Part shown: positions 1 to 53,229 of the stretch, piece after piece
Layout: the number at the start of each line of letters is the position of its first letter
Position numbering within the stretch: the stretch's first letter is position 1
Source of the DNA: Actinomycetota bacterium
Lineage (GTDB): Bacteria; Actinomycetota; Thermoleophilia; Gaiellales; Gaiellaceae
NCBI GenBank assembly: GCA_005888435.1
Contig: VAXO01000021.1
Coordinates: 1 to 53,229, forward strand
Direction: 5' to 3'
Length of the DNA: 53,229 bases
The notes under the pieces: model-generated
Told to the model about the DNA's origin: nothing
Database searches by the model: none
The model's input: the letters and a program-made list of their open reading frames with translations, nothing else
Made by a program: the position numbers and the translations under genes

Positions 1-363
1 GGCGAAGATGAACGCGCCCCGGACCGGGTGGCCGTCGACGGAGATCACCCGCCAGTAGACGAGGTACCAGCCCTCGCCGACGCGCTTCAGGGGAACGACA
101 AGCGTCTTCGGGTCGGCGGCCGAGCGCCGCGGCGAGCCCGCCGTCTGCTGCTCCCCCGCGGCATTCGTCACGGAGATCGCCGCGAAGCGCGGCTCAACGG
201 CCTCCGTATACGTCAACTGCACCACCGGCGGCGGCTGATTGAGCACAACGTTCGCCCGGGGCACCGTTCGAACGAGCCCCGCGTGCGCCCAGGCGGCCGC
301 GGGCAGCGCCAGCGCACCCGTGGCCGCGACTAGGACGAGCGTCGTGCGCAGGCGCAAGGTCAC
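1..363 (-). CDS. copC: CopC-domain copper resistance protein (partial, runs off window start)
   Basis: Manual minus-strand translation MTLRLRTTLVLVAATGALALPAAAWAHAGLVRTVPRANVVLNQPPPVVQLTYTEAVEPRF...YWRVISVDGHPVRGAFIF; CopC-like signal peptide, HA start and DGHPVRG motif; GTG start overlaps stop of upstream gene. Confidence 0.85.
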   Translation of the reverse strand, partial: MTLRLRTTLVLVAATGALALPAAAWAHAGLVRTVPRANVVLNQPPPVVQLTYTEAVEPRFAAISVTNAAGEQQTAGSPRRSAADPKTLVVPLKRVGEGWYLVYWRVISVDGHPVRGAFIFA

Positions 364-935
364 GCGACCGCGCGCCTCCCGCCCCCTGTGAAGAGCCCGA
401 TCACCGCGACGACGAGCGCGAGCACGCCGACGACGAGCGCGACGATCGCGAGGGTGCTCCCGCCGCCGCCGAGCGACGACTTGAACTCGACCTGCGGCGC
501 CGGCGCATCGGACGACTCCGGCCCCGACCAGTCGACGACGCTCCCGTCGGAGTACGTCTGCCGCACCTTGAACGAGTACGTCTTCGCCGAGTCGGCGGAT
601 GCGAGAAACTGGAAGACCGCGTCTTCCTCGGTCGGGGTGTGCCCGCCCGACCAGGACACCCGCTCGATCTTCGTCTCCTCGCCCGAGCCGGTCGACCTGA
701 CACTGCGCGTCCAGCCGGCCGACGGCACGAACGAGTCGATCGCGAAGCCGTCGGGCGGCGTCAGCTCCACCTTCGACGTGGTCGCGTTCTCCTTCTCCGT
801 CGGCACGGCGAGCGTGAAGAGCTGGCCGTGCTTGGACAGCGCGACGGCCGGGCTCACCTCCGCGTGTGCAAACGCGGATGCGGCCAAGATGAGCGCGCCG
901 CCGAGAGCGGCGACGAAAACGCCGATGCGAAACAC
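360..935 (-). CDS. YcnI-like / DUF1775 secreted protein with C-terminal TM
   Basis: FRIGVFVAALGGALILAASAFAHAEVSPAVALSKHGQLFTLAVPTEKENATTSKVELTPPDGF...; signal peptide followed by HAEVSP, typical of YcnI; overlaps copC by 4 nt; longer ORF start is spurious. Confidence 0.85.
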   Translation of the reverse strand: MFRIGVFVAALGGALILAASAFAHAEVSPAVALSKHGQLFTLAVPTEKENATTSKVELTPPDGFAIDSFVPSAGWTRSVRSTGSGEETKIERVSWSGGHTPTEEDAVFQFLASADSAKTYSFKVRQTYSDGSVVDWSGPESSDAPAPQVEFKSSLGGGGSTLAIVALVVGVLALVVAVIGLFTGGGRRAVA

Positions 936-958
936 CTGTTTCTCCTTTCGTTGCCGGG

Positions 959-1561
959 TCAGGTGGCGGCAACGGGCGGCGCACGCGCCGAAGCAGCGCG
1001 GCCATGCGCCGCGATGCGAACCGCCGTCGCCTCGCCGAACGACGGCGTGGCGGCGAACATGAGGGCGGGCAGCTCCGCCGCGAGGCGCGCGAACGTGCGG
1101 CGCATCCAGCCGGCGACGTGGCTCGCGGCGGCGATCACCGCCGCGGCGACGAACGAGAGACCCGTTTCGAACGGGATCAGTTCGCGATGTACCGGACCGA
1201 CGAGGCAATGGAGCCCGTGCCAGCCCAGCCCGGCGCGCCAGTGCAGGTACGCCTCGAACATGCCGCCGGCGAAGCACGTCGCCACCGTCAGCCAGGCCGC
1301 GAGCGCGCACGTGCGCGCGACAGCGAACCGCCGTGCGTCGCGCCGCTCGATCAGCGCGCGCTCGCGGACCGCAACCGCAACGAGCCAGCACACCGTGACG
1401 GCGAGGACGGCGCAGATGCCCAACGCAACGAGCGCCGCCACCGGCACTGCCGACCCGCCCGCCTGATGCCGAAGGAAGCGCGCCGACGGGTTCGGCAGCG
1501 CGGCGTACGCGAGCGTCCGCGCGAGCAGGACGACGAGAACGATTGCGCCGGCGCGGATCAC
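959..1561 (-). CDS. Multi-pass membrane protein, copper-operon associated, uncharacterised
   Basis: Hydrophobic segments; His-rich HWRAGLGWHGLHCLVGPVHREL; GTG start overlaps stop of 1558..2391 (GTGA). Confidence 0.7.
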   Translation of the reverse strand: MIRAGAIVLVVLLARTLAYAALPNPSARFLRHQAGGSAVPVAALVALGICAVLAVTVCWLVAVAVRERALIERRDARRFAVARTCALAAWLTVATCFAGGMFEAYLHWRAGLGWHGLHCLVGPVHRELIPFETGLSFVAAAVIAAASHVAGWMRRTFARLAAELPALMFAATPSFGEATAVRIAAHGRAASARAPPVAAT

Positions 1562-2391
1562 CGTACGTTGAGGGTAAAGGGAGCCGTCAGCACGCGGCCG
1601 TCCAACTTCGTCTGCAGGAACAGCCTCCATGTGCCGCTGCGCGGGAGGAGCACGCCGACGCGCAGCACGCCCGGCTTCGTCTGCGTCCCGACGACCCGCG
1701 AGCCGCCGAAGACGGACGTGCAGCCGCTCGTCTTCGCCGAGCAGACGTGCGTGTGGAAGTAGTCGAGCGTCCCGGCGCGGAAGAAGATCGCGTGGGCGAG
1801 CGCGCCGAACCACGGCGTGAAAGTCGCCGGGGAACCGTCGGGCCGCGTCACGCGCAGCGACATGAAGTTCGCCTGGATCGCGCGCAGCTTCGGCTTCCCC
1901 TGGAGCGCAAAGCGGTAGCCCCCGACGTTCACGACCGGCTTGAACCGCGGCAGGGCGTCATGGGGCGCTTTGCCCGGGACCGTGATCCAACGGATGAGCT
2001 GGAAGTTCCGCAGCGGCCCGCTCAACGCGGGATATGCGTCGACGACGACCTTGTAGCGGCCCGGAGTCGGAAACGTGACGGTCTGCCGAAACATCCCGTC
2101 AGGCTGCGGCTTGGGGTGGTGGTGGATGATCGTGCCCAGGTCGCTGCGCACGATGATCAGGTGCACGCCGGTGTGCGGCCCGCTGCCCGTCCGGTAGTTC
2201 GTCAGCGGCGCGCCCGACGGCTGGTCGATGCGGAACGAGACCGTCGTGGGCTTCCCGGCGCTCACCTGTGCCGGCGACCAGCCGGCGAGCTGGTACGTCC
2301 GGGCCGCGCCAACCGTGATCTGCGGCGGAGCCGAGGAGCCGCAGCCGGCAACCACGACCGCGAGGAGAACGGCGAGCGCCGCAATTCTCAC
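1558..2391 (-). CDS. Lipoprotein with two His-motif domains (YtkA-like / metal-handling candidate)
   Basis: Lipobox LAVVVAGCGSS; TGVHLIIVRSDLGTIIHHHPKP and GALAHAIFFRAGTLDYFHTHVC motifs. Confidence 0.75.
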   Translation of the reverse strand: MRIAALAVLLAVVVAGCGSSAPPQITVGAARTYQLAGWSPAQVSAGKPTTVSFRIDQPSGAPLTNYRTGSGPHTGVHLIIVRSDLGTIIHHHPKPQPDGMFRQTVTFPTPGRYKVVVDAYPALSGPLRNFQLIRWITVPGKAPHDALPRFKPVVNVGGYRFALQGKPKLRAIQANFMSLRVTRPDGSPATFTPWFGALAHAIFFRAGTLDYFHTHVCSAKTSGCTSVFGGSRVVGTQTKPGVLRVGVLLPRSGTWRLFLQTKLDGRVLTAPFTLNVR

Positions 2392-2429
2392 GCGGCCATT
2401 GAAGCAGCGGCACCGCCGGAGCCGCCTGA

Positions 2430-3653
2430 TTGAATGACGCCGTGGTCCGACGCAATACGTTGTTGCTCGCGGCCACGATGGCGGTGAACTCCGCCGTGCT
2501 GCAGCTGGTCGCGGCGGTCTCCTCGCTCACGTTCGTGCTCGTGACCGGCGTGCGAGGGCTCCTGGGGCTCGGGCCGGCGATCTTCCTCACTGCATCAGCG
2601 CTTACGTCGATGCCCGCCGGACGGATGATGGACCGGTTCGGGCGCAAGCCAGTGATGAGTTTCGGCTTCGTCGTCGGCGCCGCCGGCTGCGCGCTGACCG
2701 CGCTCGCGACGCGCACGGACTCGACGCCGGCCGTGATCGCCGGCTTCGCGCTGATCGGCGCCGCCAGCGCGGTGTCGCTGCTGATCCGGACGGCCGCAGG
2801 GGACATGTATCCGGCGGCCCGCCGCGCCCGCGGCATCTCGTACGTCCTCTTCGGCAGCGTCTTCGGCGCGATCCTCGGGCCGACCGTGTTCGGCCCGATG
2901 TTCGCCGGCAAGGACGTGGAGGCCGACGCCCTGACCGTGCCGTGGCTCGTGGCCGGCGGGATCTCGCTCGTGGCGCTCGCGATCGTCCAGCTCGTCCGCC
3001 CGGACCCGAAGAAGATCGCGGAGATGATCGGGGCGCATGACGAGACGGAGACGGCGGGGCCCGCCGCGCCGCTGCGGGAGATCGTGCGGCGGCCGGGAGT
3101 CATTCCTGCGATGCTCGCCGCGTTCGCGAGCTTCGGCGTGATGGTGTCGGTGATGAACCTGTCCGGCTACGTCGTCGTCGAGCACCATCACCACCATCAG
3201 GACTCGGTCTTCCCGATCATCGGTGCGCACGTGTTCGGCATGTATGCGCTCGTGCTCGTGATCGGCGCGATGATCGACCGCGTCGGGAGAACGCCGGCGC
3301 TCGAGGCGGGGCTGGTGGTGATGGCCGTTTCGACGATCGGGCTGATGTGGGTCGCCGGCGTCTTCGGAACGGCCGTGCTCCTGCTCGGGCTCGGCGTCGG
3401 CTGGAACATCTCCTTCGTCGCAGCGACGGCGCAGATGGCCGACCGGACGAGCCCGGCGGAACGTGGACGGTTGCTGGGCTTCAACGACCAGCTTGCGGGA
3501 TTCTTCGCCGCGGGCCTCGCGCTGCTCGGCGGCTACGCGCTCGACGCGATCGGCGTCGCGGCGCTCGCGATCGGCGCGACCGTCATCGTCGTGTCGCCGA
3601 TCGTGCTGATCGCACGCCCGAGCACCGGGTCTGCGGTCCAGGAGCCTGTGTGA
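2430..3653 (+). CDS. MFS transporter
   Basis: About 12 hydrophobic segments; GRMMDRFGRKPVM and MIDRVGRTPALEAG MFS motifs. Confidence 0.85.
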   Translation: MNDAVVRRNTLLLAATMAVNSAVLQLVAAVSSLTFVLVTGVRGLLGLGPAIFLTASALTSMPAGRMMDRFGRKPVMSFGFVVGAAGCALTALATRTDSTPAVIAGFALIGAASAVSLLIRTAAGDMYPAARRARGISYVLFGSVFGAILGPTVFGPMFAGKDVEADALTVPWLVAGGISLVALAIVQLVRPDPKKIAEMIGAHDETETAGPAAPLREIVRRPGVIPAMLAAFASFGVMVSVMNLSGYVVVEHHHHHQDSVFPIIGAHVFGMYALVLVIGAMIDRVGRTPALEAGLVVMAVSTIGLMWVAGVFGTAVLLLGLGVGWNISFVAATAQMADRTSPAERGRLLGFNDQLAGFFAAGLALLGGYALDAIGVAALAIGATVIVVSPIVLIARPSTGSAVQEPV

Positions 3654-5044
3654 AGCGCGCACATAGTGCTGTGGTGCTAGTCGGTGCGCTCCTCGTGCTC
3701 GTGCCGGCGGCGGCCGACGCGGGGCCCTACGCGCCGTACCGGCACTTCGTCTCGCGGCCGGACCTGAGGCCGCCGCGCGTGAAGATGCTCGTGCGGACGC
3801 GCTACGCCTCGCCGGGCTTTCTCTTCATCGCGCCGAAGAAGAAGGTCGAACAGGGTGGCCCGCTGATCCTCGACAACCGCGGACGCGTCATCTTGTTCAT
3901 GCCCGTCGACCGGCGCGGCGTCACCGACTTCCGCGTGCAGCATTACCGCGGCAAGCGAGTGCTGACGTGGTGGCGCGGCAAGTCGGCGGACAACAAGCGG
4001 CTCGGCCGCTATTCCATCTACGACAACTCGTACCGTCTGGTCACGTACGTCCGTCCGGGGCACGGGCTCTCGGGCGACATGCACGAGTTCAAGATCACGC
4101 CGCGCAACACGGCTCTGATGACGCTGTCGCACCGCGTCCGCGTGAAGACGCGAAACGTGCTCGAGGGCGCGTTCCAGGAGGTCGACATCCGCACCGGACG
4201 CGTACTGTTCGAGTGGCACAGTGTCGGGCACGTTCAGCTGACCGAGTCGTACTACCACCTGCCGCGCAATCCCGACAAGACGTACGACTACTTCCACATC
4301 AACACCATCGAGGTCGACCGCGACGGCAACTTCCTCGTCTCCGCCCGGAACACGCACACGATCTACAAGATCAACCGCAAGACGGGCGCCGTCATGTGGC
4401 GGCTGGGCGGCAAGCGGAGCGACTTCGAGCTCGGCAAGGGTGTCACCTTCGCCTGGCAGCACGACGTGCGGCGCCAATCCGACGGGACCGTGACGCTGTT
4501 CGACAACGAGGCCGCTCCGAAGATGCGGAAGCAGTCACGCGGTCTCGTCATGCGCGTGGACGAGCGCCACAAGACCGTGACGGTCGTGCACAGCTTCGTT
4601 CACACTCCGCCGCTCGTGGCCGTCGACCAGGGAAACATGCAGAAGCTTGCGAACGGGAACTACCTCGTCGGATGGGGACATCAGCCCTACGTGACCGAGT
4701 TCGGGCCACATGGCAAGACGCTGCTCGATCTCCGCTTCGGCCGCTCCGGAGTCGACTCGTACCGCGCCTACCGCTTTCCCTGGATCGGCCGGCCGCACAG
4801 CAAGCCGACCATCGCCGTCGAAGGAGACACGCTGTACGTGAGCTGGAACGGTGCGACCGAGGTGCGCTCGTGGCAGCTGCTCGGCGGGGCGGACAAGAAG
4901 AAGCTGCGTCCGCTGCTGGCGGTGCCGAAGACGGGGTTCGAAGCGGCCATCCCGCTGCCGGCGGACGTTCCCTGGGTCGCGGTGCGCGCGCTCGACCGCC
5001 TCGGCCGCTCGCTCGCCCGGTCGGCGCCGGTGGGACGCGCATGA
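3650..5044 (+). CDS. Secreted arylsulfotransferase-family (ASST-like) protein
   Basis: Signal peptide; SARNTHTIYKINRKTGAVMWRLGGKRSDF, FAWQHDVRRQSDGTVTLFDN, YLVGWGHQPYVTEF motifs; GTG start overlaps MFS stop. Confidence 0.8.
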   Translation: MKRAHSAVVLVGALLVLVPAAADAGPYAPYRHFVSRPDLRPPRVKMLVRTRYASPGFLFIAPKKKVEQGGPLILDNRGRVILFMPVDRRGVTDFRVQHYRGKRVLTWWRGKSADNKRLGRYSIYDNSYRLVTYVRPGHGLSGDMHEFKITPRNTALMTLSHRVRVKTRNVLEGAFQEVDIRTGRVLFEWHSVGHVQLTESYYHLPRNPDKTYDYFHINTIEVDRDGNFLVSARNTHTIYKINRKTGAVMWRLGGKRSDFELGKGVTFAWQHDVRRQSDGTVTLFDNEAAPKMRKQSRGLVMRVDERHKTVTVVHSFVHTPPLVAVDQGNMQKLANGNYLVGWGHQPYVTEFGPHGKTLLDLRFGRSGVDSYRAYRFPWIGRPHSKPTIAVEGDTLYVSWNGATEVRSWQLLGGADKKKLRPLLAVPKTGFEAAIPLPADVPWVAVRALDRLGRSLARSAPVGRA

Positions 5045-6522
5045 AGCGGCTCGCCGTCTTCGCAGCGCTGGCGCTCGTCCTTGCGGGCTGCAGCGACAGC
5101 AGCTCCAACAAGCCGGCCACGGCGAAGGCAGCTGCGCAAAAAGGGCCGCCGCCGGGACCGACACAGCACTTCCGCTCGCGACCCGACCTACACCCACCGG
5201 TCGTCAAGATCGACGTCGCCGCGCACGACACGGCGCCCGGCTACATCTTCCTCGCGCCGAAGATGGCCGTCGTCCAGGCCGGGCCGATGATCATGGACAA
5301 CCGCGGCCAGCTCGTCTGGTTCCACCCGCTCAAGTTCACGAAGGGCGTGACGGACTTCCGCGCGCAGCGCTACCGGGGCAAGCCGGTGCTGACGTGGTGG
5401 CGCGGACGCCTGTCGAACGTAGGCGTCGGCGACGGGTGGTACGTCCTCTACAACGACTCGTATCAGCCGATCGCCGAGGCGCGGCCCGGCAAAGGGCTCG
5501 TCGGCGACGTGCACGAGTTCCGGCTGACCTCCCACGACACCGCGCTGATGACCATCTACCACCGACGCCACGTCGACCTCACGTCGATCGGCGGGCCGAA
5601 GGACGGGCTGATCTGGGACGGCATCGTCCAGGAGGTCGACATCCCCAGCGGACGCGTCCTGTTCGAGTGGCACAGCTATCCGCAAGTCGGAATCAAGGAG
5701 TCGTACTCGAACCCGCCCAAGAAGCAGCTCGGCACCAAGCCGTTTCCGTACGACTACATCCACGTCAACTCGATCGACGAGGAGCGCAACGGCAACCTCC
5801 TGATCTCGGGACGAAACACCCATGCGGTGTACGAGGTCAGCCGCAAGACGGGCAAGATCCTCTGGCGGCTCGGCGGGAAGAAGAGCACGTTCAAACTCGC
5901 TTCGGGCGTGCCGTTTGCGTGGCAGCACGACGTGCGCCGCCAGCCGGACGGGACGATCACGATGTTCGACAACGGCGCAGCGCCGCCGGTGCACAAGGAG
6001 ACGCGCATCCTGGTGCTCCGGCTCGACGAGCAGAGCAAGAGCGCGACGCTCGCCCGCAGCTATCACCATCCGAAGAAGCTGCTGTCGCCGTTCGAGGGCA
6101 ACGCGCAGTTCCTCCCTGACGGCCACGTCTTCGTCGGCTGGGGCGGCTGGCCGTACATCAGCGAGTTCAGCAAGAACGGGAAGGTGCTGTTCGACGCGTA
6201 CTTCGGCCACGGGAAGAAGCCTGGCGAGGATGCCGACACGTATCGCGCGTACCGCTTCGCCTGGCGCGGGCATCCGAAGGATGTGCCGGCGATCGCGATC
6301 GCGAACGGGAAGGTCTACGTGAGCTGGAACGGAGCCACGGATGTGACGCGGTGGCAGGTGCTTGCCGGCAACGCGAACGACGACCTAGCGGCCGGCCCCG
6401 CCGCGCCCAAGTCGGGCTTCGAGACTGCGATCCAACTCCCGGCCGACGGCAAGTACGTCGCCGTCCAGGCACTCGGCGCGAACGGCAAGGTCCTCGGCGT
6501 GTCGAAGACGCTGACGCGCTAG
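5041..6522 (+). CDS. Arylsulfotransferase-family lipoprotein, paralogue of preceding gene
   Basis: Lipobox ALVLAGCSDSS; SGRNTHAVYEVSRKTGKILWRLGGKKSTF, FAWQHDVRRQPDGTITMFDN; colinear with 3650..5044; ATGA overlap. Confidence 0.82.
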   Translation: MKRLAVFAALALVLAGCSDSSSNKPATAKAAAQKGPPPGPTQHFRSRPDLHPPVVKIDVAAHDTAPGYIFLAPKMAVVQAGPMIMDNRGQLVWFHPLKFTKGVTDFRAQRYRGKPVLTWWRGRLSNVGVGDGWYVLYNDSYQPIAEARPGKGLVGDVHEFRLTSHDTALMTIYHRRHVDLTSIGGPKDGLIWDGIVQEVDIPSGRVLFEWHSYPQVGIKESYSNPPKKQLGTKPFPYDYIHVNSIDEERNGNLLISGRNTHAVYEVSRKTGKILWRLGGKKSTFKLASGVPFAWQHDVRRQPDGTITMFDNGAAPPVHKETRILVLRLDEQSKSATLARSYHHPKKLLSPFEGNAQFLPDGHVFVGWGGWPYISEFSKNGKVLFDAYFGHGKKPGEDADTYRAYRFAWRGHPKDVPAIAIANGKVYVSWNGATDVTRWQVLAGNANDDLAAGPAAPKSGFETAIQLPADGKYVAVQALGANGKVLGVSKTLTR

Positions 6523-6524
6523 CC

Positions 6525-6616
6525 GGGGTCTGACCCCCGTGGGGGTCTGACCCCAACCTTTGGCAAGAGTGACTCGCGCGAACTGCTGGGGTCAGACCCC
6601 TTCGGGGTCAGACCCC
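6525..6616. repeat. Four copies of GGGGTCAGACCCC/GGGGTCTGACCCC arranged as inverted pairs (BIME-like)
   Basis: Copies at 6525-6537, 6542-6554 (GGGGTCTGACCCC) and 6588-6600, 6604-6616 (GGGGTCAGACCCC); tail-to-tail junction. Confidence 0.9.
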
Positions 6617-7245
6617 TAGACGGCGCGGGCGATTCGGAGCTTCGCGAGCTCGCGGTCGCGCTCCTCGAGGATCTCTTCGAGGCGGGCGATCTTCATCCGG
6701 AGCGTCTCGGTCGTCGTGACCATCTCGATGAACGCGCGCTGGCGCTCCTTCAGCAGCGCTTCGATACTGAGTAGCTTCTCGTCGGAGCTCATGAGGGCCG
6801 GCGGCTCCGGCTTCGGCGCGGGCGTCAGGTGCAGCAGCCGCGTCTCGGGCTGCGGCGCAGACGTAGGCGTGTCGAGGTTCGCGACCTGCTCGGCAACCTC
6901 GCGGGCGAGCTGCCGCTCCAGGTCGGGCACGGGCGGCGGCGGAAGCAGGTCGGGCACAGGCGGGAGGTTCGCGACTCGCTCGGCGAGCTCGCGCACCATT
7001 TTGACCGGGTCGAGCGCGGCCTCCGGCTCGGGCTCAGGTTTCGCAACCGCTGACGAGCCCTGGATGTCGAGCACCTGCTCGGCGATCGCGCGCGCGAGCG
7101 CGAGCCACGACGTCCGGCCCTGCTCGATCAGGATCTCGCCCAGGCGCCGGCCCGAGCGCTCCTGCTCTGCGAGCGCGGCTTCGAGGTCGATCTCGGAGAT
7201 TTCCCCTTTTTCGACCAGGATTTGGCCAATCGGACGCCGCCGCAT
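6616..7245 (-). CDS. MshEN / GspE N-terminal-like domain protein with Pro-rich linker and C-terminal coiled coil
   Basis: PIGQILVEKGEISEIDLEAALAEQERSGRRLGEILIEQGRTSWLALARAIAEQ; C-terminal heptad-rich region; no ATPase domain. Confidence 0.75.
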   Translation of the reverse strand: MRRRPIGQILVEKGEISEIDLEAALAEQERSGRRLGEILIEQGRTSWLALARAIAEQVLDIQGSSAVAKPEPEPEAALDPVKMVRELAERVANLPPVPDLLPPPPVPDLERQLAREVAEQVANLDTPTSAPQPETRLLHLTPAPKPEPPALMSSDEKLLSIEALLKERQRAFIEMVTTTETLRMKIARLEEILEERDRELAKLRIARAV

Positions 7246-7263
7246 GGCCTCTTTTATCGGCAG

Positions 7264-7914
7264 CTAGGCGCTCAGACTGAACGGCGGATATTCGTCCGTC
7301 ACGAGCACGAACGCGTACGCGATGACGCGCGTCCACCAGCGAAAGACGCCTTCGACGAAGTCGAAGAGGCCGCGGGGGTAGCGGCCCGTGAAGAGAATCG
7401 CGAACCAGGCGATCACGACGCAGACGACGGCGGCGATCGTGAGGAACAAGAGGACGATGAAGTGCGGGATCGCCAGGAGCCACTTCACGAGCGGCAGCCA
7501 GCGCGTCAACCCTTCCCGTGCATCCGGATACGGGAAGTCGAGCCGCACCGACTGTTCCTCGTCGGTCGACGGGTAGGTGTCGTCCATGAGGGCGAGGTAG
7601 ACGCCGACCCGGGCCGAGAACCGCATCAGCTGCTGGTTCCAGTCGAACCACCAGCGCGGGTACTTCTGACGAAAGAGGATCATCAGCAGCGGCGCGAAGA
7701 CGAGGGTGCCGCCCGCCCCTGCGGCGAACGTCCACGAGTAATGACCGGCGTGCGAGGTGTACGAATTCCCGCCGTCGACGGCGCTGAGCACGATCACGAT
7801 CGGGATGGCGGCGAAGATCCGGAAGAACGTCGTGGCGCGGTTCAGGTCGCGATCCGGATACGCGACCGAGAACTGGACCGGGTAGCCGCTGGCAGGCGTT
7901 GGCGCTTCGATCAT
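7264..7914 (-). CDS. DUF4389-family membrane protein
   Basis: YPVQFSVAYPDRDLNRATTFFRIFAAIPI...PRGLFDFVEGVFRWWTRVIAYAFVLVTDEYPPFSL. Confidence 0.8.
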   Translation of the reverse strand: MIEAPTPASGYPVQFSVAYPDRDLNRATTFFRIFAAIPIVIVLSAVDGGNSYTSHAGHYSWTFAAGAGGTLVFAPLLMILFRQKYPRWWFDWNQQLMRFSARVGVYLALMDDTYPSTDEEQSVRLDFPYPDAREGLTRWLPLVKWLLAIPHFIVLLFLTIAAVVCVVIAWFAILFTGRYPRGLFDFVEGVFRWWTRVIAYAFVLVTDEYPPFSLSA

Positions 7915-7972
7915 CGCGCCATTCTTACGCCTCCGGCCGCAACCGCAAAATCGCCGGCGCCGTGGCCGTCCG

Positions 7973-9001
7973 TCATGTCGCGAAGTCTCGCAAGTGGGCG
8001 AGCTCCAGAAGGGCTCGCGCGGCGCGAGCCGCGACGAGCTCTTCCCGCGCCCGTATGACAGCCACGCGCACGGCAGAGGTTTTCGTCGACACGTCGGCGT
8101 CAGGCGTTGGATTGCTGTTCCGCTCGGGATCGAGATCGACGCCGAGGAAACCGAGCCGGGAACACACGTCGGCGCGCACGCGCGAGGAGTGCTCGCCGAT
8201 GCCGGCGGTGAAGACGAGCGCGTCGAGGCCGTCGAGCGCGACGGCCATCGCGGCCACTGCCCCGGCGACTCTGTAGGCGAACACGTCCAGCGCGAGCCTC
8301 GCCTCGACGGCATCCGACCGCTCGAGCTCCGCGACGTCACCCGAACGGCCGGACAGCCCGAGCAGCCCACTGCGATGCTCGATCGCATCGTCGAGTTCGC
8401 CAAGCTCGACCCCGCGTCGGAGCAGATAGAGGATCGCGCCGGGGTCGACGCTGCCGGGACGCGTCGCCATCGGCACGCCCTCGAGCGGTGTGAACCCCAT
8501 CGTCGTGTCGATCGAGCGCCCGTCGCGAACTGCAGTGACGGAGCAGCCGCCGCCCAGGTGGCAGACGACGAGCCGCTTCACCCCAAGGCGCTCGCTCGCC
8601 CACTGCACGGAGAGCCCGTGGAAACCGTAGCGGCGGATATCGCGGCGCCATTCCGCAGGAAGCGCGTACGTTGCCGCGACGTCCGGAATCGTCGCGTGGA
8701 ACGCCGTGTCGAACACGGCGACGTGAGGAATGTCAGGCAGCGCTCGCCGCGCCGCGGCGATCGCTTCGACCGCCGGCCGGTTGTGGAGCGGCGCAAGCTC
8801 CACCAGTTGCTCGAGCCGAGCCTGAAGCGAATCGTCGATGAGAGTCGGCTCGCGTAGCTCGCCCCCGTGAACAACGCGATGCGCAACGGCCTCGACACCG
8901 CCGGGAATCGAGTCGAGCGACTCGACGGCGCGGCTTTCCTCGCCGTCGACAATGTGGAGCTTCAGGCTCGTCGAGCCCGCGTTGACAACGAGGACCGTCA
9001 G
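7973..9001 (-). CDS. ackA: Acetate kinase
   Basis: [19 protein letters not shown]... (manual extension upstream of supplied ORF), [57 protein letters not shown]; likely CTG start at 9001 overlapping the xfp stop, so start uncertain. Confidence 0.9.
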
Positions 9002-10206
9002 CCGGGCCAGGTCCAGTCGCGAATCTCCGGCGGATCCTCGCCGTGCTCGCGCCCGTACGCCCGCGCCCAGAGGCGGCTGTCGATCATGTCCTGGCGGAGA
9101 TGGTCGGCCGTGCCGGCGAGGTGCGGCAGGCGGTCGATGACGTCGATCACCAGATGGAACCGGTCGAGGTCATTGAGCATGACCATGTCGAACGGCGTCG
9201 TGGTCGTCCCCTCTTCCTTGTAGCCGCGGACGTGGAGGTTGCCGTGGTTCGTGCGCCGGTACGTCAGGCGATGGATCAGCCACGGGTAGCCGTGGTAGGC
9301 GAACACGACCGGGCGATCGACGGTGAAGAGCGAGTCGAACTCCTTGTCGGAGAGACCGTGAGGATGCTGCGTGTCGGGCTGCATGCGCATCAGGTCGACG
9401 ACGTTCACGACGCGTAGCCTCAGGTCGGGCAGCCGCGCACGCAGAATCGCGGCAGCCGCGAGAGTCTCGAGGGTCGGCACGTCGCCGCAGCAGCCCAGCA
9501 CGACGTCGGGCTCTGCGTCCTCGTCGTTCGAAGCCCACTCCCAGATGCCAATGCCGCGCGTGCAATGCGCGATCGCGTCGGGCATCGACAGGTACTGCAG
9601 CGCGGGCTGTTTGCCGGCGACGATCACGTTGACGTAGTCGCGGCTGCGGAGACAGTGGTCGGCGACGGAGAGCAGCGTGTTCGCGTCTGGCGGCAGATAC
9701 ACGCGGATGATCTCCGCCTTCTTGTTGACGACGTGGTCGATGAAGCCGGGGTCCTGATGCGAGAACCCGTTGTGGTCCTGCCGCCACACGTGTGAGCTGA
9801 GGAGGTAGTTCAGCGACGCGATGGGCTGTCGCCACGGAATCGCACGCGTCACCTTCAGCCACTTCGCATGCTGGTTGAACATCGAGCCGATGATGTGGAC
9901 GAAGGCCTCGTAGCAGTCGAAGAGGCCGTGCCGGCCGGTGAGCAGGTAGCCCTCGAGCCAGCCCTGGCAGAGATGCTCCGACAGCACCTCCATGACACGG
10001 CCGTCGGGTGCGAGTGCCTCGTCGGTCGGCTCCATCTCGGCGTCCCACGCGCGCGCCGTCACTTCGAACACGTCGCCCAGCCGGTTCGACGCCGTCTCGT
10101 CCGGGCCGAACAGGCGGAAGTTGTCCGGGTTCCGGGAGATCACGTCGCGCAGAAACGTCCCGAACACACGCGTCGACTCCGCCGTGTCGACGCCGGGATG
10201 CGTCAA
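8998..10206 (-). CDS. xfp: Phosphoketolase, C-terminal part (XFP middle + XFP_C)
   Basis: [35 protein letters not shown]...[25 protein letters not shown]...[21 protein letters not shown]; possible TTG start overlapping upstream TGA. Confidence 0.85.
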
Positions 10207-11351
10207 GTCAGCGCCAGGTCGCGGAGGAGCACACCGCCGTTTGCCTGGGGGAGCGCGCTCATGCGCCTGTCCCCCTCGGGGGCGAGCTCGGCGAGCTCCG
10301 GGATCAGGCGCCCACTTTCGTCGAACAGCTCTTCGGGACCGTAGCTGCGCATCCAGTCTTCGAGGAGTCGAAGATGATCCGGGTTCGCCCGTACGTCGGT
10401 CACCGGCACCTGATGGGATCGCCACGTCCCCTCGACGGGAAGGCCGTCCACCTCTGCCGGGCCAGTCCACCCCTTCGGAGAGCGCAGGACGATCATCGGC
10501 CACGTCGGGCGCTCACCAACGCCGTTTGCGCGCGCGCGATGCTGGATCTCGGCGATGCGGTCGAGTGCACGGTCGAGCACTGCGGCGAAGCGGCGGTGCG
10601 CGTCGAGGTGGTCGTCCGACGCCTCGATCGTGATGAAGAGCGGCTCGTGTCCGTAGCCGCGCATCAGCGCCGCGAGCTCGTCCTCCGGGATGCGGGCCAG
10701 GACCGTCGGGTTGGCGATCTTGTAGCCGTTGAGGTGGAGGATCGGCAGCACGGCGCCGTCGCTCTGCGCATTGAGGAACTTGTTCGCATGCCAGCTCGTC
10801 GCGAGCGGCCCTGTCTCGGCCTCGCCGTCCCCGACGACGCACGCGACGAGCAGCTCGGGGTTGTCGAACGCAGCGCCGTACGCGTGCGCGAGCGAGTAGC
10901 CGAGCTCACCGCCCTCGTTGATCGACCCGGGTGTCTCCGGCGCGACGTGGCTCGGGATCCCGCCGGGGAACGAGAACTGACGGAAGAGCTCGCGCAGCCC
11001 TTCCTCGTCCTCCGTGATGTGCGGATACACCTCGCTGTAGGTCCCGTCGAGATACGCATTCGCGACAAGCCCGGGGCCTCCGTGCCCGGGGCCGGTGACA
11101 TAGAGCACGTTGAGCGCGCGCTGCCTGATCGCACGGTTGAGGTGCGCGTAGATGAGATTCAGTCCCGGCGTCGTGCCGAAATGGCCGAGCAGACGCGGTT
11201 TCACCTGCTCCGCCATGAGCGGTTCTCGGAGCAGCGGGTTGTCGAGCAGGTAGATCTGGCCGACCGACAGGTAATTCGCAGCGCGCCAGTAGGCATCGAG
11301 CCGCTCGGCCTCGGTGGCGCCGAGCGTCTCACTCTGCAGCGCTTCGGTCAT
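10203..11351 (-). CDS. xfp: Phosphoketolase, N-terminal part (XFP_N, ThDP binding)
   Basis: [22 protein letters not shown]...[26 protein letters not shown]...[37 protein letters not shown]; stops at LLRDLALT*. Confidence 0.88.
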
Positions 11352-11430
11352 GCGACCCGAACGCTATGCCTTCCGTTCACCCTCGGCGTCACCTCGTGCG
11401 GGTCAGTCCGCACGACGACGCGCTCGCCGC

Positions 11431-12393
11431 TCAGCGCCTGCGAAAGATCCGGCGGCCGCCCTCTTCGACGACCTCGCCGTCCGCGTCGTCGCCGACTTCC
11501 TCGGCCTCGGCGGTCGCCGGAGCGTCGAAGCTTTGCTCCCACGGATCGTCCGCCTCGGGCGGGAGGACGCGGACGTGCCGCGGCGCGTCGGCGGGCTGCT
11601 CGGCAGGCTGCTCGTCGTCGTCAGAGCTGCGGCGCCACCAGCGCTTCTTGCCCTCGGATTGCTGCTCTTCTTCCTCCGCCGCCGCCGGCGGCAGCTCCGG
11701 CTCGGGCTCGTCCTCGGACTCGGGCTCCGGCTCGGGCTCTGCTTCGCCCGCCGCTTCGTCGTCGCGCGGCACTGCGCCGATGATCGTCATCGCGTCGGAG
11801 GGCTCCTGCGCCTCCTCGAATGCAGTCCACCCCAGCGCGTCGTGCTCCTCCGTGTCCTCGGAGCGCTGGCCCTCGACAACCGGATGCACAGGCGCGGCCG
11901 CCGCGGAGTGCGCAAAGGTCAGCTCCTCACGACCGGCAGCCCATTCGATCGCGCACACGATCAGCAGCGCGCCTGCCATGGCGAGCAGGATCGTCCACCA
12001 CGACAGGCTCGCGAGTCCGACCGCGACCGCGACGGCGATCAGGAACGCCACCTCGCCGGCGACGCGCCACACGACGGGCGAGACGCCTTCACGCGATCCG
12101 CGCGACCCGTAGCCGTATGCCGGCGGCGAGCCCGGCCAGGTCTGCTGCGTCCATCCGGCCGAGCGCAGCGCGCGCAGGTCGGAGCGCAGCGCCGCGGCGT
12201 GGCGGTGGAACGAGTCGACCGCCTCGAGCGTCCGCAGCGCCGCGTCGAGCTGCGCGGCATGGCGGTAAAAAGCGTCGAAGGCAGCGCGGACGCTCTCCTG
12301 CTCGTAGCCCTGCTCGGCGAGCGGGAGGTCCTCGGCCCGCGGCAGCGGCTCGCGCGAGGGCGTCTGCGGACTCGGCCAGGCCTCGTTTTCCAT
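11431..12393 (-). CDS. Membrane-anchored protein with acidic Pro/Glu-rich C-terminal tail
   Basis: Two hydrophobic segments (VAFLIAVAVAVGLASLSWWTILLAMAGALLIVCAIEW), EPEPEPESEDEPEPELPP tail. Confidence 0.65.
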   Translation of the reverse strand: MENEAWPSPQTPSREPLPRAEDLPLAEQGYEQESVRAAFDAFYRHAAQLDAALRTLEAVDSFHRHAAALRSDLRALRSAGWTQQTWPGSPPAYGYGSRGSREGVSPVVWRVAGEVAFLIAVAVAVGLASLSWWTILLAMAGALLIVCAIEWAAGREELTFAHSAAAAPVHPVVEGQRSEDTEEHDALGWTAFEEAQEPSDAMTIIGAVPRDDEAAGEAEPEPEPESEDEPEPELPPAAAEEEEQQSEGKKRWWRRSSDDDEQPAEQPADAPRHVRVLPPEADDPWEQSFDAPATAEAEEVGDDADGEVVEEGGRRIFRRR

Positions 12394-12417
12394 CGTTGAA
12401 TTATGCGTGGAGATCGG

Positions 12418-13188
12418 TCAGCCCGCAGCTTCGGCGCGCCAGAGGCCCCGGATGGCCCAGATCGCGAAGCCGCCGAGGAGGGCGAAGAGGATGCCGAAGG
12501 CGAGCAACGTCTTGTCGGGCGAGCCCGAGATCAGCCCGCGGCCCTCCTCCAGCAACGGCGTGATCGGGTTGACCCGCGCGACTCCGTGCAGCCACCCCTG
12601 CAGTAGCCCGAGCGGGACGTACACGGGGGCAAAGAAGAGCAGGATGAAGACCGGCATCTGGATGACCGGGAAGGCTTGCTGCGTTCGCAGCCGCATCGCG
12701 ACGCCTGCCGACCAGAGCGTGCCGACGATGCTGAGCAGGAAGCCGAGGGTGTACAGCGCGAACAGGTCGACGCCGCCGCCGCCGATCTTCATCTGCGCGG
12801 CGAACGCGACGCCCGTCACCACCACAATCACCGTAATCCACCGGACCAGGCCGGCAATCGCGTAGCCGAGCACGATGCCGACCCGGTTCGGAGCCGCGAG
12901 CATCAAGCGGCGCATGAAGCCCGACTCCCAGTCGCGTGCGATGCCGAAACCGGTGAACACACCGGAGAACGCGGCCGACTGCAGCAGCACGAACACGAAC
13001 TGGAACGCGGTGTAGCCGAGCGGGAAGTCGAAGCCCGGCACGTCGCGAATGCGTGACAGGCCGCCGACGAACGCCGTGAAGAAGAACAGCGGGAAGAGCA
13101 GCGACGGCAGGAGGAACGACGGGTTCGTGAAGAAGATGTGCGCCTGCCGCCAGGCGACGCCCTTCGCGACGTTGTAGATCTCTCTCAC
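12418..13188 (-). CDS. ABC-2 type transporter permease
   Basis: Six hydrophobic segments, FFTAFVGGLSRI...GIARDWESGFMRRLMLAAPNR. Confidence 0.85.
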   Translation of the reverse strand: MREIYNVAKGVAWRQAHIFFTNPSFLLPSLLFPLFFFTAFVGGLSRIRDVPGFDFPLGYTAFQFVFVLLQSAAFSGVFTGFGIARDWESGFMRRLMLAAPNRVGIVLGYAIAGLVRWITVIVVVTGVAFAAQMKIGGGGVDLFALYTLGFLLSIVGTLWSAGVAMRLRTQQAFPVIQMPVFILLFFAPVYVPLGLLQGWLHGVARVNPITPLLEEGRGLISGSPDKTLLAFGILFALLGGFAIWAIRGLWRAEAAG

Positions 13189-13964
13189 GACCGCGCCATC
13201 CGCTGGATCAGCGCATGTGTCGCGAGCACGAAGCCGACGATCGACATCCCGATCGCGACCGCGAAGCCGATCAGGATCGGCTCCCAGTGCCAGTCGTAGA
13301 TGACGAGCGCGCGCACCGCCTCGATCAGGTACGAGACCGGATTGATCGTCGCAACCCAGCGGAACCAGTCGGTCTCGATCAGGTTCCGCGGGATGTTCAT
13401 CGACGACAGGAACAGGAACACGAAGAAGACGGGGAACAGCCCCTGCACCGCCTCCGTCGATCCCGTTCGCAGCGCCGCCCAGCAGCCGAACGACGCGAAG
13501 GCGAGCGCGATCACCGCCTCGAGCACGAGCAGCAGCAGCGCGCCGCCGACACCGGTCTCGAGATGCACTCCGAACGCGAGCCCCACGGCGAGATAGAACA
13601 CCGCCTGCACGAGCGCGATCGTGAGCAACCCCCCGAGCTGGCCGAGCAGGAGCACGATCCCGCGCACCGGCGTCAGCGCGAGCCGGTTGAGGAACCCCGT
13701 CTGGATGTCGCGCGCGAACTCGACGTTCGCATTCACGGTCGCGAGCAAGGCACCCTGGATGAACGGCACTGCGATCGCGAAGGCGACGATCGAATCGGTC
13801 GGGAACCCCGGCAGCCGAGTCTCCGCCTTCAGCCCGCCCGAGTTCACCGCGAAAAGCAGCATCGGGAAGATCAGCGGGAAGACGATGTTGGCCGGCTGGC
13901 GCGCGGTGCGCACGACTGCGCGCCGGCCGAGCGTCGCAGCCTGCAGGGCGGCGGTCTGCGTCAA
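13185..13964 (-). CDS. ABC-2 type transporter permease
   Basis: ARQPANIVFPLIFPMLLFAVNSGGL...FARDIQTGFLNRLALTPVRG...; TTG start overlaps ATPase stop (TTGA). Confidence 0.85.
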   Translation of the reverse strand: MTQTAALQAATLGRRAVVRTARQPANIVFPLIFPMLLFAVNSGGLKAETRLPGFPTDSIVAFAIAVPFIQGALLATVNANVEFARDIQTGFLNRLALTPVRGIVLLLGQLGGLLTIALVQAVFYLAVGLAFGVHLETGVGGALLLLVLEAVIALAFASFGCWAALRTGSTEAVQGLFPVFFVFLFLSSMNIPRNLIETDWFRWVATINPVSYLIEAVRALVIYDWHWEPILIGFAVAIGMSIVGFVLATHALIQRMARS

Positions 13965-14962
13965 AGGGCCGCCGCCTCTTCCTCCTCCTGCTCCTCCTCT
14001 TCGCCCGCGCCCTCGAGGTGGCGTCCGGTCTTGGCCAGGAAGACGTCGTCGAGGGTTGGCTCGTGGATCTGCAGGTTCGAGATGCGAACTTTTTCCGCGT
14101 CCAGCGCGCGCACGATCTGCGCGAGGTCGCCGTCGGAGGCGGCGAGCTGCACGGCGACGCTCTCCGGCCCGAACCCCGTCGTCGGGGTGCCGAAGCGCTC
14201 CAGCACCGCTGCGACGGCGCCTTTCTGCTCGAGGTCGGCCGGCACCGCTTCGACTGTCGACCTGGAGATCTCCGCCTTCAGCTGCTCCGGGGTGCCCTGG
14301 GCGACGATGTGGCCGTGGTCGATGATCCCGACCCGGTCGGCGAGCACGTCTGCCTCCTCGAGGTACTGCGTCGTGAGGAAGACCGTCACGCCGTCCTCTT
14401 TGGCGAGGCGCCCGACCTCCTGCCACAGAGCCGTCCGGCTCTGGATGTCGAGGCCGGTCGTCGGCTCGTCGAGAAAGAGGATGCGCGGACGGTGGACGAG
14501 CGCCAGGGCGAGGTCGAGCCGGCGCTTCATGCCTCCCGAATAACCGCGGATCTTGCGATCGGCCGCCTCTGTCAGGCCGACGCGCGTCAGCAGCTCGTTG
14601 CTGCGGCGCTTGCGTTCCTCGCCGGTGATCCCGTGCATCGTCGCCTGCAGGCGCAGATGCTCGCGCCCGGTCAGATACGGGTCGAGCGCGGCCTCCTGGA
14701 GCGCAGCCCCGATCGCCTTTCGCACCTGTGGTCCTTCCTCGACGACGTCGTAACCGGCCACCGTCGCAGTGCCGGCGGTCGGCGGCAGCAGCGTCGTGAG
14801 CATGTGCACGGTCGTCGACTTGCCGGCGCCGTTCGGTCCGAGAAAACCGAAGATCTCGCCCGGATCGACGTGCAGGTCGATGCCGTCCACGGCGCGCGGG
14901 CCTTTCTTGAAGTCACGGACGAGGCCGTGCGCTTCGATGCTGTTCTCGCGGGGGGTCAACAC
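13961..14962 (-). CDS. ABC exporter ATPase (DrrA-like)
   Basis: Walker A GPNGAGKST, LRGYSGGMKRRLDLALAL signature, ILFLDEPTTGLD. Confidence 0.92.
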   Translation of the reverse strand: MLTPRENSIEAHGLVRDFKKGPRAVDGIDLHVDPGEIFGFLGPNGAGKSTTVHMLTTLLPPTAGTATVAGYDVVEEGPQVRKAIGAALQEAALDPYLTGREHLRLQATMHGITGEERKRRSNELLTRVGLTEAADRKIRGYSGGMKRRLDLALALVHRPRILFLDEPTTGLDIQSRTALWQEVGRLAKEDGVTVFLTTQYLEEADVLADRVGIIDHGHIVAQGTPEQLKAEISRSTVEAVPADLEQKGAVAAVLERFGTPTTGFGPESVAVQLAASDGDLAQIVRALDAEKVRISNLQIHEPTLDDVFLAKTGRHLEGAGEEEEQEEEEAAAL

Positions 14963-14971
14963 CCCCCGAGG

Positions 14972-15757
14972 CTACAGATGCGCGGTTTCGCGGCGGAGCA
15001 CGGAGGCAACCGCCGTCAATGCGACGCGAGTCTCGTCGAGCTCGGGCTCGCGCGTTGTGATGCGCTGCAAGCCGAGACCGGGCAGCAACACGACGCGGGC
15101 CAGGCGGCGTGAGCCCTGCACCAGCAGCCAGAGCTCCATCGTCAGCGCAAGCGCGAGCACGGAGACGACAAGCGGCGTGAACGCGGTCGCGGGCAGCGGC
15201 CAGAACCGGCCGCCGAAAACCGCCACCGGCATCAGCAGCGCGGCGAAATTCGTGCCGCAGCGGAGCGAGAAGCGCGACGGACGCGCGACGCCGCTCCAGG
15301 TGTCGAGGAGGCGGCGCTCTTCCGCGGCAGCGATCGAGCGGTGCTCCGCGCCGTGGAGGTAGAGCGTGCGCCCGCGCAGCAGCCACGCGAGCAGCGCGAA
15401 GGTCGTGAGGCCGCCGGCGATCAATCCGAACCAATGTGGGGTGAAGACGAGTGCGAGCGGCGCGAGGATCGCGACGATCAGGAAGATGCGCTCGCGTCCC
15501 CGTGCGACTCCGGTGCGCTTGAAGAGCGGTGAGAGCGAGGCGGCGAGGCGCACTAGCCCGCGCGCGAACGGCACGGCACGGAGCGCGCGCGGCGCCTGCG
15601 GCATCGCACCCTCCTTGAGGCTGCCGTCGACGCCCGCGTAGGCCCAGTAGTGCTGGCTGACGATGACGACGCCGTGCGAGCGCGCCATGCCGCCGAGCCG
15701 GGGCGACTCGCTGCGATCGGCCAGCTCGAGTTGGCGGAGGACGGCGGCCTGGTCCAC
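14972..15757 (-). CDS. DUF1385 / YqhQ-like membrane protein
   Basis: LGGMARSHGVVIVSQHYWAYAGVDGS...LHGAEHRSIAA...SRFSLRCGTNFAALLMPV. Confidence 0.7.
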   Translation of the reverse strand: MDQAAVLRQLELADRSESPRLGGMARSHGVVIVSQHYWAYAGVDGSLKEGAMPQAPRALRAVPFARGLVRLAASLSPLFKRTGVARGRERIFLIVAILAPLALVFTPHWFGLIAGGLTTFALLAWLLRGRTLYLHGAEHRSIAAAEERRLLDTWSGVARPSRFSLRCGTNFAALLMPVAVFGGRFWPLPATAFTPLVVSVLALALTMELWLLVQGSRRLARVVLLPGLGLQRITTREPELDETRVALTAVASVLRRETAHL

Positions 15758-15775
15758 CTAGCCATGATCGCCATG

Positions 15776-15805
15776 AAAAGGCCGCCCGGCAAGTGCCGGG
15801 CGGCC
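15776..15805 (-). terminator. Rho-independent terminator (minus strand)
   Basis: Perfect 11-bp stem GGCCGCCCGGC-AAGT-GCCGGGCGGCC followed by TTTT on the minus strand, downstream of 15836..15913. Confidence 0.85.
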
Positions 15806-15835
15806 CATCATTCGAGTCGTTCAGGTCCTAGTGGG

Positions 15836-15913
15836 TTACCAGTACCCGCGCGAGAAGAAGCCCAGGAGCGCGAGCACGAGGATCACGATAAGGATGATCC
15901 AGAGAATGCCCAT
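15836..15913 (-). CDS. 25-aa hydrophobic small membrane protein
   Basis: MGILWIILIVILVLALLGFFSRGYW*; strong SD AAAGGGAGG upstream; dedicated terminator downstream; not in supplied ORF track. Confidence 0.7.
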   Translation of the reverse strand: MGILWIILIVILVLALLGFFSRGYW

Positions 15914-16029
15914 GCTGTCTCTTTGCCTCCCTTTGGGTTAGTCGACCTGCTGTAGTTGATCTCAGCAACAGAACAACGGAGAACCGGCACATTTCGTTAC
16001 GGTGGCCGGCTTCGTCACCCGGGTAGCGA

Positions 16030-17025
16030 TCAGAAGATCGCCTGGATCGGCCAGTAGAAGGCGGCGGCGACGAGCGCGGCGGCGGGAATCGTGAGGACCC
16101 ACGCGACGACGATGTTCCCCGCAACGCCCCAGCGCACGGCCGACAGGCGCCGGGTCGCGCCGGCGCCCATGACGGCGCCCGAGACGACATGCGTCGTCGA
16201 CAGCGGATAGCCGTACTTCGTCGCGAGGTAGATCGTCGTGCCCGCGGCGGCCTGCGCGGCGAAGCCGCTCTCCGGCTCCATCCGGAAGACGCGCTGGCCG
16301 AGGGTGCCGATGATCCGCCAGCCGCCCGCGTACGTGCCGAGGCCGATCGCGACTCCGGCCGAGACCTTCACCCAGGTCGGGATCTCCAGGTTGGCGATGT
16401 CGCCGTTGTCGTGGAGGACGATCGCGAGCGCGATCACCCCCATCGTCTTCTGTGCGTCGTTCGCACCGTGCGTGAACGCGACCCAGGTCCCGGTACCGAG
16501 CTGGCCCAGCCGAAACCCGCGCGACGCGATACCGGGGTTCAGCCACTTGAAGACCCAGTAGAGGAACAACAGCAGCAGGAACGCCGCCGCGAACGCGATC
16601 GCCGGCGCGAAGATCGCGGGAATGACGACCTTGTGCGCGAGGCCGTGCCACTCCACGCCCGCGGCACCCGACTGCACGAGCGCGGCGCCGACGAGGCCGC
16701 CGATCAGGGCGTGCGACGAGCTCGACGGTAAGCCGAACCACCACGTCAGCAGGTTCCAGGCGATGGCGCCGAACAGCGCCGCGAGCAATGTGTGCAGCGT
16801 GGCGAGGTTGGCGTCGATGATCCCGGTCGCGATGTTCTTCGCGACAGCGGTCGTCACGAATGCGCCCGCGAGATTTGCCACGGACGCGATCAGCACTGCC
16901 ATCCGCGGGCTCAGGGCGCGCGTCCCGACGGACGTCGCGATCGCGTTCGCCGTGTCGTGGAAGCCGTTCGTGAAGTCGAAGCCGAGCGCGATCAGGACGA
17001 CCAGCACGAACAGGACGTCGTTCAC
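16030..17025 (-). CDS. pit: PiT-family inorganic phosphate transporter
   Basis: FDFTNGFHDTANAIATSVGTRALSPRMAV...STTHVVSGAVMGAGATRR. Confidence 0.93.
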   Translation of the reverse strand: MNDVLFVLVVLIALGFDFTNGFHDTANAIATSVGTRALSPRMAVLIASVANLAGAFVTTAVAKNIATGIIDANLATLHTLLAALFGAIAWNLLTWWFGLPSSSSHALIGGLVGAALVQSGAAGVEWHGLAHKVVIPAIFAPAIAFAAAFLLLLFLYWVFKWLNPGIASRGFRLGQLGTGTWVAFTHGANDAQKTMGVIALAIVLHDNGDIANLEIPTWVKVSAGVAIGLGTYAGGWRIIGTLGQRVFRMEPESGFAAQAAAGTTIYLATKYGYPLSTTHVVSGAVMGAGATRRLSAVRWGVAGNIVVAWVLTIPAAALVAAAFYWPIQAIF

Positions 17026-17034
17026 GCTGCCGCC

Positions 17035-17649
17035 TTAGCGATTCTTGACGAGGATCGCCTCGAGCACGTCGGCGGCGTTCTCGCACGCGTCGACGGCTTC
17101 TTCGAGTTGCTCGTGGATGTCCTTCCAGCGGATGATCGCTATGGCGTCGGTCTCGGTCTTGAAGAGCTGAGACACGGCCTCGCGGTTCAGCCGGTCGCCC
17201 TCGTCCTCGAGATCGCGCAGGTCGTGCAGCTGGCGGTCGGCGTTTCTGAACCCGTCGACGCGCTCCACGGCCTCGCTCAGCTTCTCCGTCGAACGAAGAA
17301 TCACCTGGGCCTGCTCCTTCGCGAACGGGCTGATCTCCGTGACGCCGTAGCCCGCGATGTTCCCCGCCGCCTCGTCGATGTGGTCGCAGACGTCGTCGAG
17401 GGCGCTCGCGAGCTCGTACATGTCGTCACGGTCGAAGGGCGTCACGAACGTCCGGTTGAGCAGGTCGACCACCTCGCGCGTCAGCCGGTCGCCCACGTGC
17501 TCTAGCTCCTTGATGTCGCGGAGCAGTCCGTCGCCGGGCGGGAACGCCTCGAGCAGCTCGACGAGCAGACGTGCGATCTCCACCGTGTTCCGGGCGGCGC
17601 GGCTGTAGAGGACGAAGAACTCGCGCTTCTGTGGGACGAGCGAGACCAC
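17035..17649 (-). CDS. DUF47 / PhoU-like Pit accessory protein
   Basis: VSLVPQKREFFVLYSRAARNTVEIARLLVELLE...IKELEHVGDRLTREVVDLLNRTFVTPFDRDDMYELASALDDVCDHIDEA. Confidence 0.9.
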   Translation of the reverse strand: MVSLVPQKREFFVLYSRAARNTVEIARLLVELLEAFPPGDGLLRDIKELEHVGDRLTREVVDLLNRTFVTPFDRDDMYELASALDDVCDHIDEAAGNIAGYGVTEISPFAKEQAQVILRSTEKLSEAVERVDGFRNADRQLHDLRDLEDEGDRLNREAVSQLFKTETDAIAIIRWKDIHEQLEEAVDACENAADVLEAILVKNR

Positions 17650-17701
17650 GGCGCGAGAGTTTGTCAGGTCGCCGGGACGGCGGCGCGGCGGCAGGCGGCG
17701 G

Positions 17702-18382
17702 TCAAGAGCCGCGAGAGGTCGGGTGCGTGGCGTCCGTGAACTCGCGAAACTCGGCCGTGAGGAGGTATGCGACCTGCTCGCCGATGTCGACGGCGTGGTC
17801 GCCGATGCGCTCGAGCGACCGGGAGACAAGCACCATGCGCAGCCCGTACTCGCGCATCGCCTGCGCTTCGCCGAGCTCGAGGATGCGCTCGACGACTCGG
17901 CGATTCGCACGGTCGATGAGCTCGTCCAGCGTGACAAGCGACTCGGCTGCCTCCAGATCGCGGTTGGCGAACGAGTCGAGCGCGATGCGGATCATCTCCT
18001 CGCAGCGCGAGCCCATCTCCTCGAAGCCCTCGATGAACCGCGGGGAGGGCTCGACGTCCGGGACGAGCTTGGAGAGCTTCGCGATCGTCACGCAGTAATC
18101 GGCCATCCGCTCGAGATGGAGGTTCACGTGCAGGATCGCGAGCACGAGCCGCAGGTCGCTCGCGACCGGCGTCTGCCTGGCCAGCAGAGTCTGGACCCCC
18201 TCCTCGATCGAGATGTAGCGCTGATCGACGTCGTCGTCGAACGCAATCACCTCGTCGGCGAGCTCGTGGTCTCGCTGCTCGAGCGCGTTGAGCGCGCCGC
18301 GGAGGGCCCGAAGAACGAGGGCGCCCTCCTCGTGCAGGGTCGACTCGAGCAGGTTGAGGTCCTCCTGGAAAGTCGTTCTCAT
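17702..18382 (-). CDS. phoU: Phosphate transport system regulator PhoU
   Basis: [32 protein letters not shown]...[35 protein letters not shown]...[19 protein letters not shown]. Confidence 0.93.
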
Positions 18383-19236
18383 CCGAAGCGACCCGTGACG
18401 TAGTCCTCAGTTCGCTTGTCGGCGGGATTCGTGAAGAGCTTGTCGGTGTTCTCGTACTCGACGAGGATCCCCGTCCGCTTCCCCTCCTCGACCTGGAGCG
18501 AGAAGAACGCCGTCATGTCGGCAACGCGGGCAGCCTGCTGCATGTTGTGCGTGACGATGACGATCGTGTACTGGTCCTTCAGGTCGTGCATCAGCTCCTC
18601 GATCGCGGCAGTCGCGATCGGGTCGAGCGCCGAGGCCGGCTCGTCGAGCAGCAGGACCTCGGGCTCGATCGCGATCGCGCGCGCGATGCACAGCCGCTGC
18701 TGCTGGCCGCCTGAGAGCGACAGCGCGCTCTTCTTCAAACGGTCCTTGACCTCGTCCCAGAGCGCGGCGCGGGTCAGCGCCTTCTCGACGCGCTCGTCGA
18801 GGGCTTTCTTCATACCGAGCACACGCGGCCCCCACGCGACGTTGTCGTAGATCGACTTCGGGAAAGGGTTCGCACGCTGGAACACCATGCCGATGCGGCG
18901 GCGCACCTCGACGGGGTCGACGCCGTCGCCGTAGATGTCCTGCCCGTGATAGAGGACCCGGCCGTCGACCTTCGCTCCGGGAACGAGGTCGTTCATCCGG
19001 TTGAGCGACCGGATAAAGGTGCTCTTGCCGCAGCCCGACGGGCCGATGAAGGCCGTGATCAGGTTGCCGTAGATCTCGAGGTCGACCCCGCTGATCGCCG
19101 TCGTGGGCCCGTAGGTGACGGCGAGATCGCGGATGTCGAAGACAACCTTGCGTTGTGTGGGGGAGGGCGTCCGCCGCTCCTGCGCGATTTCCACGGGCGC
19201 CACGTCGACGGGAATCGTAACGTCGTCGGTCATCAT
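18379..19236 (-). CDS. pstB: Phosphate ABC transporter ATPase
   Basis: [28 protein letters not shown]...[42 protein letters not shown]. Confidence 0.95.
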
Positions 19237-20117
19237 CGTCCGAGCTTCCGCCGGGAGCGCGCGAGTAGCGCCTTGGCCAACAGGCTCGAGACGAGAACGA
19301 ACATCATCAGCACGAGCGCTGCGCCCCACGCCTGTTCATGGAGCGCCTGGTCGGGCTGCTCCGAGTACGTGAAGATCAAGACGGGGATGTTGGGCAGCGC
19401 GTGCGTGACGTCGGTCGACACAGCCGGGTTGAAGATCGAACACGTGAACAGCAGCGGAGCCGTCTCTCCCGCCGCGCGGGCGACGGCGAGGATCGCACCC
19501 GTGAGCACGCCGCCGAACGTCGTCGGCAGGATCACGCCGACCACGCTGCGCCAGCGGCTGACACCGAGCGCCAGGCTGCCCTCCCGCAGCGCCGACGGCA
19601 CGAGCAGCAGCGTCTCCTGCGCGGCGCGCGCGACGAGCGGGAGCATCACGATCGAGAGCGCGAATCCCGCTGCATACGCGCTCTGCCCGTGGTCGATCAC
19701 CACTACACCGAAGACGAAGATGCCCGTGATGATCGTCGGCAGCCCGTTCAGCACATCGAGGACGAGCTGAATCGGTCGCGCGACGCTACGAGGTGCGAAT
19801 TCCGTCAGGTAGATCGCGATCAGGATTCCGATCGGCAGCGCGATCGCCGTTGCGATCGCGACGATCAGCAGCGAGCCGACGATCGCGCTCGAGATCCCCC
19901 CGCCCGGCTGTCCGAAGAGCGCGGGCGGCTTCGTGAAGAAGTCCCAGCTGAGCGCCGGCCATGCACGGACGGCGACGGAGACGATGACGACGAACAGGAC
20001 AGCGACTGCGAGGAGCGCCGACGTCCACCCGACCCCCTCCATCAGCTTGTTGACGAGACGCCGCCGCCGCAGGCCGCCCGATGCGCGTAGCGAGATCGGC
20101 GGTGTGACGGCCGACAT
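19233..20117 (-). CDS. pstA: Phosphate ABC transporter permease PstA
   Basis: [38 protein letters not shown]...[15 protein letters not shown]; operon context. Confidence 0.93.
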
Positions 20118-21085
20118 CAGTGCGCTCCCTTGAGCGGATCAAAGACGCGGACGATCACCTGCGCTGCGAGGTTCGTCAGCAGCCCGATCACGAGCAGGAT
20201 CGCCGCCAGATAGAGGAGCGAGGCCGTCTCCAGGCCGGACCCGGCGCCCTGGTAGCTCGCCGCGATCTTGCTCGCGAGCGTGTCGATCGGCGCGAAGAGG
20301 TTCGAGGAGATCATCGTGCCGCCACCGATGACCTGCGTCACGGCGATGGCCTCGCCGAGCGCACGTCCGAGCCCGAGGATGATCGCGGCGGCGATCCCCG
20401 TCCTCGTCGACGGCAGGATGACGCCCCGCACCATCTCCCAACGCGTTGCGCCGAGCGCCAGCGCGCCTTCCTCGAGCTCGTCGGGGACCTGCAGAAAGAG
20501 CTCGCGGCAAATGCTGGCGATGATCGGGACGACCATGATCGTCAGGATCAGCCCGGCGGTGAAAAGTCCGGTGCCCGTCGGCGACGGCTCGCCGAACAGT
20601 GGGATGAACCCGAGCTTGTCGTGCAGCCATGGCTCGAGATGGTTTGCGAGGAACGGGCCCAGCACCAGGATTCCCCAGAGCCCGAGCACGACGCTCGGGA
20701 TTGCCGCGAGCATCTCGACCAGGGACCCAACGACGCCGCGCACACCGCCCGGCGCGAGCTCGCTCAGCCAGAGCGCGATCGCGATGGCCAGGGGCGTCGC
20801 GATGACCAGCGCGATCAGGGAGCTCATCGCGGTGCCGTAGATGAACGGCAGCGCGCCGAAAACCTTCTTCACGGGATCCCAGGTTTCGCCGGTGACGAAA
20901 CTGAGGCCGTAGTGCGTGATCGACGGCCAGGCGAGAGCGAGGACCTTCCACACGATCGCGCCGAGCAACGCGACCGCAGCTAGAGCCGCGATCAGCGTGG
21001 TTCCACGGAGGGCAACGTCGCCGATGCGGTCGCCGAGGCGGCGCCTGGACGAGCGAAGCGAGTAGTCCGTGGGAACGGCGCTCAT
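20117..21085 (-). CDS. pstC: Phosphate ABC transporter permease PstC
   Basis: FGALPFIYGTAMSSLIALVIATPLAIAIALWLSELAP...MLAAIPSVVLGLWGI; operon context. Confidence 0.93.
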   Translation of the reverse strand: MSAVPTDYSLRSSRRRLGDRIGDVALRGTTLIAALAAVALLGAIVWKVLALAWPSITHYGLSFVTGETWDPVKKVFGALPFIYGTAMSSLIALVIATPLAIAIALWLSELAPGGVRGVVGSLVEMLAAIPSVVLGLWGILVLGPFLANHLEPWLHDKLGFIPLFGEPSPTGTGLFTAGLILTIMVVPIIASICRELFLQVPDELEEGALALGATRWEMVRGVILPSTRTGIAAAIILGLGRALGEAIAVTQVIGGGTMISSNLFAPIDTLASKIAASYQGAGSGLETASLLYLAAILLVIGLLTNLAAQVIVRVFDPLKGAH

Positions 21086-21111
21086 CGGACGGCAACCCTA
21101 AACCGGCAACA

Positions 21112-21167
21112 GCGTCGTCACGACGCCGTTTACCAGCCTGTCACCACACCTTCACCCCGCGTCTGCC
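21112..21167 (+). promoter_or_regulatory. Candidate PHO-box array plus adjacent palindrome in the pstS/pstC divergent region
   Basis: Heptamers GTTTACC (21128), TGTCACC (21139), CTTCACC (21150), weaker GTCTGCC (21161), all spaced 11 nt; adjacent palindrome GCGTCGT-C-ACGACGC 21112-21126. Confidence 0.6.
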
Positions 21168-21240
21168 CACCCCCACCGGCGCCGAGGGCATGCTCGCGGC
21201 GGTTGAAACCAAAACGAGACACGAAGGGGAGGAAGGCAAC

Positions 21241-22281
21241 TTGAGCAGGAAGACCATCACGCTGCTTGGCGTCCTCGCAGCAGTCGCGGCCGTGGCACTG
21301 TCGGGCATCGCGGGCACGGCGCAGGCGCGCACGCAGGACAGCGATCTCACCGGTGCGGGCAGCACATTCGTAGCGCCGCTCGTCTCCGCGTGGACGCCGA
21401 AGGTCCAGTCCGCGCTCGGGATCAAGGTCACCTACGGGCCGATCGGCTCCGGCGGCGGGATCAACGCCGTCACGAACCGGACGGTGGACTTCGGCGCGAG
21501 CGACGCCCCGTTGACGCCTGATCAGTTCGCCGCCTGCAAGGGCTGCGTGCAGATTCCGTGGGCGCTCTCGGCAACGGCGATCGCGTACAACGGCGACGCC
21601 CTGCCGAATCACATCCATCTGACCGGCCCGGTGCTCGCGAGCATCTTCACCGGCCGCATCAGCAAGTGGAACGACGCGGCGATCAAGAAGCTGAACAAGG
21701 GCAAGTCCCTGCCGGATCTGAAGATCACCGTCATCCACCGCTCGGACAACAGCGGCACGACGTACAACCTGACCGACTACCTGTCGCGCGTCAGCCCGAC
21801 GTGGAAGAGCGGGCCCGGCAAGGGTGTCGCGGTCAACTGGCCGACCGGCATCGGCGCGCGAGGGAGCTCAGGTGTCGCCGCCGCGCTCACCTCCACCCAG
21901 GGCGGGGTCACCTACGTCGACGTCGCGTACACGCTCAAGAACCATCTCAAGTTCGCAGCCGTGCAGAACAAGGCCCGGACGTTCGCGCTGCCCGGCCTGA
22001 CAGGGATCAAGTCGGCCGCCGCGACGATCAACCGGGTCGCGCCGGACAACGGCGGGATCTCGATCGTGAACCCGGCGAAGACGCAGAAGCTCGCCTACCC
22101 GATCAGCACCTTCACGTACGTGATCATTCCGAAGCAGTCGTCGAAGGCTCCCGAGTTGAAGAAGTTCGTCAACTGGGCGCTGACGAAGGGTCAGGTCGAC
22201 GGGCCGAAGCTGCTCTTCTCGCCCCTCCCCAAGGTCGTCCTGAAGGCATCGCAGAAGACGATCGCGTTGGTCCACACGTAA
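21241..22281 (+). CDS. pstS: Phosphate ABC transporter substrate-binding protein
   Basis: LTGAGSTFVAPLVSAWTPK...GSGGGINAVTNRTVDFGASDAPLT...IFTGRISKWND...IHRSDNSGTTYNLTDYL; GGGGAGGAAGG SD before TTG start. Confidence 0.93.
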   Translation: MSRKTITLLGVLAAVAAVALSGIAGTAQARTQDSDLTGAGSTFVAPLVSAWTPKVQSALGIKVTYGPIGSGGGINAVTNRTVDFGASDAPLTPDQFAACKGCVQIPWALSATAIAYNGDALPNHIHLTGPVLASIFTGRISKWNDAAIKKLNKGKSLPDLKITVIHRSDNSGTTYNLTDYLSRVSPTWKSGPGKGVAVNWPTGIGARGSSGVAAALTSTQGGVTYVDVAYTLKNHLKFAAVQNKARTFALPGLTGIKSAAATINRVAPDNGGISIVNPAKTQKLAYPISTFTYVIIPKQSSKAPELKKFVNWALTKGQVDGPKLLFSPLPKVVLKASQKTIALVHT

Positions 22282-22293
22282 GTCGAAAGGCCG

Positions 22294-22965
22294 TTACGGG
22301 GCGGGGAAGCTGCAGACGACGCGCAACCCCCGCCCCCGGCCACCCGACGCTTCCACCTGACCCCCCGCGGAGGCCACAACGTGCTTGACGATCGCGAGAC
22401 CCAGACCCGTCCCGCGCGAGGCGCGCGCACGGTCGCTGCGGTAGAACCGTTCGAAGAGACGAGGGAGCTCGTCCTCGGCGACGCCGCGGCCGTCGTCCGA
22501 GACCTCGAGCTCGCCAGGGCGAGCCGCGAGGAGAAGCGCGGCCCCCGGGCCGGCGTACCGGATCGAATTGACGGCGAGGTTCTCGACGACGATTTGCAGC
22601 ATGCGCCGGCGCAGCGGCAGCTCAACGTCGGGAGACGCCTCGACGCGGATCGAGACGTCGGCGCGCTCGGAGCTGTCGGCGAGCCGGTTGCGGACCTCCT
22701 CGAGCACCGGCAGGACCGGAGTAGACCCGAGCGCCACGACCTCGCGTCCGCTCTCGAGCTCGGAGAGAAACAGCACGTCGTCGATCAGCTCGGACATCTC
22801 CTCGACCTGCTCCCGTGCCTGGGCAAGGAGGTCGTCGCGATCGGCCCCGGGAAGCGACGCCGAGTCGAGCAGCGCGAGCAGACGCGCGAGCGGGGTCCGC
22901 AGCTCGTGCGAGACCGCTGCGGTGAAACCGACTCGCAGCTCCTCATATGCGCGCGCGTCCTCCAT
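22294..22965 (-). CDS. Sensor-less (soluble) histidine kinase, PhoR/SenX3-like core
   Basis: FTAAVSHELRTPLARLL, VVENLAVNSIRYAG, VSDDGRGVAEDELPRLFERFYRSDRARASRGTGLGLAIVKHVV; no TM or PAS upstream of HisKA. Confidence 0.88.
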   Translation of the reverse strand: MEDARAYEELRVGFTAAVSHELRTPLARLLALLDSASLPGADRDDLLAQAREQVEEMSELIDDVLFLSELESGREVVALGSTPVLPVLEEVRNRLADSSERADVSIRVEASPDVELPLRRRMLQIVVENLAVNSIRYAGPGAALLLAARPGELEVSDDGRGVAEDELPRLFERFYRSDRARASRGTGLGLAIVKHVVASAGGQVEASGGRGRGLRVVCSFPAP

Positions 22966-22979
22966 GATTCAAGGCGAGT

Positions 22980-23699
22980 ATGGCCAAAGTCCTGATCGTC
23001 GAAGACGACCGTGTCATCGCGGAGGGGATGGCGCGTCATCTCGCCAGCGCAGGGTTCGACCCCGTTGTCGTGGGCAGGGGCGAGCAGGGGCTGGCGCGTC
23101 TGCGTTTCGAACGCCCGGATGTCGTAGTGCTCGACCTGATGCTTCCCGAGCGCGACGGCTGGAGCGTGATCGAGGAGGCCCGCTCAGAGGGGATCGCCAC
23201 GCCGATCGTCGTCGTCTCGGCCCGCGGCACCGAGCACGACCGCGTGCATGCGCTCGAAATCGGTGCCGACGACTACCTGGTCAAGCCGTTCTCGATGAAC
23301 GAGCTCGTCGCCCGGGTGCGGGCTGCATCGCGGCGGGCCCTCCGCCGGGACGACGCTCCACGCGGGGAGCCGATCGACATCGAGGAACTGCGGATCGATC
23401 CTCGGGAGGTTCAGGCTTTCGTCGACGGCGAGAGTGCTGAGCTGACGCCTACGGAGTTCCGGCTGCTCTACCAGCTAGCGCTCGAACGGGGCCGCGTGGT
23501 CACCCGCGACGAGCTGCTGCAGAAGATCTGGGGCCGCCGCGAGGCCCATCGCGACCGCACGGTGGACGTCTTCGTCCGCCGCCTGCGCGACAAGATCGAC
23601 CGCCGGGCCACGCGGCACACCTTCATCCAGACCCGTTACGGGGTCGGCTACCGGCTCGAACCGGTCACGAAGTCGGACGCCGAAGCGGACCTGCCCTAA
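22980..23699 (+). CDS. OmpR/PhoB-family response regulator (RegX3/PhoB-like)
   Basis: KVLIVEDDRVIAEGMARHL..VVVLDLMLPERDGWSVIEE..DDYLVKPFSMNELVARVRA; C-terminal winged helix ELTPTEFRLLYQLA...DRTVDVFVRRLRDKI. Confidence 0.93.
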   Translation: MAKVLIVEDDRVIAEGMARHLASAGFDPVVVGRGEQGLARLRFERPDVVVLDLMLPERDGWSVIEEARSEGIATPIVVVSARGTEHDRVHALEIGADDYLVKPFSMNELVARVRAASRRALRRDDAPRGEPIDIEELRIDPREVQAFVDGESAELTPTEFRLLYQLALERGRVVTRDELLQKIWGRREAHRDRTVDVFVRRLRDKIDRRATRHTFIQTRYGVGYRLEPVTKSDAEADLP

Positions 23700-23705
23700 A
23701 AGGCT

Positions 23706-23789
23706 GGGGTCAGACCCTTGCCGTTTCGGACGGGGGTCAGCGTGTCCGGGTCAGAGGCGGCACGGCTGTAAACGCTGGGGTCAGACCCC
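23706..23789. repeat. Palindromic GGGGTCAGACCC(C) repeat, two copies in a partial direct repeat
   Basis: Copies at 23706-23718 (last base T) and 23777-23789, each followed by TTGCCGTTTCGGACGGGG / CTGCCGTTTCGGACGGGG. Confidence 0.88.
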
Positions 23790-24068
23790 TGCCGTTTCGG
23801 ACGGGGTCAGTGACGCAACCGTTCGCCGGCCGTCGACCTCGTAGACGACGTCGACCGTGTCGTGCTTGCGATAGGTGCCGGCGATCCCGAGCAGCATCGA
23901 GAGCCAGCGGATCGGACCGAGCCGTCCCTCCTGGGCAAGGACGCGGCGGAACACGAGCTCGTCCCCGATCCGGTCGAAGTCGCGGCCTAGCTGCTGCGGG
24001 ACCCCGTTCAAGTACACCTCGTAACGATCTCCGACCACGGCCGGTAGCCGCACGCGTGAGCCCGCCAT
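23781..24068 (-). CDS. Conserved-looking small protein of unknown function
   Basis: MAGSRVRLPAVVGDRYEVYLNGVPQQLGRDFDRIGDELVFRRVLAQEGRLGPIRWLSMLLGIAGTYRKHDTVDVVYEVDGRRTVASLT...; C-terminus runs into repeat. Confidence 0.65.
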   Translation of the reverse strand: MAGSRVRLPAVVGDRYEVYLNGVPQQLGRDFDRIGDELVFRRVLAQEGRLGPIRWLSMLLGIAGTYRKHDTVDVVYEVDGRRTVASLTPSETAGV

Positions 24069-24078
24069 CCACCGTAGG

Positions 24079-25083
24079 ATGCCACTGCCGGTGAGGCGCA
24101 AGACTCTTGTCCTCGTCCTTGCTCTCGGCGCCGCGCTGGCGTTCGTTGCCGTCGCCTACGCGGGCAATGCCGGCTTTGCACCGGCAACACCGCATTCGCC
24201 GAACGCGGTGGGCATCAACAACACTTACAAGTGGATCGCCATCTATACCGGAGCGATCTTCGTCGTCGTCGAAGGCGCGCTGTTGTGGTTTGTGATCCGT
24301 TACCGCAGGCGCGGTCGACCGCGCAGCGCGGAGGGCCCGCAGATTCATGCGCACACGCGGCTCGAGTTGATCTGGACGGTCATTCCCGTCCTGATCCTCG
24401 CCGCGATCCTCGGCTTCGTCTTCTACGAGCTGCCGGGGATCAAGAACATTCCGAGCGCCAGCGCACAAGGCGGCCAGCTCCGGATCCGCATCGACGCACA
24501 TCAGTTCTACTGGCAGTTCACGTACCCGACGGGAGCCGTCTCGTTCGACGAGCTGCACGTCCCGATCCACCGCGTGGTGAAGCTCGACATCTACTCGCGC
24601 GACGTCGCCCACAGCTGGTGGATCCCGGAGCTCGGCGGCAAGTTCGACGCAATCCCCGGCCGACACAACCAGACCTGGTTCAAGGCCGACCAGGCGGGAA
24701 CGTACCGCGGACGCTGCGGAGAATTCTGCGGCGTCTTCCACGCAGAGATGGCCGCGCGCGTCTTCGTCGAGTCGCCGGCCGCCTACCGGGCGTGGGTCTC
24801 GACGAAGGCCGCAGCCGAGCTCGGGCAGAACGAATGGGTCGAGAACTGCGCGAAATGTCACGGCCCGCAGGGACAGGGCGACTACGGCCCGAACATCACG
24901 ACGAACGGGCTGCTGGTGCAGCCCCAGGGACTGCGCACTCTGCTCCTCACCGGCCAGAACCGCATCAAGCCGACGTCGAGCTACATGCCGCCCGTTGCGC
25001 GCGGCTGGAGCGACAAGCAGTTCGCAGCCCTCGACATGTATCTGCGTCGCAACATCTACAAGGGATCCTCGAGTGGCGGTTAG
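24079..25083 (+). CDS. ctaC: Cytochrome c oxidase subunit II fused to cytochrome c domain (caa3 type)
   Basis: CuA motif GRCGEFCGVFHAEM; heme-binding CAKCHGPQGQGDYGPNI and distal Met (SSYMPP). Confidence 0.93.
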   Translation: MPLPVRRKTLVLVLALGAALAFVAVAYAGNAGFAPATPHSPNAVGINNTYKWIAIYTGAIFVVVEGALLWFVIRYRRRGRPRSAEGPQIHAHTRLELIWTVIPVLILAAILGFVFYELPGIKNIPSASAQGGQLRIRIDAHQFYWQFTYPTGAVSFDELHVPIHRVVKLDIYSRDVAHSWWIPELGGKFDAIPGRHNQTWFKADQAGTYRGRCGEFCGVFHAEMAARVFVESPAAYRAWVSTKAAAELGQNEWVENCAKCHGPQGQGDYGPNITTNGLLVQPQGLRTLLLTGQNRIKPTSSYMPPVARGWSDKQFAALDMYLRRNIYKGSSSGG

Positions 25084-26701
25084 AACGGAGACCTATCGCG
25101 CCGACTGGCGCCGCGGGCGCGTCGCGTCGTGGATCACGACGGTCGACCACAAGCGCATCGGCCTGCTCTACATCGGCACGTCGCTCATCTTCTTCGCCGC
25201 CGGCGGCCTCCTCGCGCTGCTCATGCGCGCGCAGCTGGCGCAGGCCAACGAGCACTTCGTCACGCGCAACACCTACAACGAGCTGTTCACCATCCACGGC
25301 ACGACGATGATCTTCCTGTTCATCGTCCCGTTCTGGGCCGGCCTCGCGAACTACCTCGTGCCGCTGATGCTCGGAGCGCGCGACATGGCGTTCCCGCGCC
25401 TGAACGCACTGTCGTACTGGCTGTTCCTCTTCGGCGGCCTGACCATGTTCCTCAGCTTCCTCGCATCCGGCGGCGCGGCCAAGTCGGGCTGGTACAGCTA
25501 CCCGCCGCTCTCGGAGAAGCTCTTCTCGCCCGGGACCGGACAAGACCTCTGGATTCTCTCGCTGCACCTCGTCGCGATCTCGTCGCTCGTCGGAGCGATC
25601 AACTTCATCGTCACGATCCACAACATGCGCGCGCCCGGCATGAGCTGGATGCGCATCCCGCTGTTCGTGTGGACGATCGAGGTCTACTCGATCCTGCTGC
25701 TCGCCGTCCTGCCGGTGATCGGTGTCGCGCTCACCTTCCTGCTCCTCGATCGCCAGACGGGGACGCATTTCTTCCTGCCCGACCAGGGCGGCAGCGCACT
25801 CCTCTACCAGCACCTGTTCTGGTTCTTCGGCCACCCCGAGGTGTACATCATCATCCTGCCCGGGATGGGCGTCATTTCCGAGGTCATCCCCGTCTTCTCG
25901 CGCAAGCCGATCTTCGGCTACAAGGCGATCGCGTTCTCGACGGTGGCCATCGGCTTCTACTCGATGCTCGTATGGGCGCACCACATGTTCAGCGTCGGCC
26001 TGCCGAACTTCCTCAACGTCTTCTTCATGCTCTCGTCGATGGTGATCGCGGTTCCAACGGGTGTGAAGATCTTCAACTGGATCGCGACAACCTGGCGCGG
26101 GAACCTGATCTTCGACACCGCGATGCTGTGGGCGCTCGGCTTCATCGCCGTGTTCACGATCGGCGGCCTCTCCGGCATTTTCCTCGCGGCTTTCCCGGTC
26201 GACTGGCAAGTCACGGACACCTACTACGTCGTCGCGCACATGCACTACGTCATGTTCGGAGGCGGCGTGTTCGCGGTGTTCGCCGGGCTCTACTACTGGT
26301 GGCCGAAGCTGTTCGGGCGCATGCTGGACGAGCGACTGGGGAAGGTGCACTTCTGGCTCGTGTTCATCGGGTTCAACCTCACCTTCTTCCCTCAGCACAT
26401 GCTCGGGCTGATGGGGATGCCGAGGCGGAACTTCACCTACAGCGAGCACGGCCTGACGCAGGCGTACAACCTGCTCTCGACGATCGGTTCGGGCGTGATG
26501 ACGATCGGGATGCTGGTCTTCCTCTGGAACGTCGTGAAGACGGCGCGCGTGGGCGCCCGCGCGGCCAACGATCCGTGGCTCGCCGACACGCTCGAGTGGT
26601 ACACGACGTCACCGCCCCCCGAGTGGAACTTCGAGCGGATCCCGTACGTCACCAGCGCGCGGCCGCTCCGCGACCTTCGCAGGAGGCTGCAAAGTGCCTA
26701 G
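25073..26701 (+). CDS. ctaD: Cytochrome c oxidase subunit I
   Basis: WFFGHPEVYIIILPGMGVISEVIP, AFSTVAIGFYSMLVWAHHMF, DTYYVVAHMHYVMFGG; GTG start overlaps ctaC end. Confidence 0.95.
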   Translation: MAVRTETYRADWRRGRVASWITTVDHKRIGLLYIGTSLIFFAAGGLLALLMRAQLAQANEHFVTRNTYNELFTIHGTTMIFLFIVPFWAGLANYLVPLMLGARDMAFPRLNALSYWLFLFGGLTMFLSFLASGGAAKSGWYSYPPLSEKLFSPGTGQDLWILSLHLVAISSLVGAINFIVTIHNMRAPGMSWMRIPLFVWTIEVYSILLLAVLPVIGVALTFLLLDRQTGTHFFLPDQGGSALLYQHLFWFFGHPEVYIIILPGMGVISEVIPVFSRKPIFGYKAIAFSTVAIGFYSMLVWAHHMFSVGLPNFLNVFFMLSSMVIAVPTGVKIFNWIATTWRGNLIFDTAMLWALGFIAVFTIGGLSGIFLAAFPVDWQVTDTYYVVAHMHYVMFGGGVFAVFAGLYYWWPKLFGRMLDERLGKVHFWLVFIGFNLTFFPQHMLGLMGMPRRNFTYSEHGLTQAYNLLSTIGSGVMTIGMLVFLWNVVKTARVGARAANDPWLADTLEWYTTSPPPEWNFERIPYVTSARPLRDLRRRLQSA

Positions 26702-27878
26702 GCCCGGTGCCTGGCTCCGCCTGACGGCACTGTTCGCCTCGGGAGCGGTGCTGCTCGCGGTCGTCAGCGGGGCCGCGTCGCTCGGCGCAGCGCACCGCGT
26801 GCTCGCCGCGCTCGCCCTGCCGCCGCTGCTCGCCCTCGTCATCGCGGCGCGCCTGGCGCATCCGCGCCTGTTCGTTCCCGCGCTGAGCGCGCTCGTCCTG
26901 TTCGGGATCGCCGCGCTCGTGACGCTGCCCGGGCTGCACCTCGCGCTCGCGGCAATTGCGTTTGCCGCCACGCTCGTCGCGACCGTCGCGACTTACCGTG
27001 GCGAGCCCGCGCGGCGGGCCTCGTGGCGCGACTACGTGACGCTGACGAAGCCGAGGATCATGTCGCTGCTGCTGGTCACCGGCCTCTGCGCGATGTTCGT
27101 CGGCGCGCAGGGCGCACCGTCCGCGTGGCTCGTCGCCGTGACGATGACGGGCCTCGCGCTCGCCTGCGGCGGTGCGTCGGCGCTGAACCACGTGCTCGAC
27201 CGAGACATCGACAAGCTGATGGGCAAGCGCACGCGCGCGCGGCCTGTCGCCGCCGAGCGCATGCCGCCGACGCGCGCCCTCGAGTTCGGGCTGACGCTGT
27301 CGGCCTTCTCGTTCGTGCTGCTCGCGTCGCTCGTCAACGTCCTCGCAGCGACGCTCGCGCTCGTCGGGAATCTGTTCTACGTGCTCGTGTACACGCGCTG
27401 GCTGAAGCGGAGCACGCCGCAGAACATCGTCATCGGCGGGGCGGCCGGCGCGGTGCCCCCACTCGTCGGCTGGGCTGCGGTCACCGGGAATCTGACGCTC
27501 CCGGCACTGTGGCTCTTCCTGATCGTCTTCTTCTGGACGCCGCCACACTTCTGGGCGCTCGCCCTCCTGATCCGCCGCGACTACGAGGCCGCGCGCATTC
27601 CGATGCTCCCGGTCGTGCGCGGTGTGCGCGAGACGACGCGTCAGATCGTCCTCTACGCGCTCGTGCTCGTCGGCGTCACGGCAGTGCCCTTCGTCTGGGG
27701 GACGCTTGGCGTCGCGTACCTCGTTGCCGCGCTCGCACTCGGGGGCGCGTTCCTCTGGCTGGCCGTGCGCCTCAGGCGCGACGCCACGCCGCGCCGTGCC
27801 GCGTTGCTCTTCCACTACTCGCTGCTGTACCTGGCGCTGCTCTTCGTGGCGATGGCCCTCGACCCCCTGCTCGGATGA
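26694..27878 (+). CDS. ctaB: Protoheme IX farnesyltransferase with N-terminal hydrophobic extension
   Basis: LTKPRIMSLLLVTG, ALNHVLDRDIDKLMGKRTRARPV, YTRWLKRSTPQNIVIGGAAGAVPPLVGWAAVTG; about 100-aa N-terminal TM extension. Confidence 0.92.
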   Translation: MPRPGAWLRLTALFASGAVLLAVVSGAASLGAAHRVLAALALPPLLALVIAARLAHPRLFVPALSALVLFGIAALVTLPGLHLALAAIAFAATLVATVATYRGEPARRASWRDYVTLTKPRIMSLLLVTGLCAMFVGAQGAPSAWLVAVTMTGLALACGGASALNHVLDRDIDKLMGKRTRARPVAAERMPPTRALEFGLTLSAFSFVLLASLVNVLAATLALVGNLFYVLVYTRWLKRSTPQNIVIGGAAGAVPPLVGWAAVTGNLTLPALWLFLIVFFWTPPHFWALALLIRRDYEAARIPMLPVVRGVRETTRQIVLYALVLVGVTAVPFVWGTLGVAYLVAALALGGAFLWLAVRLRRDATPRRAALLFHYSLLYLALLFVAMALDPLLG

Positions 27879-28036
27879 GCGAGCCGCTCCCGCCCCGCAC
27901 GACGAGCGAGCCCGTCGAGGTGACGCCGGAGCTCGCGCGGAAGAACGTTGTCCTCGGCTGGGCGCTGCTCGGAATCTCGCTGCTGATCGCCGCCGGGGCG
28001 GTCGTCGTGTCCCTCATTTACCTCCAGTTCGATTAG
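27875..28036 (+). CDS. 53-aa single-TM protein in the cytochrome oxidase operon
   Basis: MSEPLPPRTTSEPVEVTPELARKNVVLGWALLGISLLIAAGAVVVSLIYLQFD*; ATGA overlap with ctaB. Confidence 0.75.
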   Translation: MSEPLPPRTTSEPVEVTPELARKNVVLGWALLGISLLIAAGAVVVSLIYLQFD

Positions 28037-28098
28037 GCGCCGACTTGATCCCCCTCCGCCACTAAAGAAAGACGGGCGGGGGGCCGATCTGGCCCCTG

Positions 28099-29727
28099 AT
28101 GCGGTCGCTTCGGACTCTCGCTGCGCTTGCCCTGGCGCTGCTCGGCCTCGCTGTCGGTGTGCCGAGCGCGTCCGCGATCGACCCGTTTCCGATCGACGGG
28201 ATCATGACCCTGTCGAACGACAACTTCACCGTCCACTACAACGGGAACGACCGCGACACGGCCTGCGTGAACTTCATCACCGAGGAGAAGGCCGGCGACA
28301 TCCTCGGGATGCTCGATCGCGCGCGGACTTTCTACGCGAGCATGGGTTGGCCGGTGCCTGCGCCGGGCGCGCATGTCTCGATCGACGACTTCCCTGCTAA
28401 CGGTGGCTGCGCGCCGTACGGGAACGGGCTGCCGTTCGGCGTCGCGACGCCGCTCAACCGCTGGAACGCATTCGTCGAGAGCGGCAACATCCACCTCGAC
28501 GCCCACACGGGTCTGACGTATCCGATCATCGCGCACGAGGTCTTTCACCTCGTCGAGGACGGGATCGCCCCCGGTGCCGACCAGTGGTTGCAAGAGGGCA
28601 CGGCCGAATGGGCCGCTGTTCGCGCCAACAAGGCCGAAGGCGGGGCCGAAAAGAACCCCGATCGCACACTCGACTGCGTCGGCTCGCGCTGCGGCGATAC
28701 CGAATTCGACAAGAACGGCTATCCGGGCTGGATGCTGTTCGAGTACCTCGCCGAGCGTTACGGCGACGCGAAGGTAAAGGCGGTCTGGGATCAAGCCCTC
28801 GCGAATCCCGCCAACCCGGGCACGACCGACCTGGCAGCGGCGCTGCCGGCCGGCACCACTCTCGCGTCTTTCTTCAACGACTACACGACGGCGCGAATGA
28901 CAGGCAACTTCACGCTCCCCGCGCTCAAGGACACGCGGCCCGAGGTCTACGCCGCGATCCCGGTCGGCACGACCTCCGGCTCGCTGCCGGAGACCCCTGT
29001 CGCGCTGAACCACCTCGCGGTTCGCTACGTCACATTCCTGCACGGGTCGGATCCGACACTCCCGTGCTTCGCTGCCACCTTGACGATCAACGTCGCGATG
29101 CCGGCCGGTGTCGTCTCGACCCCGACGTACTACGCGAACACGAAGACGGCCGCTCCCCAGCCACTCACGGCCTCCGGGTTGGCGGCATCGATCACGGTTC
29201 CCTGGAACACATGCGCCGGCAGCCCGAGCGCGTACCTCTCCTTGCCGAACGACAGCCTCGGAATGGACGGCCGTGAGTTCACGGTGAGCGGCAGCGTCGG
29301 CGTCGACCCGAACGCGCCGGCCGCACCCTCCGAACCGCCGCCCGGCGCGCACGTGATCGGCACGCCGATCGCCGCGCCGACGACTGACCCGGCACCGACG
29401 CTCAACATCTACGCGCCGGAGGTACTGCGTGTCTCGAGCAAGACGCGACTGCTGCGCTTCGTCGTCTTCTCGAGCGGTGACGGCAGGCTCGGAGCGGTTC
29501 TGGGCTCGGCGGGCCTGGGCTCGGCCGCCTTGCGGAGCGGCAACAACGACGTCCGCTTCGTTCTCCCGACGCAGCTGTTCCAGTCGTTGCGGTCGAAGCG
29601 CTCTTCGAACGTGCTGCAGCTGACGAGCAAGTCGCCGAGCGGCACGGAGGGCGCGACCTTCACGCGCCGCGTCGTCGTGCAGACGCCGCCGAAGCCGAAG
29701 AAGAAGCCGGCGAAGAAGAAGCACTAG
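28099..29727 (+). CDS. Secreted HExxH metalloprotease-like protein with Lys-rich C-terminus
   Basis: Signal peptide; IIAHEVFHLVED...WLQEGTAEWAA (gluzincin-like HExxH...E); C-terminal PPKPKKKPAKKKH. Confidence 0.75.
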   Translation: MRSLRTLAALALALLGLAVGVPSASAIDPFPIDGIMTLSNDNFTVHYNGNDRDTACVNFITEEKAGDILGMLDRARTFYASMGWPVPAPGAHVSIDDFPANGGCAPYGNGLPFGVATPLNRWNAFVESGNIHLDAHTGLTYPIIAHEVFHLVEDGIAPGADQWLQEGTAEWAAVRANKAEGGAEKNPDRTLDCVGSRCGDTEFDKNGYPGWMLFEYLAERYGDAKVKAVWDQALANPANPGTTDLAAALPAGTTLASFFNDYTTARMTGNFTLPALKDTRPEVYAAIPVGTTSGSLPETPVALNHLAVRYVTFLHGSDPTLPCFAATLTINVAMPAGVVSTPTYYANTKTAAPQPLTASGLAASITVPWNTCAGSPSAYLSLPNDSLGMDGREFTVSGSVGVDPNAPAAPSEPPPGAHVIGTPIAAPTTDPAPTLNIYAPEVLRVSSKTRLLRFVVFSSGDGRLGAVLGSAGLGSAALRSGNNDVRFVLPTQLFQSLRSKRSSNVLQLTSKSPSGTEGATFTRRVVVQTPPKPKKKPAKKKH

Positions 29728-29739
29728 AGTCGCCGCCTA

Positions 29740-30858
29740 GTGGCGGCCGACGGGATCTTCCTCGCACGACCCGACGCGCCGGCCGACGGCATCTCGCTGG
29801 CGGTCAAGGATCTGCTGGACACCGCAGGACTGACGACGACCTACGGCTCGGCGATCTTCGCGGAGCACGTGCCTGCGATCTCGGCCGAGTCGGTCGTGCG
29901 GCTCGAAGCCGCGGGCTACGCCAACGTCGGCAAGACGAACCTGCACGAGCTCGCGTACGGCACTACCTCGGAGAACCCGCACTTCGGCACCGTCCCGAAC
30001 CCGCTCGCGCCCGGACGCATCGCGGGCGGCTCGAGCGGCGGCTCCGCCGCCGCGCTCGCGGCGGGCCTCGCCGACGCGGCGCTCGGCAGCGACTCGGGCG
30101 GCTCGATCCGAATCCCGTCGGCGTGCTGCGGCACGGTGGGCTTCAAGCCCACGTACGACCTCGTCCCGACCGCCGGCTGCTTCCCGCTGGCGCCGAGCTT
30201 CGACCACGTCGGCCCGATGGCGCGGGACGTCGCCGGTTGCGTCCGGCAGCTCCGTCTGCTCGCGCCCGGCTTCGAGCCGGCAACGCTGGAGTCATTCGAG
30301 GAGATCGCGATCGCGGTCGCCTGGATCGACGAGGCCGATCCGCTCGTCGCCGTGCGCGTGCGGGACGCGGCTGCGCGCTTCCCGCGCGCGCGTGCGGTCG
30401 ACTGGCCGCGGCCCCAGATCGACGCGCTGTTCATGCGCGAGGTCGCCGACGTGCACCGCGAGCTGTATGCCGAGAACGGGGAGCTGTACGGCGACGAGCT
30501 CGCCACGAAGGTCGAGCGCTGCCTCGGGGTCTCGGACGCCGAGGCCTCGCTCGCCGAGCGTTCCCGAGCGGAGTACCGCGAACGCTGCGCGGAGCTGCTG
30601 GACGGCTTCGACCTCCTGCTCACGCCGACGCTCTCCTGCGTCGCGCCGCCGGTGGGCATCGGCGACCTGGCGCTTCGCGGGACGCTGACCCGGAACACCC
30701 TCCCGTTCAACGCCCTCGGCTGGCCCGCGCTCGCCGTGCCCTGCGGCGCGGCGGAGGACGGCCTGCCCGCGTCCGCCCAGCTCGTGGGCCGGCCCGGCGC
30801 CGACGCGCTCGTGCTCGCGGCCGGAAAACGGCTTGCCACGGCGCTTTCCGTCACCTAG
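29740..30858 (+). CDS. Amidase (amidase signature family)
   Basis: AVKDLLDTAG, GKTNLHELAYGTTSENPHFG, PGRIAGGSSGGSAAALAAGLADAALGSDSGGSIRIPSACCGTVGFKPTY. Confidence 0.93.
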   Translation: MAADGIFLARPDAPADGISLAVKDLLDTAGLTTTYGSAIFAEHVPAISAESVVRLEAAGYANVGKTNLHELAYGTTSENPHFGTVPNPLAPGRIAGGSSGGSAAALAAGLADAALGSDSGGSIRIPSACCGTVGFKPTYDLVPTAGCFPLAPSFDHVGPMARDVAGCVRQLRLLAPGFEPATLESFEEIAIAVAWIDEADPLVAVRVRDAAARFPRARAVDWPRPQIDALFMREVADVHRELYAENGELYGDELATKVERCLGVSDAEASLAERSRAEYRERCAELLDGFDLLLTPTLSCVAPPVGIGDLALRGTLTRNTLPFNALGWPALAVPCGAAEDGLPASAQLVGRPGADALVLAAGKRLATALSVT

Positions 30859-30914
30859 CCATCCCTCGTTCGAGGGACAGCCGGGCGGCTTGGGTTGCCG
30901 ACAAACCATGAGGA

Positions 30915-32867
30915 ATGCGCGTCCTCGCACTTGCGGCCATCTGTTTCACCCTGCTCGGCGTCGCTTCGGCAGCCGACGCAGCCACCCCTGTCAAAGGCGC
31001 GGCCCCCGGGCACCTGCACGGGTTCCTGCTGCGCGCCGACGAGCCCGTCGCGGACGCGTTCCCGCGGACCCCGTCCTTCGCGTGGGATCCCGTCCCGGGC
31101 GCGGTGCGCTACCAGTTCCAGCTCTCGACGAGCTCGAGCTTCCGCGACAGCGGGCTGCTCTACACCGCCTCGAGCCTGACGACGCCGGTCACTGCGCCGG
31201 AGCTCACGCTGCCGTGGATCACCGGCAACCCGCATGCGCTGTTCGCGCGCGTGCGCGCGATCAAGCGCTCGTCGTCGACGCCGTGGAGTGCCGCGTTCGG
31301 CTTCGACATGGAGCCGGCCGCCGCGCCGAAGCCGCTTCCGAGCGAGCCCGGGCTCTTGCGCTGGACACCGATCGAGGGCGCCGACATGTACCAGATCTGG
31401 CTCATCGACATCAATAACCCGACCGCGAAGATGGAGATGTCGCTGACGAACGTGCTGGACGAGCGCGAGTTCTACACATTCCATCGCTCGGCGAACTGGA
31501 CGGGCACGATCCGCTGGCGCATTCGCGCGTTGCGGATGGACAACGACCCGTCCGCGCGCCAGAACCACCTGCCGGCCGTGGCATACGGACCCTGGAGCCC
31601 GGTCTACACGTCGACGAACCCGGCGTATTCGACGGGGCCGATCACACTCGGCCACACGGTCTCCGACGTGATCGCAAATGGCGATGGCTCGTCGGCCGCG
31701 CACCGCCTGATGCCGGGCTTCACGTTCAGCGGCGACACCGCGATCGACGACACGAAGGCGGAGCTCTTCCGCATCTACGTCTTCACCGACCGCCAGTGCC
31801 TCAACCGTGTGTACACGAGCGCGATCGTCGGCGGCCCCGCCTACGCACCGCGCCCATACGGACCGCTGGCGCTGCCGAGGAGCCCGACCGCGCTGCCGGC
31901 CGCGCGCTCCAACTACCTTCGTGACGGCAGCGAGCCGGACAGCTTCATGTTCGACGGGCTTCCGGCCAAGTCGACGGAGTCCGAGCCTGCGGCCACGCCG
32001 ACGACCGCGGTCCCGACGGATTCCGATTCCACGTCGACGACGTCCACGCCCGCCGGCCCTGCGCAGCTGAAGTTCAGCGGCGACCTCGGCGCGCCGGTCG
32101 ACCTGTGGGACACGGAATGGCCCAGCGGCGGCTACTACTGGACGGTCGTCGCTGTCGGCGCTGTCTCGCCCGGGGCGCTCACCACCGCGACCGCGAGCCT
32201 CAGCGCAGTGGGCAGCGTTTCGGCGTCCGCAGTCGACGGGTCAGGCTTCTCGACCGGCGACACCGTGCTGATCGGCAATTCGGGCAACCAGGAGAACGCG
32301 ACGATCGTCAACGTCAGCGGCTCCACCATCGGCTTTGCGTCACCGCTCAAGTTCGCTCACGGCCCGGGTGAGCCGATCCTGCGCACGGGCGGGAACCTCC
32401 AGTACGAGGACCTCGAGCTGCCGCAGGACGTCTGCGCAGCGCCGTACAACCGCGTCGCACGGTTCGGCAAGAACAGCGAACCGTCGCTGACCGCGGCCGG
32501 CGAGCTGTTCGCGTCGGGCCTTTCGCCGAGCGGCAGGCTCACCGCCGGCAAGAGCAGTCAGGCGTTCTACGGCTATCCGCTCGTCGCGTGGACGCCCGCG
32601 CTCGGCGCGTCGGCGTACGAGGTGCAGTGGAGCAAGACGCGGTATCCGTTCACGCCGCAGGCGAACCCGTCGAACCAGGGCGCCCTCGGCACCATGACGC
32701 TCGGCACGTCCGTCGTGCTGCCGCTCCCCGCCGGGACCTGGTGGTACCGCGTGCGCGGCTTCAACCTCAACCTCCCCACCGGCGCGCAGCAGATGTCCTG
32801 GTCGAAGCCCTCGAGGATCGTCGTCGCTAAGCCGAAGTTCAAAGTCGTCGGCGGCGGCCGAACCTAA
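30915..32867 (+). CDS. Secreted multi-domain surface protein (Fn3-like segments)
   Basis: Signal peptide; repeated FAWDPVPGAVRYQFQLS / LRWTPIEGADMYQIWL / VAWTPALGASAYEVQWS modules. Confidence 0.75.
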   Translation: MRVLALAAICFTLLGVASAADAATPVKGAAPGHLHGFLLRADEPVADAFPRTPSFAWDPVPGAVRYQFQLSTSSSFRDSGLLYTASSLTTPVTAPELTLPWITGNPHALFARVRAIKRSSSTPWSAAFGFDMEPAAAPKPLPSEPGLLRWTPIEGADMYQIWLIDINNPTAKMEMSLTNVLDEREFYTFHRSANWTGTIRWRIRALRMDNDPSARQNHLPAVAYGPWSPVYTSTNPAYSTGPITLGHTVSDVIANGDGSSAAHRLMPGFTFSGDTAIDDTKAELFRIYVFTDRQCLNRVYTSAIVGGPAYAPRPYGPLALPRSPTALPAARSNYLRDGSEPDSFMFDGLPAKSTESEPAATPTTAVPTDSDSTSTTSTPAGPAQLKFSGDLGAPVDLWDTEWPSGGYYWTVVAVGAVSPGALTTATASLSAVGSVSASAVDGSGFSTGDTVLIGNSGNQENATIVNVSGSTIGFASPLKFAHGPGEPILRTGGNLQYEDLELPQDVCAAPYNRVARFGKNSEPSLTAAGELFASGLSPSGRLTAGKSSQAFYGYPLVAWTPALGASAYEVQWSKTRYPFTPQANPSNQGALGTMTLGTSVVLPLPAGTWWYRVRGFNLNLPTGAQQMSWSKPSRIVVAKPKFKVVGGGRT

Positions 32868-32872
32868 AGGCT

Positions 32873-32885
32873 GGGGTCAGACCCC
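32873..32885. repeat. GGGGTCAGACCCC palindromic repeat
   Basis: TAAAGGCTGGGGTCAGACCCC between convergent genes; overlaps stop of 32877..33713. Confidence 0.9.
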
Positions 32886-33713
32886 GAAGGCGTACTCGGC
32901 CGAGTTGCAGACGAACTCGTAGCCGATGTTCATGTAGATCTTGTTCGACGTCGGGTTCGCCAGATCGGTGTAGAGGAAGCAGTAGTCGAGCCCGCCGTCG
33001 AGCTGCTCCTTCGTCACCGCCGCGGTGACGGCACTGCCGTAGCCACGGCCGCGTCGCTCCGGTGGGGTGTAGACCGGCCCGATGCGCGTCCCGTGGGGCG
33101 TCCGCCCGCTTTGGCCGCAGATCGAGACCGGCTCACCGCCGTCCTCCCAGAGACCGAACCCGGCGGTCGTGCTCGCCAGGCGCCGATCGACTGCAGGCTC
33201 GAGCTCGACATGTGGGCCGTCGTCCGCCAGTGCCTCCGCTTGAAACGCACGCAGCCAGTCGAGGATCAGGTCGCGGTCGTCGGCGGTGGCGCGACGCGGC
33301 GCGCCGGACACGCCGCTTGGCTCGTGCACGCTTCGCGCCGCGTAGACGCCCTGTCTCATGCGCACGCGTCGCGGCCCGCCCCACGTGTCGGCGAACGAGT
33401 CAACCTCAGGCAGCGCGCCCGTCACGCCCGGGACCTCGACACCGCGCTCGCGCAGCGTTTGCGCGAGGAACGACAGCGCGTCGTCCTCGAGCGGTTTCGC
33501 CACGACGATGTTGAACGGCGGCGTCATGACGCCGGCACCGACGACCCCTCCGTCCCGCACCGTCCAGAGATGCGCCTCCGGGTATGCACCCGGCGCGTCG
33601 ACGAGCGTCGAGCAGATCCCGTAGACGAGGTTGTGTCGCGCCTCGTCCGCGTCGAGCACGGGTGCTGCCGCGGCCAGGAACGCGCTCGCGTCGGGATGCT
33701 CGTCGAGCTCCAT
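32877..33713 (-). CDS. GNAT-family N-acetyltransferase
   Basis: IGPVYTPPERRGRGYGSAVTAAVTKEQLDGG...LYTDLANPTSNKIYMNIGYEFV. Confidence 0.88.
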   Translation of the reverse strand: MELDEHPDASAFLAAAAPVLDADEARHNLVYGICSTLVDAPGAYPEAHLWTVRDGGVVGAGVMTPPFNIVVAKPLEDDALSFLAQTLRERGVEVPGVTGALPEVDSFADTWGGPRRVRMRQGVYAARSVHEPSGVSGAPRRATADDRDLILDWLRAFQAEALADDGPHVELEPAVDRRLASTTAGFGLWEDGGEPVSICGQSGRTPHGTRIGPVYTPPERRGRGYGSAVTAAVTKEQLDGGLDYCFLYTDLANPTSNKIYMNIGYEFVCNSAEYAFGV

Positions 33714-34426
33714 CACTGAATCGCTTTGAGCATGCGCCGCCCGAAGCGCTCGACCTGCTTCGGCAGTAGGCGACGCTGCTTCTTCAGCGCCGACGACCCG
33801 ACCCAAAACGCGGTCTTCACGCCGAGCACGTAGCGATTGCGCGCACGATCGGCGAGCGTGTTGTGCAGCACCTTGCGCGCAACCGTCGTGGACCCGACGA
33901 CGAAGCGCGCGTCCTTGAAGCGCCGCGAACGGTAGATCGCGTGACCGACCACCTTGCGCGGCCCCGCCGTCCACGTCGTGTCGTGGAACGCCACCCAGCC
34001 ACCATCCACGACCTTCGGCACCCACTTCTCGAAGTCCTCGAGCACGAGGTCGTACTCGTGCGAGCCGTCCACGAAGAGCAGCTCGATCGGTTCGTCGAAA
34101 GTGTCGGCGGCGGGCTGCGAAAGCGAGGCGATCGGGCGCACGAGCTCCGCGATCCCCGCGCGCTCGACGTTCGTCTTGAAGTCGCCGAAGCGGTAGTCAG
34201 CATGCGGATCGATCGCGTAGATGGGCACCCCGTTCCCCGCCTGCGACCCGAGCGCGAGACAGACGGTCGACTTGCCCTTCCACGAGCCGATCTCGACGAT
34301 GACCCCGTCGCCGCGGCAGCGTCGGGCAAGCTCGTAGAGCGCCTCGCCCTCCTCGTCCGTCAGCCAGCCCGGGATGTCTGCGATCAGCGGCTTGACGCGT
34401 GTGTGGAAATCAGTCGTACTCGTCAT
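33713..34426 (-). CDS. Class I SAM-dependent methyltransferase (Methyltransf_24-like)
   Basis: GVIVEIGSWKGKSTVCLALG...IYAIDPHADY...IELLFVDGSHEYDLVLEDFEKWVPKVVDGGWVAFHDT. Confidence 0.88.
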   Translation of the reverse strand: MTSTTDFHTRVKPLIADIPGWLTDEEGEALYELARRCRGDGVIVEIGSWKGKSTVCLALGSQAGNGVPIYAIDPHADYRFGDFKTNVERAGIAELVRPIASLSQPAADTFDEPIELLFVDGSHEYDLVLEDFEKWVPKVVDGGWVAFHDTTWTAGPRKVVGHAIYRSRRFKDARFVVGSTTVARKVLHNTLADRARNRYVLGVKTAFWVGSSALKKQRRLLPKQVERFGRRMLKAIQ

Positions 34427-35159
34427 GGCGGCGCCACCAGACCCCGGTCTCGTTCCGTCCCAGCGGTGCACGGTCGAGCCATTGATACATCCCCCAGAGA
34501 CCGTCGAGGCCGCGGGCGTATGCGGAGTACGTGTGGTAGACGACGCCATCTTCGAGCGCGAACGCGCTCAGGCCGGGCGCCTCGCGCAGAAACGTGGCGA
34601 CGTCCGTGCCGACCGTCTCCGCGAACTCCGCGACTGGGCCTGCAGGGTCGAGGCGCGGACGTTGATCCACGTCCCGAAAGTTGTATTCGACGACACCGCC
34701 ACGCTGCTGCTCTTCGGTGATCGAGACGCCGAAGTCGTAGTTGAAGTCGCTGTCGTACGACGAGGCCCAAGGGAAGTTCCAGCCCATTCGTCGCTTGTAC
34801 GCCTCGATGTTCGCGAGCGGCGCACGCGAGATCGCGGTGAACATCACGTCGTGGTGCATCACGTGCACGACGGAGCCGTCGAAGCCGTCGGCGATCGCCG
34901 AGCACGACGGGCAGCCGGCCTTGTACTCCGGCCCCAGCATGAAGTGGTAGACGAGGAGCTGCGAGCGGCCGGCAAACAGGTCCGCGAGGGATGCGGAGCC
35001 ACCCTCGGTCTCGAAGGTGTATTCCTTGTCGACGCGCACCCACGGCAGCTCGCGTCGTTCCCGCGCGAGCTCGTCACCCCGGCGCGTGTGCTCCTTCTCC
35101 GCCTGCAGCAGCTCACGGCGCGCCTCCAGCCACTCCTCGCGTGTCCCCTTGCGGCTCAC
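34410..35159 (-). CDS. DUF899 thioredoxin-like family protein
   Basis: LFAGRSQLLVYHFMLGPEYKAGCPSCSAIADGFDG...GMYQWLDRAPLGRNE. Confidence 0.85.
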   Translation of the reverse strand: MSRKGTREEWLEARRELLQAEKEHTRRGDELARERRELPWVRVDKEYTFETEGGSASLADLFAGRSQLLVYHFMLGPEYKAGCPSCSAIADGFDGSVVHVMHHDVMFTAISRAPLANIEAYKRRMGWNFPWASSYDSDFNYDFGVSITEEQQRGGVVEYNFRDVDQRPRLDPAGPVAEFAETVGTDVATFLREAPGLSAFALEDGVVYHTYSAYARGLDGLWGMYQWLDRAPLGRNETGVWWRRHDEYD

Positions 35160-35995
35160 GGAAGCGCTGCCCGGACAGCGTCTTCGTAGATCCGGTCCCG
35201 GCCGAATGTGTCGAGCTCCTCAGAGAGGACGTCTGCCCCCGACGGGGGGTCGCCAGGCGGAAACGGGGCCGGCTCGCCGTCGATCTCCACACCGACGAGC
35301 CGGTCGGAGGGATCGTGCTCGAGCTCGACGGCGTGCTTGAGCCGCGAGCGCAGCCAGCCCGCGAGCAGATGCGCCTGCGCCGCCGTTCCCTGCACGCGGA
35401 TCCTCTGCACGCCCGCGATGTTCGGCCAGAGCGAGGCGAGCATCGGCCGCCACCTGCTCGTCCGCGCCCAGGCGATGTCCGAGACTGCGACACGGTCGAA
35501 GATCTCCGTCAAGCCGCGGTAGCTCTCGGGCAGGTCAGGCCACTCGGTGCTGTCGACGACGAGCCTGTCGACGACGTCGATCAGCCCCTCGAACTCGGGT
35601 GCGCCGAACGGCGGCAGCCCGCGCCAGCGCAGGAACGCGGGCAGGTCGGGGAGCAGCAGCGACTGGACGACGCTGGCGGGCGCCGACGCCCGCTTCCCTT
35701 TCAGGCGCACCCGGATCGTCTCGGTGCAGATCGCGCGACCTTCGCCCACCGGGTAGACGTCGACCTCGACATCGCCTTCGATCCCCTCTTCCTCGTCGGG
35801 CTGCGGAAAGAGGACGACCGTCCGCGACGGATGGCGCTCGGCCAGGAGGCTGAGCACGTCCTCGGCGGCCTCAACCCACTCGGGCGGCACCCAGGCGGTG
35901 TGGGTCATGACGCTCGTCCGCTGGTACGGCGTCTCCGCTCCGGGCTCCGTGCGCAACGACGAGAGCTCGCGCTCGATGTCCCGGATCGATGTCAA
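35156..35995 (-). CDS. opcA: Glucose-6-phosphate dehydrogenase assembly protein OpcA
   Basis: ERHPSRTVVLFPQPD, LPDLPAFLRWRGLPPFG; adjacent to zwf. Confidence 0.9.
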   Translation of the reverse strand: MTSIRDIERELSSLRTEPGAETPYQRTSVMTHTAWVPPEWVEAAEDVLSLLAERHPSRTVVLFPQPDEEEGIEGDVEVDVYPVGEGRAICTETIRVRLKGKRASAPASVVQSLLLPDLPAFLRWRGLPPFGAPEFEGLIDVVDRLVVDSTEWPDLPESYRGLTEIFDRVAVSDIAWARTSRWRPMLASLWPNIAGVQRIRVQGTAAQAHLLAGWLRSRLKHAVELEHDPSDRLVGVEIDGEPAPFPPGDPPSGADVLSEELDTFGRDRIYEDAVRAALP

Positions 35996-37500
35996 TGTCT
36001 GCGCCAGGACCGCCCGTCTCGTTTGAGCAGCTCGTCAGCAGACGGCGGGCCCCAGGTTCCTGCCGGATAGTTCGGGAATCCAGGCCGGTCGCGCACCCAT
36101 GCGGCCACGATCGCGTCGACGAGCGACCATTGCTCCAGCACCTCGTCAATGCGCGTGAAGAGCGTCGCGTCGCCGAGCATGGCGTCGAGGATCAGCCGCT
36201 CGTAGGCCTCGGGCAGGCCGGTGCGGAACGCTCCGCCGTAGAGGAAGTCCATGTGCACCGTCCGGATCGTCATGCCCTGCCCCGGCACCTTCGCGCCGAT
36301 GGCAAGCGAGACGCCCTCGTCGGGCTGCACGTTCACGAGCAGCACGTTCGGCCGCAGCCCCTCTGCCGCGAGCTCCTCGAACGGCGGGTGCGGCGCGCGC
36401 TTGAATTCGATCGCGATCGTCGTCTCGCGGCGCGGCAGCCGTTTGCCCATTCGCACGTAGAACGGCGTGTCCGCCCAGCGCCAGTTGTCGACGTAGAGCT
36501 TCGCGGCGACGTACGTCTCCGTCATCGACTGCGGGTCGACGCCTTCCTCTTCCCGATAGCCGAGCACCTCCTCGCCCTCGACGTAGCCGAGGCCGTACTG
36601 CCCGCGCACGACCGACTTCGGCCCCGGCGTGTGCATCGCTCGCAGCACCTTCACCTTCTCGTTGCGCACCGAGTCGGCGGTGAAGTCGATCGGCGGCTCC
36701 ATCGCCGTGATCGCCAGCAGCTGCAAGAGGTGGTTCTGGAAGATGTCACGAATCGCGCCAGCCTGCTCGTAGTAGGCGGCGCGCCCCTCGATTCCCATCG
36801 ACTCGGCCACGGTGATCTGCACATGGTCGACGAACTGGCGGTTCCAGATCGGTTCGAAGATGCCGTTTGCGAACCGCAGCGCCAGCATGTTCTGCACGGT
36901 CTCCTTGCCGAGGTAGTGGTCGATCCGGAAGACCTCGTGCTCGTCGAAGTACTTCTCGATGACGCCGTTCAAGTGGCGGGCCGACTCGAGGTCGTGGCCG
37001 AACGGCTTCTCGACGATCAGGCGCCTCCAGCCCTCGGACTTGCGCCGCTTGCCCATGGAGTCGACCACCGTCTCGAACGCGCTCGGCGGGATGGCGAGGT
37101 AGTAAACGCGGTTGCCGCCTGTCTCCCGCTCGTCGTCGAGCTCGTTGACGACGTCGACGAGGTGATCGAGGCCCTTCGCGTCCGAGAAGTCCGCCGCCAG
37201 GTACCGGATCCCGTCGGCGAGCCCGTCCCACACGTCGTCGCGGAACTCGTCGCGGCCGAATTGCTGTACCGCCTCCTTCATGCGCTCGCGAAAGTCGTCG
37301 TCCGTCTCCTCCGTGCGCGCGATGCCAACGACGGCGAATCTCTCGGGCAGCAGGTGGCGGTACGCAAGCGAATACAGCGCGGGAAAGATCTTGCGCTTCG
37401 TCAGGTCGCCGGACGCGCCGAAGATGACGAGGATGCAGGGATCCGGCGTGCGCCGGATCTGCAGTCCTTCCAGCAGCGGGTTCTCCTGCGTCGTGGCCAC
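35992..37500 (-). CDS. zwf: Glucose-6-phosphate 1-dehydrogenase
   Basis: VIFGASGDLTKRKIFPALYSLAYRHLLP, FRIDHYLGKETVQNMLALRFANGIFEPIWN. Confidence 0.96.
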   Translation of the reverse strand: MATTQENPLLEGLQIRRTPDPCILVIFGASGDLTKRKIFPALYSLAYRHLLPERFAVVGIARTEETDDDFRERMKEAVQQFGRDEFRDDVWDGLADGIRYLAADFSDAKGLDHLVDVVNELDDERETGGNRVYYLAIPPSAFETVVDSMGKRRKSEGWRRLIVEKPFGHDLESARHLNGVIEKYFDEHEVFRIDHYLGKETVQNMLALRFANGIFEPIWNRQFVDHVQITVAESMGIEGRAAYYEQAGAIRDIFQNHLLQLLAITAMEPPIDFTADSVRNEKVKVLRAMHTPGPKSVVRGQYGLGYVEGEEVLGYREEEGVDPQSMTETYVAAKLYVDNWRWADTPFYVRMGKRLPRRETTIAIEFKRAPHPPFEELAAEGLRPNVLLVNVQPDEGVSLAIGAKVPGQGMTIRTVHMDFLYGGAFRTGLPEAYERLILDAMLGDATLFTRIDEVLEQWSLVDAIVAAWVRDRPGFPNYPAGTWGPPSADELLKRDGRSWRRH

Positions 37501-37501
37501 G

Positions 37502-38404
37502 CTAGCGCGGGTCTTCGCCGGCCTTGGCGCGCTCGAGCGCGCGAACCGCATGCCCGCCGAACTGCTGCCGCAGCGCGGCGGCGACGCGCGCGGAGAACTT
37601 GATCTCGTCACGAGACGCGAAGCGCGCGAACAACGACGCCGAGATCACAGGCGCCGGAACGTTCTCGTTGATCGCCTCGGTGATCGTCCAGCGCCCCTCG
37701 CCGGAGTCCTCCACGTACGGCGCGATGTCCTCCAGCTTCGAGCCGTGCTGCTCGAACGCGGCATGCAGCAGCTCGAGCAGCCACGAGCGCACGACCGAGC
37801 CGTTCCGCCAGATGCCGGAGATCTCGTGCGGATCGAGATCGAACTCGGAGTGCTCCATGATCTCGAAGCCCTCCGCGTACGACTGCATCAGCCCGTATTC
37901 GATGCCGTTGTGCACCATCTTCACGAAGTGTCCGGCGCCGGACGCGCCGACGTGTGCGTATCCCTCCTCCGGCGCGAGCGTCTCGAAGATTGGCTCCAGC
38001 CGCTTCACCGGCTCGTCGTCGCCGCCGACCATCAGGCAGAAGCCGACTTCCAGGCCCCAGATGCCGCCGGAGACACCGGCGTCCGCGAAATGCACTCCGC
38101 GCTTCTGCGCCTCGGCGTAGCGTCGCTGCGAGTCGCGGAAGTTCGAATTGCCGCCGTCGACGATCGCGTCGCCCTCGTCGGCGATCGCGAGCAGCTGCTG
38201 AAAGGTGTCCTCCGTGATCTTCCCGGCCGGGATCATCAGCCAGAACGCGCGCGGCGCCTCGAGCTGGCTCTTCAGCTCCTCGAGCGAGCCCGCCGTGCGC
38301 TCGGCGACGTTCGGGTCGTAGCTCCTGACATCGTGGCCGCCCTCGCGCAGCCGCTCCGTCATGCCGTGACCCATCCGGCCGAGTCCGATCATCCCCAGTT
38401 GCAT
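37502..38404 (-). CDS. gnd: 6-phosphogluconate dehydrogenase (short form)
   Basis: MQLGMIGLGRMGHGMTERLREGGHDV, IVDGGNSNFRDSQRR, GHFVKMVHNGIEYGLMQSYAEG. Confidence 0.95.
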   Translation of the reverse strand: MQLGMIGLGRMGHGMTERLREGGHDVRSYDPNVAERTAGSLEELKSQLEAPRAFWLMIPAGKITEDTFQQLLAIADEGDAIVDGGNSNFRDSQRRYAEAQKRGVHFADAGVSGGIWGLEVGFCLMVGGDDEPVKRLEPIFETLAPEEGYAHVGASGAGHFVKMVHNGIEYGLMQSYAEGFEIMEHSEFDLDPHEISGIWRNGSVVRSWLLELLHAAFEQHGSKLEDIAPYVEDSGEGRWTITEAINENVPAPVISASLFARFASRDEIKFSARVAAALRQQFGGHAVRALERAKAGEDPR

Positions 38405-38406
38405 CG

Positions 38407-39753
38407 CTAGATCCTCACTCTGACGATCTTGCGGCCGAGGTCGCGGAGGGAACGGAAATCGCCCTCGGCCTGCGCTCGGATCAGGCGGCCGAAGCCGAAG
38501 TCCTGGCCCGGGATCGGGATCTCGTCGCCGGTGTCGTCGACGACCTGCACGAACAGGCCGGTCGGGGGGCCGCCCTTGTGCAGCTGGCCCGTCGAGTGGA
38601 GATAGCGCGGGCCGAGACCGTGCGTCACGACGCATCCTGTTTCACGCGCGCGCGAGATCAAGGGCTCTAGCTCGCCCTCGCGCATCGGGTCGATGAACGC
38701 CTGAATCGCGATGTAGTTCGGAGGCTCTGCCGACGCGAGCAGCTCGTCCAGCGACCCCTCCGCCTCGAGCAGGGGATCGTCGCCGGACTCGAGGACCTCC
38801 TTCGTCTTGTCCTTCGCCGCTTGGACATTCGGCTGGTCGAACGGATTGATCTGCAGGATCGAGCCGGCAACCGCGACCGCGAACTCCCAGCGGAAGAACT
38901 CGGCGCCGATCTCGAGCGGGTCGTCGAGCTCGACGTCGCCGCGCTGCCGGTCGAGCCCGTCAGGGCTCTCGCCGGGCGCCGGCACGAGGCCTTTCCCTTG
39001 CTTCCCCGTCGACTCCGCGATCAGCTGCTCGGCCCAGAGCCCGAAGCGGCCCTCGGTCTCCGTCAGGCAGACCTTGTCGCGCCCGGCCGCCCACCCCTCG
39101 CCCAGCTGGAGCCCAAGCTGTAGGCCCGGGCCCTGGTCGGCGCGGCATGCGTCCGCCATGCGGACCGCGCCGCCGAGGATGCGCTCGAGATCGAGCCCCA
39201 TCAGCGCAGCGGGAACGAGGCCGAACGGCGAAAGGGCCGAGTAACGGCCGCCGATCGTGGGCTCGCCGGGAAACACGCGCATCCCGCGCTCTTTCGCCCG
39301 TTGCTCGAGCTCGGAGCCCGGATCGGTGACGGCGACGAACCGGTCGCCCTTCCCCCCGGCCTGCTCCCAGTAGTAGTCGAAGTGCGAGCGGGTCTCGAGT
39401 GTCGTCCCGGACTTCGAGGAGACGACGAACATCGTCTGCTGCAGATCGAGGAGCTCCGCAGCGTGGCGCAGCATCGCGGGATGCGTGGTGTCGAGGACGT
39501 GCAGGCTCTTCACACCGAACGTGCGCTTGAGGACCTCCGGCGCGAGCGACGAGCCGCCCATCCCGAGCAGCACGAACGTCTCGAAGCGCGTGCGCGCGCC
39601 GTCGGCGAACTCGCGCAGCTCGCCGATCCGTTCCTCCATCCGCTTCGGCTCGTCGAGCCAGCCGAGCCACTTCTCCTCGCCGGAGTCGGTCCAGACCGTC
39701 GGGTCGCGTGACCAGATGCGCTCGACGAGCTCCTGGTGCGACGCGACGACCAC
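38407..39753 (-). CDS. pgi: Glucose-6-phosphate isomerase
   Basis: FVLLGMGGSSLAPEV, FVVSSKSGTTLET, GGRYSALSPFGLVPAALMG, INPFDQPNVQAAK. Confidence 0.92.
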   Translation of the reverse strand: MVVASHQELVERIWSRDPTVWTDSGEEKWLGWLDEPKRMEERIGELREFADGARTRFETFVLLGMGGSSLAPEVLKRTFGVKSLHVLDTTHPAMLRHAAELLDLQQTMFVVSSKSGTTLETRSHFDYYWEQAGGKGDRFVAVTDPGSELEQRAKERGMRVFPGEPTIGGRYSALSPFGLVPAALMGLDLERILGGAVRMADACRADQGPGLQLGLQLGEGWAAGRDKVCLTETEGRFGLWAEQLIAESTGKQGKGLVPAPGESPDGLDRQRGDVELDDPLEIGAEFFRWEFAVAVAGSILQINPFDQPNVQAAKDKTKEVLESGDDPLLEAEGSLDELLASAEPPNYIAIQAFIDPMREGELEPLISRARETGCVVTHGLGPRYLHSTGQLHKGGPPTGLFVQVVDDTGDEIPIPGQDFGFGRLIRAQAEGDFRSLRDLGRKIVRVRI

Positions 39754-40865
39754 TACGCCGGTGCGAGCTCGCCGCGCTTCGACTCGATGCCGTCGAGCAG
39801 CTCGTCGAACGAGTCCGAGAACTTCTGCACGCCTTCACGCTCGAGCGTGTCGGTGACGTCGTCGTAGTCGATCCCCGCCTGGCGCAGGTCGTCGAAGAGC
39901 TTGCGCGCCTCGTCGACATCCTGCGTCAGCGTCTCCGCGACTTTGCCGTGATCCTGGAACGCCTGGATCGTCTCCTCCGGCATCGTGTCCACCGTCGCGG
40001 GACCGATCAACTCCTCGACGTAGAGCACGTCGCGGTACTCCGGATTCTTCGTCGACGTCGACGCCCACAGGCAGCGCTGCTTCGTCGCGCCCTTCGCCTC
40101 GAGTGCCTCCCAGCGCGAGCCGCTGAACGTCTCGAGGTAGTTCTGGTACGCGAGCTTCGCATTCGCAATACCGAGCTTCCCGCGCAGCTGCAAAGCGTCG
40201 CCGCCAATCGCGTCGAGCCGCTTGTCGGTCTCAGTGTCGACGCGCGACACGAAAAAGCTCGCCACCGAGTGCACCTTGGCGGGGTCACCGCCGCCCTCGA
40301 CGAGGCGCTCGAGCCCGCCGATGTAGGCCTCCATCACTTCCTTGTGACGCTCCAGCGAGAAGATCAGTGTCACGTTGATGCTGCGGCCCGACGCGATCAT
40401 CTCCTCGATCGCGCCGATGCCCGCCTCGGTCGCGGGGATCTTCACGTAGAGGTTCGGCCGCTCGATCCACTCGTGCAGCCGCTTCGCCTCGGCGACGGTC
40501 GCCTCACGGTCCGCGGCGATCGTCGGATCGACCTCCCACGAGACGTACCCGTCGAGGCCGCGGCCTTCGTCCCAGACCTTGCGGAGCAGATCGCACGCCT
40601 CCGCGATGTCGTGCGACGAGAGCTGGAGGAAGATCTCCTTCGGGTCGGTCTCGCCCGACTCGAGGACCTCCTTCAGTTGCGCGTCGTAGCGATTCCCTTG
40701 CGAGATCGCCTTCTGGAAGATCGTCGGATTCGACGTGACGCCGACGACGGCGTCCTCGCGCATCATCCGCTCGAGCTCCCCCGTCTGAAGCAGGTCGCGC
40801 GACAGGTAGTCGATCCAGACGCTCTGGCCGAGCGCCGACAGCTTGTGCAGGTTCGAATCAGGCAT
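39753..40865 (-). CDS. tal: Transaldolase
   Basis: SVWIDYLSRDLLQTGELERMMREDAVVGVTSNPTIFQKAI, NLYVKIPATEAGIGAIEEMIASGRSINVTLIFSLERH. Confidence 0.96.
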   Translation of the reverse strand: MPDSNLHKLSALGQSVWIDYLSRDLLQTGELERMMREDAVVGVTSNPTIFQKAISQGNRYDAQLKEVLESGETDPKEIFLQLSSHDIAEACDLLRKVWDEGRGLDGYVSWEVDPTIAADREATVAEAKRLHEWIERPNLYVKIPATEAGIGAIEEMIASGRSINVTLIFSLERHKEVMEAYIGGLERLVEGGGDPAKVHSVASFFVSRVDTETDKRLDAIGGDALQLRGKLGIANAKLAYQNYLETFSGSRWEALEAKGATKQRCLWASTSTKNPEYRDVLYVEELIGPATVDTMPEETIQAFQDHGKVAETLTQDVDEARKLFDDLRQAGIDYDDVTDTLEREGVQKFSDSFDELLDGIESKRGELAPA

Positions 40866-41310
40866 TCGTCATCGCCCTTTCCATTTCCTCGATCTTCTTC
40901 AGCCTCTCCACATAACGCTCGCCGCCGTCGAAACGTGCCCGGAGGAATGTGTCGATCAGTTCACGAGCGAGTGATGGCCCGACCACCTCCGAGCCGAGGC
41001 AGAGGACGTTCATGTCGTCGTGTTCTACCCCCTGATGCGCGGAATAGACGTCGTGGCAGATCGCCGCGCGGATCCCGGGCAGCTTGCAAGCTGCCACTGA
41101 CGCGCCGACGCCGGAGCCGCACACGAGCACGCCGCGCTCTGCGTCGCCGTTCAGGATCGCCTCGCCGACCTCCCGCGACTTATCGGGATAGTCGATCCGC
41201 ACGACGTCGGTGTCGGTGCCGAGGTCGACAACCTCATGAGCCGCGAGCACCTCCAGGACAGCCTCACGGAGATGGACTCCGCGGTGATCGAAGGCGACCG
41301 CGACTTTCAC
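40858..41310 (-). CDS. rpiB: Ribose-5-phosphate isomerase B
   Basis: VAFDHRGVHLREAVLEVL...GVLVCGSGVGASVAACKLPGIRAAICHDVYSAHQGVEHDDMNVLCLG. Confidence 0.95.
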   Translation of the reverse strand: MKVAVAFDHRGVHLREAVLEVLAAHEVVDLGTDTDVVRIDYPDKSREVGEAILNGDAERGVLVCGSGVGASVAACKLPGIRAAICHDVYSAHQGVEHDDMNVLCLGSEVVGPSLARELIDTFLRARFDGGERYVERLKKIEEMERAMTNA

Positions 41311-41338
41311 AGCTGGACCGTACCTAGAATGGCCGGCG

Positions 41339-43183
41339 ATGGATGCCAAGCAGCTGCAGGAGCTCGGCCAGCAGTTCCGCGTCGACTCGATCCGCTGCGC
41401 AGCCGCCGCGAAGTCGGGCCATCCGACGTCCGGGATGTCGGCCGCCGACCTGATGGCGGTGCTCGTGGCGAACCACTACCGCTACGACTTCGGCGATCCG
41501 AAACGGGCCGAGAACGACCGCCTGATCTTCTCCAAGGGTCACGCCTCGACGCTGCTGTACGCGATCTTCCGCGCGACCGGCGCGATCAGCGACGAGGAGA
41601 TGCTCCAGTACCGTCAGTTCGGGAGCGTCCTCGAGGGACATCCGACCCCTCGCATCCCGTGGGTCGACGTCGCGACAGGATCCCTCGGACAAGGTCTCCC
41701 GCTGGGCGTCGGGATGGCTTTGGCGGGGAAGTATCTCGACCGGTTGCCGTACCGCGTGTGGGTGCTGAGCGGCGACAGCGAGATGGCCGAAGGATCGGTG
41801 TGGGAGGCGTTCGAACACGCTGCGCACTACGAGCTCGACAACCTGACAGCGATCCTCGACGTCAACCGGCTCGGGCAGCGCGGCGAGACGATGGTGGGCT
41901 GGGACGTCGACATCTACCGCGACCGCGCGCACGCGTTCGGCTGGGAGACGATCGAGGTGGACGGGCACGACGTCGAGGCCGTGGCCCGCGCGTACACGGA
42001 GGCGGCCGGGACGACCGGCAAGCCCACCGTCGTGATCGCGCGGACGATCAAGGGAAAAGGCGTGAAGGCCGTCGAGAACCAACCGGGTTGGCACGGCAAG
42101 GCCCTCGACAACCCCGACGAGGCAATCGCGGAGCTCGGCGGGCTCCGGAACATCCACGTCGACGTCGCACAGCCGGAGCCGGCCGAGGCGCACACGTTCC
42201 CCGGCGGCACGCTCGAGCTGCCGCGCTACGACGTCGGCGACGAGGTCGCCACGCGGAAGGCGTACGGCGAGGCGCTCGCCGCACTCGGCTCGGCCCGCGG
42301 CGACGTGGTCGCGCTCGACGGCGAGGTGAGCAACTCCACCTTCGCCGAGATCTTCGCGAAAGCGCACCCCGAGCGGTACTTCGAGATGTACATCGCCGAG
42401 CAGCAGCTGCTCGCTGCGGCCGTCGGCCTGAGCGCGCGCGGCTGGAACCCGTTCGCCTCGACGTTCGCCGCCTTCTTCTCGCGTGCGTACGACTTCATCC
42501 GCATGGCCGCGATCAGCCGCGCGAACCTGCGACTCGCCGGCTCGCATGCCGGCGTGTCGATCGGCGAAGACGGCCCGTCTCAGATGGCGCTCGAGGACAT
42601 CGCGTCCCTCCGCGCAGTGCATTCGAGCACGGTGCTGCAGCCGTGCGACGCGAACCAGACCGCCAAGCTGGTGGCAGCGATGGCGGACCTGAAGGGAATC
42701 GTCTTCCTGCGGACGCTGCGGCCGAACACGCCGGTGATCTACGACGCGGACGAGGACTTCGAGATCGGCGGGAGCCGCGTTCTGCGCTCGTCGGTGACGG
42801 ATGACGTCACCGTCGTCGCGTCGGGCGTCACCGTGCACGAGGCGATCAAGGCTGCAGAGACGCTTGCCGACGAGGACATCGGTGTCCGCGTGATCGACCT
42901 CTACTCGATCAAGCCGATCGACGTCGAGGCGCTGCATGCCGCGGCCGAGGCGACGGGGCGGATCATCACCGTCGAGGATCACTACCCCGAAGGCGGTGTG
43001 GGCGATGCCGTCCTCGCGGCGCTGGCCGAAAGCGGCGCCGAGGCCCGCGTCGTGAAGCTGGCCGTCGACGACATGCCGCACTCCGGAAAGTCGGCTGAGC
43101 TGCTGGCCGCCTTCGGCATCGACGCCGACGGCATCGCGAGCACGGCTCGTCAGCTTGTCCGAGAGCCGATAGCCACTTCGTAA
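41339..43183 (+). CDS. tkt: Transketolase
   Basis: AAKSGHPTSGMSAADLMAVL, ATGSLGQGLPLGVGMALAGKYLDRLPYRVWVLSGDSEMAEGSVWEA, GVSIGEDGPSQMALEDIA. Confidence 0.96.
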   Translation: MDAKQLQELGQQFRVDSIRCAAAAKSGHPTSGMSAADLMAVLVANHYRYDFGDPKRAENDRLIFSKGHASTLLYAIFRATGAISDEEMLQYRQFGSVLEGHPTPRIPWVDVATGSLGQGLPLGVGMALAGKYLDRLPYRVWVLSGDSEMAEGSVWEAFEHAAHYELDNLTAILDVNRLGQRGETMVGWDVDIYRDRAHAFGWETIEVDGHDVEAVARAYTEAAGTTGKPTVVIARTIKGKGVKAVENQPGWHGKALDNPDEAIAELGGLRNIHVDVAQPEPAEAHTFPGGTLELPRYDVGDEVATRKAYGEALAALGSARGDVVALDGEVSNSTFAEIFAKAHPERYFEMYIAEQQLLAAAVGLSARGWNPFASTFAAFFSRAYDFIRMAAISRANLRLAGSHAGVSIGEDGPSQMALEDIASLRAVHSSTVLQPCDANQTAKLVAAMADLKGIVFLRTLRPNTPVIYDADEDFEIGGSRVLRSSVTDDVTVVASGVTVHEAIKAAETLADEDIGVRVIDLYSIKPIDVEALHAAAEATGRIITVEDHYPEGGVGDAVLAALAESGAEARVVKLAVDDMPHSGKSAELLAAFGIDADGIASTARQLVREPIATS

Positions 43184-43206
43184 CGAAGTCGTCGTACGCG
43201 GCGCCG

Positions 43207-44553
43207 TTAAGACGTCGCCTGGCGAGAGCCGATCGCGGCGTCGTAAAGCTCTTTGTGCCGCTCGCGCGCGGCGCGATATGCGTCTGCACGTTCGCGGCGA
43301 GGCTCGATCACACGGCCGAGCGCTCCGGGCGGGGGCGCCTCCCCGAGCCGCTCGAGCGCGGCGACGGCCGCGCCGCGCAGAGACGCCTCCTTGACGCCCG
43401 ATGTCGTGACGGGGCGACCGAGTGCGTCGGCCATGATCTGCAGCCAGTCGTCGTCCTTCAGCAGTGAGCCGCCGGTCGCGACGATCTCCTCCACCTCCGG
43501 CATCAGGTCGGCGACTCTTGCGAACGTGAACGCGACGCCCTCGAGCGCCGCCTGACGAATGTCGAGGGCTGTCGTCTGGAACGTGAGGCCCTCGACCGCG
43601 CCTTTCGCGTGCTGGTGCCAACCGGGGCTGCGCTCGCCGCCGAGCAGCGCGAGAAACGTCAGTCCGTGTGTGTCGGGATCGCGATCGCCGAGCGACCCGT
43701 CCGCATCCTGCAACGTCTGCTCGAGCCAGTGCACGAGGCTGCCGCCGTCCGAGAGCGAGCCGCCCTCGACGACGCGCCGCTCGTCGACCCAGTGGATGAA
43801 GAGGCCAGGCCGTGCGTGCGCCTGCGCCGTCTCGTAGACCGTGCGGAAAGCCCCCGAGGTGCCGATCATCAGCGCCGCGCGCTCGCGCGTCACGCAACCC
43901 GCACCGACGTTCGAGCAGGCGCCGTCGAGGAGCGCGGGGTACCAACCCTCGACAGCCTCGTCGGAGAGCTCCGGCAGCTGACCCGCATCGAGGCCGAGCA
44001 TCGCCAGCAGCTCCTGGTCCCACGCGCGCGCGTGTAAATCGAAGAGGCCGGTCGCCGACGCCATCGACGTGCTGGCCGCGACCGGCCGCCCGAGAAACGC
44101 GGCGTAGAGGTAGTCGCAGATCGACACGAAGCTGTGTGTCGACCGCCAGACCTCCGGCTGCTCGCTGGCGAGCCACGCGAGCTTGGCGGGCCAGTAGCTC
44201 GTGTGGATGTGACAGCCGGTGCGTGCGTGAACGGCATCCGCGTCCACACGGCGAGACAGCCAGTCGGCGGCGTCCGCGGAGCGCGTGTCGCGCCACCCGA
44301 GGATGGGTGTCAGCGGCCGCCCGTGCTCGTCGAGGGCCAGCAGGCTGTGCCCGAAGCAGGACCCGCCGACGGCGTCGTACTCCTCTCCTCCAACCGCCTC
44401 GTCGACGGCCTCGCGCACGAGCTCGACAATGCGCGCAGGGTCGTTCTCGCCGGCATATTTGCGCTGAGCAGGCTCGAGCTCCTGCGCGTCGGCGTCGAAG
44501 ACCTGCGCCCGGACCGAGGACGTCCCGACGTCGAGTGCGAGCACGCGCGTCAC
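43207..44553 (-). CDS. FGGY-family carbohydrate kinase (gluconokinase/xylulokinase-like)
   Basis: VLALDVGTSSVRAQVFD, PILGWRDTRSADAADWL, IMADALGRPVTTSGVKEASLRGAAVAALERLG; PPP context. Confidence 0.88.
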   Translation of the reverse strand: MTRVLALDVGTSSVRAQVFDADAQELEPAQRKYAGENDPARIVELVREAVDEAVGGEEYDAVGGSCFGHSLLALDEHGRPLTPILGWRDTRSADAADWLSRRVDADAVHARTGCHIHTSYWPAKLAWLASEQPEVWRSTHSFVSICDYLYAAFLGRPVAASTSMASATGLFDLHARAWDQELLAMLGLDAGQLPELSDEAVEGWYPALLDGACSNVGAGCVTRERAALMIGTSGAFRTVYETAQAHARPGLFIHWVDERRVVEGGSLSDGGSLVHWLEQTLQDADGSLGDRDPDTHGLTFLALLGGERSPGWHQHAKGAVEGLTFQTTALDIRQAALEGVAFTFARVADLMPEVEEIVATGGSLLKDDDWLQIMADALGRPVTTSGVKEASLRGAAVAALERLGEAPPPGALGRVIEPRRERADAYRAARERHKELYDAAIGSRQATS

Positions 44554-44573
44554 GAGCCGTACCCTTACAGCCC

Positions 44574-46457
44574 ATGGCCGTGCTGATTGCCTCCAACCTG
44601 CGCAAGGAGCTGAGCGGCGACCCGCTTTTCGACGGCGTCTCGTTCAAGGTCGAGCGCCGCGACCGTGTCGCCCTCTCCGGCCCGAACGGCGCCGGCAAGA
44701 CGACGCTCCTCCGCGCGCTGATGGGGGAGACGAGCCTGCAGGGCGGCGACCTTGCGTTCCAGAAAGGCACCCGCATCGCACTGCACGACCAGCGGCCGCC
44801 GCTCGAGCGCGGGCTGAGCCTGCGCGAGTACGTCCTCTCCGGCGCATCCGACTTGCTCGCGCTCGAGGACGAGCTCAGGCGGCTCGAACAGGCGATGGCG
44901 CAGGGCGATCACGCCGACGCGACGATGCGCCGCTACGGCGAGGCGCAGGCGCGGCTCGAGCATGCGGGAGGCTACGACTGGCGCGAGCGCGCGACGGCGG
45001 TGCTGCGGGGCCTCGGCTTCGGCGACGAGGACCTCGACCGCCGGCTGGAGACGTTCTCCGGCGGCGAGCTGACACGTGCCTCGCTTGCGCGTGCGCTCGG
45101 CGGCGACCCCGACCTGCTGTTGCTCGACGAGCCCACGAACCACCTCGACGTCGAGAGCCTCGAGTGGCTGGAGCGCGAGCTGCAGTCGCTCGACGCAGGC
45201 ATTCTGATCGTCGCGCACGACCGCTGGTTCCTCGAGGCCGTGGCGAACGCGGTGCTCGAGCTCGACGCAGGCCGCTCGACGTATTTCGCCGGCCCCTGGC
45301 ACGAGTGGCGGATCGAGAAGGCCGCGCGGCTGCACGCGGCGTCGAAGACGGCCGACCGGATCGGCGCCGACATCGAGCGGCTCGAGCGCTTCGTCGCCCG
45401 CTTCCGCGCGTCCACCGAGAAGATGGCGCGCAAGGCGCAGGTGAAGATGCGCCAGATCGAGCGCTACAAGCAGGAGCGGTCGAAAGCAACCGACCAGATC
45501 GAGCTGCTCACGCGCAGGAGCAAGAAGCTCGGTTTCGAGTTCCTGAAGCCGCCTCGGAGCGGACGCACCGTCGTCGAAGCCGACGGGCTCACGGTGCAGA
45601 TCGGCGACCGCGTCCTGCTCGACGACGTGTCCTTTGCGATCGAGCGAGGCGAGCACGTCGCGCTCGTCGGGCCGAACGGATCCGGCAAGACGACGCTGCT
45701 CGAGACGATCCTCGAGAAGCGCGAGGTGCAGGGCGGCTCGGTCCGGCTCGGCCACGGCGTCGAGGCGGCGTACTTCTCGCAGCAGGAGATGGAGCTCGAC
45801 ACGCGTGGGTCGGTGCTGCAGTGCGTGCAGCGCGCCACCGGCCTGCAGCGGCCCGACGCGCAGAAGCTGCTCGGCCGGTTTCTCTTCTCCGGCTGGGGCG
45901 AGCACGAGAAGCCGGTCGTCGCGCTCTCGGGCGGCGAGCGCCGCCGCCTCGCCCTCGCAATCGTCGTCGCTTCGGGCGCGAACCTCCTCGTCGTGGACGA
46001 GCCGACGAACCATCTCGACCTCGAAAGCCGAGAGGCGCTCGAGGCCGCGCTCGAGGCATTCCCGGGAACTGTCCTGCTCGTCTCCCACGACCGGGCCTTG
46101 CTCGACGCGGCCGCGCAGCGCACCCTCGCGGTCGAGGACTTGCACCTCAACTCGTACGACGGCGGCTGGGCGGATTACGTGCGCGAGCGCGAAGCGCGTT
46201 CGGCACCGCCGCCCGCGGCCGAGCCGAAACCGGCCAAGCCGCCGAAGCAGCGCGCACCGCGCAAGCCGGCGCCGTCCGAGCTCGAGCGCATCGAAGCGCA
46301 GATCGCGGCGCGCGAGTCGATCGTCGCCGACCTCGAACGGCGCCTGGCCGATGACTGGAACGACGTGGAGACGCTCGCAGCGCACCGCCAGGCACGGGAC
46401 GAGCTGCAGGCACTGCTGCAGCGATGGGAGACGGCATTCGAGCGGGCTCAGACATGA
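44574..46457 (+). CDS. ABC-F family ATPase
   Basis: Two ATPase domains: GPNGAGKTT / FSGGELTRASLARALGGDPDLLLLDEPTNHLD and GPNGSGKTT / LSGGERRRLALAIVVASGANLLVVDEPTNHLD. Confidence 0.95.
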   Translation: MAVLIASNLRKELSGDPLFDGVSFKVERRDRVALSGPNGAGKTTLLRALMGETSLQGGDLAFQKGTRIALHDQRPPLERGLSLREYVLSGASDLLALEDELRRLEQAMAQGDHADATMRRYGEAQARLEHAGGYDWRERATAVLRGLGFGDEDLDRRLETFSGGELTRASLARALGGDPDLLLLDEPTNHLDVESLEWLERELQSLDAGILIVAHDRWFLEAVANAVLELDAGRSTYFAGPWHEWRIEKAARLHAASKTADRIGADIERLERFVARFRASTEKMARKAQVKMRQIERYKQERSKATDQIELLTRRSKKLGFEFLKPPRSGRTVVEADGLTVQIGDRVLLDDVSFAIERGEHVALVGPNGSGKTTLLETILEKREVQGGSVRLGHGVEAAYFSQQEMELDTRGSVLQCVQRATGLQRPDAQKLLGRFLFSGWGEHEKPVVALSGGERRRLALAIVVASGANLLVVDEPTNHLDLESREALEAALEAFPGTVLLVSHDRALLDAAAQRTLAVEDLHLNSYDGGWADYVREREARSAPPPAAEPKPAKPPKQRAPRKPAPSELERIEAQIAARESIVADLERRLADDWNDVETLAAHRQARDELQALLQRWETAFERAQT

Positions 46458-46810
46458 CCGAGCGAACGCCGACGCCGACCCCTCCGGAGGTCGGCCGCTG
46501 GACCGGGATGGGCGAGGCGCTCGGCCGCTTCGCCCTCCAGACGCTCGTGGCAATCGTGGTGGTGGGCGTGATCGGCGCACTCGTCGCTTGGGGGACCGGT
46601 CACGACATCGCCGGCGGAATGGCGGGCGCGTACTACATCGTCGGCGCGGGCCTCTTCGTAGTCGGGATGTTCCCGACCGGCGGCTACTCGACGTTCCGCG
46701 GAACGATCACGCGGCGAAAGCCGACGGGCGCGCGGCAGGAGGCGCACTTCCTGATGGGGATCCTGTTGATCGCGGTCGGCGTGCTGTTCGACCTGACGCG
46801 CCCGTTCTAA
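46454..46810 (+). CDS. Small multi-pass membrane protein
   Basis: Hydrophobic 118-aa ORF; ATGA overlap with abcF. Confidence 0.75.
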   Translation: MTERTPTPTPPEVGRWTGMGEALGRFALQTLVAIVVVGVIGALVAWGTGHDIAGGMAGAYYIVGAGLFVVGMFPTGGYSTFRGTITRRKPTGARQEAHFLMGILLIAVGVLFDLTRPF

Positions 46811-46822
46811 GAGCGAAAGGCT

Positions 46823-46851
46823 GGGGTCAGACCCCTTTGGGGTCAGACCCC
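46823..46851. repeat. Two direct copies of GGGGTCAGACCCC separated by TTT
   Basis: Copies at 46823-46835 and 46839-46851 after GAAAGGCT; overlaps the C-terminus of 46827..47408. Confidence 0.92.
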
Positions 46852-47408
46852 AGTGTCGCTATCAGCGCTTCGGCGACCACCTTCAGCGGCCGCCCCGAGA
46901 TCTGGCTCGCTTTGCGGAGACGCGCGAACGCGTCTTGTTCGGACAGACCCTCCTTCGCCATCAGGAGACCCTTGGCGCGCTCGATCGCCTTGCGCGCGGC
47001 AAGCGCCTCTGCGAGCGACTCCGCCTCTTCGCGCAGCGCCGTCAGCTCCTCGTGCCGGGCCCGGGCCGTGCGAATAGCGGGCAGCAAGTCCTGCTCGCGG
47101 AAGGGCTTGACGAGGTAGCCGAAGACGCCGGCTTCGGCTGCGCGCTGAACCAGCTCGTCCTGGCCGTAGGCGGTGAGCATCACGATCGGGATCGGACGCT
47201 CGTCGAGGATCCGCCTGGCGGCCTCGATGCCGTCGAGCTTCGGCATCTTGACGTCGAGCACGGCCACGTCCGGCTGCTCCGATCTCGCGAGGGCGACGGC
47301 CTCCTCCCCGTCGCGGGCCTCCGCACAGACCTCGAAGCCGGCCCGCTCCAGCAGAGCCCTCAGATCGAGCCGGATGATCGTCTCGTCTTCGGCAACCAGG
47401 ATCCTCAT
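46827..47408 (-). CDS. ANTAR-domain response regulator
   Basis: MRILVAEDETIIRLDLRALLERAGF...VLDVKMPKLDGIEAA...AYLVKPF-like receiver; ALAARKAIERAKGLLMAKEGLSEQDAFARLRKASQ ANTAR. Confidence 0.93.
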   Translation of the reverse strand: MRILVAEDETIIRLDLRALLERAGFEVCAEARDGEEAVALARSEQPDVAVLDVKMPKLDGIEAARRILDERPIPIVMLTAYGQDELVQRAAEAGVFGYLVKPFREQDLLPAIRTARARHEELTALREEAESLAEALAARKAIERAKGLLMAKEGLSEQDAFARLRKASQISGRPLKVVAEALIATLGSDPKGV

Positions 47409-47491
47409 CTGTGGGTGAGTTTTGTCGAAAACGCTCGGCCGAGGGATGGCGGCGGCTCGGACGGCGGGCGATGGTGGAGGTGCGGCCACCG

Positions 47492-47890
47492 ATGTCTGAA
47501 TCGGATTTCACCCCCAAACCCCAGTCCCTCGTCTTCCGAGTAGAGATCTCGGCGGAACAGGCGAACGCGCTTGCCCCCCTCCTGAGCGGGGTGGCGCTGC
47601 CGGCGGTACCCGCTCCGGTCTCGGAGGAAGCGGTCGACGCGCGGGTCCTCGAGCTGAGGCAGCGCGAGAGCGAGCTGGAGCTGCGCGAGGCGGAGTTCGA
47701 CGCGGACGTGGAGCTGCGCGAGGACCGGATCGAGCGCTGGCGCACGGAGCTGGAAGAGCTCGAGCAGACGCTGGACCGGCGCGAGCGCGACCTCGTGAGC
47801 TACGTCGATCAGCTGCAGGGAGCCATGTCCGGCTCCGGCAACGACGCCTGGTGGCAGCGGCCCGCCGGCGGCGACGGCGGCGTTTACTAA
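47492..47890 (+). CDS. Small acidic coiled-coil protein of unknown function
   Basis: MSESDFTPKPQSLVFRVEISAEQANALAPLL...RQRESELELREAEFDADVELREDRIERWRTELEELEQTLDRRERDLVSYVDQLQ; GTGGAGGTG SD. Confidence 0.7.
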   Translation: MSESDFTPKPQSLVFRVEISAEQANALAPLLSGVALPAVPAPVSEEAVDARVLELRQRESELELREAEFDADVELREDRIERWRTELEELEQTLDRRERDLVSYVDQLQGAMSGSGNDAWWQRPAGGDGGVY

Positions 47891-47892
47891 CT

Positions 47893-47919
47893 CGGCGAAG
47901 CTGCGCTTCGCCGGTTTTT
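47893..47919 (+). terminator. Rho-independent terminator
   Basis: CGGCGAAGC-TGC-GCTTCGCCG followed by GTTTTT, 3 nt after stop of 47492..47890. Confidence 0.88.
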
Positions 47920-48017
47920 GAGGTACTGCGCGTCGCGCTGGCTTACGCGACGGCTTCTTTCTGGTCGTCACTCATTTGGGGGATGCCTGCGTTCGTGCTA
48001 CGTGGTGCAATCGCGGC

Positions 48018-48215
48018 GTGGACTTGGTGAGTCCCGAGCTTGTGCTCGTTTCGCCGCCCGAGATCGCGGCTGAGGCGCGGTTGCACGTGCTGGACCCGCT
48101 GCCTGGGTCGTATGTGCCGCGGGTGACCTTGTCGCGCGGCGGGATCGCGACGTTTTACGCCTGCTGCATCGCCGGAACGCTCGGGCCGCTCGTGCTGGCT
48201 TCCCTCGCGCGCTAG
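48018..48215 (+). CDS. Small conserved-looking protein of unknown function
   Basis: VDLVSPELVLVSPPEIAAEARLHVLDPLPGSYVPRVTLSRGGIATFYACCIAGTLGPLVLASLAR*; start uncertain. Confidence 0.5.
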   Translation: MDLVSPELVLVSPPEIAAEARLHVLDPLPGSYVPRVTLSRGGIATFYACCIAGTLGPLVLASLAR

Positions 48216-49993
48216 GAGTCCTCCTGGATCGCTGCGGCGGCGTTGACGAGCGCGAGGTGGCTGAGCGCCTGCGGGAAGTTGCCGAGCTGCTCGTGGGTGT
48301 GAGGGTCGAGCTCTTCGGCATAGAGACCGACATCGTTCGTGAGGTCGACCATCGCGTTCATCGTCTGGCGCGCCTCGTCGAGCTGGCCGGCGCGGGCGAG
48401 TGCTTCCACGAGCCAGAAAGAGCACGCGACGAAGGCCCCTTCGACCTCCTGCTGGCCGCTGTAGCGGTAGAGCAAGGGTCCGCCGCCGGCGAGCTCGGTG
48501 CGAACGGCTTCGATCGTTCCCCCGATCTCGGCACTCTTCGGGTCGAGCAGGCTCGTCCGCACGACGCGCAGGGTGGCGGCGTCCAGCTTCTCGGTCCCGG
48601 GGTGCATGAGGAGACTGCGCCGCTCCGGCGACCAGCACTCCTCGAGGATGAACGCGCGCACCTGCTCGGCTTCGCGGCGCCAGGCCTCCGCGTGCTCCGC
48701 GGGCAACTGTCCGCCCTCGACGAGGCGCAGCGCCCGCTCGAAGCAGGTCCAGGCGGCCAGCTTTGAGCTCGTGTAGTGCTGGCGGTCGTCGAGCTCCCAT
48801 ATACCGGCGTCCCGCTTGCGCCACAGCTTGGCGAGATGGTCGACAAGTTCGCAGACTCGCTTCGCGGTTGCGTCGTCGAGGGCGTTCCCCTCGCGCACGT
48901 ACAGCTCCGCTGTCTCCAGCAGATCGCCGTAGGCGCCGAGTTGCAGCTGCTTCGCAGCCGCGTTTCCGGTCAGGACCGGCCGCGAGCCGCGAAAGCCGGC
49001 CAGCTCGAGCGTACGCTGACGACCCGTCATCGGTCGGCCATCGAGCCGGTAGCACGGCTTCAGCTTTGGATGCGTCTCGGCCGTCGCATGCAGCAGCCAG
49101 GCAAAGGAGGCGTGCACCTGCGCCCGCAGACCGAGGTTGATCAACGCGTCGACCGCAAAGGCACCATCGCGTACCCAGCCGTAGCGATAGTCGTAGTTGC
49201 GGTCACCGCCGATCCGTTCGGGCAGTGAGGTCGTGGCCGCAGCCGCGATCCCGCCGGTCGGAGCGTACGTGAGCAGCTTCAACACCAGCGCACTGCGCTC
49301 GACCGCCTCCCGCCACTCGCCTGCGTACGAACCCGAATCGAGCCAACGGCGCCAGAGATCAGCCGTCGTCTCCAGCCGCCGCTCCACGTCCTCACGCACC
49401 GGAAACACGAGCGGCTCCTCGTGCGCCGAGGTCAGCACCAACAATGCCCGCGTGCCGGAGCGGACCGTGAACCGCCCCGAAACCTCGCCGCTGCGGTGCA
49501 CCGGCTCGCCCGCATCCCAGCAATGGAGCGCGAGCTCGAACTCGCCGCCAAGTGCAACCCACGCGCCCCGCCGCTGCTCGAACCGCGTCTCCAGTTCACC
49601 CCAGCCGAACCGCGGCCGCAGCCGCCAACGCATCGGCACGTTGCCAGCGAGCCCCTCGACGCGGCGCACGAGCTCAACCCATGGCAGGAGCCCGAACTCG
49701 TGCAGCGCCAGCGCATCCGTAACCCGCACGCTGCCGGCAGCAGTACGGAACGTCGTCGTCAGAACGTTCGTCCGCGGGAGATAGGCGCGGGATGCCTCGA
49801 ATGCTTCCTCCGGGACGAGCTCGAAGCGGCCGCCCTCCTCCGAGTCGAGCAGCGCAAAGAAGACCGGCGCCGTGTCGAGACGCGGCAGCGCAAACCAATC
49901 GATCGAGCCATCACAGGCAACAAGCGCACACGCCCGACCGTCACCGACCGCGGCGTAGTCGCCGATCCCCGCATACCCCCCAGTTCTCAACAC
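48212..49993 (-). CDS. Glycoside hydrolase family 15 (glucoamylase/trehalase type)
   Basis: GYAGIGDYAAVGDGRACALVACDGSIDWFALPRLDT, RNYDYRYGWVRDGAFAVDALINLG, GIWELDDRQHYTSSKLAAWTCFERAL. Confidence 0.93.
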   Translation of the reverse strand: MLRTGGYAGIGDYAAVGDGRACALVACDGSIDWFALPRLDTAPVFFALLDSEEGGRFELVPEEAFEASRAYLPRTNVLTTTFRTAAGSVRVTDALALHEFGLLPWVELVRRVEGLAGNVPMRWRLRPRFGWGELETRFEQRRGAWVALGGEFELALHCWDAGEPVHRSGEVSGRFTVRSGTRALLVLTSAHEEPLVFPVREDVERRLETTADLWRRWLDSGSYAGEWREAVERSALVLKLLTYAPTGGIAAAATTSLPERIGGDRNYDYRYGWVRDGAFAVDALINLGLRAQVHASFAWLLHATAETHPKLKPCYRLDGRPMTGRQRTLELAGFRGSRPVLTGNAAAKQLQLGAYGDLLETAELYVREGNALDDATAKRVCELVDHLAKLWRKRDAGIWELDDRQHYTSSKLAAWTCFERALRLVEGGQLPAEHAEAWRREAEQVRAFILEECWSPERRSLLMHPGTEKLDAATLRVVRTSLLDPKSAEIGGTIEAVRTELAGGGPLLYRYSGQQEVEGAFVACSFWLVEALARAGQLDEARQTMNAMVDLTNDVGLYAEELDPHTHEQLGNFPQALSHLALVNAAAAIQEDS

Positions 49994-50004
49994 CAGCGCC
50001 CTGC

Positions 50005-50388
50005 CTAGTCCGGCTGGTGGCAGACGGCCTCGATGTTGTTGCCGTCGGGATCGAGGACGTAGCCGCCGTAGTAGTCGGGGTGATACACCGCCCGCACGCC
50101 GGGTGCGCCGTTGTCGGTCCCGCCTGCGTCGACAGCTGCGGCGTGAAAGGCGTCCACTTGCGCCCGGTTCTCAGCTCTCAGCGCAATGTGAAGCCGACCC
50201 CGCACAGGCTCCCCATAGGCCTCGATGAAGAACGACGGTCTCTCTCCATCATCCTTGCCGAACCCGGCGGCCGCTTCCGAGAACTCCATGAGCAGCGTCA
50301 TCCCGAGCGGCGCCAGCGCTTTCTCGTAGAACGCCTTGCTTCGTTCGTAATCAGCAACGGCGAACCCGACGTGATCGAGCGTAGTCAT
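50005..50388 (-). CDS. VOC/glyoxalase family protein
   Basis: LDHVGFAVADYERSKAFYEKALAPLGM...YYGGYVLDPDGNNIEAVCHQ. Confidence 0.93.
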   Translation of the reverse strand: MTTLDHVGFAVADYERSKAFYEKALAPLGMTLLMEFSEAAAGFGKDDGERPSFFIEAYGEPVRGRLHIALRAENRAQVDAFHAAAVDAGGTDNGAPGVRAVYHPDYYGGYVLDPDGNNIEAVCHQPD

Positions 50389-50435
50389 CCACTCTCCCTT
50401 CGGCGGCGGTGGGATGGTCTCGTCAGTCCCTCCTA

Positions 50436-51851
50436 CTAGGCCGGGAACGACACTTCCGCGCGCGTTCCCGCGTCGCTGCGGAGATCGAGCCGCCCTTGCA
50501 GCTCGTCGCTGACGAGCGCCCGGACGATCGAGAGGCCCGTTCCCGACGCGTCCGTGCCGATGCCCCTCCCGTCATCCGTGATTGCCAGCAGGACCTCGCC
50601 GTTGCGCTGCGCGAGCTCGATGTCCACGGAGTTGCCGCCGTGCTCGAGCGCGTTCTGCAGCAGCTCGCTGAAGACGAGCGCGAGCGCGGTCGCGCGGTTT
50701 CCCGCCAGGGAGACCTCTTCGAGCTCCGCGTGCACGCGCTTCCCGGCGGCGAGGCCCTGCACGAGCATCGCGCGCAGTCGGTCGATCAGGTCGCGGAGAT
50801 CGACGACCTCGTCCCGCTGCTCCGTCAGCACCTCGTGCACTGCGGCGATGGCGAGGATCCGGTTGACGGAGTCCTCGAGCGCCTTGCGCGGGTCACTGTG
50901 CGCGGAGCGCGCCTGCAGCCGCAGCAGCGATGCAACCGTCTGGAGGTTGTTCTTCACGCGATGATGGATCTCTTGCGCGAGCACGCCGCGCATCACCGCT
51001 CGCCCGTGCTCGAGCGCAACGGCCGCGTGGTGCGCGATCGACGTGAGCAGCGCGCGCTCGTCGGCCGTGAACGGCGTGTCCCGATCGCAGACGAGCTCGC
51101 CGATCTGGCGGCGCTTCCAGCGCAGCGGCAGTCGCACCGCATGCTTGCCGGGCCGGCCTTCGGGCCAGGCGATGTCCCCGTCCTGGAGCACCAGCGCAGC
51201 GCCCGTCGCCGCGACGGCCTCCATCGTCGTCTTGACGATCGCCTCGAGCGATTCCTCGAGGTACAGCGACTCGGACACCGCCTCCGAGATCTTCGCGAGC
51301 GCCTCGAGCTCGGCGACACGGCTTTGCGCCTGCGCGTACAGCTGCGCGTGCACGATCGTCTGAGCTACCTGAGCCGCGATGGCGACGACGAGCTCCATCT
51401 CGTCGTGGGTGAACTCGCGCGGCGCGATCGTCCGGACGTTGAGGGCGCCGGCGAGCCGCTCGCGCGCGAAGATCGGCACGGCGAGGATCGACTCGTACTG
51501 GTCCTCGGGTAGGTTGGAAAAGAGCTTGAACCGCGGATCCAGGTGCGCCTGGGCCGCGATCATGATCGGCGCGCGCTCGGCGGCAGCGCTGCCCGTGATG
51601 CCCTCGCCCGCCCGCATCCGCGGCCGCTTCGTCATCTCCTCGACGTTCGTCCCGTGCGTAGCACGGAGGACGAGCTCGTCGCTGCGCTCGTCGTAGAGAT
51701 AGACGAAGCACGCATCGGCGTCGAGGACGTCGGCGACCTTCCGCGCGACGAGTGCCAGCACCTCCTCCAGGTCGAGCGTCGAGTTGACCGCGGCAATCGT
51801 CTCGGTGAGGAGACGGAGATGGCGCTCTCGTACGTCCACGTGTACGTCCAC
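50436..51851 (-). CDS. GAF-domain sensor histidine kinase (HisKA_2/HWE-like)
   Basis: GAF-like N-terminus (LDLEEVLALVARKVADVLDADACFVYLYDE); LAQEIHHRVKNNLQTVASLLRLQAR phosphoacceptor; ELLQNALEHGG...ITDDGRGIGTDASGTGLSIVRALV. Confidence 0.9.
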   Translation of the reverse strand: MDVHVDVRERHLRLLTETIAAVNSTLDLEEVLALVARKVADVLDADACFVYLYDERSDELVLRATHGTNVEEMTKRPRMRAGEGITGSAAAERAPIMIAAQAHLDPRFKLFSNLPEDQYESILAVPIFARERLAGALNVRTIAPREFTHDEMELVVAIAAQVAQTIVHAQLYAQAQSRVAELEALAKISEAVSESLYLEESLEAIVKTTMEAVAATGAALVLQDGDIAWPEGRPGKHAVRLPLRWKRRQIGELVCDRDTPFTADERALLTSIAHHAAVALEHGRAVMRGVLAQEIHHRVKNNLQTVASLLRLQARSAHSDPRKALEDSVNRILAIAAVHEVLTEQRDEVVDLRDLIDRLRAMLVQGLAAGKRVHAELEEVSLAGNRATALALVFSELLQNALEHGGNSVDIELAQRNGEVLLAITDDGRGIGTDASGTGLSIVRALVSDELQGRLDLRSDAGTRAEVSFPA

Positions 51852-51872
51852 TTGGATCCCTAGGCTAGCGCT

Positions 51873-52349
51873 GTGGATCGCTACCACTGGCTCCTGGTCT
51901 TCCACATGACCGGCGTGTTCTTGATCCTCGGCGGCGCCGCTTTCGGCGGGATCCTGAACGTCGCCGCCCTCCGGCGGGAACGCCCGAGCGAGATCGTCGT
52001 GCTGTTCCGGTTCGTGCGGATCGCCGTGAGGGCGATTTCGCTCGGCATGGTCCTGACACTCGTGTTCGGGCTGTGGCTGGTCGGCGACCTCGACTTCGTC
52101 AAGTGGAGCAACACGTGGGTGATCCTGGCGCTCATCCTCTGGGTCGTCGCGAACGCGCTCGGCGGAGCCGGCGGCCGCCGTGAGAAGGAGACGCGAAAGC
52201 TCGCCGAGCGACTCGCCGCGGAGGGCGACGGACCGAGCGCGGAGCTGCGCGCCCGCATGCGCGATCGCCTCACGCTCGCGCTCAGCTGGGGCAGCGGCAT
52301 CGTCGTGATCGCAATCCTTGCTCTGATGATCTGGAAGCCGGGCCACTGA
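51873..52349 (+). CDS. DUF2269-like membrane protein
   Basis: Multi-TM; LLVFHMTGVFLILGGAAFGGILNVAALRRE. Confidence 0.7.
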   Translation: MDRYHWLLVFHMTGVFLILGGAAFGGILNVAALRRERPSEIVVLFRFVRIAVRAISLGMVLTLVFGLWLVGDLDFVKWSNTWVILALILWVVANALGGAGGRREKETRKLAERLAAEGDGPSAELRARMRDRLTLALSWGSGIVVIAILALMIWKPGH

Positions 52350-52783
52350 TGCTCGCGATCCTGCGCCCGGACAGCTGGAACCTCGCGCTCTTCCTGCACG
52401 TGCTCGGGGCGACCGTGCTGACCGGTGCTACAGCTGCCGCGCTCGTGTGCGCGGTGAACGAGGCTCGCTGGCCGTGGCTTCGGCTCGTCGTCGCGCGCAC
52501 GCTGCTGCTCGCCGTCTTCCCGGCCTGGATCCTGATGCGCCTCGGCGGCGCCTGGGAAGACTCGAAGTCGCCGATCGGCGACAACTCGACGTGGCTCGGA
52601 ATCGGCTACCTCGTCGGCGACGCCGGCTTCGTGCTCCTGATCGTCGCGACGATCCTCGGCGCCGTGGCCGTCCGCCGACCACAGCGCACGTGGCCGATCC
52701 GCACCGTCGCCGTGATCACCGGCGTGTATTTCGTGGCTCTGTTGGTCGCCATGTTCGCGATGACGGGGAAGCCGGGCAGTTAA
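52349..52783 (+). CDS. Multi-pass membrane protein
   Basis: NLALFLHVLGATVLTGATAAALVCAVNEARW...; translationally overlapping with the preceding gene. Confidence 0.7.
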   Translation: MLAILRPDSWNLALFLHVLGATVLTGATAAALVCAVNEARWPWLRLVVARTLLLAVFPAWILMRLGGAWEDSKSPIGDNSTWLGIGYLVGDAGFVLLIVATILGAVAVRRPQRTWPIRTVAVITGVYFVALLVAMFAMTGKPGS

Positions 52784-52840
52784 CAGAACCCTTACTCCAA
52801 AGACGGGAATTTCCTTAGAGACGGGGAATAGGTTCTAAAC

Positions 52841-53095
52841 GTGTCGGCTCTGCCACTGAACCTGACTGCGACGACCGGGTTCCTCGTCGCCGACAACCGA
52901 GGACGCCTCGTCGGCAAGGTCGAGTGCCCGATGTACGGCACACTCCCGGACGTGCCCGACGCCCTGTCGGTGAAGAGCGGGTTCCTCTCGCGGCATCGCC
53001 GTCTCGTCCCGGCCGACACGATCGCCGAGGTAGACCCGGCAAGCCGCGTCGTCGGCCTCCGCGTCGCGCGCGAAGCGATCCGCCGCTTCCTTTAA
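52841..53095 (+). CDS. Small PRC-barrel-like protein
   Basis: TGFLVADNRGRLVGKVECPMYGTLPDVPDALSVKSGFLSRHRRLVPADTIAEVDPASRVVGLRVAREAIRRFL. Confidence 0.6.
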   Translation: MSALPLNLTATTGFLVADNRGRLVGKVECPMYGTLPDVPDALSVKSGFLSRHRRLVPADTIAEVDPASRVVGLRVAREAIRRFL

Positions 53096-53153
53096 GTCAC
53101 CACGAAAACGCACCGTCGAGAACGGGCGGCCGAGAGGCACGGCGTCAAAGGCT

Positions 53154-53166
53154 GGGGTCAGACCCC
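53154..53166. repeat. GGGGTCAGACCCC palindromic repeat
   Basis: TCAAAGGCTGGGGTCAGACCCC. Confidence 0.9.
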
Positions 53167-53185
53167 TGAACGACCACGAGCTGCG

Positions 53186-53229
53186 CTAATCAAGCAGCAG
53201 CTCGCAGTCGGCCGTCAGTTGGATCCCGC
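53186..53229 (-). CDS. Partial 3' end of a minus-strand CDS (...GIQLTADCELLLD*)
   Basis: Only about 14 codons visible; inferred from plausible residues and the repeat position. Confidence 0.35.
   Translation of the reverse strand, partial: GIQLTADCELLLD

Follow-up and report, generated by a model that had tools for sequence, protein, structure and literature searches.

A palindromic 13-mer, GGGGTCAGACCCC, was found to be the hairpin core of a repeat family dispersed through a 2.45 Mb draft genome. We consider it very probable that this is a REP/REPIN-like, non-autonomous hairpin family, most likely mobilised by a RAYT (REP-associated tyrosine transposase) of the TIRYT branch and kept where it does the least harm. 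In the mechanism that we propose, the core, together with short outer arms and often doubled, would form a longer imperfect hairpin. The enzyme that most likely mobilises this repeat in trans is a single-strand DNA transposase of the HUH/Y1 type from the TIRYT branch (TnpA_Y1 subclass 2.1), which would cut and join the folded single strand. Copies would then persist past stop codons or in frame in proteins, and the low cost of insertion after stops would explain why they are enriched at convergent junctions and nearly missing from divergent gaps, which bear promoters.

Copies in the window and in the genome

The window is the whole stretch of DNA that was analysed (53,229 nucleotides). A sequence-only reading had described about ten copies in it, one of them mismatched, and all ten were recovered where it had placed them; nine are exact and the copy at 23706-23718 bears one mismatch. 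They make up the following elements:

6525..6561, minus strand: REP dimer, cores 6525-6537 and 6542-6554, exact matches in the sequence
6555-6561, read on the minus strand: outer arm AAAGGTT of the 6525..6561 dimer, from the sequence
6581..6616, plus strand: REP dimer, arm AACTGCT 6581-6587, core 6588-6600, loop TTC, core 6604-6616
23699..23718, plus strand: REP copy, arm AAAGGCT, core GGGGTCAGACCCT with one mismatch
23770..23796, plus strand: REP copy, exact core 23777-23789 between imperfect arms AAACGCT and TGCCGTT
32866..32885, plus strand: REP copy, arm AAAGGCT and core 32873-32885, from sequence, gene calls and stop offsets
46816..46851, plus strand: REP dimer, arm AAAGGCT, core 46823-46835, loop TTT, core 46839-46851
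53147..53166, plus strand: REP copy, arm AAAGGCT and core 53154-53166, close to the window end

When up to two mismatches were allowed, 20 strand-matches were counted in the window against 2.1 +/- 1.7 in shuffles. The genome-wide search proposed by the same reading yielded 97 exact copies in the 2.45 Mb draft, where about 0.42 are expected from base composition, while the reversed control sequence gave 0 copies. The repeat unit consists of the core and the arms AAAGGCT or AACTGCT, frequently doubled into a REP-like hairpin. The flank profile of the 97 copies showed an AAMKGCT arm, with neither GTAG nor GTGG present. DNA hairpins of the elements were predicted to be stable (z -4.1 to -8.5), and the doublets of this genome (G000) are 16 bp apart, the centre base being mostly common to both. 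REPs in general are palindromic repeats of 20-40 nt, present in high copy and mostly extragenic. Here too, we found a high-copy palindrome with 51 of 65 clusters intergenic and a predicted hairpin fold. The inverted doublet of fixed spacing that defines a REPIN was observed in genome G040, in which 13 inverted pairs have a spacing of exactly 50 bp and are each predicted to fold into one long hairpin. Among the papers available for searching, none relevant contained the literal 13-mer or the 11-mer within it.

Position of the copies relative to genes

Several elements in the window touch or supply stop codons. According to gene calls and Pfam, the 6525..6561 dimer lies 2 bp past the TAG stop of a plus-strand arylsulfotransferase-like gene (5041-6522), and the final base of the 6581..6616 dimer also belongs to the TAG (6618-6616) at which the minus-strand gene 6616-7245 stops. 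The 23699..23718 copy is directly 3' of a response-regulator gene (22980-23699). At 32866..32885, the element overlaps both convergent stops, its arm holding the last two bases of a TAA (32865-32867) and its core the minus-strand TGA (32879-32877). A minus-strand ANTAR response-regulator gene runs through the second core of 46816..46851 and ends at a TGA (46829-46827) in the first core. The sequence-only reading had set each locus between convergent genes, the last one on condition that a partial CDS is real. By our own gene calls this held for the junctions 6522/6616, 32867/32877 and 46810/46827, but 23699/23781 may be a same-strand gap, since its minus-strand side is a weak ORF without a Pfam match, and the copy at 53154 lies past the last called gene and is not classifiable.

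The further claim that no copy occupies a same-strand gap was true for the window only. Genome-wide, the 65 clusters divide into 27 convergent, 23 same-strand, 1 divergent, 9 intragenic and 5 contig-edge, the nine intragenic ones lying in frame in coding genes. Enrichment at convergent junctions was nonetheless borne out, with 27 of the 51 intergenic clusters in such gaps against 17.5% of gap bases (p = 1e-8). These statistics cover 667 kb of sequence containing every exact copy, and the junction counts carry some error because the gene caller was home-made. Convergent over-representation recurred in two relatives (p = 3e-4 and 3e-6), so that three genomes show the placement expected of REPs, in convergent and unidirectional gaps and seldom in divergent ones; the bias of copies to the 3' side of genes is real. 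This pattern has also been described in PMC3733652.

Distances from the stop codon to the core were not spread evenly. In genome G004, 13 of 39 scored distances were +11 nt, and 12 of these 13 stops were TAA or TAG, yet TGA is the commonest stop; in G040, 17 offsets were at +2 and 8 at +10. Such preferred offsets suggest that a target with a stop codon in it might be recognised by the RAYT or its guide pairing, although we think it unlikely that insertion is targeted to stop codons and not merely tolerated there.

Linkage to RAYT genes and alternative explanations

The sequence-only reading had tentatively tied the repeat to RAYT transposases, and relatives uphold this. There, RAYT genes have the core on one side or on both at near-constant spacing, mostly 88-112 bp upstream of the RAYT domain start and 114-360 bp downstream. 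The encoded proteins carry HUH and Tyr motifs and match NF047646 REP_Tyr_transpos and PDB 4ER8 TnpA-REP. Moreover, dispersed copies have arms and cores whose variants agree with the RAYTs found in the same genome. Two core-flanked RAYTs that differ in their arms are present in G040; of 90 sampled copies there, 72 bear one of these arms, against a background of 4.3% and 0.8% per site. The compensatory core variant GGTGTCAGACACC is present in at least 10 copies in 7/7 genomes whose RAYT it flanks and in 0/54 others (61 genomes), and GGGGACAGTCCCC in at least 14 copies in 4/4 genomes with a RAYT so flanked, with at least 10 copies in 2/57 others. As core variants among RAYTs are compensatory, base pairing is the conserved property. 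The core-flanked RAYTs do not group as one clade, and a Y1_Tnp gene was not found in four motif-rich relatives.

The tie to a RAYT was not borne out in the genome of the window itself. The Y1_Tnp gene flanked by the motif that the reading had suggested looking for was not found: no copy lies within 1.5 kb of the only such gene, L031, and the enzyme that spread the copies is therefore not in hand. L031 is a truncated copy without the C-terminal HTH and looks vertically inherited. No further RAYT pieces were found at any of the repeat loci of G000 and G004, and no flanked RAYT was found in G004, which has 108 copies. The drafts are 89% (G000) and 81% (G004) complete; WhiB, an actinobacterial marker, was not found in the draft genome of the window, which decides nothing. 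An actinobacterial assignment of the repeat family is plausible. It is possible that the cognate RAYT is absent from both by true loss, or that a different enzyme is involved. Among 103 genomes of the family, the AAMKGCT-armed repeat was present in more than one copy only in G000 and G004, and copy number among congeners ranged from 0 to 108.

One variant of our model holds that the copies are relics of a RAYT since lost, static and decaying, some perhaps co-opted. We regard this as a serious possibility but the less probable one. The lack of a flanked RAYT in G000 and G004 would fit it, as would the truncated, unflanked state of the sole RAYT present and the sharing with G000 of about 11 of 44 testable G004 sites, one of them degenerate. 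On the other hand, the core is undecayed in 97 exact copies, the dimer type and many sites differ between G000 and G004, some sites being filled in G004 and empty in G000 (one an in-frame insertion), and both assemblies are incomplete, drafts readily losing repeat-flanked genes.

Readings in which the copies are not RAYT-mobilised fared worse. It is very unlikely that they are host-kept bidirectional transcription terminators or mRNA 3'-end stabilisers at tail-to-tail ends, a putative role to which the strong placement bias toward gene 3' ends, the stable predicted hairpins and the position of same-strand-gap copies, nearer the upstream gene's stop in 16/23, would lend themselves. An intrinsic terminator has a U tract behind a GC-rich hairpin. 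The elements do not have this form: TTTT occurs within 12 nt at only 9 of 130 element edges, where it is at least partly arm sequence. Same-strand gaps hold 23 of the 51 intergenic clusters and coding genes another nine in frame, while 57 of 84 convergent gaps in the examined sequence have no copy; the spread of copy number among congeners and the way in which arms and core follow RAYT genes also argue against such a role. Least probable of all, with hardly any chance in our view, is that an ordinary IS200 TnpA moves the copies as the ends of an autonomous IS200/IS605-type element or as its MITEs. The enzyme does belong to the same HUH/Y1 superfamily, and the elements border the gene in the manner of IS ends, but the proteins match REP_Tyr_transpos with a much higher score than IS200, have the class 2 Y...NP motif and not the Y...Q of IS200 (PMC6006769), and within a genome are divergent and present in low copy.

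Relation to known families

Membership of the canonical GTAG REP superfamily was rejected on the flanks described above. The mobilised hairpin family that we favour resembles the REPs, REPtrons and REPINs of E. coli, Pseudomonas and Stenotrophomonas in its short hairpins, dimers, 3'-side and convergent sites, element-supplied stop codons, in-frame intragenic copies and RAYT-specific families. Unlike them, it lacks the 5' GT[AG]G guide tetranucleotide, and the hairpin core is conserved instead of the foot.

Subclass 2.1 enzymes have the HUH motif as NHVH or NH[YF]H, a Y motif YIELNP or Y[IV]HLNP, and a C-terminal HTH. The flanked RAYTs carry mostly NHYH/NHFH and YIVLNP/YLALNP, and thus agree with this subclass by motif only, in NH[YF]H and Y..LNP-type motifs. 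For the HTH the picture is mixed: a C-terminal signal was detected in L049, L073, L077 and L078, and several other core-flanked members seem to be without it (none in L054, while L044, L057 and L084 end soon after the core domain).

In TIRtron/TIRYT families (Di Nocera et al. 2013, PMC3733652), GGGGWSAS is common to the terminal inverted repeats of the Y1 tyrosine transposases. The half-motif GGGGTCAG conforms to this consensus, and our repeat likewise has inverted repeats near a RAYT-like gene and dispersed families with dimers. The 13-mer, expected at the 80 nearest RAYTs of other genomes, was present at 0/80, with inverted repeats led by the half-motif there instead; repeats of this type were found at 46 of 67 nearest relatives outside this group. 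RAYT-like genes between GGGGWSAS inverted repeats thus occur in relatives and in other phyla, where the repeats have only the half-motif in common, and a flanked RAYT-like gene was not found in the 89%-complete genome of the window. Because this half-motif is common to RAYT inverted repeats of other phyla, we place the family in the TIRYT (subclass 2.1) branch, of which it appears to be a palindromic, expanded member. It differs from TIRYTs in that the half-motif has become a closed palindrome, the arms are RAYT-specific, and 97-261 copies are present per genome, TIR families having been called moderately abundant (PMC3733652).

By size, subclass 2.1 (given as Bertels's group 1) ranks second among the classes of these enzymes (PMC6006769); no REP-like sequences were reported near its TnpA_Y1 genes (Quentin et al. 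2018, PMC6006769). Several genes here depart from that account: REP-like hairpins flank them and occur as dispersed copies too. An element of a known kind is thereby extended to a RAYT branch thought to lack such repeats, and subclass 2.1 RAYTs are now linked to large dispersed repeat populations. As different enzymes go with different cores and arms, the changes being compensatory, the family offers many natural enzyme/hairpin pairs for reading the recognition code, and it indicates that a half-motif common to many phyla can close into a palindrome and expand.

Copy number and anatomy of the repeat

The sequence-only reading had described ten copies of a palindromic 13-mer, GGGGTCAGACCCC, in the window. 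All of them were found, nine being exact and the one at 23706-23718 carrying one mismatch. When the whole draft of the genome (G000; 2.45 Mb, 144 contigs, the window being C74:1-53229) was searched for this hairpin core, 97 exact copies were detected versus about 0.42 expected from base composition, and the reversed control gave 0 copies in the same draft. Apart from the central base the 13-mer is a palindrome, so its "orientation" comes down to A versus T at that base. We looked at the flanks of the 97 copies. The arm located 5' of the core, AAAGGCT or AACTGCT, is common to the copies, the complementary AGCCTTT/AGCAGTT is often present on the 3' side, and the GTAG guide of canonical REPs was absent from these flanks. 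Many copies are paired, about 16 bp apart, and a typical doublet, AAAGGCT-GGGGTC-A-GACCCC-TTC-GGGGTC-A-GACCCC-AGCAGTT, is predicted to fold into a single hairpin (-17.8 kcal/mol, z -6.5) that contains an A.A mismatch. The doublets of the congener G004 have the same arms and are mostly A/T-centred, and those of G040, a relative in another family, are inverted with a spacing of exactly 50 bp, which is the REPIN arrangement. A direct array of three cores with a 41 bp period (aaaggcaGGGGTCAGACCCCggcc...acacggccgc) was also observed in G000 (L139, contig C100, 6656-6750).

Position relative to genes

Junctions were called with our own codon-model gene caller, run on 667 kb holding every exact G000 copy. 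The 65 clusters were distributed among convergent gaps (27), same-strand gaps (23), a divergent gap (1), genes (9) and contig edges (5), for 84 convergent, 431 same-strand and 92 divergent gaps available. Convergent gaps represent 17.5% of gap bases yet receive 27/51 intergenic clusters (p = 1e-8), adjacent clusters possibly not being independent insertions. The convergent enrichment, also found in G004 (p = 3e-4) and G040 (p = 3e-6), bears out the earlier proposal; the claim that no copy lies in a divergent or same-strand gap does not hold genome-wide. Divergent gaps were depleted in all three genomes. Within the window, three of the five loci assigned to convergent junctions are firm, the 23699/23781 junction hangs on a weak ORF without a Pfam match, and the locus at 53154 is unclassifiable. 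A convergent-rich, divergent-poor pattern is the usual REP distribution (PMC3733652). Such a pattern is expected if insertions are tolerated at a distance from promoters, and taken alone it is no demonstration of a role at convergent gene ends.

Repeat copies overlapping genes in G000
32866-32885 (window): element overlapping the stop codons of both convergent genes
46816-46851 (window): minus-strand ANTAR regulator gene traversing one core and terminating at a TGA within the other
L124, L126, L131, L134, L136, L142, L154, L156, L172: the nine intragenic clusters, all in frame

Host genes of the in-frame copies include homologues of acetyl-CoA synthetase, biotin carboxylase, EPSP synthase, NuoG and PilM, and same-site copies were found in G004 in the EPSP synthase, glycosyltransferase and biotin carboxylase genes. 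The added peptides are, for example, GSDP, RGQTP and RGLTP.

A stop-to-core offset of -9 (TGA within the core) was preferred in G000, G004 and G040. Among repeat loci L181-L280, offsets of +11 in G004 (n=13, 12 of them TAA/TAG) and of +2 and +10 in G040 were also preferred. In G040, the stop appears to be provided by the arms themselves; the +11 offset of G004, not accounted for in this way, could be a target preference.

RAYT genes and matching repeats

The sequence-only reading had suggested a search for a REP-associated tyrosine transposase (RAYT, Y1_Tnp domain) gene flanked by the same motif. Such genes were found in relatives and not in G000, whose single Y1_Tnp gene, L031 (C96:14085-17411), has no motif within 1.5 kb. 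L031 is devoid of the C-terminal part and HTH and keeps the HUH and Tyr motifs; its clade mates are genes of G001, G002, G004, G007, G008, G009 and G017.

Truncated Y1_Tnp clade
L031, L060, L063, L104, L105, L109, L112, L066: members in seven congeneric genomes and in one genome from a different genus

None of these members is REP-flanked, and several read directly into the same downstream gene. The clade looks like a vertically inherited RAYT core, possibly domesticated. The cognate RAYT of the G000 repeats was not found in the draft, G000, G004 and other drafts being incomplete.

In relatives, the exact core lies in the flanks of 20/90 Y1_Tnp loci, in most cases 88-112 bp upstream of the start of the domain and 114-360 bp downstream of its end, and further loci are flanked by a one-mismatch core or a core variant. 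Many flanked RAYTs have the core embedded centrally in a longer palindrome, with arms that vary from RAYT to RAYT, and the cores differ by compensatory change (GGGGTCAGACCCC, GGGGACAGTCCCC, GGTGTCAGACACC, GGGGCCAGGCCCC, AGGGTCAGACCCT). G040 has two core-flanked RAYTs, and the arm of either was present on 72/90 sampled copies, against backgrounds of 4.3% and 0.8% per site. With a threshold picked after the counts were seen, at least 10 copies of GGTGTCAGACACC occurred in exactly 7/61 genomes, those with a RAYT flanked by GGTGTCAGACACC, and in 0/54 others (next highest 9; p = 2e-9).

Genomes rich in GGTGTCAGACACC with a GGTGTCAGACACC-flanked RAYT
G026, G027, G035, G007, G008, G009, G015

Similarly, GGGGACAGTCCCC was found in 14-238 copies in all four genomes with the matching RAYT; two other genomes, congeneric with one of these, have 28 and 12 copies.

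Probable mobilisation and enzyme branch

Our main reading is a mobile REP-like hairpin family spread in trans by a RAYT. A reading in which the RAYT is lost and the repeats are static is a variant of it that differs only in whether mobilisation continues, and our confidences in the two overlap. Usable flanks were available for 44 G004 clusters, and detailed alignment to G000 was done at 15 of the junctions, the other clusters being without a two-sided counterpart in the G000 sequence examined or too diverged for alignment. The repeat was in both genomes at about 11/15 junctions, one being degenerate in G000 and several having differing doublets, and in G004 only at 4/15, as at L246 (versus L126 near 3962) and in an iron-sulfur protein gene, where the insertion is in frame (L249 versus L151 near 13066). 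For spread in trans, by analogy with those TnpA-REP enzymes that have been studied and that cleave REPs folded as single strands (PMC8266576), the folded repeat would likely be cut and joined by the RAYT. Many copies have a conserved CT at the hairpin foot; CT is the cut dinucleotide of studied REPs (PMC8266576), and as a possible cut site here it is only a lead.

The flanked proteins had NF047646 REP_Tyr_transpos as best match (4/5 tested just under the curated cut-off), matched E. coli TnpA-REP 4ER8 (PDB), and contain NHYH/NHFH and Y..LNP motifs with a C-terminal HTH in several. At the level of these sequence features, they match TnpA_Y1 subclass 2.1, for which REP-like sequences were reported lacking and which is tentatively equated (PMC6006769) with the TIRYTs, a RAYT branch with terminal inverted repeats sharing GGGGWSAS (PMC3733652). 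In the papers searched for the sequence, no mention of the 13-mer was found.

The 13-mer reaches at least 5 copies in only 11/397 genomes of the phylum versus 27/61 close relatives, and was never present at the 80 nearest RAYT relatives in other genomes (L281-L360, 14 named phyla). Among the 67 of these with enough flank, inverted repeats, most led by GGGGTCAG, were detected at 46 versus 0 in controls, and GGGGWSAS upstream of 44 versus 6 in controls. Thus, the half-motif is shared across the RAYT branch, and palindrome closure is the variant seen here. Inverted repeats of the form GGGGTCAGGTCTTGC... were nearly identical across phyla (e.g. L292, Myxococcota, and L346, Uhriibacteriota), which suggests wide horizontal spread or strong constraint.
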